Below are positions 1 through 64,000 of a DNA stretch of 64,000 nt, in pieces. The first letter of the stretch is position 1; each line of letters starts with the position of its first letter. This DNA is from an uncultured Roseibium sp. (lineage in GTDB: Bacteria; Pseudomonadota; Alphaproteobacteria; Rhizobiales; Stappiaceae). Location: positions 62,001 through 126,000 of the forward strand of contig NZ_CANMFD010000002.1 in NCBI RefSeq assembly GCF_947496995.1, given 5' to 3'. The notes beneath the pieces are model-generated. The model ran no database searches. It worked only from the letters and a program-made list of their open reading frames with translations, and was not told the origin of the DNA. The translations under genes were made by a program, and so were the position numbers.

Positions 1-807
1 ACGGTTGCTCAAGTTACCGACTGGGATGATGCCTACGCCAACGCTGCCCATATCCCGGGAGCTGCGGACTATCCGCCGCGGTGGGTGGAAGAAGCCGGAG
101 CGTTCCGGAAAACCTGGATCGAAAAGGACCTGGGGATTGTTTATGGCGAGACGGATCGTCAGCGCCTCGATATCTTCCATCCGGAAGGCAAGGCGAAAGG
201 GCTCGTCGTTTATGTCCATGGCGGCTACTGGCTCAAATTCGACAAGTCATCGTGGTCTCATTTCGCCAAAGGTTGTCTCGCTCGCGGGTGGTCCGTGTGC
301 CTGCCGGGCTATGATCTGGCCCCGGATGTCGCCATATCCGACATAACCCTGCAGATCGGCCAGGCGGTCGGCAAGGCCGGTGAGCGGGTCGGCGGCCCGG
401 TTCGGCTGACGGGGCATTCGGCGGGCGGGCATCTCGTCACGCGTCTCGTGTGCGAGGATACGCCGCTTTCTCCGCAGGTTCTTGAGCGGGTCGAGAAAGT
501 CGTTTCGATCAGTGGACTGCACGATCTGCGCCCGCTGCGGAACACTTCCATGAACGATGCGTTCCGGATGACGGAAGAGGATGCGGTTGCCGAAAGCCCG
601 GCCCTCAAGACGCCGTCGGGCACCTGTCCGGTCGTTGCCTGGGTGGGCGGGGACGAAAGACCGGAATTCATCCGCCAGTCCCGCCTGCTTTCCGAGGCAT
701 GGCCGAACGCCACGTTTCATGAAGAACCCGGCCGTCATCATTTCGATGTCATCGACGGCCTGCAGGTTCCCGACAGCAATCTGACTTCAACCCTGCTGGC
801 TTCATAA
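1..807 (+). CDS. alpha/beta hydrolase (kynurenine formamidase-like), 5' end outside window
   Basis: The frame is open from base 1 to the stop at 807, so the gene enters from upstream; the in-frame GTG at 85 is too far into the conserved part to be the start. The visible protein has an oxyanion-type HGGYW motif (about nt 220-236), the nucleophile elbow GHSAGGH (nt 412-432) and a late HH pair near nt 736 that can supply the catalytic histidine. This is the layout of cytosolic carboxylesterase-like hydrolases of the kynurenine formamidase/BD-FAE group. Substrate cannot be read from sequence. It lies 22 bp before fumC on the same strand and may be cotranscribed with it. Confidence 0.8.
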
Positions 808-829
808 GCCACTCTTCAGGAGATCCCGA

Positions 830-2215
830 ATGCGCATGGAAAGTGACAGTCTGGGCGAGATCAGCGTTCCCGAGGACAAATACTGGGGCGCACAGACACA
901 GCGGTCGTTGACCTATTTCTCCATCGGCAGCGACCTGATGCCGATGGAACTCATCCATGCCTACGGCATCCTCAAGAAGGCGGCGGCGCTGACCAATCTG
1001 GATCTCGGCCTGCTGGACGGTCAACAAGCCGATCTGATCGTCCGGGCAGCCGAAGAAGTCGCGGACGGCCAGCTGGACGCGCATTTTCCCCTGCATGTCT
1101 GGATGACGGGCAGCGGCACGCAGACCAACATGAACGTCAATGAGGTAATCTCCAACCGGGCGATCGCCCATGCCGGCGGGGTGCTGGGGGCCAAGGACCC
1201 GGTCCACCCGAATGATCATGTCAACATGTCTCAGTCGTCCAACGACACCTTTCCGGCGGCCATGCATATGGCGGCCGCCATTCAGGCGATCCACCGGCTG
1301 CTGCCCGGCGTCAGGACGCTGTATGAAAGCCTGAAGGCCAAATCGGAGGCGTGGGACGAGATCATCAAGGTCGGGCGCACCCATATGCAGGATGCGACGC
1401 CGCTGACGCTCGGACAGGAGTTTTCCGGATACGCCGAAATGCTCCATCAGGACATTGCGCGAATCGAGCAGGCGCTGACCGATGTTTACGCGCTGGCGCT
1501 GGGTGGAACGGCTGTGGGAACCGGGATCAACACCCATCCGGAATTCGCGGAACGCTCGGCTGCCCGGATCGCGGAGCTCACCGGGCTTCCCTTTGTCAGC
1601 GCTCCCAACAAGTTCGCGGTGCAGGGCAGTCACGATGCGCTGGTGATGTTCAGCGGCGCTCTGCGGACGCTCGCCGTCTCGCTCTTCAAGATCGCCAATG
1701 ACATCCGCCTTCTGTCCTGCGGGCCACGCTGCGGTTTCTACGAGCTGAAAATCCCCGCGAATGAGCCGGGGTCGTCAATCATGCCGGGCAAGGTCAACCC
1801 TACCCAGTGCGAAGCGCTGGCGATGATCGCCGCCCAGGTGATGGGCAACGACGTCACGGTCGGCATCGGCGGGGCGAGCGGGTATCTGGAGATGAATGTC
1901 TACAAGCCCCTGATGATCAACGCCATCTTGCAATCGATCAAGATCATGGGGGACGGCTGCACGAACTTCGCCCGTTATCTAGTGGACGGCATGGAACCGA
2001 ACGAGAAACGGATCAGGGAATATCTGGATCAGTCGCTGATGCTGGTCACTGCACTCAGCCCGGTCATCGGTTACGATAAGGCCAGCCATGCCGCCCATCA
2101 TGCGTTCGAGCACGACCTGACCCTGAAACAGGCCTGCCTTGACCTCGGCTATGTCGATGCGGCGGAATTCGACAGGGTCGTCGACCCCTCGAAGATGATC
2201 CACCCTGCCTTGTAA
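830..2215 (+). CDS. fumC: class II fumarate hydratase (fumarase C)
   Basis: Interconverts fumarate and malate in the TCA cycle; the class II enzyme is an oxygen-stable, Fe-S-free homotetramer. The 461-residue length is normal for the family. The superfamily signature [11 protein letters not shown] sits near residues 312-323, SGTQTNMN near 92-100, and the catalytic-histidine region THMQDATPL near 184-192. The ATG at 830 follows AGGAG (819-823) at suitable spacing; an ATG two codons later is possible. A strong terminator follows at 2249-2273. Confidence 0.96.
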
Positions 2216-2248
2216 GCGAATGAACGCCTTCTGCTAATTATTTCGGGA

Positions 2249-2273
2249 GGGGCGGCACCGGGCCGCCCCTTTG
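2249..2273 (+). terminator. rho-independent terminator of fumC
   Basis: Perfect 8-bp GC-rich stem (2249-2256 with 2262-2269), 5-nt loop, then a short T-run. It sits 33 bp after the fumC stop and between two convergent genes. Confidence 0.8.
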
Positions 2274-2277
2274 TCGT

Positions 2278-3426
2278 TCATATCAGCTCGCGCTGGGCGA
2301 GGTTGCGCATCAGGTGGCTGATCCCGAATGTCCATTCCGGGCATTCGGTTGAGAGACGGACCGTATTCGTCAATCTGCCGAAGCCCGGTGCGGAAATCGT
2401 CACGACGTCGCCGAGCTTGTGGGTGAAGCCTTCGCCGGGAACATCGCGGTCTTTCGTCGGGGCAAAGAGAGTGCCCAGGAAAAGCACGATGCCGTCTGGA
2501 TACTGGTGATGGCGGCCGACCGTCTGACGGACAAGATCTTCCGGATCTCGGCTGATTTCCCGCATGGAGGAGTGGCCGTCCAGCACAAATCCGTCAGGTC
2601 CCTCAACCCTCATGTCCAGTTCAGCCTCGCGGACATCATCAATCGAGAACGTTGCATCGAACAAGCGGAACATCGGGCCGATGGAACAGGAGGCGTTGTT
2701 GTCTTTCGCCTTGGAAAGAAGCAGGGCGGAGCGGCCCTCGACGTCGCGCAGGTTCACGTCATTGCCGAGGGTCGCCCCGACGATCCTGCCTTTCGAGGAC
2801 ACAGCCAGAACCACCTCGGGCTCCGGGTTGTTCCATTTTGAAATCGGGTGAAGGCCGACATCCGCGCCCGGGCCCATGGACGACAGAACCTGCGCTTTGG
2901 AGAACACTTCCGCATCCGGACCGATGCCGACTTCCAGATACTGGCTCCAGAGGCCTTCGGCGATCAGTACCTGCTTCACTCTGGCGGCTTCTTCCGAGCC
3001 CGCCTTGATGTTGCGCAGGCTTTCGCCGATTGCGCTGCCGACGCGGCCCCGGATTTCCTCGGCCTTTTGCGGGTCCCCCGCGGCCTGTTCCTCGATCACA
3101 CGCTCGACCATGGAGCTTGCGAAGGTCACGCCGCAGGCTTTCACCGATTGAAGGTCGCAAGGGGCCAGAAAATGGGTCGTGGAAAGATCGCCGGGCGTTG
3201 CGGACGCAATTTCTTCCAGAGTGCCGAGGGAAGTGCCTGCGGCGGCCGAAACATAGGCCGCCGGATCGTTCATCTCACAAATGTCGCGAACCGTCGGCGC
3301 GGATTTTGCGGTTATGTCGATCACCTGACCGTCGCGCAGTGTAACCACGGCCGGGCCGCTCACCTCGGGCCGCCACACACGGCCAAGAAAGGTCCCATTC
3401 AACTCCGAAGTATCCAGAAAGCTCAT
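2278..3426 (-). CDS. fumarylacetoacetate hydrolase (FAH) family protein
   Basis: A 382-residue protein with the FAH fold in its C-terminal half: the metal-binding acidic cluster PEPEVVL (about residues 200-206) and GNDVNLRD (about 221-228) are in the expected order. FAH-family enzymes cleave or hydrate 2-oxo acids in aromatic, sugar-acid or amino-acid catabolism. The long N-terminal extension resembles members linked to sugar-acid oxidation, but I cannot assign the substrate. AGGGA precedes the ATG by 6 nt. A TGGTATACCA palindrome about 210 bp upstream may be its operator. It is convergent with fumC. Confidence 0.85.
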   Translation of the reverse strand: MSFLDTSELNGTFLGRVWRPEVSGPAVVTLRDGQVIDITAKSAPTVRDICEMNDPAAYVSAAAGTSLGTLEEIASATPGDLSTTHFLAPCDLQSVKACGVTFASSMVERVIEEQAAGDPQKAEEIRGRVGSAIGESLRNIKAGSEEAARVKQVLIAEGLWSQYLEVGIGPDAEVFSKAQVLSSMGPGADVGLHPISKWNNPEPEVVLAVSSKGRIVGATLGNDVNLRDVEGRSALLLSKAKDNNASCSIGPMFRLFDATFSIDDVREAELDMRVEGPDGFVLDGHSSMREISRDPEDLVRQTVGRHHQYPDGIVLFLGTLFAPTKDRDVPGEGFTHKLGDVVTISAPGFGRLTNTVRLSTECPEWTFGISHLMRNLAQRELI

Positions 3427-3707
3427 TTTCCATCCCTAGTTCAACGTGATTTCTATTTATTGGATTACTCCACTTTCATCCGGAAACGTGAAAGCGGATT
3501 TGTCGACTTCGCCGACACGTCAGCTCAATCAGTCTGCGCTCCATTGGAGGCAGAGGTCGGGGAAAAATCACTGCACAATATTGAGGTCCGATCCGATTGC
3601 GATCTGATAGCTGACTTTCAGGCTGTGTTTTTTCTAATGGTATACCAACGACTGGCGGCCGATGCTACTCCGTTCCGGAGTGCGCAGCGGCCGCCTTGCA
3701 AATTAAT
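3427..3707. promoter_or_regulatory. intergenic control region with GntR-like palindrome and nested inverted repeats
   Basis: No gene seen. The segment holds a perfect 10-bp palindrome TGGTATACCA (3638-3647), the shape used by FadR-type GntR regulators of sugar-acid genes. A CTTTCA/TGAAAG inverted repeat lies at 3473-3494. A nested hairpin has outer arms 3654-3661/3688-3695 (GGCGGCCG/CGGCCGCC) and inner arms 3667-3672/3676-3681 (ACTCCG/CGGAGT). Since both flanking genes are on the - strand, the nested hairpin could end the upstream DnaB-like gene and the palindrome could control the FAH gene; both are inference. Confidence 0.45.
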
Positions 3708-4421
3708 TTAAGGGGTGGACTGGAAGCCGACCTTGCCGTCCTGAAGGAACCAGGCCTTGCTGAAAACGCTCAGGTCGAGCCGGTTGGGAAGGCGGATATC
3801 GCTCATGTCGGGAAGGGGTTTCACCGCGGGATCATAGGAGCGATCTATCTGGGACAGTAAAGCCAGAATAAGTCCCCGCTTTCGGGCAAAGTCACGAAGT
3901 TCCCTGACCTGCACGGCCAGGTCCGGATTGCTTCTCCGCTGGTCGAGGATCTGCAGATAGTCGATCAGCGCGAGAGTTCCGCGCGGGACGCCATCGAGAT
4001 ACTCGATGATGAATTCCGAACTGATCTCCCCGGATGTCACCACCGACAGGCCTTCGGTTGGCCCTCCGGGATCGGCACCGAGTTTTGCAAGATATTCCCG
4101 CGCTGTTTTTTCGGTGAGTTCAAGAGAGAACAGCACGGCTTTGCGCCCTTCGCGAGCCGCTTCAAGCAGGAGCTTCAGTCCCATGAGAGTCTTGCCCTGC
4201 CGGGGACGTGCGCCCAGCAGCGCAAGGTCGCCGTTTTCAAGTCTGGAAATCGTGGCTTCAGAAGATGTGGTCCCGGTTGATCGGGCCGCGAGCAGGCTCC
4301 AGTGTGCAAAGCCTTCTTCTCTGGCAATCCGGTCCAGGGCCGTGGCCAGTGGGATTTTGTGTTCGCGGGCCATCAACCTGGCCCGGCGCTTGAGCTGGAA
4401 AATCGGTGCGGAAAGTGTCAT
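3708..4421 (-). CDS. stand-alone DnaB-type RecA-like ATPase domain protein
   Basis: A 237-residue protein resembling only the C-terminal motor of replicative helicase DnaB. Walker A is GARPRQGKT (about residues 70-78; DnaB has ARPxxGKT), Walker B is ALIDYLQIL (about 150-158), and LLSQIDRSYD near 190-200 matches DnaB motif III. The DnaB N-terminal primase-binding domain is absent. In its place are about 50 residues with a small helical motif (ALDRIAREEGFAHWSLLAA). The start at 4421 is chosen over 4454 because GGAGG lies 8 nt before it. It stands alone on the - strand. Role unknown: a helicase-like ATPase, perhaps acquired with mobile DNA, though nothing mobile is seen next to it. Confidence 0.75.
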   Translation of the reverse strand: MTLSAPIFQLKRRARLMAREHKIPLATALDRIAREEGFAHWSLLAARSTGTTSSEATISRLENGDLALLGARPRQGKTLMGLKLLLEAAREGRKAVLFSLELTEKTAREYLAKLGADPGGPTEGLSVVTSGEISSEFIIEYLDGVPRGTLALIDYLQILDQRRSNPDLAVQVRELRDFARKRGLILALLSQIDRSYDPAVKPLPDMSDIRLPNRLDLSVFSKAWFLQDGKVGFQSTP

Positions 4422-4633
4422 TTCGCAAACCTCCATCACGAGCTGGATACGCAATCCCTCCTAATGCGAGTGCTCGAACGGATGGTCCGATGACGTGCTG
4501 CCCCATATGTCGGATACTTCCCCGGCGGAGGGGGGGAGGCGCGGGCCAAGCCTGCATCGACGTTATTTCCGCTAGGCGATTCTGGCAAGCCGTTCCGGCT
4601 GAATGATCGCGGAGGTGGCGCAGAGCCGCGCCC

Positions 4634-5014
4634 TCAGTCATCCAGCTCATAGAGCCGCTGAGCCAGTTTTCTGACACCGCTGTTGCTGAAATGGCGGATA
4701 TGAGCGGGCGGTACCAGATAGAGAACGCCGGCAGCAAGGCCGTTGCGCCAGCGCAGCTGAACCTGGGCGAGTGTTCTCGCGCCCACATCGTAGACGTAAA
4801 ATTCCTCAGGAATATCCATGTATCTGTTCAGCACCAGCCTCAGGCCGCCCTTTGACATATCCCGGATCATGCAGTCGCAGATGAACGCATTGTCGAGGCC
4901 GGCGAGTTTGGCCGGGCGAAGGCGTGTACGCTGTCGCGGGTCAAGGCGTCTCTGGATGGCATGGACGAGGGAATTCTTGCCGGAATTCAGGAATGCAAAC
5001 ACGGCGGATTTCAC
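4634..5014 (-). CDS. PilZ domain protein (candidate c-di-GMP receptor)
   Basis: A 126-residue single-domain protein. It carries both c-di-GMP signatures in order: RQRTR (R27xxxR31) and DMSKGG (D52xS54xxG57). PilZ proteins bind c-di-GMP and change motility, secretion or polysaccharide synthesis. The gene starts at GTG and overlaps the stop of the upstream secreted-protein gene by four bases (GTGA), so the pair is translationally coupled. A candidate flagellar box at 5613-5630 sits ahead of the pair, and an EAL protein is encoded at 46976-49222. Together these suggest a link between c-di-GMP and motility; that link is inference. Confidence 0.85.
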   Translation of the reverse strand: MKSAVFAFLNSGKNSLVHAIQRRLDPRQRTRLRPAKLAGLDNAFICDCMIRDMSKGGLRLVLNRYMDIPEEFYVYDVGARTLAQVQLRWRNGLAAGVLYLVPPAHIRHFSNSGVRKLAQRLYELDD

Positions 5015-5544
5015 TGGTTCTGCCTGAACGGGATGCCAGGGGACGCGGGCAGGGGAGGAACGGGTCTTCTTTGTGGCGATGGGGCGGGTCTGTAGGAAGG
5101 ATCACCCAGCGTTGTCGGCCTGTGGTTCACCGGTGACTGTTGATTGCTGCAGGTGTTGTAAGCAAGATCATACAGGCCCTGCCAGCCGCCGGGATAATTT
5201 CCAAGGGTGTCCAGAACAGTGAGAGCCCCGCCGGCCACGGCGCCTCGACGCGCACCGCTTGGACCGTCCCAGGCACCGCCTGCGACCGCTCCGCGCATTC
5301 CACCGTCCACGATCGGAACATCCGTCGGATCATTGCTTGTGTGGGCATCGGCATAGGATTTGGCGTAAGCATCGCAGTTTACTGTCTGTGCATTTGCCGC
5401 AGACAAGGGCCCCAGTGAGAGCAGAACCCCCGCGAAGATCAAACGCCGGTGCGGAGCAGCCGGGAAATCGGGCCATGAGACCTTCTTGCCCGGGTGCTTT
5501 TTACCCGATCGGATTAACAGGCTGGGCCCGGATATCGACATCAT
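5011..5544 (-). CDS. putative exported small protein, glycine-zipper-like
   Basis: 177 residues, function not recognised. A hydrophobic signal segment (about residues 35-49) ends in a signal-peptidase-like ANA/Q site near 52, behind an unusually long basic N-region, so the true start may lie further in. The mature part has two cysteines, a duplicated RGAVAGGA motif (glycine-zipper-like) and a Pro/Arg-rich tail. It overlaps the PilZ gene by 4 bp and diverges from flgB. A candidate flagellar regulatory box lies 68 bp upstream. A periplasmic or outer-membrane-associated role is a guess. Confidence 0.6.
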   Translation of the reverse strand: MMSISGPSLLIRSGKKHPGKKVSWPDFPAAPHRRLIFAGVLLSLGPLSAANAQTVNCDAYAKSYADAHTSNDPTDVPIVDGGMRGAVAGGAWDGPSGARRGAVAGGALTVLDTLGNYPGGWQGLYDLAYNTCSNQQSPVNHRPTTLGDPSYRPAPSPQRRPVPPLPASPGIPFRQNQ

Positions 5545-5612
5545 GACGCCTCCATATGTGTCGGCGCTCCCGCCCGATGGCTGGATCCCGACATCATTTC
5601 TGCATGCACTGT

Positions 5613-5630
5613 GAAGATTGTGCGGGGCTT
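5613..5630 (-). promoter_or_regulatory. candidate FtcR-type box J, upstream of secreted/PilZ pair
   Basis: Read on the - strand: AAGCCCC-GCAC-AATCTTC, two heptamers 11 bp apart. The first half fits well; the second has T for G at its third base. It is the weakest of the ten copies. 68 nt separate it from the start at 5544, and it is arranged back to back with box H. Confidence 0.5.
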
Positions 5631-5662
5631 GCGCCGGACGCGGCAGGAAACACCTCCCGGAT

Positions 5663-5680
5663 CAGCCTCGGGCAAGGTTG
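5663..5680 (+). promoter_or_regulatory. candidate FtcR-type box H, upstream of flgB operon
   Basis: CAGCCTC-GGGC-AAGGTTG, direct repeat with 11-bp period, 43 nt before the flgB start. It heads the flgB-flgC-fliE-flgG-flgA-flgI unit. Confidence 0.75.
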
Positions 5681-5723
5681 GCCGATTACTCCTTGACGCA
5701 ACATGAGCTGATAGGAGGTTTCG

Positions 5724-6104
5724 ATGGAGCCTGTGTTCCTGAACAAACTCGTCTCGCAAAACAATGACTGGCTCTCCATGCGCCAGGCGACCATCGCCGA
5801 GAACATGGCAAACGCCAACACACCCGGGTTCCACGCCAGGGACCTTGAGCCTTTCACGTCGGTGATAAGCGAAACCCGGCTTGCCATGACGGCGACCCAT
5901 GACAGCCATCTCGGTCAGTCGATGGAGGCTCCACGCCCCTCCGATGTGGAAAAGGAGGACAGCTGGACGGTGACCCACTCCGGCAACTCCGTCAGCATCG
6001 AGCAGGAACTGGTGAAGGCCGGTGAAGTCGCGCGCGATCATTCCTTGAACGCCAGTATCGCGAAGTCGTTTCACCGCATGTATCTCGCCTCGGTGAAATC
6101 ATAA
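5724..6104 (+). CDS. flgB: flagellar proximal rod protein FlgB
   Basis: A rod subunit that assembles in the periplasm on the MS-ring. 126 residues, normal length. It carries the rod/hook N-terminal signature (AENMANANTPGFHARD near residues 28-43), and the helical C-terminus ends with HRMYLASVKS. AGGAGG precedes the ATG at 5724. First gene after box H, followed at 11 bp by flgC, fliE and flgG in the standard rod order. Confidence 0.93.
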   Translation: MEPVFLNKLVSQNNDWLSMRQATIAENMANANTPGFHARDLEPFTSVISETRLAMTATHDSHLGQSMEAPRPSDVEKEDSWTVTHSGNSVSIEQELVKAGEVARDHSLNASIAKSFHRMYLASVKS

Positions 6105-6115
6105 GGAATTTGACC

Positions 6116-6532
6116 ATGTCCGATCCATTGTCCGCTTCTCTTCAGATTTCCGGTTCGGGGCTGCGGGCGCAGTCCGAGCGGTTGCGCGTCGTGTCCGAGA
6201 ACCTCGCAAACGCGCGGTCAACCGGCAAAACCGCCGGCGACGATCCCTATCGCCGCAAGACAATCACTTTTGAAAGCGAGTTCAGCCGCGCTCATCAGGC
6301 GCAGCTCGTCTCCGTCAAGGGGATCGGGGCCGACAAGGCACCGTTCACGGTGGAGTACGAGCCTGGCCATCCGGCTGCAGACGAGAATGGTTACGTGAAG
6401 ATGCCGAACGTCAACACGCTGCTGGAACTCGCTGACATGCGCGAGACCAACCGCTCCTACGAAGCCAATCTGAAAGTCATGACGCAGGCCCGCGAGATGG
6501 TTATGCGCAACATCGATCTCCTGAGGAACTGA
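6116..6532 (+). CDS. flgC: flagellar proximal rod protein FlgC
   Basis: Proximal rod subunit of 138 residues. The N-terminus has the rod/hook motif (SENLANARSTGKTAGDDPYRRK) and the C-terminus has the matching helix (NTLLELADMRETNRSYEAN). ATG at 6116 is preferred over an in-frame TTG at 6110 because AAGGAA (6103-6108) is spaced for 6116. It lies 11 bp after flgB and 2 bp before fliE. Confidence 0.94.
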   Translation: MSDPLSASLQISGSGLRAQSERLRVVSENLANARSTGKTAGDDPYRRKTITFESEFSRAHQAQLVSVKGIGADKAPFTVEYEPGHPAADENGYVKMPNVNTLLELADMRETNRSYEANLKVMTQAREMVMRNIDLLRN

Positions 6533-6534
6533 CC

Positions 6535-6873
6535 ATGATCAATGAAATTTCCGCGCTGACTTCTTCCTCGTCCACGGACGGGCTCCTCAAGGCGACGTCC
6601 ACCACCCGTTATTCGGCGAGCACTCCGGACATGGGGGGAACCGCCGAGGTTTCCGCACCCAGCTTTTCAGAAGCCGTGTCTCAGGTTTCCCAGGAAGCCA
6701 TCGACAAGATCAAGCATGGGGAAGCGGCGGCGATCGCCGGTGTTGACGGACAGGCGTCCGCACAGCAGGTCGTCGAGGCCGTTCTGGCCGCTGAATCCAC
6801 GCTGCAGACCGCCATCGCCATCCGCGACAAGGTCGTGAGCGCCTATCAGGAAATCAGCCGCATGTCGATCTGA
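6535..6873 (+). CDS. fliE: flagellar hook-basal body protein FliE
   Basis: Joins the MS-ring to the proximal rod and is needed before other rod proteins are exported. 112 residues. The C-terminal FliE region is clear: AQQVVEAVLAAESTLQTAIA, then RDKVVSAYQEISRMSI, the family's terminal motif. Start follows the flgC stop by 2 bp with GAGG upstream. Confidence 0.92.
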   Translation: MINEISALTSSSSTDGLLKATSTTRYSASTPDMGGTAEVSAPSFSEAVSQVSQEAIDKIKHGEAAAIAGVDGQASAQQVVEAVLAAESTLQTAIAIRDKVVSAYQEISRMSI

Positions 6874-6926
6874 CCCTGAGGGGGAAGACCATCTGAACAT
6901 AGCGGAACCCATCACGGAGACGAACC

Positions 6927-7715
6927 ATGAAAGCCCTAGCTATTGCCGCGACCGGCATGAGCGCCCAGCAGCTCAATGTCGAAGTTGTCGCGAACAACAT
7001 CGCCAATATGAACACCACCTCCTACAAGAGGTCCCAGGCGGAATTTTCGGACCTTCTGTATCAGGCCGAGCGCCTGCAGGGCGTGCCGAACCGTGGCGGT
7101 GAAGATCCGGTTCCCGAAGGTGCTCAGCTTGGACTGGGCGTCAGAACCGCCGGTATCCGCAAGCTGCATGTCCAGGGTTCGCTGACCAATACGGGCAACC
7201 AGTTCGATGTCGCTTTGGACGGACGGGGCTGGTTTGAGATTACCGGGCCTGACGACGAAACCCTCTATACCCGCGCCGGGTCCTTCAACAAGAACGCAGA
7301 GGGTCGCCTGGTGACCATCGACGGATATGCTGTCGAACCCGCGATCCTCGTGCCGGAAGAGACCATCGAGGTGGTCGTCAATGAATCCGGTGAGGTCTAC
7401 GCGAAGGTCGACGGTGAACTGGCGCCGCGCGAACTGGGACAGCTGACCCTGGCGAATTTCGCCAATGATGTCGGCCTCGAGCCGGTCGGCGGCAATCTGT
7501 TCCGCGAAACCGAAGCCTCCGGCACACCTGTGGCCGGTGTTCCGGGAGATCCCGGTTTCGGCGTGGTCCGCCAGGGCTACCTTGAAAGTTCGAACGTCGA
7601 TCCGGTGAAGGAAATCACGGCGCTCATCAACGCCCAGCGCGGATATGAAATGAACTCGAAGGTTATGAAGGCCGCCGATGAGATGGCCGGAACCGTAACC
7701 AACGGCATCCGCTAG
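6927..7715 (+). CDS. flgG: flagellar distal rod protein FlgG
   Basis: Forms the distal rod through the peptidoglycan and P/L rings. 262 residues, standard length. N-terminal [20 protein letters not shown] and TTSYKR motifs, a central FlgF/G domain (GRGWFEI, YTRAGSF), and a C-terminal [20 protein letters not shown] motif. The start has GGAGACGAACC upstream. It belongs to the flgB unit. Confidence 0.96.
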
Positions 7716-7832
7716 AGCGTTCGGCGTTCTCAGGAGCGCAGACAAGATGCTCGAGCACCTAATTATCGATCAGCGTTTTCGGCTTTGTGTGAGTTTGCAG
7801 GCAGACAGGCTGATCTGGAAAGGTCCCGGAAC

Positions 7833-8291
7833 ATGACCATGCTGATCAGAACCCTGTCGACGCTTCTGCTGGCGGTGTTTTTCGGCCAGGCGGCATTTGC
7901 CGCCAGTGTCGAACTCCCCGTGCCCCGGCAGACAATTCATCCCGGTTCGGAAATTTCGCATCAGGATCTGATCGAACGAAAGTTCCCGGGCCGCACCGCA
8001 CAGCAATTCGCCGTTTCAACCCATAGAGGCCAGCTGGTTGGCATGGTTGCCCGCCGGACGCTTCTGCCGGGTCAGCCTATTCCAATCAAGTCGGTTGAAA
8101 AGCAGGTCCTGGTGCGGCGCGGGGAACCGGCACGCCTGGTGTTTCAGGAGCAGGGGCTGGTCATCGTCATGCAGGTGGAAGCCTTGCAGAACGGCGGTGC
8201 GGGCAGTTTCGTCCGTGTGCGCAATGTCGATAGCGGCCAGGTCGTGTCCGGCCGGGTGCAGAATGACGGCACGATCCGGGTGGAGAACTGA
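7833..8291 (+). CDS. flgA: P-ring assembly chaperone FlgA
   Basis: Periplasmic chaperone for FlgI polymerisation. 152 residues from ATG 7833; a longer frame back to 7785 would put extra residues before the signal peptide and lacks a ribosome site. Signal segment LIRTLSTLLLAVFFGQAAFA, then a SAF-like domain (LPVPRQTIHPGSEIS, LLPGQPI) and the FlgA C-terminal beta region (GSFVRVRNVDSGQVVSGRV). It sits directly before flgI, 3 bp apart. Confidence 0.92.
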   Translation: MTMLIRTLSTLLLAVFFGQAAFAASVELPVPRQTIHPGSEISHQDLIERKFPGRTAQQFAVSTHRGQLVGMVARRTLLPGQPIPIKSVEKQVLVRRGEPARLVFQEQGLVIVMQVEALQNGGAGSFVRVRNVDSGQVVSGRVQNDGTIRVEN

Positions 8292-8294
8292 TAC

Positions 8295-9392
8295 ATGACC
8301 CGGCTTTTCATCATACTTCTTATCGTTCTTGCGGTCGGTCCGGCCTCCGCGATGGTCCGGATCAAGGATATTGCCAATCTGCAGGGTGTCCGTGACAACC
8401 AGCTTGTCGGCTACGGGCTGGTCATCGGCCTGAAGGGGTCCGGGGACAGCTTGCGCAATTCGCCGTTCACGGAACAGTCGCTCCAGTCGATGCTGGACAG
8501 TCTCGGCGTCAATGTGCGCGATGCGCGTCTGCGCACCCGGAATGTCGCCGCGGTTGTGGTCACTGCGGAAATGCCGTCCTTCATCGGCAAGGGGTCTTCC
8601 ATAGACGTCAGCGTGTCTTCTCTGGGAGATGCGACGTCTCTTGGCGGCGGGACGCTGGTCGCAACACCTCTGCTTGGAGCGGACGGTCAGATCTATGCGG
8701 TTGCGCAAGGTGCCGTTACGGTTTCCGGCTTCGCGGAGCTCGGGCAGGCGGAAAGCCTGACCCAGGGCTTTCCCACGGTTGGCCGCATTCCCAACGGCGG
8801 TCTCATTGAACGGGACCTGCCGGCGAAGTTCTCGCAAATTCCCGACCTCGCGCTTGAATTGACCAATCCGGATTTCAAGACGGCGGTCCGGATTGCCGAT
8901 GCCATAAACCTGTACTCCAAGGAGCGTTATGGCATCCGGGTGGCCAAGGAGCGCGACTATCGGACGGTGGATCTGACCCCGCCGAAAAACATGAGCGTCA
9001 CCCGGTTTATCTCGGAGATCGAGTCCATCCGCGTCCGGCCTGACCAGACGGCAAGGGTGGTGATCGACGAGCGCACAGGTACGGTAGTCATCGGCAAGGA
9101 CGTTCAGATCTCGACGGTCGCGATCACCCACGGCAACCTGACCGTAAGGATATCCGAAGCGCCTGAAGTATCGCAGCCAACACCGTTCTCGAACGGACAG
9201 ACCGTGGTGGTGCCTCGGACTTACGTCGATGCTCAGGAAACCGGTGGCCAGCTGGCGGTGGTCGGGGGGACGGATCTGCCGACGCTGGTGAGGGGCCTCA
9301 ACCGTATCGGCCTGCGTCCGACGGGTATCATTGCCATCCTCCAGGCCATCAAGACCGCCGGAGCCCTGCAGGCTGAACTGGTCATCCAGTAA
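8295..9392 (+). CDS. flgI: flagellar P-ring protein FlgI
   Basis: Builds the periplasmic P-ring around the rod. 365 residues. Signal peptide ends near ASA (about residue 19), and the mature start MVRIKDIANLQGVRDNQLVG and GYGLVIGLKGSGDS are diagnostic. The C-terminal VRGLNRIGLRPTGIIAILQA block is intact. Last gene of the first operon, with a strong terminator 33 bp after the stop. Confidence 0.97.
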   Translation: MTRLFIILLIVLAVGPASAMVRIKDIANLQGVRDNQLVGYGLVIGLKGSGDSLRNSPFTEQSLQSMLDSLGVNVRDARLRTRNVAAVVVTAEMPSFIGKGSSIDVSVSSLGDATSLGGGTLVATPLLGADGQIYAVAQGAVTVSGFAELGQAESLTQGFPTVGRIPNGGLIERDLPAKFSQIPDLALELTNPDFKTAVRIADAINLYSKERYGIRVAKERDYRTVDLTPPKNMSVTRFISEIESIRVRPDQTARVVIDERTGTVVIGKDVQISTVAITHGNLTVRISEAPEVSQPTPFSNGQTVVVPRTYVDAQETGGQLAVVGGTDLPTLVRGLNRIGLRPTGIIAILQAIKTAGALQAELVIQ

Positions 9393-9424
9393 CGCCTGTC
9401 AGACCCGCCACAACGAACTGCAGA

Positions 9425-9451
9425 AACGCCGCCACCAGAGCGGCGTTTTTT
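9425..9451 (+). terminator. rho-independent terminator of the flgB-flgI operon
   Basis: Perfect 8-bp stem (9425-9432/9440-9447), 7-nt loop, six Ts. It separates flgI from box A, which shows that motE starts a new unit. Confidence 0.9.
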
Positions 9452-9462
9452 GTGGGCACCGC

Positions 9463-9480
9463 CAGCCCCGCGCAAGCTCG
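9463..9480 (+). promoter_or_regulatory. candidate FtcR-type box A, upstream of motE operon
   Basis: CAGCCCC-GCGC-AAGCTCG, 11-bp direct repeat, directly after the flgI terminator and 50 nt before the chosen motE start. Confidence 0.75.
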
Positions 9481-9530
9481 ATCTGTGAATGTGCACTCAA
9501 ACCGGTTCAGCACAAAGGACGGCACGCCTT

Positions 9531-10067
9531 ATGCCTTTCACTTTGGACAACGGCCTGAAGCAGGGCCTTTTGGCAATCGCGGTGGTTTCAATCGCATTTT
9601 CGGGAAGTTCTGCCATGGCGCAGGAGCCCAGGGACAAACCCGAGATCGTGGACATTCTCATTCCACCTCCCGACAGCGAACTCTATTGCAAGAACATTGC
9701 AGAGGCGGCTTCGGATGCGCGCGTCAAATGGCAGACGTGGAAGATGATCAGCCTTGAGGCCAGCTTGCGGGATCGGATTGCCGAGCTGCAACGCAAGGAA
9801 CGGGAATTCGAAACTTGGGTCGAGCGCCGCGAAGAGCTGCTCGGTGAAGTCGAGGACCAGGTGGTGTCGATCATCGGCCGGATGCGTCCGGAAGCCGCTG
9901 CTGCGCAATTGGCGACCACGGACGAAGAAGCAGCCGTCGGAGTTCTTCTGAAGCTCAAGGCCCGCGTTGCCAGCAGCATTCTCGACGAAATGGATCCCGC
10001 GCGTGCGGCACAACTGACCCAGTCCATGATGGGTATCGCCAACCCGGACATACAACGGAGTTTTTGA
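9531..10067 (+). CDS. motE: MotE-family periplasmic motility chaperone
   Basis: In rhizobia MotE is a periplasmic chaperone for MotC; the gene lies between flgI and flgH as here. 178 residues. Signal peptide with AMA/Q cleavage near residue 24, a central coiled coil (about 70-105), and a C-terminal MgtE-N-like repeat (GRMRPEAAAAQLATTD, VASSILDEMDPARAAQLT). ATG 9531 is chosen over 9489 because AAGGA lies upstream and box A is then 50 nt away, like the other boxes. Its stop overlaps the flgH start (TGATG). Confidence 0.86.
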   Translation: MPFTLDNGLKQGLLAIAVVSIAFSGSSAMAQEPRDKPEIVDILIPPPDSELYCKNIAEAASDARVKWQTWKMISLEASLRDRIAELQRKEREFETWVERREELLGEVEDQVVSIIGRMRPEAAAAQLATTDEEAAVGVLLKLKARVASSILDEMDPARAAQLTQSMMGIANPDIQRSF

Positions 10068-10771
10068 TGCGAACCCTTGTTTATCCCTTTGCGGCAATGA
10101 TGCTGACCGGTTGCGCTGGGCAACTGGATGACATCGGAAGAGCGCCTGCGATGTCGCCTGTCGGATACGGTCTGGCTGCACAGGAAACGGCGGTCTATCC
10201 GCTCAGCACATTCGCGCCGGGTGGCGTTAAGGACTACAATTCACTGTGGATGAGCGGCCGGGACAATTTCTTCGCCGATCCCAGGGCAAAAAAGGTCGGT
10301 GACGTTCTGACGGTCACCATTCATATCAACGACAAAGCCAATCTCGACAACAGCTCCGACCGGCGCAGAACGTCCGACATCGGCATAGGCGGTTCGTTCG
10401 GGACGAGCTTCGACAGTACCGACACCGATGGTTCGGCCGATCTCGATCTGGATTCCGGGTCGGGTTCGTCAGGCTCCGGTTCCATCGACCGGTCCGAGGA
10501 AATCAAGCTTTCCGTTGCTGCCGTCGTGACCGACCGGCTGCCGAACGGCAACCTGCTTATTGCCGGTTCCCAGGAAGTCCGTGTTAACTACGAGATGCGC
10601 ATTCTGCAGATCGCCGGGATCGTCCGGCCCCGGGATATCCAGAGCAACAACACCATTCCCTACGACAAGATCGCGGAAGCCCGCGTTTCCTATGGCGGGC
10701 GTGGCCGGATCACCGAAGTGCAGCAACCCGGTTGGGGGCAGCAGCTTTACGACATCGTGACGCCGTTCTGA
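10067..10771 (+). CDS. flgH: flagellar L-ring lipoprotein FlgH
   Basis: Forms the outer-membrane L-ring. 234 residues. Lipoprotein signal with lipobox LTGC (Cys16). Family blocks SLWMSGRDNFFADPRAKKVGD and DVLTVTIHINDKANLDN, and the C-terminal VRPRDIQSNNTI and GRGRITEVQQPGWGQQ, are all present. ATG 10067 overlaps the motE stop by one base. A Ser/Gly/Asp-rich insert near residues 115-150 is a variable region. Confidence 0.96.
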   Translation: MRTLVYPFAAMMLTGCAGQLDDIGRAPAMSPVGYGLAAQETAVYPLSTFAPGGVKDYNSLWMSGRDNFFADPRAKKVGDVLTVTIHINDKANLDNSSDRRRTSDIGIGGSFGTSFDSTDTDGSADLDLDSGSGSSGSGSIDRSEEIKLSVAAVVTDRLPNGNLLIAGSQEVRVNYEMRILQIAGIVRPRDIQSNNTIPYDKIAEARVSYGGRGRITEVQQPGWGQQLYDIVTPF

Positions 10772-10802
10772 TCCGCGTACAGGCAACAACGGGACACCCT
10801 TC

Positions 10803-11303
10803 ATGCCAAGATTGATTCAAGCGCCGATCGGCGGTGCCGACGGCCAGTCCGGAAAGTCCAGCTTTCTGGCCGCGCTGTTTCTGCTCACCCTGGTAGGCGG
10901 TGGCGCTGGCGCGATATTCGCGAAATATGTCGTCGACTATACCGAGCAGGAAGTGCAGGGACGGCTGCGTCAGCAGCAGACCTACTCCGAAACGCTGCCT
11001 TTCACACTCTCGACCCGGCTGCAGAAACTCGATCCACTGGTGACCAACCTGGCCTCTCCGAAAGACGCATGGATAAGGGTTCACGCCTCCGTCCTGCTGG
11101 AAGAGGAAACGGAAGGGGAAGTCGGGCTTTTGCGCAAAAAGGTGGAAGACGATTTCCTCGGGTATTTGCGGACACTGACATTGGCCCACCTGGAAGGCGG
11201 GGCCGGGCTCCAGCACCTCAAGGAAGATCTCACGGAACGCGCGAAGACCCGCTCCAAGGGACTGATCCATGAAGTCATTCTGGAGTCGGTGGTGATTCAA
11301 TGA
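10803..11303 (+). CDS. fliL: flagellar basal body-associated protein FliL
   Basis: Inner-membrane protein that surrounds the stator and supports torque or stator stability. 166 residues: short cytoplasmic N-terminus, one membrane segment (about 20-42, AALFLLTLVGGGAGAIFAK), then a periplasmic domain with the C-terminal FliL helices. It overlaps fliP by 4 bp (ATGA). A second, more divergent FliL-like protein is encoded at 30365. Confidence 0.88.
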   Translation: MPRLIQAPIGGADGQSGKSSFLAALFLLTLVGGGAGAIFAKYVVDYTEQEVQGRLRQQQTYSETLPFTLSTRLQKLDPLVTNLASPKDAWIRVHASVLLEEETEGEVGLLRKKVEDDFLGYLRTLTLAHLEGGAGLQHLKEDLTERAKTRSKGLIHEVILESVVIQ

Positions 11304-12043
11304 TCCGGATATTGTTTTTCGTTGCCGCGCTGTTCTTGCTGACCGGGCCAGCGGCGGCCCAGGTACCCGACCTGTCGACATTGTTGCCGGCGGGTGAGGG
11401 CAGCGCGAGCGGCAGGATCATTCAGGCGATCGCGCTCCTGACCGTGCTATCGCTTGCCCCTGGCATCCTGATCATGGTCACCAGTTTCACCCGGTTCGTG
11501 ATCGCCTTTTCGTTCCTGCGCTCGGGGATCGGCCTGCAGACGACGCCCGGCAACCTGATCCTGATTTCCCTTGCGCTTTTCATGACTTTCTACGTCATGG
11601 CGCCGACCTTCGACAAAGCCTGGGAAGACGGCATTCAGCCGTTGATGAACAATGAGATATCCGAAGAGGTGGCCTATGTGCGCGTTACCACACCCTTCCG
11701 GGAGTTCATGCTCGAACAGGTGCGTGAAGAAGACCTGGTTCTGTTCGACGACCTTGCCGCCGGCAGGGTGACCGAAAATGAGGCTGAAACGGCCGAAGAG
11801 GTCGAATTGCGGGTGCTCATTCCGGCCTTCATGATATCGGAGCTGCGCCGCGGTTTTGAAATCGGCTTTCTGATCGCGCTGCCTTTTCTCGTGATCGATA
11901 TGATCGTGGCGACGATTACCATGTCCATGGGCATGATGATGCTGCCGCCGACGGTGATTTCCTTGCCCTTCAAGGCCTTGTTTTTCGTCCTGATCGATGG
12001 CTGGAACCTTCTGGTGGGCAGCTTGGTGCGCTCATTCTTCTAA
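11300..12043 (+). CDS. fliP: flagellar export gate protein FliP
   Basis: Core of the FliP5-FliQ4-FliR1 type III export gate. 247 residues with a cleavable signal peptide (ends near AAA/Q), as usual for FliP. Signature blocks TSFTRFVIAFSFLRSGIGLQ, FIPAFMISEL-like (LIPAFMISELRRGFEIGFL) and MGMMMLPPTVISLPFK are present. Ends the motE operon before a strong terminator. Confidence 0.96.
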   Translation: MIRILFFVAALFLLTGPAAAQVPDLSTLLPAGEGSASGRIIQAIALLTVLSLAPGILIMVTSFTRFVIAFSFLRSGIGLQTTPGNLILISLALFMTFYVMAPTFDKAWEDGIQPLMNNEISEEVAYVRVTTPFREFMLEQVREEDLVLFDDLAAGRVTENEAETAEEVELRVLIPAFMISELRRGFEIGFLIALPFLVIDMIVATITMSMGMMMLPPTVISLPFKALFFVLIDGWNLLVGSLVRSFF

Positions 12044-12070
12044 AAAATCAGCCCTGAAACGACGAAATCA

Positions 12071-12099
12071 AAACGGAGCCAGTCGGCTCCGTTTTTTTT
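12071..12099 (+). terminator. rho-independent terminator of the motE-fliP operon
   Basis: Perfect 10-bp stem (12071-12080/12085-12094) with a 4-nt loop and eight Ts. Confidence 0.93.
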
Positions 12100-12195
12100 G
12101 TCGTTCGCGATTTTAAATCTCGCGATTATATCTTGAGAATTATCTGCCTTTATCACGTGAAAACGCGAAATAGATCAAATTGACCGGATAGGCGT

Positions 12196-12213
12196 AAGCT
12201 TCGCGCAAGATTG
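12196..12213 (+). promoter_or_regulatory. candidate FtcR-type box B, flaA promoter
   Basis: AAGCTTC-GCGC-AAGATTG, 11-bp direct repeat. Five bases later is CTAGTGT (12219-12225), a plausible -10, giving a start near 12232. 143 nt lie between box and start codon, far more than for most boxes; the extra length is a structured leader. Confidence 0.75.
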
Positions 12214-12230
12214 GGTCGCTAGTGTCCTTA

Positions 12231-12356
12231 TTACAGCAGGTTGAACCGCACCCGATTGAGGTTCAAAAGCATGACGCTGCTCCTGCTGTGCCGGTACCAG
12301 TCCGGCATGTCCCCCACCAATTCCAGTATCTACTGAAACATTGAAAGGGACATATC
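12231..12356 (+). promoter_or_regulatory. structured 5' leader of the flagellin mRNA
   Basis: From the predicted start, four perfect helices can form: P1 12233-12240/12282-12289 (8 bp), P2 12241-12247/12260-12266 (7 bp, stacked on P1), P3 12268-12271/12278-12281 (4 bp) and P4 12289-12294/12302-12307 (6 bp; shares base 12289 with P1). P1-P3 make a three-way junction. The stretch 12311-12350 is left open before the ribosome site AAAGGGA. FlbT is known in related bacteria to act on flagellin 5' leaders; that it acts here is inference. Upstream (12100-12195) is AT-rich with a near-perfect CGCGATTT inverted repeat and no gene. Confidence 0.55.
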
Positions 12357-13277
12357 ATGTCTAGCTTGTTGACCAACGCTTCCGCAATGACCGCGCTGCA
12401 GACCCTGCGGCACACCAGCTCCAACCTGGCTGAAACGCAGAACCGCATTTCTACCGGTTACCGTGTGGCCGGTGCGGAAGACAACGCAGCCTACTGGTCC
12501 ATCGCAACCACCATGCGTTCCGATAACATGGCACTTGGCGCCGTTGAAGACTCCCTGGGTCTCGGTGCCGCCACGGTCGACGTCATGTACACGGCAATGG
12601 ACAGCACCGTCGATGTCATGAACGAGATCAAGGCCAAGGTCGTTGCCGCCCGTACGCCGGGTGTTGACCGCACCAAGATCCAGTCGGACATCACCGAACT
12701 GCAGAACCAGCTGCGTTCGACCGCTGACTCGGCTGTGTTCAACGGTGAAAACTGGCTTGCAAGCGACGTAACCACCGTTACTTCGAAGGACATCGTCAGC
12801 TCCTTCACACGTGCAGGTGGCGCGATCGAAATCCAGGTTACGACCGTCGATATCACTGCCACGCAGCTCTATGATACGGCTGCCGGCACGACTGGTATCC
12901 TCGATCAGGACCGTGGTTTCGGTGGTCTGGCCAACGTCACCGGTTCCGGTGGTATTGCCGACTTCGATCTGTCCGCAGTGACTGACGCGGATACGGCAAG
13001 TATCGATGCTCTGGTTGACGGCATTGACGCGGCTCTGGGTGAAATCACCGACTCCGCAACTCTGCTCGGTTCTATCAAGAGCCGTGTCGATCTGCAGAAA
13101 GACTTCGTGTCTGCTCTGCGTGATGCCATCGACCGTGGTGTCGGCCAGCTTGTGGATGCCGACATGAACAAGGAATCGACTCGCCTCCAGGCTCTGCAGA
13201 CTCAGCAGCAGCTCGGTATCCAGGCTCTGTCGATCGCAAACCAGGGCAGCCAGAACATCCTGTCCCTGTTCCGTTAA
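12357..13277 (+). CDS. flaA: flagellin
   Basis: Filament subunit, 306 residues, exported by the flagellar type III system without a signal peptide. Conserved N-terminal D0/D1 helices (NASAMTALQTLRHTSSNLAE, NRISTGYRVAGAEDNAAYWS) and C-terminal D0 (GIQALSIANQGSQNILSLFR) flank a short variable region (about 130-220), typical of rhizobial flagellins, which need no FliD/FliS here. AAAGGGA precedes the ATG by 7 nt. It is a single-gene unit between box B and the terminator at 13303. This is the only flagellin in the window. Confidence 0.96.
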   Translation: MSSLLTNASAMTALQTLRHTSSNLAETQNRISTGYRVAGAEDNAAYWSIATTMRSDNMALGAVEDSLGLGAATVDVMYTAMDSTVDVMNEIKAKVVAARTPGVDRTKIQSDITELQNQLRSTADSAVFNGENWLASDVTTVTSKDIVSSFTRAGGAIEIQVTTVDITATQLYDTAAGTTGILDQDRGFGGLANVTGSGGIADFDLSAVTDADTASIDALVDGIDAALGEITDSATLLGSIKSRVDLQKDFVSALRDAIDRGVGQLVDADMNKESTRLQALQTQQQLGIQALSIANQGSQNILSLFR

Positions 13278-13302
13278 TCCACCAGGATCTGATGGAAAAG
13301 AG

Positions 13303-13333
13303 GACCGCGCCCTTCGGGGCGCGGTCTTTTTTT
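13303..13333 (+). terminator. rho-independent terminator of flaA
   Basis: Perfect 10-bp stem (13303-13312/13317-13326) closed by a TTCG tetraloop and followed by seven Ts, as expected for a highly expressed gene. Confidence 0.95.
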
Positions 13334-13351
13334 GTGCGCCGCCGCTCATGA

Positions 13352-13369
13352 CAGGCTCGCACAAGCTCC
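13352..13369 (+). promoter_or_regulatory. candidate FtcR-type box C, upstream of fliF
   Basis: CAGGCTC-GCAC-AAGCTCC, 11-bp direct repeat. A CATAGT hexamer at 13376-13381 could be the -10. It ends 50 nt before fliF. Confidence 0.75.
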
Positions 13370-13419
13370 AAATTCCATAGTGGTGCGAACAGACACGAAC
13401 GTGCATCAAGGGGTTCTGC

Positions 13420-15066
13420 ATGCCGGGCCGCGAACAAGCTGAAAAACTCTGGGCAAATCTGATGGAACTGGGGCTGCGCAGACTGGTCGCGCTCGCCCTG
13501 ATCGGACTCGCCACAATCGCAACCGTCGGGGCTGGCGCCTATTACCTGAGCCGGCCGGAACAGACCGTTCTTTATACCGGTCTCGAAGGCGAGGATGTTA
13601 CCCGCATCGGCTCCGCCCTCAGGGACGCCGGCATACCGTTCGACATCACGTCGGACGGTGACGCGGTCATGGTCTCTCATGCGCAAACCGCCAAGGCCCG
13701 CATGCTGCTTGCGGAAAAAGGCCTGCCTCGGGGCGCGAATTCCGGCTACGAGCTGTTCGATGAGCTGGGATCCCTCGGCCTGACGTCCTTCATGCAAGAG
13801 GTCACAAGAGTTCGCGCCCTGGAAGGGGAACTCGCACGGACCATTCAACTCATGAAGGGAATCCGGGCAGCGCGGGTCCATATCGTCCTGCCGGCAAAAG
13901 GCTCCTTCCGCCGGGACCATCAACCACCTTCCGCCTCCGTCGTGATCCGTTCCGATGTTCCGGACGATGTTCGCACTGCCGACGCGATCCGCCATCTGGT
14001 TGCCGCCGGTGTTCCGGGCATGGAGGCCAACAAGGTCACCGTTCTGGATACAACCGGGGGCATTCTGGCAGCGGGCAGCGATCCCACCAAGGCTTCCGCC
14101 GGACAGATGGCCAGTCTTGAGACGGCGGTCAGCAGCCGGATCCAGGAGAACATCCGCAAGACGCTGGCACCATATCTCGGTCTGGACAATTTCCAGGTCA
14201 GTGTCGCGGCCGAGTTGAACACCGACCGCAAGATGATCGCCGAAACCATTTTCGACCCTGACTCGCGCACCGAACGGTCCATCAGAACCGTCCGGGAAAA
14301 CGAGAACGCGCAGAATTCCAGCGTCAGTTCGCCGACGACCGTCGAGCAGAACCTGCCGGAAGAAAACGTCGCGGCTGAAAACGGCGAGAAGTCGACCGAA
14401 GAAAACGAACGGCGGGAAGAAACGGTCAACTACGAGATTTCCTCCAAGCGGATTGAAACATCCCAGGACGGCTATCGCGTTGATCGTCTTTCCATCGCCG
14501 TCCTGGTCGATAGGACACGGATTGTAGAATCGCTCGGAGGCCAACCGACAGAATCCCAGATCGCCGAGCAACTGCTTGAAATCGAGGGCCTTGTGGCGTC
14601 ATCCGCCGGCGTCGAGGCGACCCGCGGAGACAATGTGAAGGTGGCTGTGGTGGATTTTGTCGATGGCGGGCACGCCATGGAGCCGATACCGCCGATCAGC
14701 ATCACGGAGTACCTGCTGCGCCAGTCCGGCAACATCATCAATGCGTTGGCCATCTTGACCGTGTCGATGCTCGTGATCTGGTTCGGCTTGCGTCCGGCCG
14801 TCTCTGCCCTCGTACCGCAGATTTCCGGTCCTCAGGTGGAAATGGCCGAGCTGGGCATGGCCCAGGAAGGGGTCGATGGACACTTTGAAGACCCGGATGC
14901 CGAACATTCATTCCTCGTACCGCCGGATCATTCGGACCTGATTCAGGACCTGAACAGCAAACGCAATCAGTCCGCTCTCAGGAAACTGGAATCGCTTCTG
15001 GAATTCAACGAGGAACAGTCCGCCGCGATCCTGCGCCAGTGGCTCTATGAATCGGAGCGAATCTAA
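13420..15066 (+). CDS. fliF: flagellar MS-ring protein FliF
   Basis: Builds the inner-membrane MS-ring. 548 residues: membrane segment near 20-45 (LVALALIGLATIATVGAGAYYLS), PrgK-like ring domains (YTGLEGEDVTRIGSALRDAG, EKGLPRGANSGYELFDELGSLG), second membrane segment near 428-448, and a C-terminal FliG-binding tail rich in acidic residues. Its stop overlaps the next start (TAATG). In Sinorhizobium fliF heads the visNR-flhB region; here it follows flaA and leads the motB-motC-fliK unit. Confidence 0.95.
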   Translation: MPGREQAEKLWANLMELGLRRLVALALIGLATIATVGAGAYYLSRPEQTVLYTGLEGEDVTRIGSALRDAGIPFDITSDGDAVMVSHAQTAKARMLLAEKGLPRGANSGYELFDELGSLGLTSFMQEVTRVRALEGELARTIQLMKGIRAARVHIVLPAKGSFRRDHQPPSASVVIRSDVPDDVRTADAIRHLVAAGVPGMEANKVTVLDTTGGILAAGSDPTKASAGQMASLETAVSSRIQENIRKTLAPYLGLDNFQVSVAAELNTDRKMIAETIFDPDSRTERSIRTVRENENAQNSSVSSPTTVEQNLPEENVAAENGEKSTEENERREETVNYEISSKRIETSQDGYRVDRLSIAVLVDRTRIVESLGGQPTESQIAEQLLEIEGLVASSAGVEATRGDNVKVAVVDFVDGGHAMEPIPPISITEYLLRQSGNIINALAILTVSMLVIWFGLRPAVSALVPQISGPQVEMAELGMAQEGVDGHFEDPDAEHSFLVPPDHSDLIQDLNSKRNQSALRKLESLLEFNEEQSAAILRQWLYESERI

Positions 15067-15704
15067 TGTCGATGTCCGCAGCAGCCCACATTCCGGTTAT
15101 CACCGTACCGAAATTCAAATCCTTCGGCGCATATGATCCGGCACTGGTCGATGTGCTCGAGCCCGAGGACGAGAGCGTTCCCGAGCCGAGCGAGGAAGAG
15201 CGCCGGCAGGCCGAATATCAGCGCGGCCTGACGGAAGGCGAGGCCCGTATGCGGGCGCATTACGAAAAGCTTCTGGAGAATGAGCGCGAGGGCTACGCCA
15301 AGGCGCTGGAAGACGAGCAGGTGCGGTTCGACATGCGGGAGTCTGCCAATGTCAGCGCGGCAATAGAAGGCTTTCTCGACGTGATGGAACAGCGGATAGC
15401 CTATTCCCTGACCAAACTGCTTCAGCCGTTTTTGAACGAACGCATCACCGAGCAGCTGGTGACCGCTTTCGCATCAAATTTGCGGCAATTGACCCTTGAG
15501 ACCGAGGGCAAACTGATTCTTCTACGCGGCCCGGACAGATTGACCGAACAGGTCATGGAGCAGCTGCCGGAGCTTCGCGAGCGGATCGAAGTCCAGATCT
15601 CCGATCAGGTGGAGCTCGTCGCGTTGTTCGACGAAACCACGATCGAAACCCGCCTGGAGCAATGGCTTGGGCAGCTCGAGCAATTGCGGAAGGAGGCAGA
15701 CTGA
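15066..15704 (+). CDS. fliH: FliH-like flagellar export ATPase regulator
   Basis: 212 residues. A Glu/Arg-rich segment (about 35-95) precedes an alpha/beta C-terminal domain with a RGPDRLTEQVMEQLPELRER block. This is the FliH/YscL plan: a helical arm that binds the FliI ATPase and a C-terminal domain. Sequence identity to classical FliH is low, so the call rests on domain plan, length and position directly after fliF, where fliH often lies. Overlaps both neighbours by one base (TAATG with fliF, TGATG with motB). Confidence 0.65.
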   Translation: MSMSAAAHIPVITVPKFKSFGAYDPALVDVLEPEDESVPEPSEEERRQAEYQRGLTEGEARMRAHYEKLLENEREGYAKALEDEQVRFDMRESANVSAAIEGFLDVMEQRIAYSLTKLLQPFLNERITEQLVTAFASNLRQLTLETEGKLILLRGPDRLTEQVMEQLPELRERIEVQISDQVELVALFDETTIETRLEQWLGQLEQLRKEAD

Positions 15705-17224
15705 TGCTGGATGGTCTCCCGAACGAAATTGTCATCGTCCGACGCAAGAACAGCTGGGACGAAGAAACTCATATTCATGGTGTCTGGAAGATCGCCTATG
15801 CGGATTTCATGACCGCGTTGATGGCCTTCTTCCTGGTGATGTGGCTCATAAACGTTACCGATGAAAGCGTGCGCAAGGGTGTCGCCCAGTATTTCAACCC
15901 GGTCAAACTCGCGTCGACGGCACCGAACCGCAAGGGTTTGAACGATCCGCAGGTCGATGGCGAAACCAGCAACGATGGTACGAAACCGTTCAGCGGCAAA
16001 CTTGGCGGCTCGGACGAGCCTGTCGATCAGGACGCGAATTTCGGTGACGGGGAAAGATCCGGTCACAAGGCCATCGAAATGGAAGAGCTGCCGGAGCAGG
16101 GGGGCAACTCCGCCACCGGCCAGTTCACGCAGATCCATTCGGAATCGATCCTGTTTTCCGATCCTTATGCTGTCCTGGACACTCTTTCAGAAAAGATCCG
16201 CGTTATCGACACACTCGAAGCGAACCCTCTGGGCATAGGCTCCGGCCTGGAAAAACACGAGGGAGTTCAGGGCGGACAGGCGTATCGCGATCCGTTTGAT
16301 CCGCTGTATTGGCAATTCCGTCCCGGACGGGGCATCGACGGCACCGATCCCCTGTTGCGCGCACAGGCCCGCAAGGAACAAAAGGGGCAGGGCCATACCA
16401 AAGGAACGGACGCTGCAGACGTTCAATCCCAGGATCTTCATGCCCTGGGTGCGTCATCTGCCACGGAATTGGCCGGAGAGCCGCTTAGCGGTTCAATGGA
16501 GGAAGCCACGCCCCGCAGCGGCGATCTCCAGCATGCCTCCGGTAGCGGCCCGGATGTCTTTGCGGACCTTGGGGAAGGACCTCACGCCGATCCGTTCAAG
16601 AAAATGGATCCGGTTGTCGCCCACGTGACGGGTCTGTCGCTCCAGAATGCCTCACGGGCGGTGGCTCAGGTCAGTACCGGCACGCAGGATGTGGATACCG
16701 GGATCGAAGTCATCGATCTGGAATCCTCTGAAGTGATTGTCGATGGCCTGTCGAAAGCGGAAATCCTTGTCACACGCCTGACGCGGGTCCTCGAAGAGAC
16801 GAAAGGCACCGTCCTTGAGGAGACCGCCGCTCAGATCACCATTGTACGCGAAGGTGAGGGGGCGTTGATCAGCCTGACGGACGATCAGAACTTCGGCATG
16901 TTCGCCATAGGCTCAGCAGAACCCCGTCCCGAGTTGGTGAAACTTCTGGAACGGATCGGCAAGGTCGTTGCCGAGATGCCCGGCCAGATCGTTATCAAGG
17001 GCCACACCGACGCACGGCCGTTCCGCAGCAAGTCCTACGACAATTGGCGCTTGTCATCTTCGAGGGCTCACATGGCGCTCTACATGCTCACACGCGGTGG
17101 CGTAGCCAAGGATCGCTTCGACCGGGTTGAAGGCTATGCCGACCGTCATCTGAAAAATCCGGAAGATCCCTTCGCGGCAGTAAACCGCCGGATCGAGATC
17201 TATCTTCTGGAGGGAAGCGAATGA
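15704..17224 (+). CDS. motB: flagellar stator protein MotB
   Basis: Peptidoglycan-anchored stator subunit, partner of MotA (39122-40015). 506 residues from ATG 15704, preceded by AAGGAGG; an in-frame start at 15662 lies inside fliH. One membrane helix carries the proton-binding Asp34 in YADFMTALMAFF. A long variable periplasmic linker (about 75-370), typical of rhizobial MotB, leads to the OmpA-like domain (GHTDARPF near 433, NWRLSSSRAH, VNRRIEIYLL). Overlaps motC by ATGA. Confidence 0.95.
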   Translation: MLDGLPNEIVIVRRKNSWDEETHIHGVWKIAYADFMTALMAFFLVMWLINVTDESVRKGVAQYFNPVKLASTAPNRKGLNDPQVDGETSNDGTKPFSGKLGGSDEPVDQDANFGDGERSGHKAIEMEELPEQGGNSATGQFTQIHSESILFSDPYAVLDTLSEKIRVIDTLEANPLGIGSGLEKHEGVQGGQAYRDPFDPLYWQFRPGRGIDGTDPLLRAQARKEQKGQGHTKGTDAADVQSQDLHALGASSATELAGEPLSGSMEEATPRSGDLQHASGSGPDVFADLGEGPHADPFKKMDPVVAHVTGLSLQNASRAVAQVSTGTQDVDTGIEVIDLESSEVIVDGLSKAEILVTRLTRVLEETKGTVLEETAAQITIVREGEGALISLTDDQNFGMFAIGSAEPRPELVKLLERIGKVVAEMPGQIVIKGHTDARPFRSKSYDNWRLSSSRAHMALYMLTRGGVAKDRFDRVEGYADRHLKNPEDPFAAVNRRIEIYLLEGSE

Positions 17225-18444
17225 TGGGTTTTACGTCACAGCTGAAGACAGGTTTTGTCCGGCTTTTGCTGAGCATGGTGTTTCTTGCCGGGGCGGCTGC
17301 AGGGGCGCGTTCGCAGGATGCCGGCGGCGGACCTCTTCCCTATGAGCTCGTCAGGTCGCTGCAATCCCTTCAGGAGCAGGTGGCCCAGGGCAACAGCCAC
17401 GCCACGGTTGCCCAAAGGTCGCTTCTGGCCAGGATGGACGTAAGGTTTATCCAGATGTCGCCGGATGTCTGGCAGGACCCCCGCAACGCGCGGGCGGCGG
17501 TCATACACCTTCTCAGCGGTGGTCACCCCGATGTCATGCGGTATCTTCTGACGCTCGACCCGGCCCCGGTTATCGACCGGAAGTTGATGGAAGCTTCTCT
17601 GGCCTATATCGAGGGACGCGAAGATGAGATGCGGGATCTTCTGGAAGACATCGACCCGCTCGATCTTCCCTCCGGTCTCGGCGGTCATGTGGCTCTGGTC
17701 AAGGCTGCGTCCTACCTCAGAAGCGATCCGGCACGGGCGCGGGAGCTGCTGCAAGTCGCCAGTCTGCTGATGCCGGGTACCCTGGTGGAGGAGGCGGCGC
17801 TTCGGCGGGAGGTCTTCGTCGCCGGCATCATGGGCGATGTCGACCATTTCCGGGTCCTGAGCACACGTTATCTGCGCCGGTTCAGCAATTCGATCTATGC
17901 CGGCGATTTCCGCAGGCGCTTTGCGCTGGCGATCGATACGCTCGGCTTTGTGAAGAGTGAGGACAAGTTCGCGCTGATCGTTCCTGTCCTGCATGAATTC
18001 GACGCCGATTCCAGGCGTGGGCTCTACATGCGGCTCGCCCGTTCCGCACTGCTGGCGGGGCATTTGAACGTAGCGCGCAAATCGACCGAAGAAGCCATGA
18101 TACTGGCCGTCGAGGGCACCCGGGAAAGAGAGATCCTGAAGGTGTATTCGGCCGCGACCCGCCTTGAACCGGAGATGATCTCGGAAAACAGGGATCTGCT
18201 GTGGTCGATCGACAAGAGTGCGCTTTCCTATGAGGATCTTGCACTCCTCGACGGGGTCTACACGGTTCTCAATTCCGTGCGGCATTTCCCGGAACCACCG
18301 GACAACGTAATCGGAGAATTCAACGTGGCGAGCAATATCGCCGATCCCGAAGACCTGTCCTGGGTCACGCCGGACATGAATCTGGCCGAGCGGCTGTTAC
18401 GCCGCACCGAGAAGTCTCTCGAAGCAATGGGAGAAGAAGAATGA
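17221..18444 (+). CDS. motC: periplasmic motility protein MotC
   Basis: In rhizobia MotC is a periplasmic protein that binds MotB and is needed for rotation. 407 residues with an N-terminal signal (LLLSMVFLAGAAAGARSQ) and a largely helical body (LPYELVRSLQSLQEQVAQGNS, NARAAVIHLLSGGHPDVMRYLL) that matches the family. Overlapping starts with motB and fliK (ATGA at both ends) show tight coupling. ATG at 17221 and at 17224 are both possible. Confidence 0.9.
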   Translation: MMGFTSQLKTGFVRLLLSMVFLAGAAAGARSQDAGGGPLPYELVRSLQSLQEQVAQGNSHATVAQRSLLARMDVRFIQMSPDVWQDPRNARAAVIHLLSGGHPDVMRYLLTLDPAPVIDRKLMEASLAYIEGREDEMRDLLEDIDPLDLPSGLGGHVALVKAASYLRSDPARARELLQVASLLMPGTLVEEAALRREVFVAGIMGDVDHFRVLSTRYLRRFSNSIYAGDFRRRFALAIDTLGFVKSEDKFALIVPVLHEFDADSRRGLYMRLARSALLAGHLNVARKSTEEAMILAVEGTREREILKVYSAATRLEPEMISENRDLLWSIDKSALSYEDLALLDGVYTVLNSVRHFPEPPDNVIGEFNVASNIADPEDLSWVTPDMNLAERLLRRTEKSLEAMGEEE

Positions 18445-19775
18445 GCGTGAATACGCAAGCCTTTGTGCCTTCGTCGCCGCAGTCCGGCAAATCGGCGGAC
18501 GGCCGGGCCACAGACGGCGGTCAATCCTCGCAGGAGACGGCGGCAGAATTTCAGTCGTTCATGCAGGGCATGAAAAAGGGCGGTGCGGTTGGAGCCGGCG
18601 GCGGAAGACAATCCGGGACACCGGACGGTCAGGCGGAAGACGGCAAGGGCGCCGTGCCGGAAGAGACCATAGAGCCGCAGGCAGAGGACGGCGCGAAGGC
18701 GGACGGCGGAGAGGCCAGAAAATCCGGGTTCGTCTCCTTCACGACGAGCAATCTTGCCGATGCCCTGCGTCAGGTTTCCCAGAAAATCCTGTCCAATCCT
18801 GCAAATGGCGGCGCAGGATCGCAGGCCGGCGGGGATCCGATCCCGCTCGATCCGGGTACGGAAGGTTCAGGACAGGGGTCGGCTCAGGCTCCGACCGCCT
18901 TGCCGATCACGACGGTGCTCGCCATTCCGGCAGATCAAAACAGGCAGGCTGCCACGCCCGGATCTCAGGACCAGGCGCTTCGTCAGCGTCAGCCTTTCCC
19001 GGGAGCACAGGTAAAAGCCGGGTCGGCACTTGAGGCTGAAGGCGGCGGAAAAACCGGGGCGACCTCGCTCTTTTCGCAGTTCGGCGTCGAGCCCGAGCGT
19101 GTAGCTGACGAGGCGTCCGGCAGGTCTGCCGGACGGTCGATGTTGCCGGAAGAAGCTGCGGGCACGGTCAAGATATTGCGTCAGGAAACCCATTTCGCAC
19201 CCAACATGCGGCTGTCGCCCGTACAGCAGGTTGGCGAGCAGATCGTTTCCGCCATGAAGGAAATGCCGTCAGGCAACGGCGCGCAGCAGACGGGTCTGTC
19301 CGCGAGAGCGGAAGGGCCGGTGCTCAAAACCCTGGACATCCAGCTTACGCCGCATGAGCTCGGCAGCGTGAAAGTGTCTCTCAGAATGGTCGGCGACACC
19401 GTCGAGGTGACTTTGGTTGCCAGCAAGGCGCAGACCGCCGAGCTGTTGAAACAGGACAGGCAGCTGCTCGACCAGATGCTGCGAGTGACCGGCGTCAAGA
19501 CGGATGCGATTACCGTTCAGGCCGCCGACGACCGTCCGGCAATGCACACCGGTGCATCCGCGAACAGCCAATCGTCCACAGGACAAAACGGTTCCGGTGA
19601 CGGTCAGGCCCAGTCCTTCAACGGCGGCGGCTCCGATCAGCAGAACAACCGCTCGGGTCGAAATGATCCGGAGGGGGCGTATCCGGCCAACGAGGCCAAT
19701 GTCATCGAGACTACGGAGGGAGCAGGTCATGAAAAAACTTCTGACATCAGCCTTTCTGACGGCATCTATCTTTAG
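18441..19775 (+). CDS. fliK: flagellar hook-length control protein FliK (MotD)
   Basis: Molecular ruler and export-specificity switch; rhizobial literature long called it MotD. 444 residues. The N-terminal two thirds are low-complexity, Gly/Gln/Ser/Glu-rich. The FliK C-terminal domain is clear (LKTLDIQLTPHELGSVKVSL near residues 294-313, then a VEVTLVASKAQTAELLKQD block). The start overlaps motC by 4 bp; the end overlaps the transglycosylase gene by 47 bp. Confidence 0.9.
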   Translation: MSVNTQAFVPSSPQSGKSADGRATDGGQSSQETAAEFQSFMQGMKKGGAVGAGGGRQSGTPDGQAEDGKGAVPEETIEPQAEDGAKADGGEARKSGFVSFTTSNLADALRQVSQKILSNPANGGAGSQAGGDPIPLDPGTEGSGQGSAQAPTALPITTVLAIPADQNRQAATPGSQDQALRQRQPFPGAQVKAGSALEAEGGGKTGATSLFSQFGVEPERVADEASGRSAGRSMLPEEAAGTVKILRQETHFAPNMRLSPVQQVGEQIVSAMKEMPSGNGAQQTGLSARAEGPVLKTLDIQLTPHELGSVKVSLRMVGDTVEVTLVASKAQTAELLKQDRQLLDQMLRVTGVKTDAITVQAADDRPAMHTGASANSQSSTGQNGSGDGQAQSFNGGGSDQQNNRSGRNDPEGAYPANEANVIETTEGAGHEKTSDISLSDGIYL

Positions 19776-20307
19776 TGGCGTTTTGACGGTCAGCCTTCCG
19801 GCTGCCGCAGAAGTGCAAAACGTCTGCGAACGGGAAATGATTGCGGCGGCTAAAAAATACCGGGTGCCGCTTGGCGTGCTCTACGCCGTGGGGTTGACCG
19901 AGACCGGGAGACGGAACTCCCTCTATCCCTTTGCCCTGAACATAGAAGGCAAATCGGTGTTTCCACCCAGCCGGCTGGCCGCCAAGCAGGATTTTCTCCA
20001 GGCCCGCAAGCATGGCAAGAAACTGATCGATATCGGCTGCATGCAGATCAACCATCATTATCACGGCAAGCAATTCCGGTCAGTCGATCACATGCTCGAA
20101 CCGCGCGCCAACGTGCAATATGCCGCGCGCTTCCTGAAAGACCTGCGGAGCAGGCAGGGGTCCTGGACGATGGCTGTCGCCAGGTATCACGCCGGTCCGA
20201 ACAATGATCCGGCACAAAAGCGCTATGTCTGTACGGTGATCAGAAACATGGTTGCTTCCGGCTTCGGTCACTGGACCCAGAATTCCAAGCAGTTTTGTAA
20301 CGCTTGA
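19729..20307 (+). CDS. periplasmic lytic transglycosylase of the flagellar cluster
   Basis: 192 residues from ATG 19729 with GGAGGGAGCAGG upstream; a longer frame to 19504 is an artefact inside fliK. Signal peptide ends near AAA/E. The SLT-type lysozyme fold is indicated by the catalytic Glu in YAVGLTETGRR and by GCMQINHHYH. Such an enzyme opens peptidoglycan for the rod or the stator; rhizobial clusters carry an equivalent after fliK. Last gene of the fliF unit. Confidence 0.88.
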   Translation: MKKLLTSAFLTASIFSGVLTVSLPAAAEVQNVCEREMIAAAKKYRVPLGVLYAVGLTETGRRNSLYPFALNIEGKSVFPPSRLAAKQDFLQARKHGKKLIDIGCMQINHHYHGKQFRSVDHMLEPRANVQYAARFLKDLRSRQGSWTMAVARYHAGPNNDPAQKRYVCTVIRNMVASGFGHWTQNSKQFCNA

Positions 20308-20314
20308 CTGATCA

Positions 20315-20345
20315 GCATTGGCATCCCTTGGTGCCGATGCTTTCA
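20315..20345 (+). terminator. probable terminator of the fliF-transglycosylase unit
   Basis: 9-bp stem with one G-T pair (20315-20323/20332-20340), 8-nt loop, then TTTCATTTGTTT. The T-tract is interrupted, so it is weaker than the others. Confidence 0.55.
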
Positions 20346-20413
20346 TTTGTTTCAAAAGATAAAATTTTAGATAATTAAGTATCTGAATATAAAGAATAAA
20401 TATTTTCGGGCAA

Positions 20414-20431
20414 CAGCTTCACGCAAGTTCT
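20414..20431 (+). promoter_or_regulatory. candidate FtcR-type box D, upstream of flgE operon
   Basis: CAGCTTC-ACGC-AAGTTCT, 11-bp direct repeat, 45 nt before flgE. Confidence 0.75.
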
Positions 20432-20476
20432 GTCGGTTTCACTGTGGTCAGTTGATCTGGAAACAGGAGACCTGTC

Positions 20477-21766
20477 ATGGGCCTTTTCGGAGTAATGCGC
20501 ACAGGCGTTTCAGGCATGAATGCGCAGTCTAGCAAACTCGGCACCGTTGCCGACAATATCGCCAATTCCAGCACCACCGGCTACAAGCGGGCGATGACGG
20601 AGTTTTCCTCCCTGGTGCTTTCGCAAGGGTCCGGGACCTACAACTCCGGGGGCGTGCAGGCTCATACCAAATACGCCATAACGGATCAGGGGGCACGGTC
20701 CTACACCACCTCCAGTCTCGACCTTGCGGTCAGCGGCAACGGATTTTTCATCGTCTCCACCGGGACCGACGCAACCTCGCAGCAGGCGCTCACCCGCGCC
20801 GGGTCCTTTGTGCCCGACGGGGAAGGTTTTCTCGTCAATACAGCGGGTTACTATCTGCAGGGCTATCCGCTTGCCGACGGTTCTGAACCGGCTCTGGTGG
20901 CCAACGGTCTCGGCGGTCTGGAGCCGATCAATATCTCGCAGAACAAGCTCGAAGCGACCCCGACAGGCAGAGCAACGCTCTACACGAACGTATCCGAGGA
21001 TGCGACGATCGTGGCCGGCGCCAACCTTCCTTCCGTAGACTTCGCGTCTGCGGCGACCGTCGATTATTCCCATAAGACGTCGCTTATCGTCTACGACAAC
21101 CTCGGCAACGAGGTGAAGCTGGATCTCTATTATTCCAAGACGACCGACGGGCCTCCGACATCCGACTGGGAAGTTGCGGTGTTTGATTCAGCCGATTCCA
21201 CAGACGGCGGATTTCCCTATGCCGGCCCGCCGCTGAACACCCAGACCCTGAACTTCGACACCACCACGGGCGATCTCGACGGGGCCAGCCCCACGACGAT
21301 CAACGTCGCGGTGCCGAACGGTGGCACATTCGATATCGACCTGGCCGATTCCACCTACCTGAATGCTGATTTCGAGGTCACGACCGTCGATACGGACGGC
21401 AATGCACCGAGTTCCGTCGAGGGCGTGGAATTCGCTGACGACGGTACGCTTTTCGCGGTCTACGAAAACGGTGACCGCCGTGCGCTCTACAAGATCCCGC
21501 TGGCGGATGTCGCGAGCCCGGACAAACTCGATCCGCTGAGCGGCAACATCTACCGCCCGTCCTTCGAGTCCGGTGAGGTGCGCGTCGGTTTCCCGGGAGA
21601 AGCCGGGATGGGTGCTCTGGAAGTGGGCGCGCTGGAAAGTTCGAACGTGGATCTGGCGAGCGAGCTGACCTCGATGATCGAATCCCAACGCACCTACACG
21701 GCCAACTCCCAGGTGTTCAAGGCAGGTTCCGACCTGCTGCAGGAACTTGTGAACCTGGCCCGATAA
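20477..21766 (+). CDS. flgE: flagellar hook protein FlgE
   Basis: Hook subunit, 429 residues. N-terminal MRTGVSGMNAQSSKLGTVAD and NSSTTGYKRAMTEFSSLV, the FlgE D2 domain (STYLNADFEVTT), and a C-terminal block (LESSNVDLASELTSMIESQR, YTANSQVFKAG). CAGGAG is well spaced before the ATG. First gene after box D. Confidence 0.96.
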   Translation: MGLFGVMRTGVSGMNAQSSKLGTVADNIANSSTTGYKRAMTEFSSLVLSQGSGTYNSGGVQAHTKYAITDQGARSYTTSSLDLAVSGNGFFIVSTGTDATSQQALTRAGSFVPDGEGFLVNTAGYYLQGYPLADGSEPALVANGLGGLEPINISQNKLEATPTGRATLYTNVSEDATIVAGANLPSVDFASAATVDYSHKTSLIVYDNLGNEVKLDLYYSKTTDGPPTSDWEVAVFDSADSTDGGFPYAGPPLNTQTLNFDTTTGDLDGASPTTINVAVPNGGTFDIDLADSTYLNADFEVTTVDTDGNAPSSVEGVEFADDGTLFAVYENGDRRALYKIPLADVASPDKLDPLSGNIYRPSFESGEVRVGFPGEAGMGALEVGALESSNVDLASELTSMIESQRTYTANSQVFKAGSDLLQELVNLAR

Positions 21767-21809
21767 ACCTCAGTAGATCCATTGGCCCGTTAACCGGAAA
21801 GTTGTTGTC

Positions 21810-23300
21810 ATGAGCCTGTCCGTCGCATTGCAGGTTGCCCAGTCCGCGCTGGCTGCCCGCCAGACAGAATCCGCGGTCATCGCCCGAAATATCGCGGGTG
21901 CACAGGATGCCGGGTTCTCCCGTAAATCCGTGGTTCTCAGCCAGGTTTACACCTCGAACGGTCAGTCCGGCGGCGTCCGCGTCGACGGTATCGTCCGGGT
22001 GACGGACAGTGCTCTGTATTCGTCTCTCCTTTCTTCCACATCTGTCGGCACCTCCCAGGAATCCATCCTGAACGGCCTGACCAGAATGTCCGAGACGATA
22101 AACGACACCCAGTTGGAGATGTCTCCTGCGGCGATGCTGGGAGAGCTGCAGCTTTCCCTGCAGAATTACGCATCTGACCCGAACAACACCATTCTGGCCC
22201 AGAACGTTCTGCAATCCGCCAAGGATATGGCCACCACCCTGCAGTCCGGTTCCGCCGTCGTTCAGGAAGTGCGTGCGAACGCGGATTCCGATATGGCGGG
22301 ATCGGTTCGGCAGATCAACAATCTCCTCGACCAGCTGGAGGGCCTCAATACGGTCATCGTCAAGGGCACCCAGTCCGGCGCCGATGTGACCGATGCCCTC
22401 GACAGCCGGGACCAGGTCCTTCTGGCTCTGTCGGAGGAAATAGGTATCACCACGCTGGATCGTGCCGACGGGGATATCGTCGTCTACACAGACAGCGGTG
22501 TGACCCTGTTCGAAACCAGTGCGCGTGAGGTGAGGTTCGAGCCTACGCTGGTTTACGACGCGACCACGGTCGGCAATGCGGTCTTCATCGACGGCGTTCC
22601 GGTTGCGGGTCCAGGTGCGATGATGCCGATCAGTTCCGGGCGTTTGCACGGGCTGGCTGAACTTCGCGACGATGTCGCCGTGACTTACCAGAACCAGCTC
22701 GACGAGGTTGCACGCGGCCTGATCGAGGCTTTTGCCGAAAGCGATCAGAGCGGTGGCGGTGGGCCGGATCAGGCCGGCCTGTTCACCTGGCCGGGCGCCC
22801 CTGCGGTGCCGGCGACCAGCACGCTGGTTGCGGGTCTGGCGGCGGAGATCGAGGTCAACGCCAATGCGGATCCCGATCTCGGCGGCAGTCTGGACAGGAT
22901 CCGGGACGGCGGCATCTCCGATCCGTTCGATCCCAATTACAATTACAACCCGTCGGCCGCGGCCGGATTTTCCGACCGCTTGCAGGAACTGGTGTCCGTG
23001 TTCGATCAGGACAGGGTCTTTGACGGCGGCGTTGAGCTCGACCCGTCGGACTCCTTGAGCGGATTTGCGGCATCGTCCGTCAGTTGGCTGGAAAGCGGCC
23101 GCAAGACGATGACCAGCAATGTCGAGGTGCAGACGGTCATCCTGGGCCGCACGGCGGAAAATCTCGACAACAAGACCGGTGTCAACATCGACGAGGAAAT
23201 GACGCTGTTGCTTGACATCGAACGCTCCTATTCGGCCGCGACGCGGCTCATTTCAGCGGTCGACGCAATGTTCGAAGATCTATTGGCCGCAGCGAGGTAA
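21810..23300 (+). CDS. flgK: hook-filament junction protein FlgK
   Basis: First hook-associated protein (HAP1), 496 residues. N-terminal SLSVALQVAQSALAARQTES with RNIAGAQDAGFSRKS, the FlgK-type SGRLHGLAELRDD block near residue 276, and a C-terminal VNIDEEMTLLLDIERSYSAA that matches flagellin-like C-termini. No strong ribosome site is seen. Lies between flgE and flgL as usual. Confidence 0.94.
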   Translation: MSLSVALQVAQSALAARQTESAVIARNIAGAQDAGFSRKSVVLSQVYTSNGQSGGVRVDGIVRVTDSALYSSLLSSTSVGTSQESILNGLTRMSETINDTQLEMSPAAMLGELQLSLQNYASDPNNTILAQNVLQSAKDMATTLQSGSAVVQEVRANADSDMAGSVRQINNLLDQLEGLNTVIVKGTQSGADVTDALDSRDQVLLALSEEIGITTLDRADGDIVVYTDSGVTLFETSAREVRFEPTLVYDATTVGNAVFIDGVPVAGPGAMMPISSGRLHGLAELRDDVAVTYQNQLDEVARGLIEAFAESDQSGGGGPDQAGLFTWPGAPAVPATSTLVAGLAAEIEVNANADPDLGGSLDRIRDGGISDPFDPNYNYNPSAAAGFSDRLQELVSVFDQDRVFDGGVELDPSDSLSGFAASSVSWLESGRKTMTSNVEVQTVILGRTAENLDNKTGVNIDEEMTLLLDIERSYSAATRLISAVDAMFEDLLAAAR

Positions 23301-23304
23301 CGTC

Positions 23305-24351
23305 ATGAAAACCACCCATATCTCCACGATTTCATTTGCGAACGCCTCACGCCGGCAGATCATGAACCAGGCGAATCTGGTCAACAAGCTCAGCATCGAG
23401 ATGTCGTCCGGACGCAAGTTCGACGTTGGCCTTGATCTGGGGTCGCGGACCGGCGAGAGCGTGTCCCTGCGGGCGGAATTCCATTTTCTGAACGGCATCG
23501 TCGATACCAACGCGCTGACAGCCTCGCGGCTCGATGTGAGCCAGGCAGCGATGGGCGACATGCTCAGCGATGCCCAGGGTTTCCTGAGCACGCTCATTGC
23601 GCTGCGCGAAGATGGCGGCAGTGCGGAGATCGTCAAGTCGGACGCCCAGGGCAGCATGGAGCTGCTGGTGTCGCGCTTGAACACACAGTTGAACGGCAAC
23701 TTCGTGTTTGCCGGGATCAATTCCGATCAGGAGCCGGTCGCCGATTATCTCGACCCTGCGTCGCCGAACAAACTGGCTGCCGACGCCGCCTTTTTCGCCG
23801 AATTCGGGATGACGCAGTCAGATCCGGCAGTTTCCACCATCACGCCTGCGGCCATGGACGCCTATCTGAGCGGGGCCTTTGACGCCTTGTTCCAGGATCC
23901 TGCGTGGGGGACGGACTGGTCGAGTGCTTCCGACAGCGTCACGGTCAGCCGGATTTCTGCCAGCGAGACGGTCAACAGCTCTGTGAGCGCCAACGAGCAG
24001 GCCTTCCGGGACCTGGCGCAGGCCTACACGCTGATGGCGGATCTCGGCAACGAAAACCTGGACCCGGGCACCTACAAGAGCGTGCTGAACAAGGCCATTG
24101 AAAAGCTTGGTACCGGTATTGCCGGCGTGACCAGCGAGATGGGGAAACTCGGCAACGTGCAGGAACAGGTCAAGCTGGCGAGTTCCCGGCTGCAAGTCCA
24201 GACCGATATCCTGAACAGCCGCATCAATGATCTGGAAAATGTGAATCCGGAGGAAACGTCGGTTCGTCTGAACACTGCGCTGACCCAGTTGGAGACGACC
24301 TATGCTGTGACCGCCCGCATGCAGGGCCTCAGTATTCTGAACTACATCTGA
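23305..24351 (+). CDS. flgL: hook-filament junction protein FlgL
   Basis: Second junction protein (HAP3), 348 residues from ATG 23305; the frame is open back to 23212, within flgK. Flagellin-like N-terminus (THISTISFANASRRQIMNQA, LSIEMSSGRKFDVGLDLGS) and C-terminus (LTQLETTYAVTARMQGLSIL). Short and divergent, as in other alphaproteobacteria. Confidence 0.92.
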   Translation: MKTTHISTISFANASRRQIMNQANLVNKLSIEMSSGRKFDVGLDLGSRTGESVSLRAEFHFLNGIVDTNALTASRLDVSQAAMGDMLSDAQGFLSTLIALREDGGSAEIVKSDAQGSMELLVSRLNTQLNGNFVFAGINSDQEPVADYLDPASPNKLAADAAFFAEFGMTQSDPAVSTITPAAMDAYLSGAFDALFQDPAWGTDWSSASDSVTVSRISASETVNSSVSANEQAFRDLAQAYTLMADLGNENLDPGTYKSVLNKAIEKLGTGIAGVTSEMGKLGNVQEQVKLASSRLQVQTDILNSRINDLENVNPEETSVRLNTALTQLETTYAVTARMQGLSILNYI

Positions 24352-24402
24352 TCATGTCCAAGTTCTTGACATTGATAGTAAATACGAAACTGGAGAGGGC
24401 CC

Positions 24403-24753
24403 ATGTACAACTTGTCCTATGCTGAGGTCATGGATGATCTCTGCAGCGATCAACGGTTGAACGAACATGAGGCGATGACGATTGTCATCGAGAAACTGAA
24501 CAGCGCCAGCGAGCTGGGGATCCGCTCGCCGGAGGCCGTGGAGGCGTTGTTCTACACCCGGCGCCTGTGGAGTTATTTCCTGGAACAGCTGGCCGATGAC
24601 GGCAATGAACTGCCCGTCGAAACACGGGCAAACCTCATTTCCATCGGTATCTGGGTTCTGAAGGAAGCGGAGGCCCTGCGCCAGTGGCAGCAGGAAGACT
24701 TCGCCGACATCATTCAGATCAACTCCATTATCCGCGACAGTCTGGACGGTTAA
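24403..24753 (+). CDS. flaF: flagellin synthesis regulator FlaF
   Basis: In Caulobacter and Brucella FlaF supports flagellin production, acting against the repressor FlbT. 116 residues; small acidic helical protein with the family pattern (MNDL-like start, LYFTRRLWSY-like segment seen as FYTRRLWSYFLEQLADD, and LISIGIWVLKEAEAL). GGAGAGGG precedes the ATG. Adjacent to flbT, as is usual. Confidence 0.9.
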   Translation: MYNLSYAEVMDDLCSDQRLNEHEAMTIVIEKLNSASELGIRSPEAVEALFYTRRLWSYFLEQLADDGNELPVETRANLISIGIWVLKEAEALRQWQQEDFADIIQINSIIRDSLDG

Positions 24754-24757
24754 CCTC

Positions 24758-25228
24758 ATGAAAATCGGATTGAAAGCGGGCGAACGCCTGTTCCTCAACG
24801 GCGCGGTGATCCGGGCCGAACGCAAGACAAGCATCGAACTGCTGAATGACGCGGTTTTCCTGCTGGAAGCACATATCCTGCAGCCCGAAGATGCAACAAC
24901 GCCTTTGCGGCAGCTCTATTTCATTCTGCAGACCGTGATCATGGATCCCGCGTCGGCGCCTACCGTGCAGGACATGTTCCATCTGGTGCTCGGGTCGGTC
25001 AGGGGAGCCTTTTCGTCGAAAGAGGTTCTGGACCAGCTCAACGAGGTGGAGAACCTCGCCAGGTCCGAGCGCTGGTTCGAGGCGATGAAGATCGTCCGCG
25101 GCCTTTATCCGGTCGAAGCGAATCTGATGGTCGCGGAAAAACGCAACGAAGTGCAGGCCGGGAGGTCGGTACCTTCGGTTTCGGCCGGCCACAAGTATCG
25201 CCAAGGCCCGCTACTGGCCGTCGTTTAA
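24758..25228 (+). CDS. flbT: flagellin mRNA regulator FlbT
   Basis: Post-transcriptional regulator that acts on flagellin mRNA leaders in related bacteria. 156 residues. Starts MKIGLKAGERLFLNGAVIRA and keeps the family core LQPEDATTPLRQLYFILQT. It is encoded 4 bp after flaF. The structured flaA leader at 12231-12356 is the likely target within this window (inference). Confidence 0.92.
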   Translation: MKIGLKAGERLFLNGAVIRAERKTSIELLNDAVFLLEAHILQPEDATTPLRQLYFILQTVIMDPASAPTVQDMFHLVLGSVRGAFSSKEVLDQLNEVENLARSERWFEAMKIVRGLYPVEANLMVAEKRNEVQAGRSVPSVSAGHKYRQGPLLAVV

Positions 25229-25240
25229 AGGAGAGACAGC

Positions 25241-25642
25241 ATGACTACCGTTGAAGGTGTCGGTGCGACACAAACCCAGGCCACGGGCGGTGCTTCCAGC
25301 GCCCAGCAGCAGCTGACCGTCGATTACGATACGTTCCTGCAGCTCATGATGGCGCAGATGCAGAACCAGGATCCGACGAACCCGATGGATGCTTCCGAAC
25401 AACTGTCGCAGCTGGCAAGCTTCAGCCAGGTCGAACAGGCGATCCAGACCAACGCCAAACTCGAGACGATGCTGATGAACATGTCCTTCGGACAGGTGGA
25501 TGACCTGATCGGAAGAACGGTCACCGACCCGAACGGGACGTCAGGTGTCGTGGAGCGGGTGGAAATCTATTCGGACGGTACGCTTCTGGCACTCGATAAC
25601 GGCAAGGGCGTTCTGCTTGGCCCGGGCGTCACGGTCTCCTGA
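25241..25642 (+). CDS. flgD: flagellar hook cap protein FlgD (short form)
   Basis: Scaffold for hook assembly. 133 residues, the short rhizobial form: the FlgD N-terminal domain (DYDTFLQLMMAQMQNQDPTN, SQLASFSQVEQAIQTN) followed by a small SH3-like part (DLIGRTVTDPNG). The larger Fn3/Tudor part of enteric FlgD is missing. AAAGGAGAG precedes the ATG. Confidence 0.92.
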   Translation: MTTVEGVGATQTQATGGASSAQQQLTVDYDTFLQLMMAQMQNQDPTNPMDASEQLSQLASFSQVEQAIQTNAKLETMLMNMSFGQVDDLIGRTVTDPNGTSGVVERVEIYSDGTLLALDNGKGVLLGPGVTVS

Positions 25643-25658
25643 GTGGGCAAAACCGATC

Positions 25659-25925
25659 ATGAATGAAGTTGATGCGCTGGACATTGTGAGGACCGCCATC
25701 TGGACGATCCTTATCGGATCAGCGCCGGCGATCGTGCCGGCGATGGTCGTGGGGATAGGTATTGCGCTGTTGCAGGCGCTTACCCAGGTGCAGGAAATCA
25801 CCCTGACGTTCATCCCCAAGATCGTTGCGATCCTGGTGATGATCGTCATTGCCGGACCATTCATCGGCGGTCAGATCTACACGCTGACCACACTGATCTA
25901 CGATCGGATCGAGACCGGGTTCTAA
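25659..25925 (+). CDS. fliQ: flagellar export gate protein FliQ
   Basis: 88-residue two-helix membrane protein of the FliPQR gate. ATG 25659 is the FliQ start; the frame is open to 25545 inside flgD. Helices TAIWTILIGSAPAIVPAMVV and IVAILVMIVIAGPFIGGQI enclose the conserved QALTQVQEITLTFIPKI loop. Ends the flgE unit; no T-run terminator follows, but a structured segment does (25932-26037). Confidence 0.93.
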   Translation: MNEVDALDIVRTAIWTILIGSAPAIVPAMVVGIGIALLQALTQVQEITLTFIPKIVAILVMIVIAGPFIGGQIYTLTTLIYDRIETGF

Positions 25926-25931
25926 AACTTT

Positions 25932-26037
25932 CTGCCGGGATGCTCCGCGTAAAGCGCCGTCTCTGCTCCAGTGCGGGCAGGGCGGCGCGGTTGCGCTCTC
26001 GCGCGCCGAGAGCCGTCGGCCATTTCCCGCCCGGCAG
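25932..26037. other. structured intergenic segment between fliQ and flhA
   Basis: Non-coding stretch with perfect paired arms: outer 25932-25939/26030-26037 (CTGCCGGG/CCCGGCAG), inner 25954-25959/25983-25988, a 4-bp stem inside that loop (25963-25966/25977-25980), and 25995-26001/26007-26013 (GCTCTCG/CGAGAGC). Together they can form a three-way junction in RNA. No T-run follows. It may be a 3' end stabiliser for the flgE mRNA, a Rho-type stop or a small RNA; chance pairing in GC-rich DNA is not excluded. Confidence 0.35.
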
Positions 26038-26083
26038 ATCAACCCGTATTCACCCGCGATTATCGGAAACCAAGGCGCTCTAA

Positions 26084-26101
26084 AAGCTTCGCGCAAGCTT
26101 G
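26084..26101 (+). promoter_or_regulatory. candidate FtcR-type box E, upstream of flhA operon
   Basis: AAGCTTC-GCGC-AAGCTTG: the two heptamers differ only in the last base, the clearest direct repeat of the set. 43 nt before flhA. Confidence 0.78.
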
Positions 26102-26144
26102 AGCGGCGACCTTGCGGGTCTCCAAAACGTCTGCGAGGGCAGGA

Positions 26145-28235
26145 ATGACAGACACCTCCGTTTCCCCGATTGCCGATGCACCGCCGGAAAGCCGCCGAGA
26201 CGTGGGTTTCGCGCTCGGCATCATCGTCATTCTCGTGGTTCTTTTTCTGCCGATTCCGACTTTTCTGATCGATTTTGGCCTTGCCATGTCGATTGCGCTT
26301 TCCGTGCTTATCCTGATGGTGGCGCTCTGGATCCAACGGCCGCTGGATTTCTCCTCCTTTCCCACGATCCTGCTGATCGCCACCTTGCTGCGGCTGTCGC
26401 TCAACATCGCCACGACCAGGGTCATTCTCGCCAAGGGGCATGAGGGACTGGATGCGGCCGGATATGTGATCCACGGATTTTCGCAATTCGTGATGAGCGG
26501 AGATTTCGTTATCGGGCTGATCGTGTTCGCGATCCTGGTGATCGTGAACTTCATGGTGATCACCAAGGGTGCGACGCGTATCGCCGAAGTCGGCGCGCGC
26601 TTTACGCTGGACGCGATCCCCGGGAAGCAGATGGCGATCGACGCCGATCTTTCCGCCGGGCTTATCGATGACAAGGAAGCCCAGCACAGGCGCAAGGAGC
26701 TGGAAGAGGAAAGCTCCTTTTTCGGTGCCATGGACGGTGCCTCGAAATTCGTCCGCGGCGATGCGGTCGCCGGGCTTATCATTACGGCGGTCAACGTGCT
26801 TGGCGGTATCGTCATCGGGGTGACCCGCTATGACATGAATGTCTCGAACGCCGCCGACGTCTTTACCAAGCTTTCGGTCGGGGACGGCCTGGTTTCCCAG
26901 ATCCCGGCTCTGATCGTGTCACTGGCAGCGGGTCTGCTGGTCTCGAAAGGGGGAACCAGGGGATCGACGGACAAGGCGGTTCTCGGCCAGCTTGGCGGGT
27001 ATCCGCGCGCGCTGTTCGTTGCGGCGATCCTGATGGCGATCTTTGCAATAATGCCGGGGCTTCCCATGCTGCCGTTCCTGCTGCTGGCGGCGCTGATGGG
27101 TTTCGTCGGATACACCATCCCCAAACGCTTGGCTGCCAAGAAGAAGGTCGAGGCGGACAACAAGACAGCCGCTGACGAAAAGGCACGGCTTGAGGAAAAG
27201 GACTCCGTCAAGGAGACGCTCAAATCCTCCGAGGTCGAACTGGTGCTCGGCAAGCAGCTTTCCGCTGAACTCCTGACCAAGCACGGCGAACTTTCGCGCC
27301 GGGTTGCCAAGATGCGGCGGAAATTCGCGGAGCAATACGGGTTCGTGGTGCCTGATATCCGTGTCACCGACAGCCTGACGCTGGATCCGAAAAGCTATCA
27401 GATCAAGATCCACGGCACGATTGTCGCCTCGCAGCACCTCAAGGTGGGTGAACTGCTGGTCATTCCGAATTCGGATGAGAAACTGCCCGTTCCGGCGGAT
27501 GCCACCAGAGAACCAGCCTTCGGCATGCCCGCCTACTGGGTGCCGCCGGCCTACAAGGACGAGCTCAAGCGCCGCGGCCTGACGCCTGCGGAAAACATGA
27601 CCGTCATTCTCACCCACCTGAGCGAAGTGATCCGCAACAACCTGCCACAGCTGTTGTCCTACAAGGACATGCGGGTTCTGTTCAACCGCCTCGACCCGGA
27701 ATACCAGAAGCTTCTGGACGACATCTGCCCGGCGCATACGTCTTTCTCTGGTCTGCAGGCGGTCCTCAAGCTTCTGCTGGCGGAGCGGGTCTCGATCCGC
27801 AACCTGAACCTCATTCTGGAAGCGGTCGCCGAAATCGTTCCGCATGTACGCCGCTCGGAGCAGGTCGTGGAGCATGTTCGCATGCGCATAGCCCAGCAGA
27901 TCTGCGGCGACCTGGCCGAAGGCGGTCCGCTGAATGTGCTGCGTCTTGGCAACCGCTGGGACCTGGCGTTCCACAATGCCCTGAGACGCGATGCGAAGGG
28001 GGACGTGATCGAGTTCGACATCGAACCGCAGCTGGTCGAGGATTTTGGAAACCAGATGTCCGACGCGGTCAAGAAACACATGAAGGACGGCAGCCGTTTC
28101 GCCATCGTGGCGGCACCGGATGCACGGCCCTATGTGCGCATGATCGTCGAGCGCATGTTCCCGACGCTGCCTGTTCTGTCCCACCTTGAGATTGCCCGCG
28201 GTGTGGATGTCTCAGCCCTTGGAAGTGTCTCGTGA
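26145..28235 (+). CDS. flhA: flagellar export apparatus protein FlhA
   Basis: Export-gate platform of the flagellar type III system. 696 residues from ATG 26145 (GAGGGCAGGA upstream; 26112 is also in frame but would shorten the gap to box E). About eight membrane helices in residues 20-320, the FHIPEP-type loop ([20 protein letters not shown] near 166-185), and a C-terminal cytoplasmic domain. Overlaps fliR by 4 bp (GTGA). Confidence 0.96.
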
Positions 28236-29008
28236 TTGCCGGCGGGCTGTTGCTCGGCACGTTCAACGCATCGGTCCTGCTGGCGGTTTTCCTGCTGTTC
28301 TGCCGGATCGGCGCCTGCCTGATGATCATTCCCGGTTTCGGCAGCAACCGCATACCGGTCCGCGTCCGTCTGTTTGTCGCCCTGGCGATCTCGCTCGCGC
28401 TGTCGCCGCTCCTGACCCCAGCCATTCAGGCGGCCCTGCCGGACGAAAAACTGGCGACCGTCGCCCTGTTCATCGGCGCGGAACTGCTGACCGGGGCGTT
28501 CATCGGATTCCTCGGCCGGGCCTTCATCGCAGCGCTGGAAACCCTGACGACGCTGGTGTCCATGGCGATCGGTCTTTCCAACATGCCCGGACTGCCGATC
28601 GAAGGTGTCGATGCGCTGCCTCCTGTCGCGAACCTCTTCACGGTGACCGCAACCGCGATGGTTTTCATCACCAATCAGCACTGGGAAATCCTGCGCGGAC
28701 TTGTGGCTTCCTACGAGGCCATTCCCGCGGGCGTGCCGTTGACGGCTGTTTCGAGCCTGGAACAGTTCGCCGATCAGCTGGCGCAGACCTTCGTTCTGGC
28801 GCTGCGCGTCTGCAGCCCCTTCGTGGTCTATACCGTCGTGGTCAACATGGCGGTCGGTCTGGTCAACAAGCTGACCCCGCAGATCCCGGTCTATTTCATC
28901 TCCATGCCGTTTGTCATCGCAGGCGGACTCTACTTCCTCTACCTGGTCATCGGGGAGGCGATCATGATCTTCCTGGACGGGTATTTCACTTGGCTTCAGA
29001 TAGGATAG
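28232..29008 (+). CDS. fliR: flagellar export gate protein FliR
   Basis: Single-copy subunit closing the FliPQR gate. 258 residues, multi-helix membrane protein; characteristic [20 protein letters not shown] near the N-terminus, then [20 protein letters not shown] and [17 protein letters not shown]. Starts at GTG within the flhA stop overlap. Followed at 4 bp by a coiled-coil gene. Confidence 0.95.
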
Positions 29009-29012
29009 GACG

Positions 29013-29393
29013 ATGGCGCGAAACAGTCACGAAATCGAACGCCTGTTCCGGATGCAGAAGCAGATCTTTCTGTTTTCCTCATGGCTCCTGCAGAAACTCG
29101 ACGCCCAGGTCTACCAGCTCTCCGAAAAGGAAAGGCGCATCCTTCTGGCGCTTTCCAACGGCGATCTGGCCCAGCATGACCGTTTCATCGCCAATGCGGC
29201 CGAGCGCCTGCGGCGGATCATCGAGGAAATGGCGCGGCTGAGCGAAGCCCGCTCGAGGGTGAATTCCGAATTCGACCGCCAGCGGATGATGCTGAAGCTG
29301 ATGGCCGAGCGGCTGGCGAAAATGCGCGGCGAAGAGCAGCGTGCGGAAGAAGAGCGCGATCTGATGGACCTTCTGGAGCGCCGGTTCGGCTGA
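29013..29393 (+). CDS. small coiled-coil flagellar-operon protein (FliJ-like candidate)
   Basis: 126 residues, almost wholly helical and charged, with two long heptad stretches (about 25-70 and 65-120) and no signal or membrane segment. Position four bases after fliR, in the export-gate unit, and the coiled-coil plan suggest a soluble export factor. FliJ, otherwise missing from this window, is such a protein, but sequence similarity is too weak to name it. Alternative: an unrelated clade-specific export chaperone. Confidence 0.7.
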   Translation: MARNSHEIERLFRMQKQIFLFSSWLLQKLDAQVYQLSEKERRILLALSNGDLAQHDRFIANAAERLRRIIEEMARLSEARSRVNSEFDRQRMMLKLMAERLAKMRGEEQRAEEERDLMDLLERRFG

Positions 29394-29415
29394 CGGTTCC
29401 AAACATCCGGGACGC

Positions 29416-29433
29416 AAGCCTCCCGCAAGCTGC
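29416..29433 (+). promoter_or_regulatory. candidate FtcR-type box F, upstream of flgJ unit
   Basis: AAGCCTC-CCGC-AAGCTGC, 11-bp direct repeat; CTAGAAC at 29439-29445 is a plausible -10 at the same offset as in box B, giving a start near 29452. 111 nt separate box and start codon. Confidence 0.75.
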
Positions 29434-29451
29434 GACAGCTAGAACAGAGAC

Positions 29452-29518
29452 TGCAAACAAGGCCCGAAGTAAGCTTCCCTGCTTGCCTCGCCCTGTCACC
29501 CCACGGGCCTTGTTTGCA
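29452..29518 (+). promoter_or_regulatory. long hairpin at the 5' end of the flgJ-unit leader
   Basis: Perfect 15-bp inverted repeat: arms 29452-29466 and 29504-29518 (core CAAACAAGGCCCG/CGGGCCTTGTTTG), with a second 6-bp hairpin inside the loop (29469-29474/29481-29486). The 5' arm begins at the start predicted from box F, so the mRNA would open with this hairpin. It ends 26 nt before the flgJ start. Could be an mRNA stabiliser, a translation control element or a protein-binding site. Confidence 0.6.
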
Positions 29519-29544
29519 ACCAGTTTTGACCAAGGAGCCGTCCA

Positions 29545-29970
29545 ATGGCGATTTCGCCTCCGTCCGACCTGATCCTGGATGTTGCCAAGGCCGCGGACCC
29601 GGTCAGTCTGCAGGCCGCCACCAGCCGCTTGAAATCCATCGCGGCTTCCGGATCGGGCGCTGACTTCCAGTTGGCCTTCACCGACGCTTCGGCCGGTACC
29701 ACAGCGGCGTTCAACCGCTACAGTCCCGAAGCGACAAACGCTGCCGGTGCGAACAAGTCACCGGCCGAGAAATTCGAAGCGATGATTCTCAGTCAGTTCG
29801 TGGAAACGATGCTGCCCCAGGACTCCGAAGCCGTCTTCGGTGAGGGGGCCACGGGAGAAATCTGGAAATCGATGCTCGCCGAGCAAATCGCCAACCAGCT
29901 TGCCGCCAGCGGTGGAGTGGGCATCGCGGACATGATCTCAAACACGCTTGATCACGGAGTAAAAGCATAA
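29545..29970 (+). CDS. flgJ: rod-binding protein (FlgJ N-terminal domain type)
   Basis: Rod-assembly scaffold. 141 residues: only the rod-binding domain (PAEKFEAMILSQFVETMLPQ and SMLAEQIANQLAASGGVGIA); the muramidase half of enteric FlgJ is absent, as in most alphaproteobacteria, where the separate transglycosylase at 19729 may supply that activity. CAAGGAG precedes the ATG. The stop overlaps the next start by one base (TAATG). Confidence 0.85.
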   Translation: MAISPPSDLILDVAKAADPVSLQAATSRLKSIAASGSGADFQLAFTDASAGTTAAFNRYSPEATNAAGANKSPAEKFEAMILSQFVETMLPQDSEAVFGEGATGEIWKSMLAEQIANQLAASGGVGIADMISNTLDHGVKA

Positions 29971-30368
29971 TGGACGCCGGCCAGGAAATTGCCCTTCAGG
30001 AACAGGTTCCCAACCCGGTGCATTCGGCGCCGCTGATCATCGCCGTCAAGCGCGCGATCAATGCCGTGCGCGATGAAACCCAGGCGCTGCGCGCCGATCC
30101 GACAGCCGATCTCAAGCGCTTCGAATATGCCAAGAGCCAGGCGCTTCTGGATCTTTCGCGGGCCCGTTCCGCTGTCCCGCCGAATGCATTTTCCAGCGAA
30201 TTGAAAGCCGACCTGAGCGAGTTCAAGGGGGTGCTGGAGGAGAATGTCGGTCTCTTGAGACTACACATGAACGCCGTTTCCGAAGTGGTGCAGATGATGT
30301 CGAGGACGATGATCGATTTTGACTCCGACGGCACCTACCAGGCACCGTTTCCGGAGCCCGCGCGATGA
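29970..30368 (+). CDS. FlgN-like export chaperone candidate
   Basis: 132 residues, helical, soluble. The pattern of a long helical body (AVKRAINAVRDETQALRADP, LKRFEYAKSQALLDLSRAR, EFKGVLEENVGLLRLHMNAV) and a disordered end with a Pro-rich tail resembles FlgN, the chaperone of FlgK and FlgL. No other FlgN candidate is seen. Coupled to flgJ (one-base overlap) and to the next gene (ATGA). Confidence 0.65.
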   Translation: MDAGQEIALQEQVPNPVHSAPLIIAVKRAINAVRDETQALRADPTADLKRFEYAKSQALLDLSRARSAVPPNAFSSELKADLSEFKGVLEENVGLLRLHMNAVSEVVQMMSRTMIDFDSDGTYQAPFPEPAR

Positions 30369-30823
30369 CGAAAATTCTGATTGCCGGCATCTGGATGGCA
30401 GCCACCATGCTGGCGTCGGGATATGCGACCGCGCAATATATCGCCTCCCAGAAGCGGGTCGATGTAAACGGCGAGGCCACCTTTGTCGGTCTCGACTACG
30501 AAACGGTCAAACCGGTCAACGTCCCGATCCTGTTCGAGGGCGCCTTGCAAGGCTACGTGGTGGCCAAGCTGGTCTTCACAGCTGATGCGGAAGTCCTGCG
30601 CCGTCTTCCGGTGCCGCCCCATCCTTTCCTGGTTGATGAGGCCTTCCGCGTCCTTTATTCGGACAGCCAGCTCGATTTCAGAAACTTGGAACGCTACGAC
30701 CTTGACGCCTTCACCGATGATCTGAAACAGAAAACCAATGCCCGGCTGGGCAGCTCGGTGATCCGCGACGTCCTGGTGGAAGAACTGAACTATTTCGACC
30801 AGGAAGACATCGTAAGCAACTGA
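30365..30823 (+). CDS. membrane-anchored flagellar-operon protein, FliL-like plan
   Basis: 152 residues: one N-terminal membrane segment (ILIAGIWMAATMLASGYATA) and a periplasmic domain with a FVGLDYETVKPVNVPI strand and a helical C-terminal end (IRDVLVEELNYFDQED). Size and layout resemble FliL, which is already encoded at 10803, so this may be a second stator-associated protein. Function not proven. Last gene of the box F unit, before a strong terminator. Confidence 0.65.
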   Translation: MTKILIAGIWMAATMLASGYATAQYIASQKRVDVNGEATFVGLDYETVKPVNVPILFEGALQGYVVAKLVFTADAEVLRRLPVPPHPFLVDEAFRVLYSDSQLDFRNLERYDLDAFTDDLKQKTNARLGSSVIRDVLVEELNYFDQEDIVSN

Positions 30824-30867
30824 CGGGCCCACCTTCTTGTCCTCTACTTCTTGCCTCCCAGGCAATT

Positions 30868-30899
30868 GGCGTCCAGCTTCGGTTGGGCGCCCTTTTTTT
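30868..30899 (+). terminator. terminator of the flgJ unit
   Basis: 8-bp stem with one G-T pair (30868-30875/30884-30891), loop, then seven Ts. Marks the end of flagellar block 1. Confidence 0.85.
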
Positions 30900-30951
30900 G
30901 GGGAGGGCGACGACGATCCTTAGTCACTTCCGGGCGCATCAGTTGCAGGGA

Positions 30952-31209
30952 TCATCCGTCGGAGCTGAAGATCGTGTCTATGGCCTGGAAAATCGTGTTG
31001 TAGACGCCAATTTCGTCTCGCGCGAAATCACCATGCGGAACCGCCTTCTTGGCCTCGTTGGTCAGATCGGCCCTGATGGCTTCAAGATCTGCAGCCGTGC
31101 CGCCCGAGTGGTTTGCAAGTTCCAGATGCAGCCTCTTGGCGATACCGGCGTAGGCGACGATTGCCGTCACCATATGTGTCGGTTCCTCGGGTATCTGGAT
31201 CTTTTTCAT
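30952..31209 (-). CDS. small hypothetical protein
   Basis: 85 residues, acidic and helical, no signal peptide. ATG at 31209 with GGCAGG just upstream. Not recognised. It lies alone between the flagellar terminator and the UdgX gene, on the - strand. An overlapping + strand frame (30883-31470) has no ribosome site and atypical composition, so I prefer this one. Confidence 0.45.
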   Translation of the reverse strand: MKKIQIPEEPTHMVTAIVAYAGIAKRLHLELANHSGGTAADLEAIRADLTNEAKKAVPHGDFARDEIGVYNTIFQAIDTIFSSDG

Positions 31210-31420
31210 GCCTGCCGGTTCCGTGCTTGGGAAGGAATGCCGCTCGGTTGCGGCTGGGTGCGCTCTGTGCCGGTTCTAACACCAAAAATCAAAATCGGTG
31301 CCAATCCAGGCAACGACCTCCAACACCTTTCCGTCAACTTCGCACCACCCGGTCATTGGCACCCGGAAATGTCTGGCGTTTTTTCCAGCGGAAAGGCTCC
31401 TGCAATGAGCCCGCACAAAA

Positions 31421-32860
31421 TCAGTCGTGTGATCGCAAGAGGGAGGTGGCCTGGCGCAGATCCTGGATAAAGTGTGACTTAGCTTGCCGGCGCTGAGTTT
31501 CCTCCCTCAAACGCAGCAGATAGGAAGGGTGGTAGGTGATCAGCACCGGTGTCCCGTCTTCTGCCTTTTCCACCGTTCCCCGGCGCTGCAACAGACTTTC
31601 ACCCGAGCCGGTCAGGGAGAGTGTCGCGCTTGAGCCCATGGCGAGAAGGAGTTTTGGCTTCACTGCCCTGCGCTCGAAATCGAGCCACCAGCGGCAGGCG
31701 ACCACTTCTCCGGCATTCGGCTTGTTGTGCAAACGGCGTTTTCCGCGCGGTGTGAACTTGAAGTGTTTGACGGCGTTGGTCAGGAAGGCGCAAGTCCGGT
31801 CCAGTCCTGCTTCTTCGGCGCAGCTGTCGAACAATTGCCCGGCGGGACCGACAAACGGCCTGCCTGTCAGGTCTTCTATATCGCCAGGTTGCTCGCCGAC
31901 GATCATCAGGTCCGCATCCGATGGGCCTTCTCCCGGAACCGCCTGGGTGGCGCAACTGCCAATCGTGCACCGCCGACAAGCATCCAGAGCCGGTTTCAAG
32001 GTGTCGAGACTCAAATTGCCGTCATCGGGAGGCGCGGGTCGCATGGGACGGACTTTGCCCGAAAATGCGGACGGTTCCGTAGGCATCGCTAGTTGCATTG
32101 CCAGTGCCCGCTCCGGCGCGGTGCGGATCATGCCGGGTATGAGAGATGCCTCGGGAAGGTTCTTCCAGTATTTGCGGGGCATTTCAGACGTCATGGCCGA
32201 GACCATCAGGCGGGCGGGATTGAAAATATTCGCGAAATAGGTACGCCAGAGGTCCTCGGTCGCATCTTCGGGAGGCGGAGAGAAATTTCTCGTTTCCTCA
32301 TAGGACAGCGTTCCATTCTCGAACCGCGCGGTCAGTGACGGGGTGGCGATAATCCAGTCCATGTCACCGAAGCGGCTGGCGAAGAAAGGACAGGCGGCTT
32401 CAGCGATGGGATGATCGGGCTCGAACCAGGCAGCAAAGGCGCGCCTCGCTGCATCCGGGGAACCGACTTCGCGAAACCGCACAAACGCGTGCATCTTGTG
32501 AATGTCGCGCCGGACGGCCTTTTCCTGGCCAAGGAGGCAATGCAGCGGCTTGTCGGAGCGGTCTCCCCAGCGCAGCCTCCCGCTCGCCAGTCGCGCAACG
32601 ATGTCGTAGGCGCGGGCAAATCGTTCCGGATCCTTGTGGTGGAGTGCGGTCTCGATGGACGTGAGCGCCGATTTGGTCAGCGTGAATGGCGTTTTACAGT
32701 CTGCATCGGCAATCTTTTCGGGCGCGGCGAAGAGGTCGGCGTCTGGTTCTCCGGTCTGCCAGACCAGGTTTTCGCCGGGTACCCCGGCCTGAAGCAGCCG
32801 CCGCGCCTGCCGGCGCCAGGCTGCCACGGTGCCGATGCGCGGCAGGCACACCATCTGCAT
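31421..32860 (-). CDS. UdgX-family uracil-DNA binding protein fused to a DUF4130 domain
   Basis: 479 residues. The N-terminal half (about 1-270) is the DUF4130/TIGR03915 type found with the DNA-repair radical SAM family. The C-terminal half is a family 4-like uracil-DNA glycosylase: Fe-S cysteines CRRCTIGSC near 295, motif A GEQPGD (322-327), and the extra loop KRRLH (374-378). That loop, KRRIH in studied UdgX, holds the histidine that makes a covalent bond with uracil-containing DNA; here Ile is Leu. Overlaps the radical SAM gene by one base (TGATG). Confidence 0.88.
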   Translation of the reverse strand: MQMVCLPRIGTVAAWRRQARRLLQAGVPGENLVWQTGEPDADLFAAPEKIADADCKTPFTLTKSALTSIETALHHKDPERFARAYDIVARLASGRLRWGDRSDKPLHCLLGQEKAVRRDIHKMHAFVRFREVGSPDAARRAFAAWFEPDHPIAEAACPFFASRFGDMDWIIATPSLTARFENGTLSYEETRNFSPPPEDATEDLWRTYFANIFNPARLMVSAMTSEMPRKYWKNLPEASLIPGMIRTAPERALAMQLAMPTEPSAFSGKVRPMRPAPPDDGNLSLDTLKPALDACRRCTIGSCATQAVPGEGPSDADLMIVGEQPGDIEDLTGRPFVGPAGQLFDSCAEEAGLDRTCAFLTNAVKHFKFTPRGKRRLHNKPNAGEVVACRWWLDFERRAVKPKLLLAMGSSATLSLTGSGESLLQRRGTVEKAEDGTPVLITYHPSYLLRLREETQRRQAKSHFIQDLRQATSLLRSHD

Positions 32861-34089
32861 CAGAACAGGCTCATCTGTTCCGGCGCAGCGGTGAACCGGG
32901 CCCGCAGATTGGCGTCATCGGGCAAATGGCCCGGTGTCCAGCCGGGAAGGATGATGAAGGGTTTTGCGTGTTTCAGCACGCAGCCGATCGAGACGAGGTG
33001 CTCGTAGCGGATGGAGTGGTGACGCCGGGCGTTCAGGATCCGCTGGACGGAGCGGGTGCCGAAACCCGGGACGCGCAGCAGCAATTCCTTCGACGCGCGG
33101 TTCACATCCACGGGAAAATGGCCGCGGTGCGCCAGGGCCCAGGCAAGTTTCGGATCGACGTTCAGATCCAGCATGCCGCCTGCCGGGGCGATCTCCTCCA
33201 CCTCGAAGCCGTAGAACCGCATCAGCCAGTCGGCCTGATAGAGACGATGCTCGCGCATCAGGGGAGGACGTTTCAAGGGCAGCAGCCGCGAGGCGTCGGG
33301 AATGGGCGAAAAGGCGGAATAATAAACCCGGCCGAGTTTGTAGGACGAATAGAGCAGGGAGGCGTTGGAGAGGATATCCCCGTCCGAAGCCGTGTCAGCG
33401 CCGACGATCATCTGGGTCGATTGCCCGGCAGGTGCGAAACGGCCCGGTCTCTTGCCCCGATAGGACTTTTCTTTCGCCGCGTCGCGCCGGGTGCGGACAT
33501 CGGCCATTGCGCGCCGGATGGACAAGGCGGATTTTTCCGGCGCCAGGCGCGTCAACGCGTTTTCGGTCGGCAGTTCCACGTTGATCGACAGGCGATCTGC
33601 CCATTTTCCAGCTTCCTCGATCAGCTCGGGGCTGGCATCGGGAATGGTCTTGAGATGAATGTAGCCGCGGAAATTCTCCCGCTCACGCAAGGTGCGCACG
33701 ATGTTGACCATGTCGGCCATCGTGCCGTCCGGGGAGCGGATGATGCCGGAGGACAGGAACAGGCCTTCGATATAGTTCCGGCGATAGAACTCGACGGTCA
33801 GCTTGACCACTTCTTCAACTGTGAATCGCGCCCGCTCGACCCGGCTCGACGCCCGGTTGACGCAATAGGCGCAGTCGTAGATGCAGAAATTCGTCATCAG
33901 GATCTTGAGAAGCGAAATGCAGCGCCCGTCCGGAGCATAGGCGTGACAAATCCCGCTGCCCCCGGACGATCCGAGCCCCTTGCCGTCCCTGGAGGAGCGT
34001 CGCTCGCCGCCGGAAGACGCGCAGGACGCGTCATATTTTGCCGCATCCGCCAGGATCGCCAGTTTGTCTGAAAGTGATCTTTTTGCCAT
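32860..34089 (-). CDS. putative DNA modification/repair radical SAM protein
   Basis: 409 residues from ATG 34089 (34170 would add an unlikely extension). Radical SAM cysteines CIYDCAYC (about 67-74) bind the 4Fe-4S cluster; the C-terminus has a helix-hairpin-helix-like segment (LLLRVPGFGTRSVQRILNAR) for DNA contact. Matches the family that occurs with DUF4130/UdgX partners and has been proposed to act on damaged or modified bases. The substrate is unknown. First gene of the two-gene repair operon. Confidence 0.87.
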   Translation of the reverse strand: MAKRSLSDKLAILADAAKYDASCASSGGERRSSRDGKGLGSSGGSGICHAYAPDGRCISLLKILMTNFCIYDCAYCVNRASSRVERARFTVEEVVKLTVEFYRRNYIEGLFLSSGIIRSPDGTMADMVNIVRTLRERENFRGYIHLKTIPDASPELIEEAGKWADRLSINVELPTENALTRLAPEKSALSIRRAMADVRTRRDAAKEKSYRGKRPGRFAPAGQSTQMIVGADTASDGDILSNASLLYSSYKLGRVYYSAFSPIPDASRLLPLKRPPLMREHRLYQADWLMRFYGFEVEEIAPAGGMLDLNVDPKLAWALAHRGHFPVDVNRASKELLLRVPGFGTRSVQRILNARRHHSIRYEHLVSIGCVLKHAKPFIILPGWTPGHLPDDANLRARFTAAPEQMSLF

Positions 34090-34290
34090 TCGTTCTTGAT
34101 ATGTTCTTTTTGGCGTTTTGGTCAAGAAGGCGGCAGGAGAAGGTGAGGCGTGATTTGTGAATGGCTTCAAGTCTCGTTGTTCTGTGGCAACGAGAAACCC
34201 GGTGCAATTTCCGAGTTGGTCGGTTCGGCCGGTGAGCCGGTGCTCGCGGATTTGATGCGTTGAAGGACACAGGTATGAGACAGGTTTTGC

Positions 34291-34737
34291 CTACCTCAGC
34301 CGCGCATCCTTCAGGGCTTCGAGCAGCAATTCCGTTTCCTTGACCTTGTCGCCGGCCGCGTCGGGCACCTCGACGTAGGAAACGTTAACGGCATTGTCCG
34401 GCCAGGCCAGGACAACCGTGAAGTAGATCCAGGCGCCCTTGTTGAAGAATTCCAGATCAAGCGAGATCTTCGGCGTGGTTTCCCATTCGACATCCGCCTG
34501 GGCGGCCATGGAATACCGCAAGGAGCCTTCCTTGAAGTACAGCTCGGCCGCAGTCTTGATGAGTTCCTCGATGTTGCCATGCTGGTCGGTGCGGATATAG
34601 GCGACGAAATCGACCACATCGACGAGCTTCAGGTCTTCGATGAAATCGGTCAGGGCCGAGGCGATCGCCTCCTGGCGCTGCCGGTCGCTGGCAAGGCCGA
34701 TCGACATGTTTCCGTTGCCTTCAGGCATATCTTGCAT
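34291..34737 (-). CDS. conserved hypothetical protein, alpha/beta
   Basis: 148 residues from ATG 34737, chosen because GGAGG lies 8 nt upstream; the frame runs on to 34794. Mixed alpha/beta, acidic, no signal or membrane part. Segment DFIEDLKLVDVVDFVAYIRT and a beta-rich centre (ISLDLEFFNKGAWIYFTVVL). Not recognised. It lies 226 bp after the flhB stop on the same strand, so readthrough from the motA-flhB operon is possible but not shown. Confidence 0.65.
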   Translation of the reverse strand: MQDMPEGNGNMSIGLASDRQRQEAIASALTDFIEDLKLVDVVDFVAYIRTDQHGNIEELIKTAAELYFKEGSLRYSMAAQADVEWETTPKISLDLEFFNKGAWIYFTVVLAWPDNAVNVSYVEVPDAAGDKVKETELLLEALKDARLR

Positions 34738-34963
34738 GAGCGGCGCCTCCAATACGATCGGTCCAGCCTGGCACAGTCCGGATCGCGAGTTCAAGGCTCA
34801 TGCGCAGTTGGAGGATCTGGTGCGCGCCGTGCGCCGATACGTTGCGGCTACGGCCGGTCGACCCGGATTGCTTCACCGATAAACCCAAAATAAAGCGCCC
34901 TCTCGCTCCAGCCATAATGAGGTTTTATCCGGTGCGATGGACTAACCCTGACCACGACTTGAT

Positions 34964-36040
34964 CTATACTGCAGTTCTTGTTTGGCGTGAGTACACATAA
35001 CAGATAATTTCTGCAACCGCTCTATAGAATTCCGGCGGTATCATTTGTTCGATTTCTGTCGCTGCATATAGAGATCGCGCAAGTTGTACGTCCTCGATCA
35101 CGGGGATGTTGTTGCTTTCCGCGATCTCGCGGATCTTCAGCGCGATCAGATCCTGACCCTTGGCGATCACTATCGGCGCCGGACTCTGATCACCGTCATA
35201 GCGCAGGGCGACGGCGAAGTGGGTCGGGTTGGCAATGACCAGAGTTGCCTGCGGCACGCCGGACATCATGCGGTTGCGGGCCCTGTCGCGCGCCAGCGAG
35301 CGCTGGCGGGCCTTGACGATCGGGTCGCCTTCCGCCTGCTTGTGTTCGTCCTTGATTTCCTGCTTGCTCATGCGCAGGTTCTTGCGCCAGTGCGAGCGCG
35401 ACCACAGGACATCGACGGTCACCAGCAGGATTGTCACGACGCAAACGCCGGCGATCAGCCGCATGGAAATCTGCAGGATCGTTTCCGGCAACGCGCTGGG
35501 GTCGGTAAACATGGCGTTGATCAGTTCCACTTCATTTGCCCGGAACTGGCCAAACACGATGGCGCTGACCGTGGTGAACTTGAAAACCGCCTTGAGAAAT
35601 TCAACAAGGCCCTGTGCCCCGAAAATCCGCTTCCAGCCTTTCGAGGGCGAGAGTTTCGAGAAGTCCGGCTTGATGCGGTGAAAGACGAGGTTCGGACTGT
35701 TCTGCAGGAATGCCGAAGCGAGACCTGCGACTGACAACAGCGCAATGACCGGAGCAAGGAATATGGCGGTTTCGATTGAAACCGCATGAGAGAGCAGCAA
35801 TGCGTCTGCGCTGTTTCCAAGTCTCACACCTCCCGAGAGATCCAGGAGATGGGTCAGCTTCACGACGAGCTGACGGGCTCCCGATGTCACCACGAAACCT
35901 CCGATCAGCAGGGCGGCAATGAAAGTGGCAAGGACCGGTGCTTCTCTCGAAACCGGAGTGTTGCCTTTCTCGATTGCGTCCCGAACCTTCTTCTCGGTCG
36001 GTTCTTCTGTTTTTGAATCCTTGTCTGTCTCGTCCGACAT
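34964..36040 (-). CDS. flhB: flagellar export switch protein FlhB
   Basis: Export-gate component whose cytoplasmic domain cleaves itself to switch substrate class. 358 residues: N-terminal KTEEPTEKKVRDAIEKGN, four membrane helices, and the autocleavage motif NPTH at residues 271-274 (cut between Asn and Pro). Last gene of the motA operon, 51 bp after fliG. Confidence 0.96.
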   Translation of the reverse strand: MSDETDKDSKTEEPTEKKVRDAIEKGNTPVSREAPVLATFIAALLIGGFVVTSGARQLVVKLTHLLDLSGGVRLGNSADALLLSHAVSIETAIFLAPVIALLSVAGLASAFLQNSPNLVFHRIKPDFSKLSPSKGWKRIFGAQGLVEFLKAVFKFTTVSAIVFGQFRANEVELINAMFTDPSALPETILQISMRLIAGVCVVTILLVTVDVLWSRSHWRKNLRMSKQEIKDEHKQAEGDPIVKARQRSLARDRARNRMMSGVPQATLVIANPTHFAVALRYDGDQSPAPIVIAKGQDLIALKIREIAESNNIPVIEDVQLARSLYAATEIEQMIPPEFYRAVAEIICYVYSRQTRTAV

Positions 36041-36091
36041 TCAGCCAATCGTCTCCTGGCCCGCGGTACCGCGTTTCCGGTCCGGCAGCGG

Positions 36092-37159
36092 TCAGGCGAA
36101 AAATGCGCCGTCGTCCTGCTTCGGGTTCAATTCAATTTCGCCTCTGCCGGCCATCTCCAGGGCCAGATTGGTGATCGCGCTGCGGGCATCGAGAACGTCT
36201 CGCTGCGCTGCCGGTTCTCCGGCCGCCAGTTCGTGCTCGGCGATGCGCCGCGCACGAGAGGTCAGGGACGAAAGGATGACTTCGCGGAACTGCGCGCTGG
36301 TTCCTTTCAGCGCCAGTACGATCCGGTCCGTCGGAATCTGATCGAATATTGCCATCCGGGTCCGGGCGTTGAGGTTGGTGATGTCGTCGAAGGTGAAGAG
36401 CAGACCCTTGAGAAGCTCCGCGGTCTTCGGTTTGACAACATTGAGATTGTCCAGCGCGTCTTCCATGTGCTCGCGGTCCATCTTGTTGAGGATGTCCGCC
36501 ATGCGGGCATGGGAATCTGCCTCCAGGGTTCCGGACAGGTTGAGCATGAAATCCTCGTGCATGGTCTTTTCCACATCGCGCATGATTTCCGGAACGACTG
36601 CCTTGATCGACAGCATCCTGCGGACAAGCTGGTTGCGCGTCTCGCCGTTAACCTGGCCGAGAACCTTGGCGGCCGCCGCCGGTTTGATCTTTGTGAGGAT
36701 CAGAGCCGCAGTCTGCGGATGCTCCTTGAGGAGATAATTTGCAAAGACGGTTTCGGACACCGTGGTCAGCCGGTCCCATATGGAGCGGTTCGAATTACCG
36801 AGTACATCGGACATGATGTCCGAGAGCTGATCATCCGGAAGGATGCCCTCCAGCATCTTTTCGACTTCATTGGCGGAACCGTAGAGGGTCGTGCCGTGGG
36901 AAAACTGTTCGATGAATTCCTCGGCCAGCAGATCGAGTTCTTCCGAGGCCACCGTTCCCAGCTGCGCTGCGGAAACGGTGATCATGCGGATTTCTTCCTG
37001 GTCGAAATGCTGCAGCAGCTTCTGGGAGCTGGTTTTGCCCAGCGACAGGAGAAGCGCCGCCACCCGCTGCACGCCGTTCAGACGGCGCGCGGGCGGAGTG
37101 GGAGGCTGGGAGTAACTCGCGGATTGCGCCGCGGCCGCGGCATTGGCAGTGCTCGACAT
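36092..37159 (-). CDS. fliG: flagellar motor switch protein FliG
   Basis: C-ring protein that joins the MS-ring and receives torque from MotA. 355 residues from ATG 37159 (a GTG at 37165 is also possible). Family blocks VQRVAALLLSLGKTSSQKLL, EHPQTAALILTKIKPAAAAKVL, and the torque-helix region (DRIVLALKGTSAQFREVILS, SLTSRARRIAEHEL). Between fliN and flhB in the motA operon. Confidence 0.96.
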   Translation of the reverse strand: MSSTANAAAAAQSASYSQPPTPPARRLNGVQRVAALLLSLGKTSSQKLLQHFDQEEIRMITVSAAQLGTVASEELDLLAEEFIEQFSHGTTLYGSANEVEKMLEGILPDDQLSDIMSDVLGNSNRSIWDRLTTVSETVFANYLLKEHPQTAALILTKIKPAAAAKVLGQVNGETRNQLVRRMLSIKAVVPEIMRDVEKTMHEDFMLNLSGTLEADSHARMADILNKMDREHMEDALDNLNVVKPKTAELLKGLLFTFDDITNLNARTRMAIFDQIPTDRIVLALKGTSAQFREVILSSLTSRARRIAEHELAAGEPAAQRDVLDARSAITNLALEMAGRGEIELNPKQDDGAFFA

Positions 37160-37210
37160 TGTCACATGTTCCTGAGGAGACCTGGGGCTACGGACCGGTT
37201 AGCTTCTGGA

Positions 37211-37603
37211 TCAGATGTCCAGACCGCCGTTCTGCGCGCTGATGATTTCCGTGAGAGAGACACCGAAACGGGAATTGTCGTCTTCGACGACCACCACTTC
37301 ACCGCGGGCGATCACACGGCCGTTCACGACGATATCGATCGGTTCACCGACACGGTGATTGAGCGGGATGACCGCACCGCGGCCCAGCTTCAGAAGGTTG
37401 GAGACCAGCATTGTCGCCGACCCGAGGACAACCTGAATGTTCACCGGAATACCCAGGATCGTGTCCAGATTCTTGTCGTCCCCGATGGTGCCGGGATTGC
37501 TGTCCTTGGACGGCGCTTCAACCTTGGCGAAATTCGCGGCATCGGCCGGCTTCGTCTTCACACCCGCGTCCGCGGAAACATGATCAATAACAGTGTCGGA
37601 CAT
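37211..37603 (-). CDS. fliN: flagellar motor switch protein FliN
   Basis: C-ring subunit. 130 residues with a disordered N-terminus and a C-terminal SpoA domain (LDTILGIPVNIQVVLGSATM, LKLGRGAVIPLNHRVGEPID, VVVVEDDNSRFGVSLTEII). Starts inside the stop of the preceding gene (TAATG). Confidence 0.96.
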   Translation of the reverse strand: MSDTVIDHVSADAGVKTKPADAANFAKVEAPSKDSNPGTIGDDKNLDTILGIPVNIQVVLGSATMLVSNLLKLGRGAVIPLNHRVGEPIDIVVNGRVIARGEVVVVEDDNSRFGVSLTEIISAQNGGLDI

Positions 37604-38178
37604 TACATTTTATCCTTCTGGTTCATGGAAACGGTGCGGAACGGGCTTCCGGACGGGTTGTCGATCCGGTGAATGCGTGCCGGGACCGGTTTTGGCGCTT
37701 CTCCACGATGAATTGATGCCGGCTCCTTCTGGGATCTGCCGCTGGTCAACACACCCGCGTGCTGCGAAGGAGCAGTCTGTCCGTCCGAATCCGCGAAGAT
37801 CTCCAGGTCATCCCTGGACGGGGTAAGCCGGTTGGACGTCTCGAACAGGGCCGTTGCCTTGGAAAGCTCCTTGAGTTCCGCGCGCAGAACCGTTTGCTGG
37901 CGCTTGGCTTCCCGTGTCAGTCCGTCAATTTCGGCGATGAGCTCGCGCGCATCGTCCATGCGGTTGCCGAGTGCATTGAGGATCTGCGCGCTCTTGACGT
38001 TGATCTCCTGGATGGAGACCTCGATCCCGTCCAGAGCCAGTACGGTCTGGTCGAATATGCGCTTGTAATCCGAATGATATGTTCCGAGGCGCCGCAGCTC
38101 CCGGTGCATGGCCAGCATCCGCACCGTCGTCGCGACAAGCGCGATCAGGAGGACGCCATCAACGATTGCGGAGATCAT
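37603..38178 (-). CDS. membrane-anchored coiled-coil protein between fliM and fliN (DUF6468-like)
   Basis: 191 residues: N-terminal membrane helix (ISAIVDGVLLIALVATTVRM), then a long coiled coil (about 35-110) and a low-complexity Ser/Pro-rich tail. Resembles the DUF6468-type protein found next to fliM/fliN in alphaproteobacteria, which may relate to flagellar placement factor PflI; this is from memory of family context and not certain. Overlaps fliM by 20 bp and fliN by 1 bp, so it is firmly part of the C-ring operon. Confidence 0.75.
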   Translation of the reverse strand: MISAIVDGVLLIALVATTVRMLAMHRELRRLGTYHSDYKRIFDQTVLALDGIEVSIQEINVKSAQILNALGNRMDDARELIAEIDGLTREAKRQQTVLRAELKELSKATALFETSNRLTPSRDDLEIFADSDGQTAPSQHAGVLTSGRSQKEPASIHRGEAPKPVPARIHRIDNPSGSPFRTVSMNQKDKM

Positions 38179-39118
38179 CGAAAAGATCCTTTTCTTCCTC
38201 GTGAATGAGTTCTTCGACCTGCAGCGTATAGGAGCCGTCCAGCTGTCCGAGCTGGCAGGTGAAGATCGGCTGATCGTTACAGGAGAGAGTGACCGGGCTG
38301 CGGGCCGTTGCCTGAAGCTCGATGGTCTGGCCTACCCTCAGGGCCGACAGATCACCGAGCGACATTTCACGCTCTTCCAGGATGGCCTCCAGCCTGACTT
38401 CGGTGCGCTGGATTTCGTTGTGGAAGTGCTGCGTCCACTGTTTGTCACGTCCCGACATTTCACCGGAAAGGACCTGGGAGAGACGCTGGCGGAGCGGATT
38501 GAGGGTTGAATGCGGCATGACCACGAACACCTCGCCGCCACGGCCGATTGCCTGCTGCAACAGCCGTGCGACCACGGCAGGGTTGTTGCGGCGGCCGACG
38601 ACCGCGAAGTCCATGCGGCTTTCCACCCGCTCGATCCTGAGCGTTGTCTCGGCGATCGGCGCGAAGGATTCGGCCAGGGCTTTCGAAGCCACCTCGAACA
38701 TGGTGCGCGCGATGCGCGTTTCGATGTTGGAGAACGGACGTTCGTCGTCGATTGGCGGTTCTGTGCCGTCGGCTCCGAAAAGCACATCCACCAGCGTGAA
38801 GATGAAATCGCGGTCGAAACCGACGAGCACCCGGGCGTCCCATTCGGGGGAATAGAGCACGGCCACAAGCGCGTTGGACTCGAACTCGTCCAGAATGTCG
38901 CCGATGCGGTTGTTTTCTACGTAGCTCACCGAGATATAGGAAGGTGAGGGGGACTTCTGCCGCATGGCGTCCGCCATCAAACGTGCCATGCGGTCGAAAA
39001 CTACCGGAAGCATCGGCAGACGGTCGACGGAGATCCCCGCTGCATCGAGCAGGCGGTCGGCGATCATGGCCCGTTCGGAACTGGAACCGCCGGAATTTGC
39101 TGTAGCTGCCTCGATCAT
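38159..39118 (-). CDS. fliM: flagellar motor switch protein FliM
   Basis: C-ring subunit that binds CheY-P in chemotactic bacteria. 319 residues: FliM middle domain (VLVGFDRDFIFTLVDVLFGA, FSNIETRIARTMFEVASKAL) and C-terminal SpoA domain (LGDLSALRVGQTIELQATA). The N-terminal CheY-binding motif is short or absent, as in many rhizobia. Lies 3 bp after motA. Confidence 0.93.
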   Translation of the reverse strand: MIEAATANSGGSSSERAMIADRLLDAAGISVDRLPMLPVVFDRMARLMADAMRQKSPSPSYISVSYVENNRIGDILDEFESNALVAVLYSPEWDARVLVGFDRDFIFTLVDVLFGADGTEPPIDDERPFSNIETRIARTMFEVASKALAESFAPIAETTLRIERVESRMDFAVVGRRNNPAVVARLLQQAIGRGGEVFVVMPHSTLNPLRQRLSQVLSGEMSGRDKQWTQHFHNEIQRTEVRLEAILEEREMSLGDLSALRVGQTIELQATARSPVTLSCNDQPIFTCQLGQLDGSYTLQVEELIHEEEKDLFDDLRNR

Positions 39119-39121
39119 GAC

Positions 39122-40015
39122 TTATGCCGCTCCCTGAAGGTCCTGGACGTTGTCGCCACCGGACCCCGCGCTCATGGTCTCGTTTTCAACTTCGTCGATG
39201 GTTGGACGGTCGTGGTCGGAAATGGTCTTGCGGCCATGTTCCAGAGCGATCTGCGGATCGGCGCCGTTCATGAAGGCGAGCAGGGTCTGCTTGACGACGA
39301 TGTAGGGCCGCAGCCGCGACTCCCGGACGTTCTTGATCTTCACGGCCAGCGGTCCGAAGAGAGAATAGGAAAAGAAGATCCCGACGAACGTGCCCACCAG
39401 CGCGGCGCCGATCAGGCTGCCGAGCAATTGAGGCGACTGGTCGATCGCGCCCATTGCCTTGATAACGCCGAGCACGGCCGCGATGATCCCGATCGCCGGT
39501 AAGGCGTCGGCGACGCTGCTCATGGCGTGGAAGGGCTTCATCTGGTCGCGGTGGATCGTCTGCAGCTCCTCGTCCATTAGTGCCTCTATCTCATGGGCGC
39601 GGGCATTGCCGACGATGATCAGCCGGAAGTAGTCGCAGATGAAGGTCGTCAGGTTGGCGTTGCGCAGAACCGTCGGATATTTCTGAAAGATCTGCGAAGT
39701 GTTCGGGTCTTCGATATGCGGTTCGACCTGATTGCGTCCCTTGGCGCGCAGCTCGCGCATCAGACCGTAAAGCAGCGCCAGAACGTCCAGGTATTCGCGT
39801 TTGTTGGGGACGGCGTTGCGCAGCGCATCGGAGATCGCAAACACCGTTCCCCGAATGGTTTTCATCGGGTTGGCGACAACGAATGCACCAACGGCGACAC
39901 CCAGAATGATAAGGAGTTCCCAGGGTTGCCAAAGGACGGAGACCTTGCCGCCGAGTGCGGCAAATCCACCGATAAGGGAAGCACCCGCAATGAACAGGCC
40001 AATAAGAATAGTCAC
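39122..40015 (-). CDS. motA: flagellar stator protein MotA
   Basis: Proton-channel stator subunit, partner of MotB (15704-17224, far away in block 1). 297 residues, four membrane helices; conserved SSVADALPAIGIIAAVLGVI and GSLIGAALVGTFVGIFFSYS, with the cytoplasmic charged loop between helices 2 and 3. Starts at GTG 40015 with GGGAG 7 nt upstream. First gene of the - strand operon behind box I. Confidence 0.95.
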   Translation of the reverse strand: MTILIGLFIAGASLIGGFAALGGKVSVLWQPWELLIILGVAVGAFVVANPMKTIRGTVFAISDALRNAVPNKREYLDVLALLYGLMRELRAKGRNQVEPHIEDPNTSQIFQKYPTVLRNANLTTFICDYFRLIIVGNARAHEIEALMDEELQTIHRDQMKPFHAMSSVADALPAIGIIAAVLGVIKAMGAIDQSPQLLGSLIGAALVGTFVGIFFSYSLFGPLAVKIKNVRESRLRPYIVVKQTLLAFMNGADPQIALEHGRKTISDHDRPTIDEVENETMSAGSGGDNVQDLQGAA

Positions 40016-40071
40016 CTAATAGCTCCCGAACTGGTGAGAAAATCGACTGTGTGGGGAGGACGCTAGGAGGT

Positions 40072-40089
40072 GAGACTTGTCCGAAGCTG
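40072..40089 (-). promoter_or_regulatory. candidate FtcR-type box I, upstream of motA operon
   Basis: Read on the - strand: CAGCTTC-GGAC-AAGTCTC, then ACCTC and CTAGCGT, a -10-like hexamer at the same offset as in boxes B and F. 56 nt before the motA GTG. Faces away from box G. Confidence 0.75.
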
Positions 40090-40133
40090 ACGCGGCAGCA
40101 TTTTGGCCCGTATCCGCGCATCTGGACCGCAGT

Positions 40134-40151
40134 CAGCCTGGCGTAAGCTCT
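40134..40151 (+). promoter_or_regulatory. candidate FtcR-type box G, upstream of DUF1217-flgF operon
   Basis: CAGCCTG-GCGT-AAGCTCT, 11-bp direct repeat, 49 nt before the chosen start at 40201. Forms a divergent pair with box I, 44 bp apart. Confidence 0.72.
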
Positions 40152-40200
40152 CTGCGTGAAAATTCCTCAAATTCTTTTGCCCGCCAGGAGGGATGAGGAC

Positions 40201-40989
40201 ATGATCAATACGCTGACCCAGGTACAACTCGTCAGATCGAATATGGAGCGTTCACTGAAGAGCGTGGAAGCGGATCCGACGGTGGAACGCCAGACCGAGT
40301 ACTATCGGGAAAATATCCGGAATATTAAGTCCATCGACGACTTCCTGGCGGATGACCGCATCTATAATTACGCTATGAAGGCCATGGGTCTGGAAGACAT
40401 GACCTATGCCAAGGCCTTCATGCGCAAGGTGCTTGAAGAAGGTGTCTCGGATACCGCTTCCTTCGCCAACAAGCTCGTGGATACGAGGTACAAGGAATTC
40501 GCCGAAACCTTCAATTTCGAGCGCTACGGATCGACGACCACGTCCTTTTCCAGGACGCAGGACGGGATCGTCGACAAATATTACCGCCAGACGCTGGAGG
40601 TTCGCGAAGGCGAACAGAACCAGGGTGTACGTCTCGCCCTGTATTTCGAGCGCAAGGCACCCGATATCACCAACGCCTATGATGTCCTGGCCGATCCGGC
40701 GCTGGCTGAAACGGTTTATACCGCGCTTGGTCTGCCACAGGCATTTGCGATGGGCGATATCGACAAGCAGGCAGCTTATCTGGAGGAACGGCTTGAGTTC
40801 GACCAGTTCAGCGACCCGGCTTATCTTTCTGACTTCCTGACCCGGTTTTCCGCACTCTACGATCTTTCGAACGGTACCCAGACCAGCCAGTCTGCAGCTC
40901 TGACAGTCATGGGAAACAGCAACGGTATCGTTCAGATGGGCGAAAGCCTTCTCGCCAGTATCCAGAAATTCCGCCTCGGAGGCTTTTGA
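40201..40989 (+). CDS. DUF1217 flagellar-cluster protein
   Basis: 262 residues. Matches the DUF1217 type of protein found next to flgF in rhizobial clusters: an N-terminal helical part (INTLTQVQLVRSNMERSLKS, SIDDFLADDRIYNYAMKAMG) and repeated AYDVLADPALAETVYTALGL-like helical units. The function is not established; export or hook assembly has been supposed. ATG 40201 is chosen over 40156 because of GGAGGGATGAGG and the normal box spacing. Confidence 0.82.
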   Translation: MINTLTQVQLVRSNMERSLKSVEADPTVERQTEYYRENIRNIKSIDDFLADDRIYNYAMKAMGLEDMTYAKAFMRKVLEEGVSDTASFANKLVDTRYKEFAETFNFERYGSTTTSFSRTQDGIVDKYYRQTLEVREGEQNQGVRLALYFERKAPDITNAYDVLADPALAETVYTALGLPQAFAMGDIDKQAAYLEERLEFDQFSDPAYLSDFLTRFSALYDLSNGTQTSQSAALTVMGNSNGIVQMGESLLASIQKFRLGGF

Positions 40990-40992
40990 TCC

Positions 40993-41724
40993 ATGCAGTC
41001 CGCTCTCTATGTCGCGCTTTCGGCGCAGGTCGCCCTGTCCAATCGTCTGGACACCGTCGCCCGGAACGTCGCCAACATGAACACGGCGGGCTACCGGGCG
41101 GATGAAGTCAAGTTCGCGGAGCTGGTCTCTCAAGCCGGGCAGAACAAGGTGAGTTTTTCGACGGGCGGCGAGAAATACATCTCGCGTCAGATCGGAAGCC
41201 TGAACAAGACCGACAATCCGCTCGACATGGCGATCGAGGGAGATGGGTGGTTTGCGATCCGGGACGCGAACGGCACGGTTTCCTATACAAGGGACGGGCG
41301 GTTGAAAGTCACGCAGGACGGAACGCTTCAAACGCTGACCGGCCAGGCCATTCTGGGAACCGGAGGCCAGCCGATCGCGGTGGACCCGGAAGCCGGACCG
41401 CCGCTGATCACGCAGTCGGGTGAAATCTCCCAGCGTGATATCGGCATCGTCGGGCAGGTCGGCCTCTTCCTCATTCCCGAGGACGCGAAGCTGACGCGCA
41501 AGGACAATTCGGCGGTCATCCCGGACATTCCTGCCACTCCGGTCCTGTTCTTTGACCAGCACGGCATTCGCCAGGGCTTTGTTGAGGGCGCGAATATCAA
41601 CCCGGTTCGCGAGATGACCAAGATGATCATGATTTCCCGCGCTTTCGAAGGCGCGACGAAGATGATCGACATGAGCAATGAAAGCCAGCAGAAGGCGATC
41701 CGCGAGCTGGGGGCGACCTCGTGA
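40993..41724 (+). CDS. flgF: flagellar proximal rod protein FlgF
   Basis: Rod protein, 243 residues. N-terminal ALSAQVALSNRLDTVARNVA and MNTAGYRADEVKF, FlgF/G core (DNPLDMAIEGDGWFAIRD), C-terminal EGANINPVREMTKMIMISRA. Overlaps the next gene by 4 bp (GTGA). flgB, flgC and flgG lie in block 1, so the rod genes are split between blocks. Confidence 0.94.
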   Translation: MQSALYVALSAQVALSNRLDTVARNVANMNTAGYRADEVKFAELVSQAGQNKVSFSTGGEKYISRQIGSLNKTDNPLDMAIEGDGWFAIRDANGTVSYTRDGRLKVTQDGTLQTLTGQAILGTGGQPIAVDPEAGPPLITQSGEISQRDIGIVGQVGLFLIPEDAKLTRKDNSAVIPDIPATPVLFFDQHGIRQGFVEGANINPVREMTKMIMISRAFEGATKMIDMSNESQQKAIRELGATS

Positions 41725-42521
41725 GCGCGGTTGACGTGACTGCGGCCCTCGCCAAATCACCGGAAATGCAGACAGGGCGACCGGAAGCACATACGGCGGC
41801 TCGCCGGGCTGTGACGACCGGGGAACAGGCGGCCGGCGGGTTCAACTTCGGGGATTTCCTTGATGTCATCAACCCGTTGCAACATATTCCGGGGATTGCG
41901 GAACTCTACCGCTCGGTGACCAATGACCAGATCTCCGACGATGCGCGCAGGGCCGGGAACGCCTTTTACGGATTTGCCCTTGGCGGGCCCATCGGCCTAG
42001 GCGCCATGCTCGCCTACAGTGCAGCCGGAGATCGGGCAAACGGGTCCGGTGAGGAAAACAAGCCGGCCGGCATTCAAGTTTCGGACACCTCTCAAGTATC
42101 CGACGTCATAAAAATCTCCGACACGGGTGACATACCGGTGCCGGCCCGCAAGCCGGACCGGGTTCCCGAGGCGGAGCCGGGTAGCATCGACAGTCCGCAA
42201 GGGGCCGGGAATGATAATGTTCTGGGCCAGAAAGTCGCCTCCGTAGCGGAGAAATCCAGCCCACCCCTCGTCCTGGCCAAAATACTTTCGAACGAAGGTT
42301 CTTCGGAGACCATCGGCGAGACGAGTGCTGCCGCCGGGACCGGCGCGTCCTCGGTTGCCTATGTTGATGGCGCGAAAGCTGCGGACCGGCAGAAGCCCGA
42401 TCTGCCGGATGAGCAGGGGTTGGGACGTCTGGCGACGCATAAAGCCAACCATCTTCCCCTGGATGTATTAAAGGCCCTGCAGGAACGCCATGCCCAACGC
42501 ACCGCATCTGAACGCTCTTGA
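41721..42521 (+). CDS. conserved hypothetical protein between flgF and fliI
   Basis: 266 residues, starting at GTG within the flgF stop. Residues 40-105 form a conserved-looking domain (FLDVINPLQHIPGIAELYRS, then a Gly-rich helix GFALGGPIGLGAMLAYSAAG), known as a small conserved region in other alphaproteobacterial proteins. The rest is low-complexity, Ser/Asp/Glu-rich, with a short helical end. Overlaps fliI by 32 bp. Role unknown; gene position suggests a flagellar or export role. Confidence 0.7.
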   Translation: MSAVDVTAALAKSPEMQTGRPEAHTAARRAVTTGEQAAGGFNFGDFLDVINPLQHIPGIAELYRSVTNDQISDDARRAGNAFYGFALGGPIGLGAMLAYSAAGDRANGSGEENKPAGIQVSDTSQVSDVIKISDTGDIPVPARKPDRVPEAEPGSIDSPQGAGNDNVLGQKVASVAEKSSPPLVLAKILSNEGSSETIGETSAAAGTGASSVAYVDGAKAADRQKPDLPDEQGLGRLATHKANHLPLDVLKALQERHAQRTASERS

Positions 42522-43836
42522 CCAGGTTCACGCGTCACTGACCTCCCTGGAGACCGAAATCGGTCCGGTGAAACTCAGTGGACGTGTGACGCAGGTATCC
42601 TCCGAGGCCATCCGCGTGTCCGGCCTGTCGCGCATCGTGTGCCTGGGCGATCTTGTCCAGTTCGAGGGCCGTTCGGGTCTCCGGCAAGGTGAAATCATCC
42701 GGCTGGACCAAAAGGACGTCGTGGTCAAACCACTCGAGCGGGTCACGGATATCGGCATCGGCAGTGTTGCCTCCGTGACGGGCGGACTTGCGATTCATCC
42801 GGACATGAGCTGGCGCGGGCGCATCATCAACGCGCTTGGAGATCCTATCGACGGGGCGGGGCCGTTGACCCACGGCGTCGAGGCCTTCCTGCTGGACCGT
42901 GCGCCACCCCCGGCCATGAACCGCTCCAAGATTTCCGACGGCGTGAAAACGGGCGTCAGGGTGATCGATCTGTTCACGCCGCTCTGTGTCGGGCAGCGCC
43001 TTGGTGTTTTCGCCGGATCGGGCGTGGGCAAATCCACGCTGCTCGGCATGCTGGCCGGCTTCGGCGACTTTGACACGGTGGTTGTCTGCCTTGTGGGCGA
43101 ACGCGGCCGCGAAGTGCGAGAATTCATTGAAGACAGTCTCGGCGACACTCTGGCCAGTTCCGTCGTGGTCGCCTCGACGGGCGACGAAAGCGCGATGCAG
43201 CGCCGGCTGGCGCCAAAGACCGCGATGAGCGTCGCCGAATTCTACCGCAGCCTCGGCCACAAGGTTCTGCTCATTCTGGATTCGGCGACCCGTTTTGCCC
43301 ATGCAGCCCGCGATGTCGCGCTGGCTGCCGGCGAACCGCCGGTTGCCCGTGGCTATCCGCCCAGCGTGTTCGCGGATCTGGCGCGTCTCATTGAACGGGC
43401 GGGGCCCGGAAGCTGCGGCGAAGGTTCCATTACCGGTATCTTTTCGGTGCTGGTGGACGGAGACGATCACAATGATCCGGTCTCCGATACCATCCGAGGG
43501 CTGCTCGACGGTCATATCGTCCTGGATAGGCAGATCGCCGAAGCAGGTCGTTATCCGCCGGTGAATGTCCTGAAATCCACATCCAGGCTGGCAACGCGGG
43601 CCTGGACCCCGGAGCAGCAGGAACTGATCCACAGGATCAAGGGACTGATCTCGCAGTACGAGGACACGAAGGATCTGCGCATGATGGGCGGATTCCAGAG
43701 CGCGGGGGACGAGCAGCTTGAAAAAGCCTGTCGTCTCGTTCCCAAGATCTACGAAGCGATGCGCCAGCGGGCGGACCAGGTTCTGCCGTCCGATCCGTTT
43801 GCCGAACTTGCCCAGGCACTTTCTGCAGACGCGTAA
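42490..43836 (+). CDS. fliI: flagellum-specific export ATPase FliI
   Basis: Hexameric ATPase of the export apparatus. 448 residues. Walker A GSGVGKST (176-183), family block GERGREVREF near 207-216, Walker B LLILDSATRFAHAARDVAL, and the export-ATPase GYPPSVFADLARLIERAG. AGGAACGCC precedes the ATG. Its regulator FliH-like is at 15066. Confidence 0.97.
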   Translation: MPNAPHLNALDQVHASLTSLETEIGPVKLSGRVTQVSSEAIRVSGLSRIVCLGDLVQFEGRSGLRQGEIIRLDQKDVVVKPLERVTDIGIGSVASVTGGLAIHPDMSWRGRIINALGDPIDGAGPLTHGVEAFLLDRAPPPAMNRSKISDGVKTGVRVIDLFTPLCVGQRLGVFAGSGVGKSTLLGMLAGFGDFDTVVVCLVGERGREVREFIEDSLGDTLASSVVVASTGDESAMQRRLAPKTAMSVAEFYRSLGHKVLLILDSATRFAHAARDVALAAGEPPVARGYPPSVFADLARLIERAGPGSCGEGSITGIFSVLVDGDDHNDPVSDTIRGLLDGHIVLDRQIAEAGRYPPVNVLKSTSRLATRAWTPEQQELIHRIKGLISQYEDTKDLRMMGGFQSAGDEQLEKACRLVPKIYEAMRQRADQVLPSDPFAELAQALSADA

Positions 43837-44134
43837 ACTCTTTGTTTGCTTATCCACACTGAATAAAAAAATGCGCTTTGATGCGCAGCGCTTTCCCTAT
43901 ATACAAACTCAAATAATTTTACAGAAATCGCTGATTTTATCAGCGTTTAGGATTTTAGATAAATTATATATTACTTTATTCTCAATACAATTGATCTTTG
44001 AATTATATTGCTCTATCGAATTATAATCTCTCTCCACTATGTTTTTTGAAATACTTCCCAAACAAGGGAAGAAGCATTGACCTTATGGATTAGTAATTTT
44101 ACCCATTGGGTACTGGTAAATCCAAGGGGCTAAT
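43837..44134 (+). promoter_or_regulatory. AT-rich control region upstream of ftcR
   Basis: No gene. Unusually AT-rich for this genome (about 43900-44040). It contains three perfect inverted repeats. CGCTGAT/ATCAGCG (43929-43945, followed by TTT) could also end the fliI transcript. CTTCCC/GGGAAG is at 44054-44071. TACCCA-T-TGGGTA (44100-44112) lies 22 nt before the ftcR start. There is no copy of the flagellar box. The two proximal repeats are candidate operators controlling the master regulator. Confidence 0.5.
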
Positions 44135-44938
44135 ATGTTTATCATCGTAGACGCGAGAGAGATCGTGACCGCAGGCTATGCCTCGGCCTTTGAACGCGAA
44201 GGATATGCTTCGCTTGAACTTCACCCGTCGGAAATTCTGGACTGGATGGAAATCACCAGCGCCCAGGACCTGTCTTCCGTCGACGCCATATTGCTCGGCG
44301 AAAGTGAGGATCGCACCGGCTTCGTGACCGCAATCCGCAGCCGCTGCCCGGAAGCGCAGATCGTTGCGCTGCAGGATGCGGCAAGTCTCGAAAACACTCT
44401 GGAGCTGTTTTCCGCCGGAATGGACGACGTTCTCAGAAAACCTGTGCATGTGCGGGAAATCATCGCCAGGGTGGGGGCATTCCGCCGCCGCATTACCGCT
44501 CGCAACAGCTCTTCGGGAACCGGGGCGATCGAAGTGTTTTTCGACGGCCGGGACCCGCTGGTTGGCGGAGAGATGATGGAATTGCCGCGCCGCGAACGCC
44601 GCATTCTGGAATATCTTGTGAAGAACAAGGGACGCCGTGTGACGAAAACACAGATTTTCAACGCGGTTTACGGCGTGATGAACGATGGCGTGGACGAGTG
44701 TGTGGTTGAAAGCCATATTTCGAAATTGCGCAAAAAGCTTCGGAACAAGCTTGGATATGACGCCATCGAATCCACCCGTTACATCGGCTACATGCTGAAA
44801 GACGGTTCGTCGGCCAAGCCGAAGGTCGGTGACACCCGCAGGCCCGTTCAGCCGTCGCAAGTTGCTGCTTGTGCGAGTGAAAAGACGACGAACAACAAAG
44901 CAGCCAAGACGCCCTATCTTTCCGTGGTCGGTGCATAG
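44135..44938 (+). CDS. ftcR: FtcR/Rem-type OmpR-family flagellar master regulator, non-phosphorylatable receiver
   Basis: 267 residues: receiver-like domain (1-120) and OmpR-type winged helix (about 135-230: LPRRERRILEYLVKNKGRRV, VVESHISKLRKKLRNKLGYD, STRYIGYMLKD). The phosphorylation site is lost: the third strand reads ILLGES with Gly55-Glu56 where Asp is expected, and only one of the two N-terminal acidic residues remains (Asp6). FtcR of Brucella and Rem of Sinorhizobium have this plan and switch on flagellar genes. Placement after fliI differs from Sinorhizobium, where rem lies near flgE. AAGGGG precedes the ATG. The likely ligand of boxes A-J. Confidence 0.85.
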   Translation: MFIIVDAREIVTAGYASAFEREGYASLELHPSEILDWMEITSAQDLSSVDAILLGESEDRTGFVTAIRSRCPEAQIVALQDAASLENTLELFSAGMDDVLRKPVHVREIIARVGAFRRRITARNSSSGTGAIEVFFDGRDPLVGGEMMELPRRERRILEYLVKNKGRRVTKTQIFNAVYGVMNDGVDECVVESHISKLRKKLRNKLGYDAIESTRYIGYMLKDGSSAKPKVGDTRRPVQPSQVAACASEKTTNNKAAKTPYLSVVGA

Positions 44939-45303
44939 CAGCGATCCGGGGCGGATGAAGTCTTTCGACGCAATGGGTGGACCGGCATGAAACCGGGCCT
45001 GATATACTGTCCATGAGGCAGAGCCTATTGCATTGGTATTAGCTCAACTGGCAACAGCATTTGCCTAGTTGTTAAGACAGGGGGGTGTTTCAAATTACAA
45101 TTGATTTTCATGGAAAATTTAGAAACCTTACCGAAAATAACTTTGGAGACTGGGGCCATGTCAAATTCCGCTGAGGCGAAGGTGACATGTTGAAAGGACT
45201 CCAGGGCGATGTTGTCGCGACCTTGAATCGCGTATCGTTAAATCGCGTATCGGTGGCTTCGGTCGAACCTTTTGCCTTAATCGCATGCACTTTCGCGAGG
45301 TGA
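44939..45303. other. intergenic region with tRNA-like remnant and 12-bp tandem repeat
   Basis: No gene called. 45034-45100 resembles a tRNA-Asn (A-box-like TAGCTCAACTGG, GTT anticodon context TTGTTAA, T-loop-like TTCAAAT), but stems do not close, so it is not an intact tRNA. AATCGCGTATCG occurs twice, at 45226-45237 and 45241-45252. An 11-codon frame with an upstream GGAGA starts near 45159 (MSNSAEAKVTC); it is too short to call. Confidence 0.4.
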
Positions 45304-46974
45304 TTGCATCAAAGCGGAATTGTATTGTTTCGTGTCTTCCCGGTTCGGAAGGACAACGTCAAGGTGGTCATCTTGAGTTTGAGCGGCAGTGCGGCGTTGC
45401 CATATACTCCCAAGGAGAAGGGCCGGGCGAGCCTGTCCCGAACGTTTATTCTTTATACACTTGGCCTCTTTGCAATCCTCGGCATCATCTTTGTCGGAAT
45501 CCTCACCAAAATCACCTGGGACGCGGCACACGCCCGAGCGATCCGTGTCACCGAGGCTTTCTTTCAGGCCACCAAACGGCCGTTTGAGCGGGCGATCTGG
45601 ACCGTAAACGCGGATGCCACCCTGCAGCTCATTCGCGGACTTGAAAGCCTCGAAGTGGTCGAGAAAGTCTGGGTCGAGACACCCGATACGGGTAATTTCG
45701 GAGAGCCGGCGTCCGGACCTCGTCAGGCCGAGGCCCTCAGCTATACCTTGAATTCTCCCAGCACGATCCTGCAGAAGGATGCGATCGGTCAGGTCTACAT
45801 TCTGATCGACAGGAATACGATTTCCTATGAAATCGTCTCCACGGTCGGCTTCATCGTATCGGCCATCATTGTTTATCTTTCACTTCTTGCGGTTGTCATC
45901 CGGACGGTCTTTCGCCGCCTGATCGGCCGTCCGCTGTCGGCAATCGTCGACTATCTGTCGACACCCCGTCTGATCGAGGATCCTCCAAGAGCTGAACTGA
46001 TGCCTGGTCGCGCCGACGAAATCGGCATTCTTGCGGAAAGCCTGCAGTTGATGGTTCAACGCCGTCATCTGGATCTGAAGAAGATCCAGGAGTACCAGAC
46101 CAATCTCGAAGAACTGGTCGCTCACAGGACGGAGCAGCTCAAGCTGGTTCAGGAGGAGCTGATCCAGGCAGACAATCTTGCTGCTCTCGGGGCACTTGTC
46201 GCCGGTGTCTCGCACGAATTGAACACACCGCTCGGCAATGCCCTTATGGCGGCGACGACGATCAAGGATTCAACCGGATATCTTCGCACCGAACTTGACC
46301 AGCAAAGCCTGAGCAAGGAAGCGCTGGAAACCGAGGTCGGGCGGATCAGCGACACGGCCAGCATCATTGAAAAGACGCTCGGCAGGGCACGGGAGCTTGT
46401 CGGCAATTTCAGACAGGTTGCCGTCGACCGCCAGAGCGAGAAGAAGCGACCTTTCAATTTCGACCATATCATTCGTGAAACACTGGCGACCCTTCAGCCG
46501 ACCATCAGAAAAACCTCTTTCGAGATCGAACTCGACCTTGATGCCGACGAAGTTATCGACAGCTATCCGGGGGCGGTCAGCCAGCTCGTTTCCAATTTCG
46601 TCGAAAATGCCATCAAACATGGATATGAGGGCCTCGATCGGGGCCGGATAAGGTTGTCCTCGCAAATCATATCTTCGACGGAAAACGTTGAGGATGGAGA
46701 GCCCGAAAAAACCGTCATCTTCAAATGCAAGGATTACGGCGTTGGAATTCCGGAGAAAAACCTGAAGAAGGTCTTTGAACCGTTTTTCACGACCAAGTTC
46801 GGCAAGGGTGGATCGGGCCTTGGAATGGCGATCTGTTACCAACTGGTGACGGAAGGCCTGAACGGAACAATTTCCGTCAGCTCGGAGGTGGGATCGGGTA
46901 CTGAATTTACAATTGAATTTCCTGCCAGAGCCCCACAGAAGGCTCGAACACCAATAAGAAAAAAGGTTCAATAA
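45304..46974 (+). CDS. membrane sensor histidine kinase
   Basis: Up to 556 residues from TTG 45304; GTG 45364 or TTG 45373 are likelier starts (AAGG nearby). Two membrane helices (about 47-67 and 180-200 of the longest form) flank a periplasmic sensor domain of about 110 residues; a HAMP-like linker follows. Kinase part: phospho-accepting His in GVSHELNTPL (near 303), N-box NFVENAIKHG (about 432), G-boxes DYGVGIP and GGSGLGMAIC. The ligand is unknown. One base separates it from the response regulator downstream, its presumed partner. Confidence 0.88.
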   Translation: MHQSGIVLFRVFPVRKDNVKVVILSLSGSAALPYTPKEKGRASLSRTFILYTLGLFAILGIIFVGILTKITWDAAHARAIRVTEAFFQATKRPFERAIWTVNADATLQLIRGLESLEVVEKVWVETPDTGNFGEPASGPRQAEALSYTLNSPSTILQKDAIGQVYILIDRNTISYEIVSTVGFIVSAIIVYLSLLAVVIRTVFRRLIGRPLSAIVDYLSTPRLIEDPPRAELMPGRADEIGILAESLQLMVQRRHLDLKKIQEYQTNLEELVAHRTEQLKLVQEELIQADNLAALGALVAGVSHELNTPLGNALMAATTIKDSTGYLRTELDQQSLSKEALETEVGRISDTASIIEKTLGRARELVGNFRQVAVDRQSEKKRPFNFDHIIRETLATLQPTIRKTSFEIELDLDADEVIDSYPGAVSQLVSNFVENAIKHGYEGLDRGRIRLSSQIISSTENVEDGEPEKTVIFKCKDYGVGIPEKNLKKVFEPFFTTKFGKGGSGLGMAICYQLVTEGLNGTISVSSEVGSGTEFTIEFPARAPQKARTPIRKKVQ

Positions 46975-46975
46975 A

Positions 46976-49222
46976 ATGGTGATGGATTTTCTTGCACCCG
47001 CAGATCCCAAGCTGGAAAAGAATATTAAATCGCCATGGAAAATTCTGATCGTCGATGACGACCCGGACGTTCACGAGGTTACACGGATCGCGGTCTCCGG
47101 TTGCGTCTTCGAAGACCGGCCCTTCGAACTTCTTCATGCACTGTCTGCAGAGGAAGCCCGCAGGATTTTTACCGAAGAGGACGATATCGCAGTTGCGCTT
47201 GTGGACGTGGTCATGGAAAGCGACACTGCCGGCCTCGCCCTGGTCAGCTGGATCCGTTCCGAACTTGAGAACAAGTTCACGCGCTTGATCCTGCGGACAG
47301 GTCAGCCGGGCTACGCGCCGCAGACCGACGTGATCATGAAATTCGATATCGACGGCTATGCCGAAAAGGCCGAGCTCTCGCGCACCAAGCTGATCACCGC
47401 GATCATTACGGCCTTGCGGGGATACAAGCTGGTCATGTCGCTTGAGACCAACCGGCAAAAGCTCAAGCAGTTGAATGCGCATTTCGCCGCCATCGTGGAA
47501 AAGAACGCCCTCAGCGACTTCGCGTCCGCGGTTCTGACGGAAATCACGCAACTGATCGGCGAACCCGTCGGCTGCTTCCTGTGCGGACTGGATGCGCTTC
47601 CCGACTACGGGATCATCGACAAGTCCAATGTCAGGATCCTGGCTGCAATGGGCGATTTTGCAGACAAGACCGACCTTCCTATCGACATGCTGGGCGATGA
47701 CGCCATCAGGGCCTCGGTGCACGAGTGCATCGAAACCCTGTCCTCCAGTTCATCGCCCAAGGGGGTGGCTCTGCCGCTCGTGACGCGCAACGGTATGACC
47801 GGCGCGCTTTTTCTCGCCATGCCGGAGGAGGAGCTGGAAGATCTCGTCGGCTCGGAAGTTGTCCAGCTTTTTGTCGCCAACGTTGCTCTCGGCTACGAAA
47901 AGACCGGCCTGCTGGAGCATATCCGCAACCTTGCCTATGTTGACCGGACAACGGGTCTGTCGACGTTTTCGGGGTTCATCGAAACTTTTCAACGTCACGC
48001 AGCCAAGCACGCGTCCCTTCTTGTCGTGCATCTGGACATTCAACGGTTCCGGGTGATCGTCGACGGTATCGGCGATGAAAAGGCCGGAGCCGTCCTGAAA
48101 AAAACCGGTCACCGGCTGGCGCAGACGTTTCCGGATGCGCTTTCGATCGCGCGCAAGGAAAAGGATGAGTTTCTCATTCTTCTGAAGGACGGCCAGGAAA
48201 ACCGGATACAGGATGTCGTCGAGCGGGTGGAAGACGCCTTCCATGAGCCGATTACCCTGGACGATACCCAGATCACCCTGAGGATTCGGCTCGGATTTGC
48301 CGCTGTGGTGGACGGTGAGGATCAGGAAGCCGAGCAACTTGTAAGCCATGCCTCGATCGCGTTGAACGATGTCCGGCAAAAAGGCCTCACCAATCATGCG
48401 GTCTTTCATCCCATGATGCAGGAGGCGGCGTTCGAACGTCTTCGCCTTGCTTCGCTGCTCACCGGCGGACGCGACAAGACCGAATTTATCGTGCATTACC
48501 AGCCGATCATGCAGGCACGCGACAACACGATTGCTTCATTCGAAGCGTTGATGCGGTTCCGTACCCCGTCAGGCACTTTTCTCAACACCGGCCGCATGAT
48601 CGAAGCTGCCGAAACCAGCGGGCTGATATCCGAAGTCGGTGCGTGGATGTTCAAGTCAGCCTTTGCCGAGTTCAGCGAAATGGCGGCCGTTTCGGATCAG
48701 ACCCGGCTCAATGTGAACCTGTCTCCCCAGCAGGTGCAGGCAAACAGGATTTACAAGGACATAGAAGATGCGGCCTCGGCTGCAGGCTTGCCCTTCAATC
48801 GTCTTGTCTTCGAAGTGACGGAAGGATTGTTCCTGAACAATGACCGGGTCACGCTTTCCCTGCTGACATGGTTGCGCAACAAGGGGGCGAAGGTCGTCAT
48901 AGACGATTTCGGCACCGGGTATTCGTCCCTGAGCTATCTGCGCAAGCTTCCGGTGGATGGAATCAAGATCGACCGCAGTTTCATCATGAACATGGATCAG
49001 GATTCGGATGCGCTTGCGGTGGTCAAATCCATCGTTGCGGTCGCCCAGGCGCTGGACCTGAGCGTCACAGCCGAGGGCGTTGAAACAGATGCTCAGCGCA
49101 AGCTCATGCGCGAGTTGAAGTGTGATTATCTGCAGGGCTTTTTCTTTTCCAAGCCCTTGAGCAGCACCGATCTCGTCGCCTTCGTCCAGAAAGCTGCCGG
49201 CTCCGGACTGGTTGTCGGATAG
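46976..49222 (+). CDS. response regulator: REC, DUF3369, degenerate GGDEF, EAL
   Basis: 748 residues. REC domain with Asp77 in ALVDVVM and the acidic pair IVDDDPD near 25; a DUF3369 sensor-like middle (about 165-310); a GGDEF domain whose signature is RKEKDEF (about 389-395), so it should not make c-di-GMP; and an EAL domain with EALMRF (about 522), DDFGTGYSS (642-650) and EGVET (about 700), the residues expected of an active phosphodiesterase. It would lower c-di-GMP in response to the kinase encoded just upstream (inference). Confidence 0.9.
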   Translation: MVMDFLAPADPKLEKNIKSPWKILIVDDDPDVHEVTRIAVSGCVFEDRPFELLHALSAEEARRIFTEEDDIAVALVDVVMESDTAGLALVSWIRSELENKFTRLILRTGQPGYAPQTDVIMKFDIDGYAEKAELSRTKLITAIITALRGYKLVMSLETNRQKLKQLNAHFAAIVEKNALSDFASAVLTEITQLIGEPVGCFLCGLDALPDYGIIDKSNVRILAAMGDFADKTDLPIDMLGDDAIRASVHECIETLSSSSSPKGVALPLVTRNGMTGALFLAMPEEELEDLVGSEVVQLFVANVALGYEKTGLLEHIRNLAYVDRTTGLSTFSGFIETFQRHAAKHASLLVVHLDIQRFRVIVDGIGDEKAGAVLKKTGHRLAQTFPDALSIARKEKDEFLILLKDGQENRIQDVVERVEDAFHEPITLDDTQITLRIRLGFAAVVDGEDQEAEQLVSHASIALNDVRQKGLTNHAVFHPMMQEAAFERLRLASLLTGGRDKTEFIVHYQPIMQARDNTIASFEALMRFRTPSGTFLNTGRMIEAAETSGLISEVGAWMFKSAFAEFSEMAAVSDQTRLNVNLSPQQVQANRIYKDIEDAASAAGLPFNRLVFEVTEGLFLNNDRVTLSLLTWLRNKGAKVVIDDFGTGYSSLSYLRKLPVDGIKIDRSFIMNMDQDSDALAVVKSIVAVAQALDLSVTAEGVETDAQRKLMRELKCDYLQGFFFSKPLSSTDLVAFVQKAAGSGLVVG

Positions 49223-49238
49223 CCTCCGGCAGCCGTTT
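49193..49238 (+). terminator. weak hairpin at the end of the EAL gene
   Basis: GCTGCCGG (49193-49200) pairs with CCGGCAGC (49226-49233), followed by CGTTTT. The loop is long (25 nt) and the T-run short, so the call is tentative. Confidence 0.35.
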
Positions 49239-49450
49239 TCACCAAGCTTGACGCCGACAAAGCATGCCCTGAAGGCAGCTTGTGCGCGCGTGTGTGTCCC
49301 GTGCATAATTTCCAAGCAGATAACCGATTGAAATTTTATACAAAACAAGCTCTCATGGGACCAACGCAACGGTGCTGAGGGTCTTTTTGCGTTGAGCTTC
49401 AGCCAAGTCATTGCCAATATTCGCCGAAGCGCGAGATGGGGAGAAGATAA

Positions 49451-50152
49451 ATGGACATGAACGGATCCCACCGGATACCGGCCAAACGGGAAACCGTATG
49501 GGAAGCTCTGAACGATCCGGAGATCCTGAAGGCCTGCATACCGGGGTGTGAGACCCTTGAAAAAACATCCGACACGGAAATGACTGCGGCGGTGACCACG
49601 AAAATCGGTCCGGTCAAGGCCAAGTTCAAGGGTGCGGTGACTTTCGAGAACATCAATGCTCCGGAAAGCTATACGATCGTTGGAGAAGGCAAGGGAGGCG
49701 TTGCCGGATTCGCGAAAGGTTCAGCAGACGTCAAGCTGCTCGAGGAAGGCGACGAGACCCTTCTGACGTATGAAGCCAAGGCGCAGGTTGGCGGCAAGCT
49801 TGCACAGCTGGGTAGCCGGCTGATCGATTCCACCGCAAAGAAAATGGCGGAAGAATTTTTCGGCAAATTTTCCGCGATGGTTGGCGGGGCATCCGGGGAC
49901 CAAGCCGGCGGCGCTTCCGACGATCAGCTCGATCCGGGCGTGGCCGAGGAAGCCAAGCGGATTGCACTTGAAGATACGACAGGTGGTGTCGTCCACGCGC
50001 TCGAGGACGCCGAGCACGCCGTTGAAGAGAAGCTGCACCAGGCTGAGGAGAATCTGGAGGCAGCTGCCGGCAGGAATGTTCTGGGAGGACCGGTTGTGTG
50101 GGGGCTGGCCCTTTTGGCGGCTGTCATCGTGATCCTGGCTCTTGCAACATGA
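49451..50152 (+). CDS. coxG: CO dehydrogenase accessory protein CoxG
   Basis: 233 residues: SRPBCC/CoxG fold in the first 150 (SHRIPAKRETVWEALNDPEI, LKACIPGCETLEK, YEAKAQVGGKLAQLGSRLID), an Ala/Glu-rich linker, and a C-terminal membrane helix (GGPVVWGLALLAAVIVILAL). In Oligotropha CoxG helps recruit CO dehydrogenase to the membrane, which fits the tail anchor. It leads the coxG-S-L-M cluster on the + strand. Confidence 0.9.
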   Translation: MDMNGSHRIPAKRETVWEALNDPEILKACIPGCETLEKTSDTEMTAAVTTKIGPVKAKFKGAVTFENINAPESYTIVGEGKGGVAGFAKGSADVKLLEEGDETLLTYEAKAQVGGKLAQLGSRLIDSTAKKMAEEFFGKFSAMVGGASGDQAGGASDDQLDPGVAEEAKRIALEDTTGGVVHALEDAEHAVEEKLHQAEENLEAAAGRNVLGGPVVWGLALLAAVIVILALAT

Positions 50153-50282
50153 GCCTTGCTGCTCAATCTTGAATTGAGGTCTGACGGTTTTCGATCCGCC
50201 AGACCTCGCTGAAAAAGAACACGGCGGCAAGCCGGGTGCTGTTGAGCCAAGGCTCGAAGAATTTCATGAGGGAGAGATATTC

Positions 50283-50774
<492 letters not shown>

Positions 50775-50971
50775 TCAGTCTGCACTCCTGACTTCAACGC
50801 GCGGGATTTCTGCGCCGAGACAACAAGACCGTTCAGCTCGATCCGTTGCCGGGAGGAACATGGCAATTGAGGGCTGTCCGCCAGGTCTTGAGACAGACAG
50901 AAACCGGCAAGACCGGTCTGAGGAGAATTTCCGGCACAGGCGGCACCGGAGCATTTTTTGGGAGAGAGACG

Positions 50972-53332
50972 ATGGCTGTTGAGGGGATCGGGGCACGCGC
51001 CCTGCGCAAAGAGGACAAGCGGTTTATTACCGGCAAGGGCCGGTACACGGACGACATAGTCGCTCCGGGGATGGGCTATGCGGCCTTCGTGCGCTCGCCG
51101 CACGCTCATGCAAGGATCAGGAGCATCGATTCCGGCGCCGCGTCGGTGATGCCCGGGGTTGATGCCGTTCTGACCGGCGACCAGCTGGTCGGCGATGGGG
51201 TCGGCAATATCATCTGCGGCTGGATGATCCATTCCAAGGACGGTTCGCCGATGAAAATGGGCGGCTGGCGCGCGCTTGAACCGGAAGTGGTCCGCCACGT
51301 CGGCCAGGCTGTTGCGGTGGTTATCGCCGACACGCTTGCACAGGCACGCGATGCAGCCGATGCGGTGGTCGTCGATTATGAAGAATTGCCGTCGGTCACC
51401 AATGCGGTTGCCGCACTTGGCCCGGATGCTCCGCAGATTCATCCCGAAGCCGAAGGCAACCTGATTTTCGACTGGGAAATCGGCGATGAGGCAGCGGTCA
51501 ACGCCGCGTTCGAAAACGCAGCTCACGTCACGCGGATGAACATCCAGAACAACCGCGTCGTTCCCAATCCGATGGAACCGCGTGCTGCTCTGGCGGATTA
51601 CAATTCCGCCGAGGAACACTTCACGCTCTACACCACGTCGCAGAACCCGCATGTGGCCCGGCTGGTGCTGTCGGCATTCTACAATATCGCACCGGAACAC
51701 AAGCTGCGGGTGATCGCGCCTGATGTCGGTGGCGGTTTTGGCGCCAAGATTTACATCTATCCGGAAGAAATGGTCTGCCTCTGGGCGTCCAAGCGCGTCA
51801 ACAGACCTGTCAAATGGGCCTGTGACCGAACCGAAGCCTTCCTGACGGATGCCCATGGCCGGGATCACGAGTCCGAAGCGGAACTGGCACTCGATTCCGA
51901 TAACAAGATCATTGGCTTGCGGGTAAAGACCGTCGCCAATCTCGGCGCGTACATGTCGTTGTTCTCGTCTTCCGTGCCGACCTATCTGTACGCGACACTT
52001 CTCTCGGGTCAGTACAACATTCCGGCGATCCACGCCAATGTGAAGGCGGTCTATACGAACACGACGCCGGTGGATGCCTATCGCGGAGCGGGGAGGCCGG
52101 AAGCGACCTACCTGATCGAACGGATGATGGAAACCGCGGCGCGCGAAGTCGGTCTTTCACCGGCTGAATTCCGCCGCAGGAATTTCGTCAGATCCTTCCC
52201 GCATCAGACGCCGGTTATCATGTGCTATGACGCCGGGGACTACGATGCGACGCTGGATGCCGCGCTGAGCGCCGCCGATTATGACGGATTCGCCGCCCGC
52301 AAGGCGGAAGCCGCCTCGCGCGGGAAGCTTCGGGGTATCGGTCTGTCCTGCTACATCGAGGCTTGCGGCATTGCGCCGTCGGCAGCTGTCGGTTCGCTTG
52401 GAGCTGGCGTCGGACTTTGGGAATCCGCCGAGGTGCGGGTCAATCCGGTCGGAACGATCGAGATCCTTACCGGGTCCCACAGCCACGGCCAGGGTCACGA
52501 AACCACGTTTTCGCAATTGATCTGCGAGCGGTTCGGCATTGATTCCGACTCCGTTGCCATCGTCCACGGTGATACGGACAAGGTTCAATTCGGTATGGGC
52601 ACCTATGGCTCGCGCTCCGGTGCCGTCGGAATGTCCGCGATCGTCAAGGCACTTGACAAGGTCGAGGCGAAGGCGAAAAAGATCGCCGCCCATCTCATGG
52701 AAGCCTCGGAAGGGGATATCCAGATCGAGGGCGGTGAGCTGAAGGTCGCCGGTACGGACAAGAAACTCTCCTTCACCGAAGTGGCGCTTGCCGCCTATAC
52801 GGCTCACAATCTGCCGGAAGGCATGGAGCCTGGACTGAAGGAAGGGGCTTTCTACGACCCGACAAACTTCACTTTCCCTGCGGGAACCTATGTCTGTGAA
52901 GTCGAGATCGATCCGGAAACCGGCAAGACGGAAATTGTCAATTTCGTCGCTGCGGACGACTTCGGCAAGATCATCAATCCGATGATCGTGGAAGGTCAGG
53001 TACACGGGGGATTGACCCAGGGGATCGGACAGGCGCTGCTGGAAAGCGTGACCTATGGAGAAAACGGTCAGCTTCTGACCGCGACCTACATGGACTATGC
53101 CATGCCACGTGCCGATGACGTTCCCAGCTTCAACCTGTCCACCCATGAAACCCTGTGCCCGGGCAATCCGCTCGGCATCAAGGGCTGCGGCGAAGCCGGG
53201 GCGATCGGGTCACCACCGGCCATCATCAACGCGATCACGGACGCAATTGGCAACAATGACCTGTCAATGCCGGCAAAGCCCGAAAAAGTCTGGGCCTTGT
53301 ATAATTCCACCATGAAGCAGGCAGCCGAATAA
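50972..53332 (+). CDS. coxL: CoxL-type molybdopterin subunit, form II
   Basis: 786 residues from ATG 50972 (GGGAGAGA upstream; the frame is open to 50846). Xanthine-dehydrogenase-family catalytic subunit that binds the Mo cofactor. The active-site loop reads AYRGAGR (about 368-374), the form II marker; form I CO dehydrogenases have AYxCSFR. Catalytic Glu in GCGEAGAIGS near residue 741. Form II enzymes are found in marine CO oxidisers, but their ability to oxidise CO is disputed, so the true substrate is open. Confidence 0.95.
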   Translation: MAVEGIGARALRKEDKRFITGKGRYTDDIVAPGMGYAAFVRSPHAHARIRSIDSGAASVMPGVDAVLTGDQLVGDGVGNIICGWMIHSKDGSPMKMGGWRALEPEVVRHVGQAVAVVIADTLAQARDAADAVVVDYEELPSVTNAVAALGPDAPQIHPEAEGNLIFDWEIGDEAAVNAAFENAAHVTRMNIQNNRVVPNPMEPRAALADYNSAEEHFTLYTTSQNPHVARLVLSAFYNIAPEHKLRVIAPDVGGGFGAKIYIYPEEMVCLWASKRVNRPVKWACDRTEAFLTDAHGRDHESEAELALDSDNKIIGLRVKTVANLGAYMSLFSSSVPTYLYATLLSGQYNIPAIHANVKAVYTNTTPVDAYRGAGRPEATYLIERMMETAAREVGLSPAEFRRRNFVRSFPHQTPVIMCYDAGDYDATLDAALSAADYDGFAARKAEAASRGKLRGIGLSCYIEACGIAPSAAVGSLGAGVGLWESAEVRVNPVGTIEILTGSHSHGQGHETTFSQLICERFGIDSDSVAIVHGDTDKVQFGMGTYGSRSGAVGMSAIVKALDKVEAKAKKIAAHLMEASEGDIQIEGGELKVAGTDKKLSFTEVALAAYTAHNLPEGMEPGLKEGAFYDPTNFTFPAGTYVCEVEIDPETGKTEIVNFVAADDFGKIINPMIVEGQVHGGLTQGIGQALLESVTYGENGQLLTATYMDYAMPRADDVPSFNLSTHETLCPGNPLGIKGCGEAGAIGSPPAIINAITDAIGNNDLSMPAKPEKVWALYNSTMKQAAE

Positions 53333-53480
53333 ATGAGGCGGGCCAACGGGGATCACAAGGCGATTGCGGGTCCGCTTGATGAGCGGTTCTTAACGCCCCT
53401 TTCAAGGGACGACAGCCAGTCACCTGTGGTTTCGCGAGCAATTATATCAAACCTGAACCCATCCATATGGGAGACATATT

Positions 53481-54281
53481 ATGTATGAAACGACTTATCA
53501 CCGTGCCGGATCGGTTGCCGACGCAGTCCGAATGATTGCCGACGCAGAGGACGGAAAATTTCTGGGCGGAGGGCAGACGTTGCTCCCTACCATGAAACAG
53601 CGCCTGGCGGCTCCGTCAGACCTTGTGGACGTCACGAAGATTCCGGAAATGAAAGGCATTCGGGAAGAGGGGGGCCAGATCGTTATCGGTGCCGCGACAC
53701 CGCATGCCGAAGTTGCGGCCTCTGATCTGGTCAAATCCAGGCTTCCGGGACTTGCCACCCTTGCTGGAGGTATCGGGGATCCGGCTGTCCGCCACATGGG
53801 AACAATCGGCGGCTCCATCGCCAACAACGACCCGGCTGCCGATTATCCCGCTGCTCTTGTCGGTCTGGGCGCAACTGTCACAACCAGCAAACGGACATTT
53901 TCCGCGGAAGACTTCTTCATCGGGATGTTCGACACGGCACTTGATGACGACGAAATCGTGATTTCCGTTTCCTTCCCGGCAGCCGAGAAATCGGCCTACG
54001 CCAAATACCCCAATCCCGCGTCCCGGTATGCAATGGCAGGCGTGTTCGTGGCCCGGCACAGCGACGGTTCCGTGCGCGTGGCGGTGACCGGGGCTGGGCA
54101 CTACGGTGTCTTCCGGGTTGACGGCATGGAGGAAGCCCTGGCGAGCAACTGGTCGCCTGACGCCGTCGCCGGCATCCACGTTGATTCCGGCGGGATGCTG
54201 CATGACGTTCACGGGTCGGCTCATTACCGGGCGAATCTGGTGACTGTGATGGCAAAACGGGCTGTTGCAGCCGCCGGCTGA
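53481..54281 (+). CDS. coxM: CoxM, FAD subunit of a CO-dehydrogenase-type molybdoenzyme
   Basis: 266 residues. FAD-binding motifs GGGQTLLP (about residues 31-38) and TIGGSIANNDPAADYP (about 111-126), then the C-terminal CO_deh_flav domain. Takes electrons from CoxS to the quinone pool. Follows coxL after 148 bp and ends the cluster at a strong terminator. No coxD/coxE/coxF maturation genes follow here. Confidence 0.94.
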   Translation: MYETTYHRAGSVADAVRMIADAEDGKFLGGGQTLLPTMKQRLAAPSDLVDVTKIPEMKGIREEGGQIVIGAATPHAEVAASDLVKSRLPGLATLAGGIGDPAVRHMGTIGGSIANNDPAADYPAALVGLGATVTTSKRTFSAEDFFIGMFDTALDDDEIVISVSFPAAEKSAYAKYPNPASRYAMAGVFVARHSDGSVRVAVTGAGHYGVFRVDGMEEALASNWSPDAVAGIHVDSGGMLHDVHGSAHYRANLVTVMAKRAVAAAG

Positions 54282-54307
54282 CGGGCCGGTCTTTTCTTCC
54301 AGACTTG

Positions 54308-54336
54308 AACCCGGCCGCTTCGTGGCCGGGTTTTTT
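54308..54336 (+). terminator. terminator of the cox cluster
   Basis: Perfect 9-bp stem (54308-54316/54324-54332), 7-nt loop, six Ts. Lies between convergent coxM and moeA. Confidence 0.92.
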
Positions 54337-54349
54337 CATGTTTTTCTGA

Positions 54350-55555
54350 TCAGAGAATCAGTACCGGTACCGGTGTGCCGGCTTTCTGAGCAGGTGCATG
54401 AGGCGGGCGGATGATAAGCGCGCCGGATTTCGCCAGCAGGCCGAGCATGGAACTGTCCTGCCGCGTAAAAGGTGTCGCGACCAGGTGGTCGTCCGCGTCT
54501 TGCGAAAGTCCGGCACGCACGTAATCCTGCCGGCGGTCGTTTTCCGGCAGATCCCCACCCAGCACAGCCTGTTTCGGAGCGGCATTGTCCGGCGACTGCC
54601 CCAGCATTGCCTGCAGGAGCGGTTTCAGGAACAGCAGGCCACAGACCAGGCTCGAAACCGGATTCCCGGGAAGGCCGAGAACCCTGGTCTTGCCGAGGTG
54701 ACCTGCCATCAATGGTTTGCCCGGGCGCATGGCGATACGCCAGAAGGAAAGATCCATGCCTTCCTTCCCGAGAACCTCCTGAACGATGTCATGATCGCCG
54801 ACGGACGCACCGCCAAGCGTTACGAGAATATCGGCTTCTTCGGTGATGGCTGTGCGAATATGCGTGGCAAGCTCGACCGGATCGTCGGGCGATATGCCGA
54901 GATAAAGCGGTTGTCCGCCGCAATCGGCGACCAGCGCTGCAATCCCGATATGGTTCGAGGCGATGATCTGATCGGGACCGGGTTCCGTGCCGGGTGGGAC
55001 CAGTTCGTCTCCGGTCGCAAGAATGGCCACCTTCGGCTTGCGGATCACCGGCAGCTCGGCATGGTTCATGGCTGCGGCAAGGGCCAGATGCCTGTAAGCC
55101 AGCTTGAGAGGTGGTGCGAGCAGGACATCGCCGCTTGAAAAGTCCAGACCGGCAGAGCGGACAAAGGCGCCCTTCTGCGGCGCCTCCAGAACGGTGATCA
55201 TATTGCCGGAGCGCTCTGCATCTTCCTGAATGAGGATTGTGTCCGCACCAGTGGGTACCGGCGCTCCGGTGAAAATGCGGACTGCCTGGCCCGGTTCGAC
55301 ACTGCCAGCAAAACCATGGCCCGCCGGGGCTTCTCCTATGACCTGCAATTGCGTCCGGTCGCCGCCAAGATCTTGATGGCGGATCGCATAGCCGTCCATG
55401 GCCGAGGCGGCGAAAGGGGGCTGGGTGCGCTTCGATCTGAGCGCGTCGGCCAGAAAGCGGTTGTTCGCCTGTTCCAGAGACACAGTCTCCGGGCCCAGTG
55501 GAGACACCCCAGCCAGAAGTCTTTCAAGCGCTTCGGCGACCGGCATCAGGCTCAT
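54350..55555 (-). CDS. moeA: molybdopterin molybdenumtransferase MoeA
   Basis: Inserts molybdate into adenylylated molybdopterin to finish Mo cofactor. 401 residues. Motifs KVAILATGDELVPPG, VTLGGASVGDHD and RVLGLPGNPVSS are intact. Overlaps moaC by one base (TGATG). The product is needed by the cox enzyme next door, but moaC-moeA behind trpCD is the usual order in rhizobia, so proximity to cox may be chance. Confidence 0.95.
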   Translation of the reverse strand: MSLMPVAEALERLLAGVSPLGPETVSLEQANNRFLADALRSKRTQPPFAASAMDGYAIRHQDLGGDRTQLQVIGEAPAGHGFAGSVEPGQAVRIFTGAPVPTGADTILIQEDAERSGNMITVLEAPQKGAFVRSAGLDFSSGDVLLAPPLKLAYRHLALAAAMNHAELPVIRKPKVAILATGDELVPPGTEPGPDQIIASNHIGIAALVADCGGQPLYLGISPDDPVELATHIRTAITEEADILVTLGGASVGDHDIVQEVLGKEGMDLSFWRIAMRPGKPLMAGHLGKTRVLGLPGNPVSSLVCGLLFLKPLLQAMLGQSPDNAAPKQAVLGGDLPENDRRQDYVRAGLSQDADDHLVATPFTRQDSSMLGLLAKSGALIIRPPHAPAQKAGTPVPVLIL

Positions 55556-56067
55556 CAGGTGCCGCCTTCAGTGCCGTCTTTGTCGAGGGTCCAGTGCCCG
55601 CTTTTGCCGCCGGCCTTTTCCACCAGCCGGATATCGCCGATCACCATGCCGCGATCGACGGCCTTCGCCATGTCGTAGATGGTCAGGCAGGCGAGGGAAC
55701 AGGCGGTGAGGGCTTCCATCTCGACACCCGTCTGTCCGCTGACCTTTGTGGTCGCGGTCACGACCAGTCCGGGCAGGGTCTCGTCGATTTCAAAATCGAC
55801 TGTGACTTTCGACAGCATCAGAGGGTGACAGAGAGGGATCAGTTCGTGGGTTTTCTTTGCGGCCAGTATGCCGGCGATGCGGGCGGTTCCGATCACGTCG
55901 CCCTTTTTGGCATTACCGCTGCGTATCAGGTCCAGGGTCTCGCGGCGCATGGTGACCGAGCCCCGGGCAACGGCGATGCGGTGCGTGACGTTCTTTTCCG
56001 AGACGTCGACCATGTTGGCTGCACCGGTTTCGTCCAGATGCGTGAGTGTCGGATCCTGACCGGCCAT
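55555..56067 (-). CDS. moaC: cyclic pyranopterin monophosphate synthase MoaC
   Basis: First stage of molybdopterin synthesis with MoaA. 170 residues. Signature [18 protein letters not shown] at about 19-36, and [20 protein letters not shown] near 95-114. Six bases after trpC. Confidence 0.96.
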
Positions 56068-56073
56068 TTGCGT

Positions 56074-56886
56074 CTAGCCCGTCCTGGAAAGCAGGGGACG
56101 CGCCAGCAAGGCCGTTGTTGCCGCGGCCACATCGTCCTGCCGCATCAGGCTTTCGCCGATCAGGAACGTGGAGATCCCGACCTTGTTCATGCGCTCAAGG
56201 TCGGCCGGTGTGAAGAGACCGGATTCGCCGATCACTATCCTGTCGGCAGGAACCTGGGGCGCAAGTTCCTCGCTTGTTTCCAATCTGGTTTCGAAGGTCT
56301 TCAGATTGCGATTATTGATCCCCATGAGTCGGGAGGAGAGCCTCAGCGCGCGCTCCAGTTCTTCAGCGTCATGAACCTCCAGCAGAACGTCCATTCCAAG
56401 GTCGAAAGCGGTCTCTTCCAGAGCGCTGGCAGTCGAATCGTCAACAGCTGCAAGAATGATCAGGATGCAGTCCGCGCCCCAGGCACGCGCCTCGTAGACC
56501 TGGTAGACGTCATAGAGAAAATCCTTGCGCAGCGCAGGCAGGGAGACCGCGTCGCGGGCAGCTGCCAGGAATTCCGGTTTTCCCTGGAAGGACGGCGTGT
56601 CCGTCAGGACCGACAGACAGGCGGCACCGCCTGCCTCATAGGCTTTGGCAAGCAAAGGCGGGTCGAAGTCTTCCCGGATCAGGCCCTTGGAGGGGCTGGC
56701 CTTCTTGATTTCGGCGATCAGCGCGAAACCGCCCTCGGCATGCTTTGCCTCGATTGCCCTGGCAAAACCGCGCGTCGAAGGCAGGCCGGTGATCTGCGCC
56801 TTGAGGTCTTCCAGGGGGACCCGTGACTTGGCGGCAGCGATTTCCTCGCGCTTGTAGGCTTCGATTTTCTGCAGGATGTCAGACAT
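56074..56886 (-). CDS. trpC: indole-3-glycerol phosphate synthase TrpC
   Basis: Fourth step of tryptophan synthesis. 270 residues from ATG 56886; a longer frame to 56943 runs into trpD. TIM-barrel motifs [35 protein letters not shown] and VIGESGLF. Four bases after the trpD stop. Confidence 0.96.
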
Positions 56887-56890
56887 TTGC

Positions 56891-57904
56891 CTATCCGTTC
56901 GAGACTGCGACCAGTCTTTCCAGTGTGTCGGCTGCCGAGCCATTGTCTATTGCGGCGGCCGCCATGTCGACACCCTCCTTCAGGTCGTCCGCCTTGTCGG
57001 CCACCATCAGCGAGGCAGCGGCGTTGAAAAGAACGATGTCCCGGTAGGCGTTCTTGGATCCGGCCAGCACGCCCCGCAATGCCTTGGCGTTTGCCGCCGG
57101 AAGTCCGCCTTTCAGGTCTTCCAGCCTGGCAAGTGGCAGACCGGCCTGTTCCGGGGAAATCTCGAAGGATCTGATCGCGCCGTCTTCCAGTGCGCTCACG
57201 AACGTCGGGCCTGTGGTGGTGATTTCATCCATTCCGTCGGAGCCGTGAACGACCCATGCTTTTTCGGAGCCGAGATCCAGAAGGGACCGGGCGATCGGTT
57301 CCACCCATTTACGGTCGAAAACACCGACCATCTGGCGTTTGACACTGGCGGGATTGGAAAGCGGTCCGAGCAGGTTGAAAATCGTCCGGGTGCCAAGTTC
57401 CACCCGTGTAGGGCCGACGTGCTTCATCGCCGCGTGATGGAGCGGTGCGAACATGAAGCCGATACCAGCCTTGTGGATGCATTCGGAAATCTTTTCCGGC
57501 GGGATGTCGATATTGACACCCAGTTCGGCAAGGGCTTCCGCGGCGCCCGACTTCGAGGACAGCGAGCGGTTGCCGTGCTTGGCGACCGGTACGCCGCATG
57601 CGGCAACAACGATCGCCGTGCAGGTCGAGATGTTGTAGGTGCCGGAATTGTCGCCACCGGTCCCGACGATATCGATTGCGTCGGCAGGCGCCGATACCGG
57701 TAGCATCTTCGCGCGCATGGTGGCGACCGCACCGGTAACCTCGGCGATGCTCTCACCACGGACCCGCAGGGCCATCAGGAAGCCGCCCAGCTGTGAAGGT
57801 GTGGCAGCACCCGACAGGATGACTTCAAAGGCTTCCCGGGCTTCCTGCCGGTTCAATGCATGGCCATCGGCGACCTTGGCAAGGAAGTCTTTGAACGTGG
57901 TCAT
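56891..57904 (-). CDS. trpD: anthranilate phosphoribosyltransferase TrpD
   Basis: Second step of tryptophan synthesis. 337 residues. PRPP-binding [14 protein letters not shown] and [17 protein letters not shown], and the anthranilate-site region [16 protein letters not shown] are present. Lies 24 bp after the PpiD-like gene, so all five - strand genes may form one operon. Confidence 0.96.
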
Positions 57905-57928
57905 GTCATCAATCCGCTTGTCGTGAAA

Positions 57929-59821
57929 TCAGTTCTGGTTCAACCCGATGACCTGGGAAATCGCCGCATTGTTGATCTCGACACCAGCCTTGTTTTCCCG
58001 ATCGGTTATGAACTGGCCAAGGACGGAATCCTGTATCTGCTGGGACATCTGCTGGCCCAGGGCCGTCACTTCGGGTGACGAGGCATTGAATTCGGCAGCC
58101 GTCTTGCCGGTGACCTTGAGCACAAGCTGTCCGGCGCCATCGGCCGAGGCCGTGGTCGCGCTCGTCCCGACAGGGCCGCCGAAGACAGCGGAAACCGCGT
58201 CCCGGCCCAGATCTCCTGAGGGGGCGTTGCGCGTCAGGCCTGTCGCAGTCTTGACTTCCAGTCCGGTTTCTTCGGCAAGAGCCTGAAGCGGCGTTCCGCT
58301 TTCCGCTTTCGCATGCAGGTCTGCAGCGGTATCTGAAAGCCGCTTGGCAAGCTCATCCGTCTTCCATGCGGCAATCACATCTTGCCTGACTTCGTCCAGG
58401 GTCCGGTCACGCGACGGGGTTACCTTGGAAACCTCGTACCAGAGGAAGCCCCTGTCACCGAGCGGAACGACATCGTTTTCAATGCCGACATCGCTATCGA
58501 AAGCTCCGGCAATCAGGCCCTCGGCCTCCGGCAAATCGACATCTCCGCCATTCATGGACTTGCCGGAAGCGTCGAAAGCTTCGGGTGTCTCGACGTTCAG
58601 CGAAAAGCGTTCGCCGATTTCGTCCAGAAGCGCGCCACCGGCACGGGCATCTTCCACCTCGTCGAGCAGATCGAGAATTTCCCGTTCCGCCTGTTCCCTG
58701 GCAAGATCCTGAACGATCCCTGCCTTGACCTCTTCAAAAGGCTGCGTGCTTTCCGGCAGGACTTCTTCCACGTTCAGTATCACGGTAGAGAACCGACCTT
58801 CCACAGGAGCGCTGGTTGCGCCTTCTTCAAGTGAAAACGCAGCGTTCCCAAGAGTCTCATCGAGAAAATCGGTCTTTGACATCACACCCAGGGAAACATC
58901 GTTGTCGCTGAGGTTGCGATCACTCATCAACTCGTCAAAAGTCTTGCCGTTTTCCAGCTCCGTGGCGGCTTCCTCAGCCGCTTCCTGCGAAGGGAACGTC
59001 ATCTGGCGCACCTTGCGGCGTTCCGGTTGAGAAAAGTCCTCGCTCCGCAATTCGTATTCGGTGCGTGCATCCTCGTCCCGGATATCGTCAGGGCGGGCAA
59101 CCGTCTCCGGCGTCAGGGCGACGAATTTGATCTCGCGGAATTCCGGAGCGCGGAACGCATCCTTGTTCTCTTCGAAATAGGTGCTCAGATCACTCTCGGC
59201 CGGATCCGCGATCTCGCCAATGTAATCCCCGGTGACGATGAGGTATTCGGCATCGCGGGTTTCGCGCTGATAGGCATCGAGAACTTCCAGATAGGTGAGC
59301 GGAGCCTTCATGCCACCGGCCAGACCCTCTGCAAGCTGGCTTCGTTCGGCGATGGCCCGGCGTTGGAGCACGTATTCGTCCTCACGGTAGCCGTTGGCCT
59401 GAAGCACCTGCTGCAGGCGGCTGCGGTCGTAACGGCCTCCGGGGCCCTGGAAGGCCGGATCGGACTGTATGATACTGGCGAGCCGCTCGTCGGAGACGCC
59501 GAGTTTCAGGTTGCGGGCCGTGTCGTTCATGGCGGCTTCGGCGATCAACTTGCCGAGAGACTGCTGCGGCACGCCCAGGGAAGCGCCTTCGACGGGCGTC
59601 AGCGGCCGGCCGAACTGCTGGCCGAGCCTGTTGAGGTCCTGACGGTAGGTCCGGTCGAAATCGAAAAGGGAGATATCCGCGTCGCCGACCCTGGCCACGG
59701 TGTCCTGGTTCACGTTCCCCAGAAAACCGCTGATTCCCCAGACGGCGAAGCTGAAAATAAGCAGAGCGATAAAAAGTTTGGCAAACCAGGTGCCAGCGCC
59801 CCTGCGCAGCGCGTCAAGCAT
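57929..59821 (-). CDS. periplasmic PpiD/SurA-type peptidyl-prolyl isomerase
   Basis: 630 residues: N-terminal membrane anchor (WFAKLFIALLIFSFAVWGIS), SurA-N chaperone region, a parvulin-like domain (about 245-375) and a C-terminal domain. Helps fold exported proteins at the inner membrane. GGGAGAC precedes ATG 59821. Divergent from tpiA. Confidence 0.9.
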   Translation of the reverse strand: MLDALRRGAGTWFAKLFIALLIFSFAVWGISGFLGNVNQDTVARVGDADISLFDFDRTYRQDLNRLGQQFGRPLTPVEGASLGVPQQSLGKLIAEAAMNDTARNLKLGVSDERLASIIQSDPAFQGPGGRYDRSRLQQVLQANGYREDEYVLQRRAIAERSQLAEGLAGGMKAPLTYLEVLDAYQRETRDAEYLIVTGDYIGEIADPAESDLSTYFEENKDAFRAPEFREIKFVALTPETVARPDDIRDEDARTEYELRSEDFSQPERRKVRQMTFPSQEAAEEAATELENGKTFDELMSDRNLSDNDVSLGVMSKTDFLDETLGNAAFSLEEGATSAPVEGRFSTVILNVEEVLPESTQPFEEVKAGIVQDLAREQAEREILDLLDEVEDARAGGALLDEIGERFSLNVETPEAFDASGKSMNGGDVDLPEAEGLIAGAFDSDVGIENDVVPLGDRGFLWYEVSKVTPSRDRTLDEVRQDVIAAWKTDELAKRLSDTAADLHAKAESGTPLQALAEETGLEVKTATGLTRNAPSGDLGRDAVSAVFGGPVGTSATTASADGAGQLVLKVTGKTAAEFNASSPEVTALGQQMSQQIQDSVLGQFITDRENKAGVEINNAAISQVIGLNQN

Positions 59822-60066
59822 GACGTCTCCCGTAAATCTTGTTTTTCCATCAGCCGGACGCCCGGTCTGCGTTTTGCTACGGCCGAGGCCGGAGCGGGCG
59901 GATCATAATGAGGTGACGCCCTAGCCGCAAGGCGGCCCGGACACAAACTTTGAGCGTAATCGCAAGGACCTGAAGGTGAATTCACCGCGACAGGCAGATT
60001 GCATCGATCCGGCGCTTCTGCTCTAAAGTCGGCAAACATGCAACAGGCCTTCGGAGGATGTGGAAT

Positions 60067-60825
60067 ATGAGTGTGAAGATCAAACCGCTGGTGGCCGGAA
60101 ACTGGAAGATGAACGGCCTGAAATCGAGCCTGGCGGAATTCTACAAGATGAGAGCCGGGCTGACGGACGATCTGGCCGAAGCCGTTGACACGATGATCTG
60201 CCCGCCCGCGACACTGATCGCCGTTCTTGCGGAAAGCTCGAGCGGCGGAGCGATAGCTCTTGGCGGCCAGGATTGTCATGCCGGGCAATCCGGAGCGCAC
60301 ACCGGTGATATCTCAGCCGAGATGCTGAAGGATGCCGGCGCAACGGCTGTAATCGTCGGCCATTCGGAGCGACGCGCCGATCACGGTGAAAAAGATGCCG
60401 ATGTCAACGCCAAGGCTCAGGCCGCATGGCGGGCGGGCCTGACTGCAATCATCTGCGTCGGGGAAACCGAGGCGGAGCGCAAGGCCGGGGAGGCTGTCGG
60501 TGTCGTCGAGCGTCAGCTGAACGGCTCGGTTCCCGACGGTGCGACAGCTGAAAACACCGTCGTGGCCTATGAACCTGTCTGGGCCATCGGAACCGGCCTG
60601 ACGCCGACCGCGGGCGATGTGGAGGATATGCACAAGGCCATGCGGGACAATCTCGTGGCCAGATTCGCGGAAGCCGGTGAAGCGATGCGGCTTCTGTATG
60701 GCGGTTCGGTCAAGGCGGCCAATGCCGGGGAACTCATGGCAGTTGCCAATGTCAACGGAGCACTTGTGGGGGGCGCAAGCCTCACCGCTGACGCCTTTCT
60801 GGGAATCCTTTCTGCCTATTCCTGA
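60067..60825 (+). CDS. tpiA: triosephosphate isomerase
   Basis: Interconverts DHAP and glyceraldehyde 3-phosphate. 252 residues. NWKMNG (Lys), GHSERR (catalytic His), [11 protein letters not shown] (catalytic Glu) and [13 protein letters not shown] 60067 is chosen over 60058, since GGAGG (60053-60057) touches the earlier ATG and is 9 nt from this one. Confidence 0.97.
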
Positions 60826-60934
60826 AGGGCGGTTCTTGAAGCTTCTGCGACGAAGGCGCATTTGAAGGGTGGAAAGCTGCGGGTGTCTGGTGTAGAAGGC
60901 CGCAAATCTTGAATTCAATACAGAATGGCGTTCG

Positions 60935-61315
60935 ATGGAAACCGTAGTCATCGTTATCCACCTTATGGTCGTGTTGGCCCTGGTGCTTGTTGTCCTCCTC
61001 CAGCGTTCCGAAGGCGGTGCGCTTGGCATCGGCGGTGGAGGTGGTGGTCTCATGTCGAGCCGCGGCACGGCGAACATTCTCACCCGGGCCACGGCGGTCC
61101 TGGCTGCCGTGTTCTTCGTGACGTCCATGGCCCTCAGCCTGATTGCCAAGAATCAGGAAAGCCCGGCGTCCATTCTGGATGCCACACCGGCTGCAACGAC
61201 CGGAGTACCGGCCCCCACCGACGGTGGTACCGATACAGACGGCGCCGGCGGTATTCTCGATTCTCTGAAACAGCAGAGCCAGCCTTCCGGCCCGCAGGTC
61301 CCGGCAGCGCAATAG
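60935..61315 (+). CDS. secG: protein translocase subunit SecG
   Basis: Small SecYEG partner, 126 residues. Two membrane helices (TVVIVIHLMVVLALVLVVLL and a second near 45-66) with the conserved LQRSEGGALGIGGGGGGLMS loop between them; the C-terminal tail is long and Pro/Thr-rich, as in rhizobia. Between tpiA and pyrG as is common. Confidence 0.95.
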   Translation: METVVIVIHLMVVLALVLVVLLQRSEGGALGIGGGGGGLMSSRGTANILTRATAVLAAVFFVTSMALSLIAKNQESPASILDATPAATTGVPAPTDGGTDTDGAGGILDSLKQQSQPSGPQVPAAQ

Positions 61316-61353
61316 TCTTGCTGCCGCGGCTCATCGGCCCTTTCGCCTGACAT

Positions 61354-61385
61354 ATGCCCTGCGGTTGAACACGCAGGGCATTTTT
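61354..61385 (+). terminator. terminator of secG
   Basis: Perfect 10-bp stem (61354-61363/61372-61381), 8-nt loop, five Ts. Confidence 0.9.
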
Positions 61386-61394
61386 ATGTGTTAA

Positions 61395-63077
<1,683 letters not shown>

Positions 63078-63109
63078 CGGGAATTCGCCAACAGGGCAGG
63101 GGAGAGCGC

Positions 63110-63934
63110 ATGGTGCGCGGGCTTGATCATCTGGTCGTCGCGGTAAAGGATCTCGACGCCGCCTTTCAGACCTGGACGGCGCTCGGTTTCACCATGACAC
63201 CTGTGAACCGGCATGCCTGGGGAACCGCCAATCGTCTTATCCAGCTGGACGGGTTCTTCATCGAGGTTCTGAGCGTTGCCGACCAGGAGCTGATTCAGGA
63301 AGCGGAAGGCCAGGCGTTTTCTTTCGGAGCGTTCAACCGGGATTTTCTCGTCAAGCGGGAAGGGGCCAGCATGCTGGTTCTTGAAAGCCGGGATCCGGGT
63401 CAGGACCGCGACGACTTCGTCAAAGCCGGGCTTGAAGTTTTTGAGCCGTTCTCTTTTGAGAGGACCGCGAATCTTGCCGACGGGTCCACCGCCCGGGTTG
63501 GATTCGATCTAACTTTCCTGCGCGATCCCCTTGCGCCGGGGATTGGATATTTTACCTGTCACAACAGATTTCCGGAGAATTTCTGGAAACCCGCGTTCCT
63601 GAGCCACGATAACGGCGCCCAATCCGTCGAGGCGGTTTACCTCGTGGCGGAAGATCCTTCCGATCATCACGAATTTCTGGGCGGCTTTACCGGCCAACGG
63701 GAAATGCGGGCCACGAGCCTGGGTCTTGAACTTGTCACGCCACGCGGAAAAATCTCGGTTCTGACTCCCCGAGCCTATCGTGGTCTTCTGGGAGAAGATG
63801 CGGCTGGCGCCCTGGATGGTGACCTGCCACAAATTGCTGCTCTCGAAATCTCCTGTGCCGGCCTTGAAGAAGCACGGATAATTCCGGCGAGCAAGCTCTT
63901 CGGCCTGACACTGATTCTTTCCCCATCCGTGTGA
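63110..63934 (+). CDS. VOC-superfamily (glyoxalase-like) protein
   Basis: 274 residues. N-terminal VRGLDHLVVAVKDLDAAFQT and WGTANRLIQLDGFFIEVLSV are the beta-alpha-beta-beta units of the VOC fold, with candidate metal ligands His7 and Glu52. The long C-terminal part fits the Glyoxalase_3-like group. Substrate unknown. GGGGAG precedes the ATG. Nothing is seen in the last 66 bases of the window. Confidence 0.82.
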   Translation: MVRGLDHLVVAVKDLDAAFQTWTALGFTMTPVNRHAWGTANRLIQLDGFFIEVLSVADQELIQEAEGQAFSFGAFNRDFLVKREGASMLVLESRDPGQDRDDFVKAGLEVFEPFSFERTANLADGSTARVGFDLTFLRDPLAPGIGYFTCHNRFPENFWKPAFLSHDNGAQSVEAVYLVAEDPSDHHEFLGGFTGQREMRATSLGLELVTPRGKISVLTPRAYRGLLGEDAAGALDGDLPQIAALEISCAGLEEARIIPASKLFGLTLILSPSV

Positions 63935-64000
63935 GAACGGCCGGTCACGTCCGGATGCACACCCGTTCCAGGCTTTGCTGGCAAATTGGATTGAAAACGC

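What the first reader, a model, noticed from the sequence alone, without database searches (positions are those of the whole stretch)
5613..40151. One 11-bp direct-repeat element heads every flagellar transcription unit
Ten 18-bp copies of MAGCYYC-GCGC-AAGCTYN (two heptamers one helical turn apart) occur at 5613(-), 5663, 9463, 12196, 13352, 20414, 26084, 29416, 40072(-) and 40134. Each lies in an intergenic region, points at the gene it precedes, and there is one per unit as defined by terminators and strand changes. Seven of the ten end 43-56 nt before the chosen start, and several are followed five bases later by a CTAGNNT-like hexamer. Tandem one-turn repeats are typical OmpR-family targets, and an FtcR/Rem-type protein is encoded at 44135. 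I know of FtcR acting at a Brucella flagellar promoter, but I recall no published box of this form.
Basis: partly seen in the sequence, partly recalled or inferred. Interest (0 to 1): 0.88.

Follow-up and report, generated by a model that had tools for sequence, protein, structure and literature searches.

The report
Shared switch for all flagellum genes
Each block of flagellum-building genes in this stretch starts with the same short repeated DNA signal, placed where RNA polymerase would normally dock, and related bacteria carry it before the same genes, so it is very probably the landing site of their flagellar master regulator FtcR/Rem.

Summary
In detail: all ten sites exist, and each, left out of the matrix, outscores every other position in the window. 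The element is an 11-bp direct repeat, about GNMAGCYTCGCRCAAGCTT, followed at fixed distance by a TANNNT -10; it covers about -38 to -19 and takes the place of the -35. It is kept at near-fixed distances in genus-mates and emerges unprompted from 113 flagellar upstream regions of other Hyphomicrobiales: 100 of 113 unit-heading genes against 11 of 225 internal genes. Whole-genome scans give 3-10 hits in 22 FtcR-carrying genus genomes and 0-1 in 15 without FtcR, which have another flagellum type. Best reading: the operator of FtcR/Rem, an OmpR-family regulator with Gly in place of the phospho-acceptor Asp. Binding is inferred, not shown. One unlinked target was found, a PilZ-like gene. An orphan 'novel' flagellar motif near mapped starts in Methylosinus sporium 5 (PMC12403871) is probably the same element. 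The published Brucella FtcR motif TGTGGGCA is in 0 of 113 and 0 of 141 of these regions. New operator of a known kind, order-wide.

The parts
5613..5630 (-). box heading the 5011-5544(-) gene and the PilZ-like gene 4634-5014(-)
   Evidence: -10 CATGCA at 5601-5606 lacks the final T
5663..5680 (+). box of the flgB-flgC-fliE-flgG-flgA-flgI unit; -10 TACTCC 5687-5692
9463..9480 (+). box of the motE-flgH-fliL-fliP unit; -10 GAATGT 9487-9492; start re-assigned to 9531
12196..12213 (+). box of the flagellin gene (12357-13277); -10 TAGTGT 12220-12225; predicted leader 125 nt
13352..13369 (+). box of the fliF unit (fliF to fliK); -10 CATAGT 13376-13381
20414..20431 (+). box of the flgE-flgK-flgL-flaF-flbT-flgD unit; -10 TTCACT 20438-20443
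26084..26101 (+). box of the flhA-fliR unit; -10 GACCTT 26108-26113; start ATG 26145
29416..29433 (+). box of the flgJ-like unit; -10 TAGAAC 29440-29445; predicted leader 93 nt
40072..40089 (-). box of the motA-fliM-fliN-fliG-flhB unit; -10 TAGCGT 40060-40065
40134..40151 (+). box of the DUF1217-flgF-fliI unit; -10 GAAAAT 40158-40163; start re-assigned to 40201
44135..44938 (+). ftcR, OmpR-family regulator: winged-helix domain above the Pfam cut-off (60.4 bits), receiver below it (26.4 against 30.2)
43837..44134 (.). ftcR upstream region, 32% G+C, no box
4634..5014 (-). PilZ-like gene behind the 5613(-) box, paralogue of the unlinked target at G000:C4:83928
   Evidence: 37% identity over 4703-4948; Pfam PilZ 17.5 bits, below its cut-off of 22.5

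Best explanation
The ten sites are one promoter class. Each is an operator for two head-to-tail DNA-binding domains of the OmpR-family regulator FtcR/Rem (half-site GCAAGCTT, period 11 bp), covering about -38 to -19, followed by a TANNNT -10 for the housekeeping sigma factor. FtcR bound there does the work of the missing -35 and recruits RNA polymerase, so rod, hook, motor, export and, in this genus, flagellin genes and a PilZ-like gene are switched on together. Shown from sequence: the repeat, its register, the -10, the near-fixed spacing, conservation across Hyphomicrobiales, and joint presence with FtcR. Inferred: that FtcR is the binder, that it activates, and that it does so without phosphorylation.
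For: Leave-one-out specificity; -10 and spacing seen in columns not used to collect the sites; 11-bp direct repeat; near-fixed distances in 19 FtcR+ genus clusters; unprompted rediscovery in 113 distant regions with site fraction 0.90; 100/113 heads against 11/225 internal genes, 50 of 51 loci; 22 FtcR+ genus genomes with 3-10 hits, 15 FtcR- with 0-1; box upstream of 6/6 FtcR-type fliF and 0/21 second-type fliF; recognition-helix residues E192, H194, S196, L198, R199 identical in 81/81 FtcR. From print: FtcR is reported to bind upstream of fliF in Brucella (stated in PMC9456535, passage) and Rem to activate class II flagellar genes (PMC8429497, passage); fliF of an Ochrobactrum has the box. 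LafR is said to act without phosphorylation, which fits Gly55 in 81/81. In Methylosinus the box sits at the five genes that carry the orphan motif near mapped starts in M. sporium.
Against: No binding or transcript data here. FtcR and this flagellum type are inherited together, so joint presence does not single out FtcR from other parts of that system; R2 was trained on FtcR+ sites, and only 7 of our 10 window sites reach its E of 0.1. The named loci were fetched through FtcR. The published ChIP motif of a Brucella FtcR is different. flhA fits less well (15 of 24); one FtcR+ genome of another family has no box at fliF (L126); the flagellin gene of Methylosinus sp. Sm6 has none. One alignment with paralogues put D50, not G55, at the acceptor position.
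Confidence: 0.85

Rival explanations
1. Another regulator tied to this flagellum (VisN/VisR, CtrA or another OmpR-family paralogue) binds the box, and FtcR acts upstream of it.
For: Joint inheritance cannot separate FtcR from other regulators of the same flagellum. The own genome has ten other, weaker matches to FtcR.
Against: VisNR are LuxR-type (recalled), and the review says Azorhizobium and Bradyrhizobium diazoefficiens lack visNR but have a rem homologue, while a Bradyrhizobium genome here has the box at fliF (L236). CtrA's TTAA-N7-TTAA does not match the logo and is a separate motif from Motif 3 in M. sporium. FtcR-less genus-mates keep about 30%-identical OmpR-type paralogues but not the boxes.
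Confidence: 0.08
2. The box is not an operator but the recognition sequence of a special sigma factor for the flagellum.
For: It lies over the -35 at a fixed distance from the -10.
Against: A 19-bp direct repeat with 11-bp period is not a -35 form known to me, and the -10 keeps the A and T of the housekeeping type. Sigma factor genes were not searched for.
Confidence: 0.05
3. The ten copies are a chance or selection artefact of reading a G+C-rich window.
For: The loose half-site pattern is only weakly enriched, and consensus hits across the genome are not far above control.
Against: Leave-one-out, unprompted rediscovery in other genera and the internal-gene, strand and matrix controls.
Confidence: 0.01

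Closest known systems
FtcR (Brucella), Rem (Sinorhizobium), LafR (Bradyrhizobium): OmpR-family flagellar master regulators
   Same: The gene at 44135 is of this family by domain make-up, flagellar linkage and 45-96% identity to the relatives aligned; the target genes are the class II flagellar genes described for Rem.
   Different: No tandem GCAAGCTT operator was found in print for any of them in the searches made; the motif printed for Brucella FtcR is TGTGGGCA.
Motif 3 of Methylosinus sporium 5 (PMC12403871)
   Same: Flagellar promoters, within 40 nt upstream of mapped starts, listed at flgB, motA, flgF, fliF, flgE; in the congener Sm6 the box is at those five.
   Different: Printed without a regulator or wider distribution. 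Its logo was not available to me, so identity is inferred from the gene set and position.
PhoB (pho box) and CtrA promoters (recalled)
   Same: OmpR-family repeats over the -35 that make a housekeeping promoter depend on an activator.
   Different: Different half-site; a regulator without a conserved acceptor Asp; targets found here are flagellar genes and a PilZ-like gene.

Membership tests
FtcR/Rem regulator family (protein at 44135) | OmpR-type winged-helix DNA-binding domain after a receiver-like domain | tested here: met
   Pfam Trans_reg_C 60.4 bits (cut-off 26.2); Response_reg 26.4 bits, below its cut-off of 30.2; the model shows both domains
FtcR/Rem regulator family (protein at 44135) | encoded with flagellar genes | tested here: met
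   (next to fliI); many of the 80 named loci carry flagellar genes around ftcR, some none
FtcR/Rem regulator family (protein at 44135) | binds flagellar promoters | not testable with these tools
   no binding assay
OmpR/PhoB-type activator operator over the -35 | direct repeat of about one helical turn | tested here: met
   correlation 0.84 and 0.87 at offset 11
OmpR/PhoB-type activator operator over the -35 | fixed spacing to a housekeeping -10, no separate -35 | tested here: met
   A26 and T30 columns; start position predicted, not mapped
OmpR/PhoB-type activator operator over the -35 | occupied by the regulator in the cell | not testable with these tools
   needs a footprint or ChIP
Published Brucella FtcR motif TGTGGGCA | octamer present in target promoters | tested here: not met
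   0 of 113 distant upstream regions and 0 of 141 genus sites with flanks; 2 in the window, at 5340 and 9451
CtrA box TTAA-N7-TTAA | TTAA half-sites | tested here: not met
   absent from the logo
Motif 3 of Methylosinus sporium 5 | same genes: flgB, motA, flgF, fliF, flgE | tested here: met
   in Methylosinus sp. Sm6, scores 15.2-22.1, 40-61 nt before the starts
Motif 3 of Methylosinus sporium 5 | same sequence logo | not testable with these tools

The most novel reading that the evidence does not exclude
One ancestral promoter class, a tandem GCAAGCTT operator standing in for the -35, heads the FtcR-type flagellum across Hyphomicrobiales; in this genus it runs structural, motor and flagellin genes in a single tier and takes PilZ-like genes into the same regulon. 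It is read by an FtcR that works without phosphorylation, and the published Brucella motif is not its main operator.
Probability: 0.5. Interest if true: 0.75.

Novelty: new member of a known kind. Interest (0 to 1): 0.66.

Why it matters
A defined operator would make the regulon of a widespread flagellar master regulator predictable from sequence in rhizobia, methanotrophs, marine Roseibium-type bacteria and relatives of Brucella, would give a regulator to an orphan motif in a methanotroph, puts a published motif in question, and makes the class II step of the VisNR-Rem cascade testable by point changes. The unlinked PilZ-like target suggests that c-di-GMP control may be part of the same switch (inference; PilZ function not shown).

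Tried and rejected
Extra target upstream of the 89-aa ORF at G000:C1:1745442 (site C1:1745382): rejected. Of 30 genomes looked at, the GAAAGCTT-N4-AAAGCTT element is also kept in FtcR-less G025 and G006, in decayed form in G005, G010 and G019, and is not seen in FtcR+ G015, G017 and G036.

The exact hit at G000:C2:732763 lies in coding sequence, the same stretch as FtcR-less hits L265-L268 (recognised as DNA topoisomerase I from recall). The nine FtcR-less hits were examined in four cases only; five were not looked at. Of the outside hits in other genomes fetched, those in L307, L310, L312 and L313 lie inside long ORFs and were set aside; L305 and L311 were left open. The own-genome hits at C1:97682 and C1:1297252 were not followed further.

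A first null from random tiles was contaminated by real sites (99% threshold 16.7, passed by 50 of 113; internal genes 1 of 225) and was replaced by strand, reversed-matrix, permuted-column and internal-gene controls. No covariation test of FtcR against box was made, since the recognition helix hardly varies. Sinorhizobium meliloti is not among the fetched loci. Chemotaxis promoters, VisN/VisR and sigma factor genes were not searched for.

Papers: PMC9456535, PMC8639532, PMC10469942, PMC8429497 and PMC7410920 seen as passages; PMC12403871 as section 8 and passages; the rest as search listings. The Rem (2006) and FtcR (2007) papers and a third paper looked up by DOI are not held. That no box of this form is in print rests on searches of an open-access library only.
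Full report
Check of the observation. The window has 59.1% G+C and is positions 62001-126000 of contig C2 of a 5.46-Mb genome. Pfam names the flagellar genes around the sites: rod proteins, FliE, FlgG, FlgI, FlgH, FliL, FliP, flagellin, FliF, a MotB-type protein, FliK, FlgE, FlgK, FlgL-type flagellin domain, FlaF, FlbT, FlgD, FlhA, FliR, a rod-binding (FlgJ-like) protein, FlhB, FliG, FliN, FliM, MotA, DUF1217, an FlgF-type protein and a FliI-type ATPase. The labels flgB, flgC, motE, motC, flgA, flgF and fliI rest on gene order and recall. All ten sites are present. The ten-site matrix separates them from the rest of the window by nine bits and each survives being held out. The half-site pattern alone does not do so, and consensus hits elsewhere in the genome are 114 against 77 for the control. 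Model R1, built from the ten, returns 14 own-genome hits at E<=10, ten of them the window sites.

Anatomy. Sites were collected by the 18-bp box alone in 19 FtcR+ genus clusters (141 sites, score 13 or more) and in named loci L172-L242 (94 sites, 13.5 or more), and the flanks were then read. Conservation runs from a G one base before position 1 to position 18. A -10 follows at a fixed distance: T25, A26 (0.87 genus, 0.76 distant), T30 (0.76, 0.73). In the genus sites A is favoured at 37 and 38, where +1 would fall; in the distant sites only 37, and weakly. With +1 at 37 the box covers -38 to -19. The column profile correlates with itself at offset 11 (0.84 genus, 0.87 distant) and at most 0.29 at the other offsets from 6 to 14; an inverted-repeat reading reaches 0.45, which I put down to the AAGCTT core.

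Conservation. In the 19 clusters the boxes recur at near-constant distances (one search counts one more than the gap): fliF 48-51, flgE 46-49, flgB 43-49, motA 54-57, flhA 46-48 except 81 in G015, flagellin 131-146. Not each unit scored in each genome: of the 141 sites 20 are at DUF1217, 18 motA, 15 flhA, 15 flgE, 14 fliF, 14 flagellin, 13 flgB, 12 motE, 11 flgJ, 9 at the 5011 gene; four clusters (G003, G004, G007, G008) hold only 13 of the genes. Of 80 named loci fetched through FtcR, 64 have at least one hit of 13.5 or more with the ten-site matrix and 16 none; these hits are not all at promoters. Without use of the box, expectation maximisation on 113 upstream regions of flgE, fliF, flhA, flgB, motA and flgJ from L172-L242 converged on ccAGCtTCgCGCAAGcTT with site fraction 0.90. 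A matrix trained on genus sites only then found it, at score 4, in 100 of 113 (flgE 31/32, fliF 23/24, flhA 15/24, flgB 10/10, motA 8/8, flgJ 13/15), against 11/225 regions upstream of internal genes, 11/113 on the opposite strand, 3/113 with the reversed matrix and a mean of 2.8 (maximum 12) for 200 column-permuted matrices; 50 of 51 loci have at least one. Among eleven loci looked at again, L208, L209, L232, L238 and L240, empty before, show weaker boxes at flgE or fliF.

Link to FtcR. Of 37 genus genomes 22 have FtcR at E<=1e-40 and 15 do not; the 15 have only paralogues of about 30-35% identity, best E 5e-19. The 15 each have a second-type FliF, 31-36% identical to ours; the six FtcR+ genus genomes tested have both types. 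At score 13 the box lies upstream of 6/6 FtcR-type fliF in the genus, 2/3 in FtcR+ genomes of other families (none in L126), and 0/21 second-type fliF; one hit in L137 is not upstream of the gene. Model R2, built from 50 genus sites, gives 3-10 hits per FtcR+ genome and 0-1 per FtcR- genome at E<=0.1. Of nine FtcR- hits four were examined and are one coding stretch; five were not. In our own genome nine hits pass: seven of the ten window sites, one coding hit and the site before the PilZ-like gene. Limits: R2 was trained on FtcR+ sites, and flagellum type and FtcR are inherited together.

FtcR itself. Position 55 is Gly in 81 of 81 sequences. The AlphaFold model (mean pLDDT 79.6, pTM 0.52) ends strand 3 at residue 54, which puts Gly55 at the usual place of the acceptor Asp (recalled); one alignment with paralogues placed D50 there instead, and residue 50 is Asp in 11 of 81. 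Either way no acceptor Asp is conserved. E192, H194, S196, L198 and R199 of the recognition helix and R215, G218 and Y219 of the wing are identical in 81 of 81. By sequence the solved relatives listed are response regulators of the OmpR/PhoB type. The ftcR upstream gap of 298 nt is 32% G+C and has no box; among 23 relatives two exceed score 4 (L073 6.7, L075 4.2), and 4 of 51 named loci do. FtcR is probably controlled from above and not by its own box.

A target outside the cluster. The hit at G000:C4:83846 lies 64 nt before a 101-aa frame. Relatives of that protein, either copy counted, occur in 21 of 21 FtcR+ genus genomes tested, 1 of 14 FtcR- (a partial match, G025) and 1 of 4 FtcR+ genomes of other families (G022 and G030 not tested). 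Above the 99% null of 7.9 (null maximum 16.5) a box stands within 400 nt upstream in 14 of the 21, counting G027 by its second copy; nine exceed the null maximum, and six of these were the R2 hits that led to the gene. It is missing in G001, G003, G004, G007, G008 and G034 and below threshold in G016. The G017 and G024 members pass the Pfam PilZ cut-off; those of G000, G033 and G036 do not match. The paralogue at 4634-5014 is the second gene behind the 5613(-) box and matches PilZ below cut-off.

Comparison with print. PMC9456535 (passages) gives TGTGGGCA from 118 of 363 ChIP peaks in Brucella, with EMSA on ftcR and betI fragments, and restates that FtcR binds upstream of fliF. The octamer is in none of 113 and none of 141 regions here. 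[quoted passage not shown] In the congener Sm6 the box is at those five (15.2-22.1; 40-61 nt before the start), not before fliI, fliM, fliN, fliG, flhB, flgC, fliE, flgG, flgA, flgI, flgK or the flagellin gene; one more strong hit (22.7, L377:1151, minus strand) has no known target. I take Motif 3 and the box as one element; the logo was not seen. So the flagellin gene is not under the box in every relative. PMC8429497 (passages) states that Rem activates class II genes and that LafR did not need phosphorylation.

Verdict. Observation confirmed. Interpretation supported, with binding still to be shown. A new operator of a known kind, conserved across an order, with one unlinked new target.

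Noticed in passing
window 9489 and 40156: Mechanical ORF starts of motE and the DUF1217 gene fall 8 and 4 nt after the box, before the predicted transcript start; in-frame ATG 9531 and 40201 fit better.
   Followed up: partly
window 12232-12356 and 29452-29544: Predicted leaders of 125 nt (flagellin) and 93 nt (flgJ-like) against 25-50 nt for the other eight units; room for control of flagellin mRNA, perhaps by FlbT (recalled).
   Followed up: no
L273 upstream (G000:C1:1745382): A different tandem element, GAAAGCTT-N4-AAAGCTT, precedes a conserved 89-aa ORF in some genus-mates with and without FtcR.
   Followed up: partly
G003, G004, G007, G008, G017, G036 and the 15 FtcR-less genomes: The genus has a second, divergent flagellar system (FliF about 30-36% identical) without this box; some species carry both.
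   Followed up: partly
L098-L105 clusters (G003, G004, G007, G008): A box-like site with a -10-like TATTCA lies inside the 37603-gene homologue, 118 nt before fliN, in four related genomes; may be coding conservation or an internal promoter.
   Followed up: no
window 45304-49222: A histidine kinase gene and a GGDEF-EAL response-regulator gene follow ftcR on the same strand; no box before them.
   Followed up: no
window 9451: One of two copies of the published octamer TGTGGGCA in the window lies just before the 9463 box; not seen at the 141 genus sites.
   Followed up: yes
G022:C249 and G022:C668: One genus-mate has two FtcR genes (81% and 76% identical to ours); its listed contamination is 5%.
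   Followed up: no
window 32860-34170: A radical-SAM gene on the minus strand sits inside the flagellar cluster.
   Followed up: no
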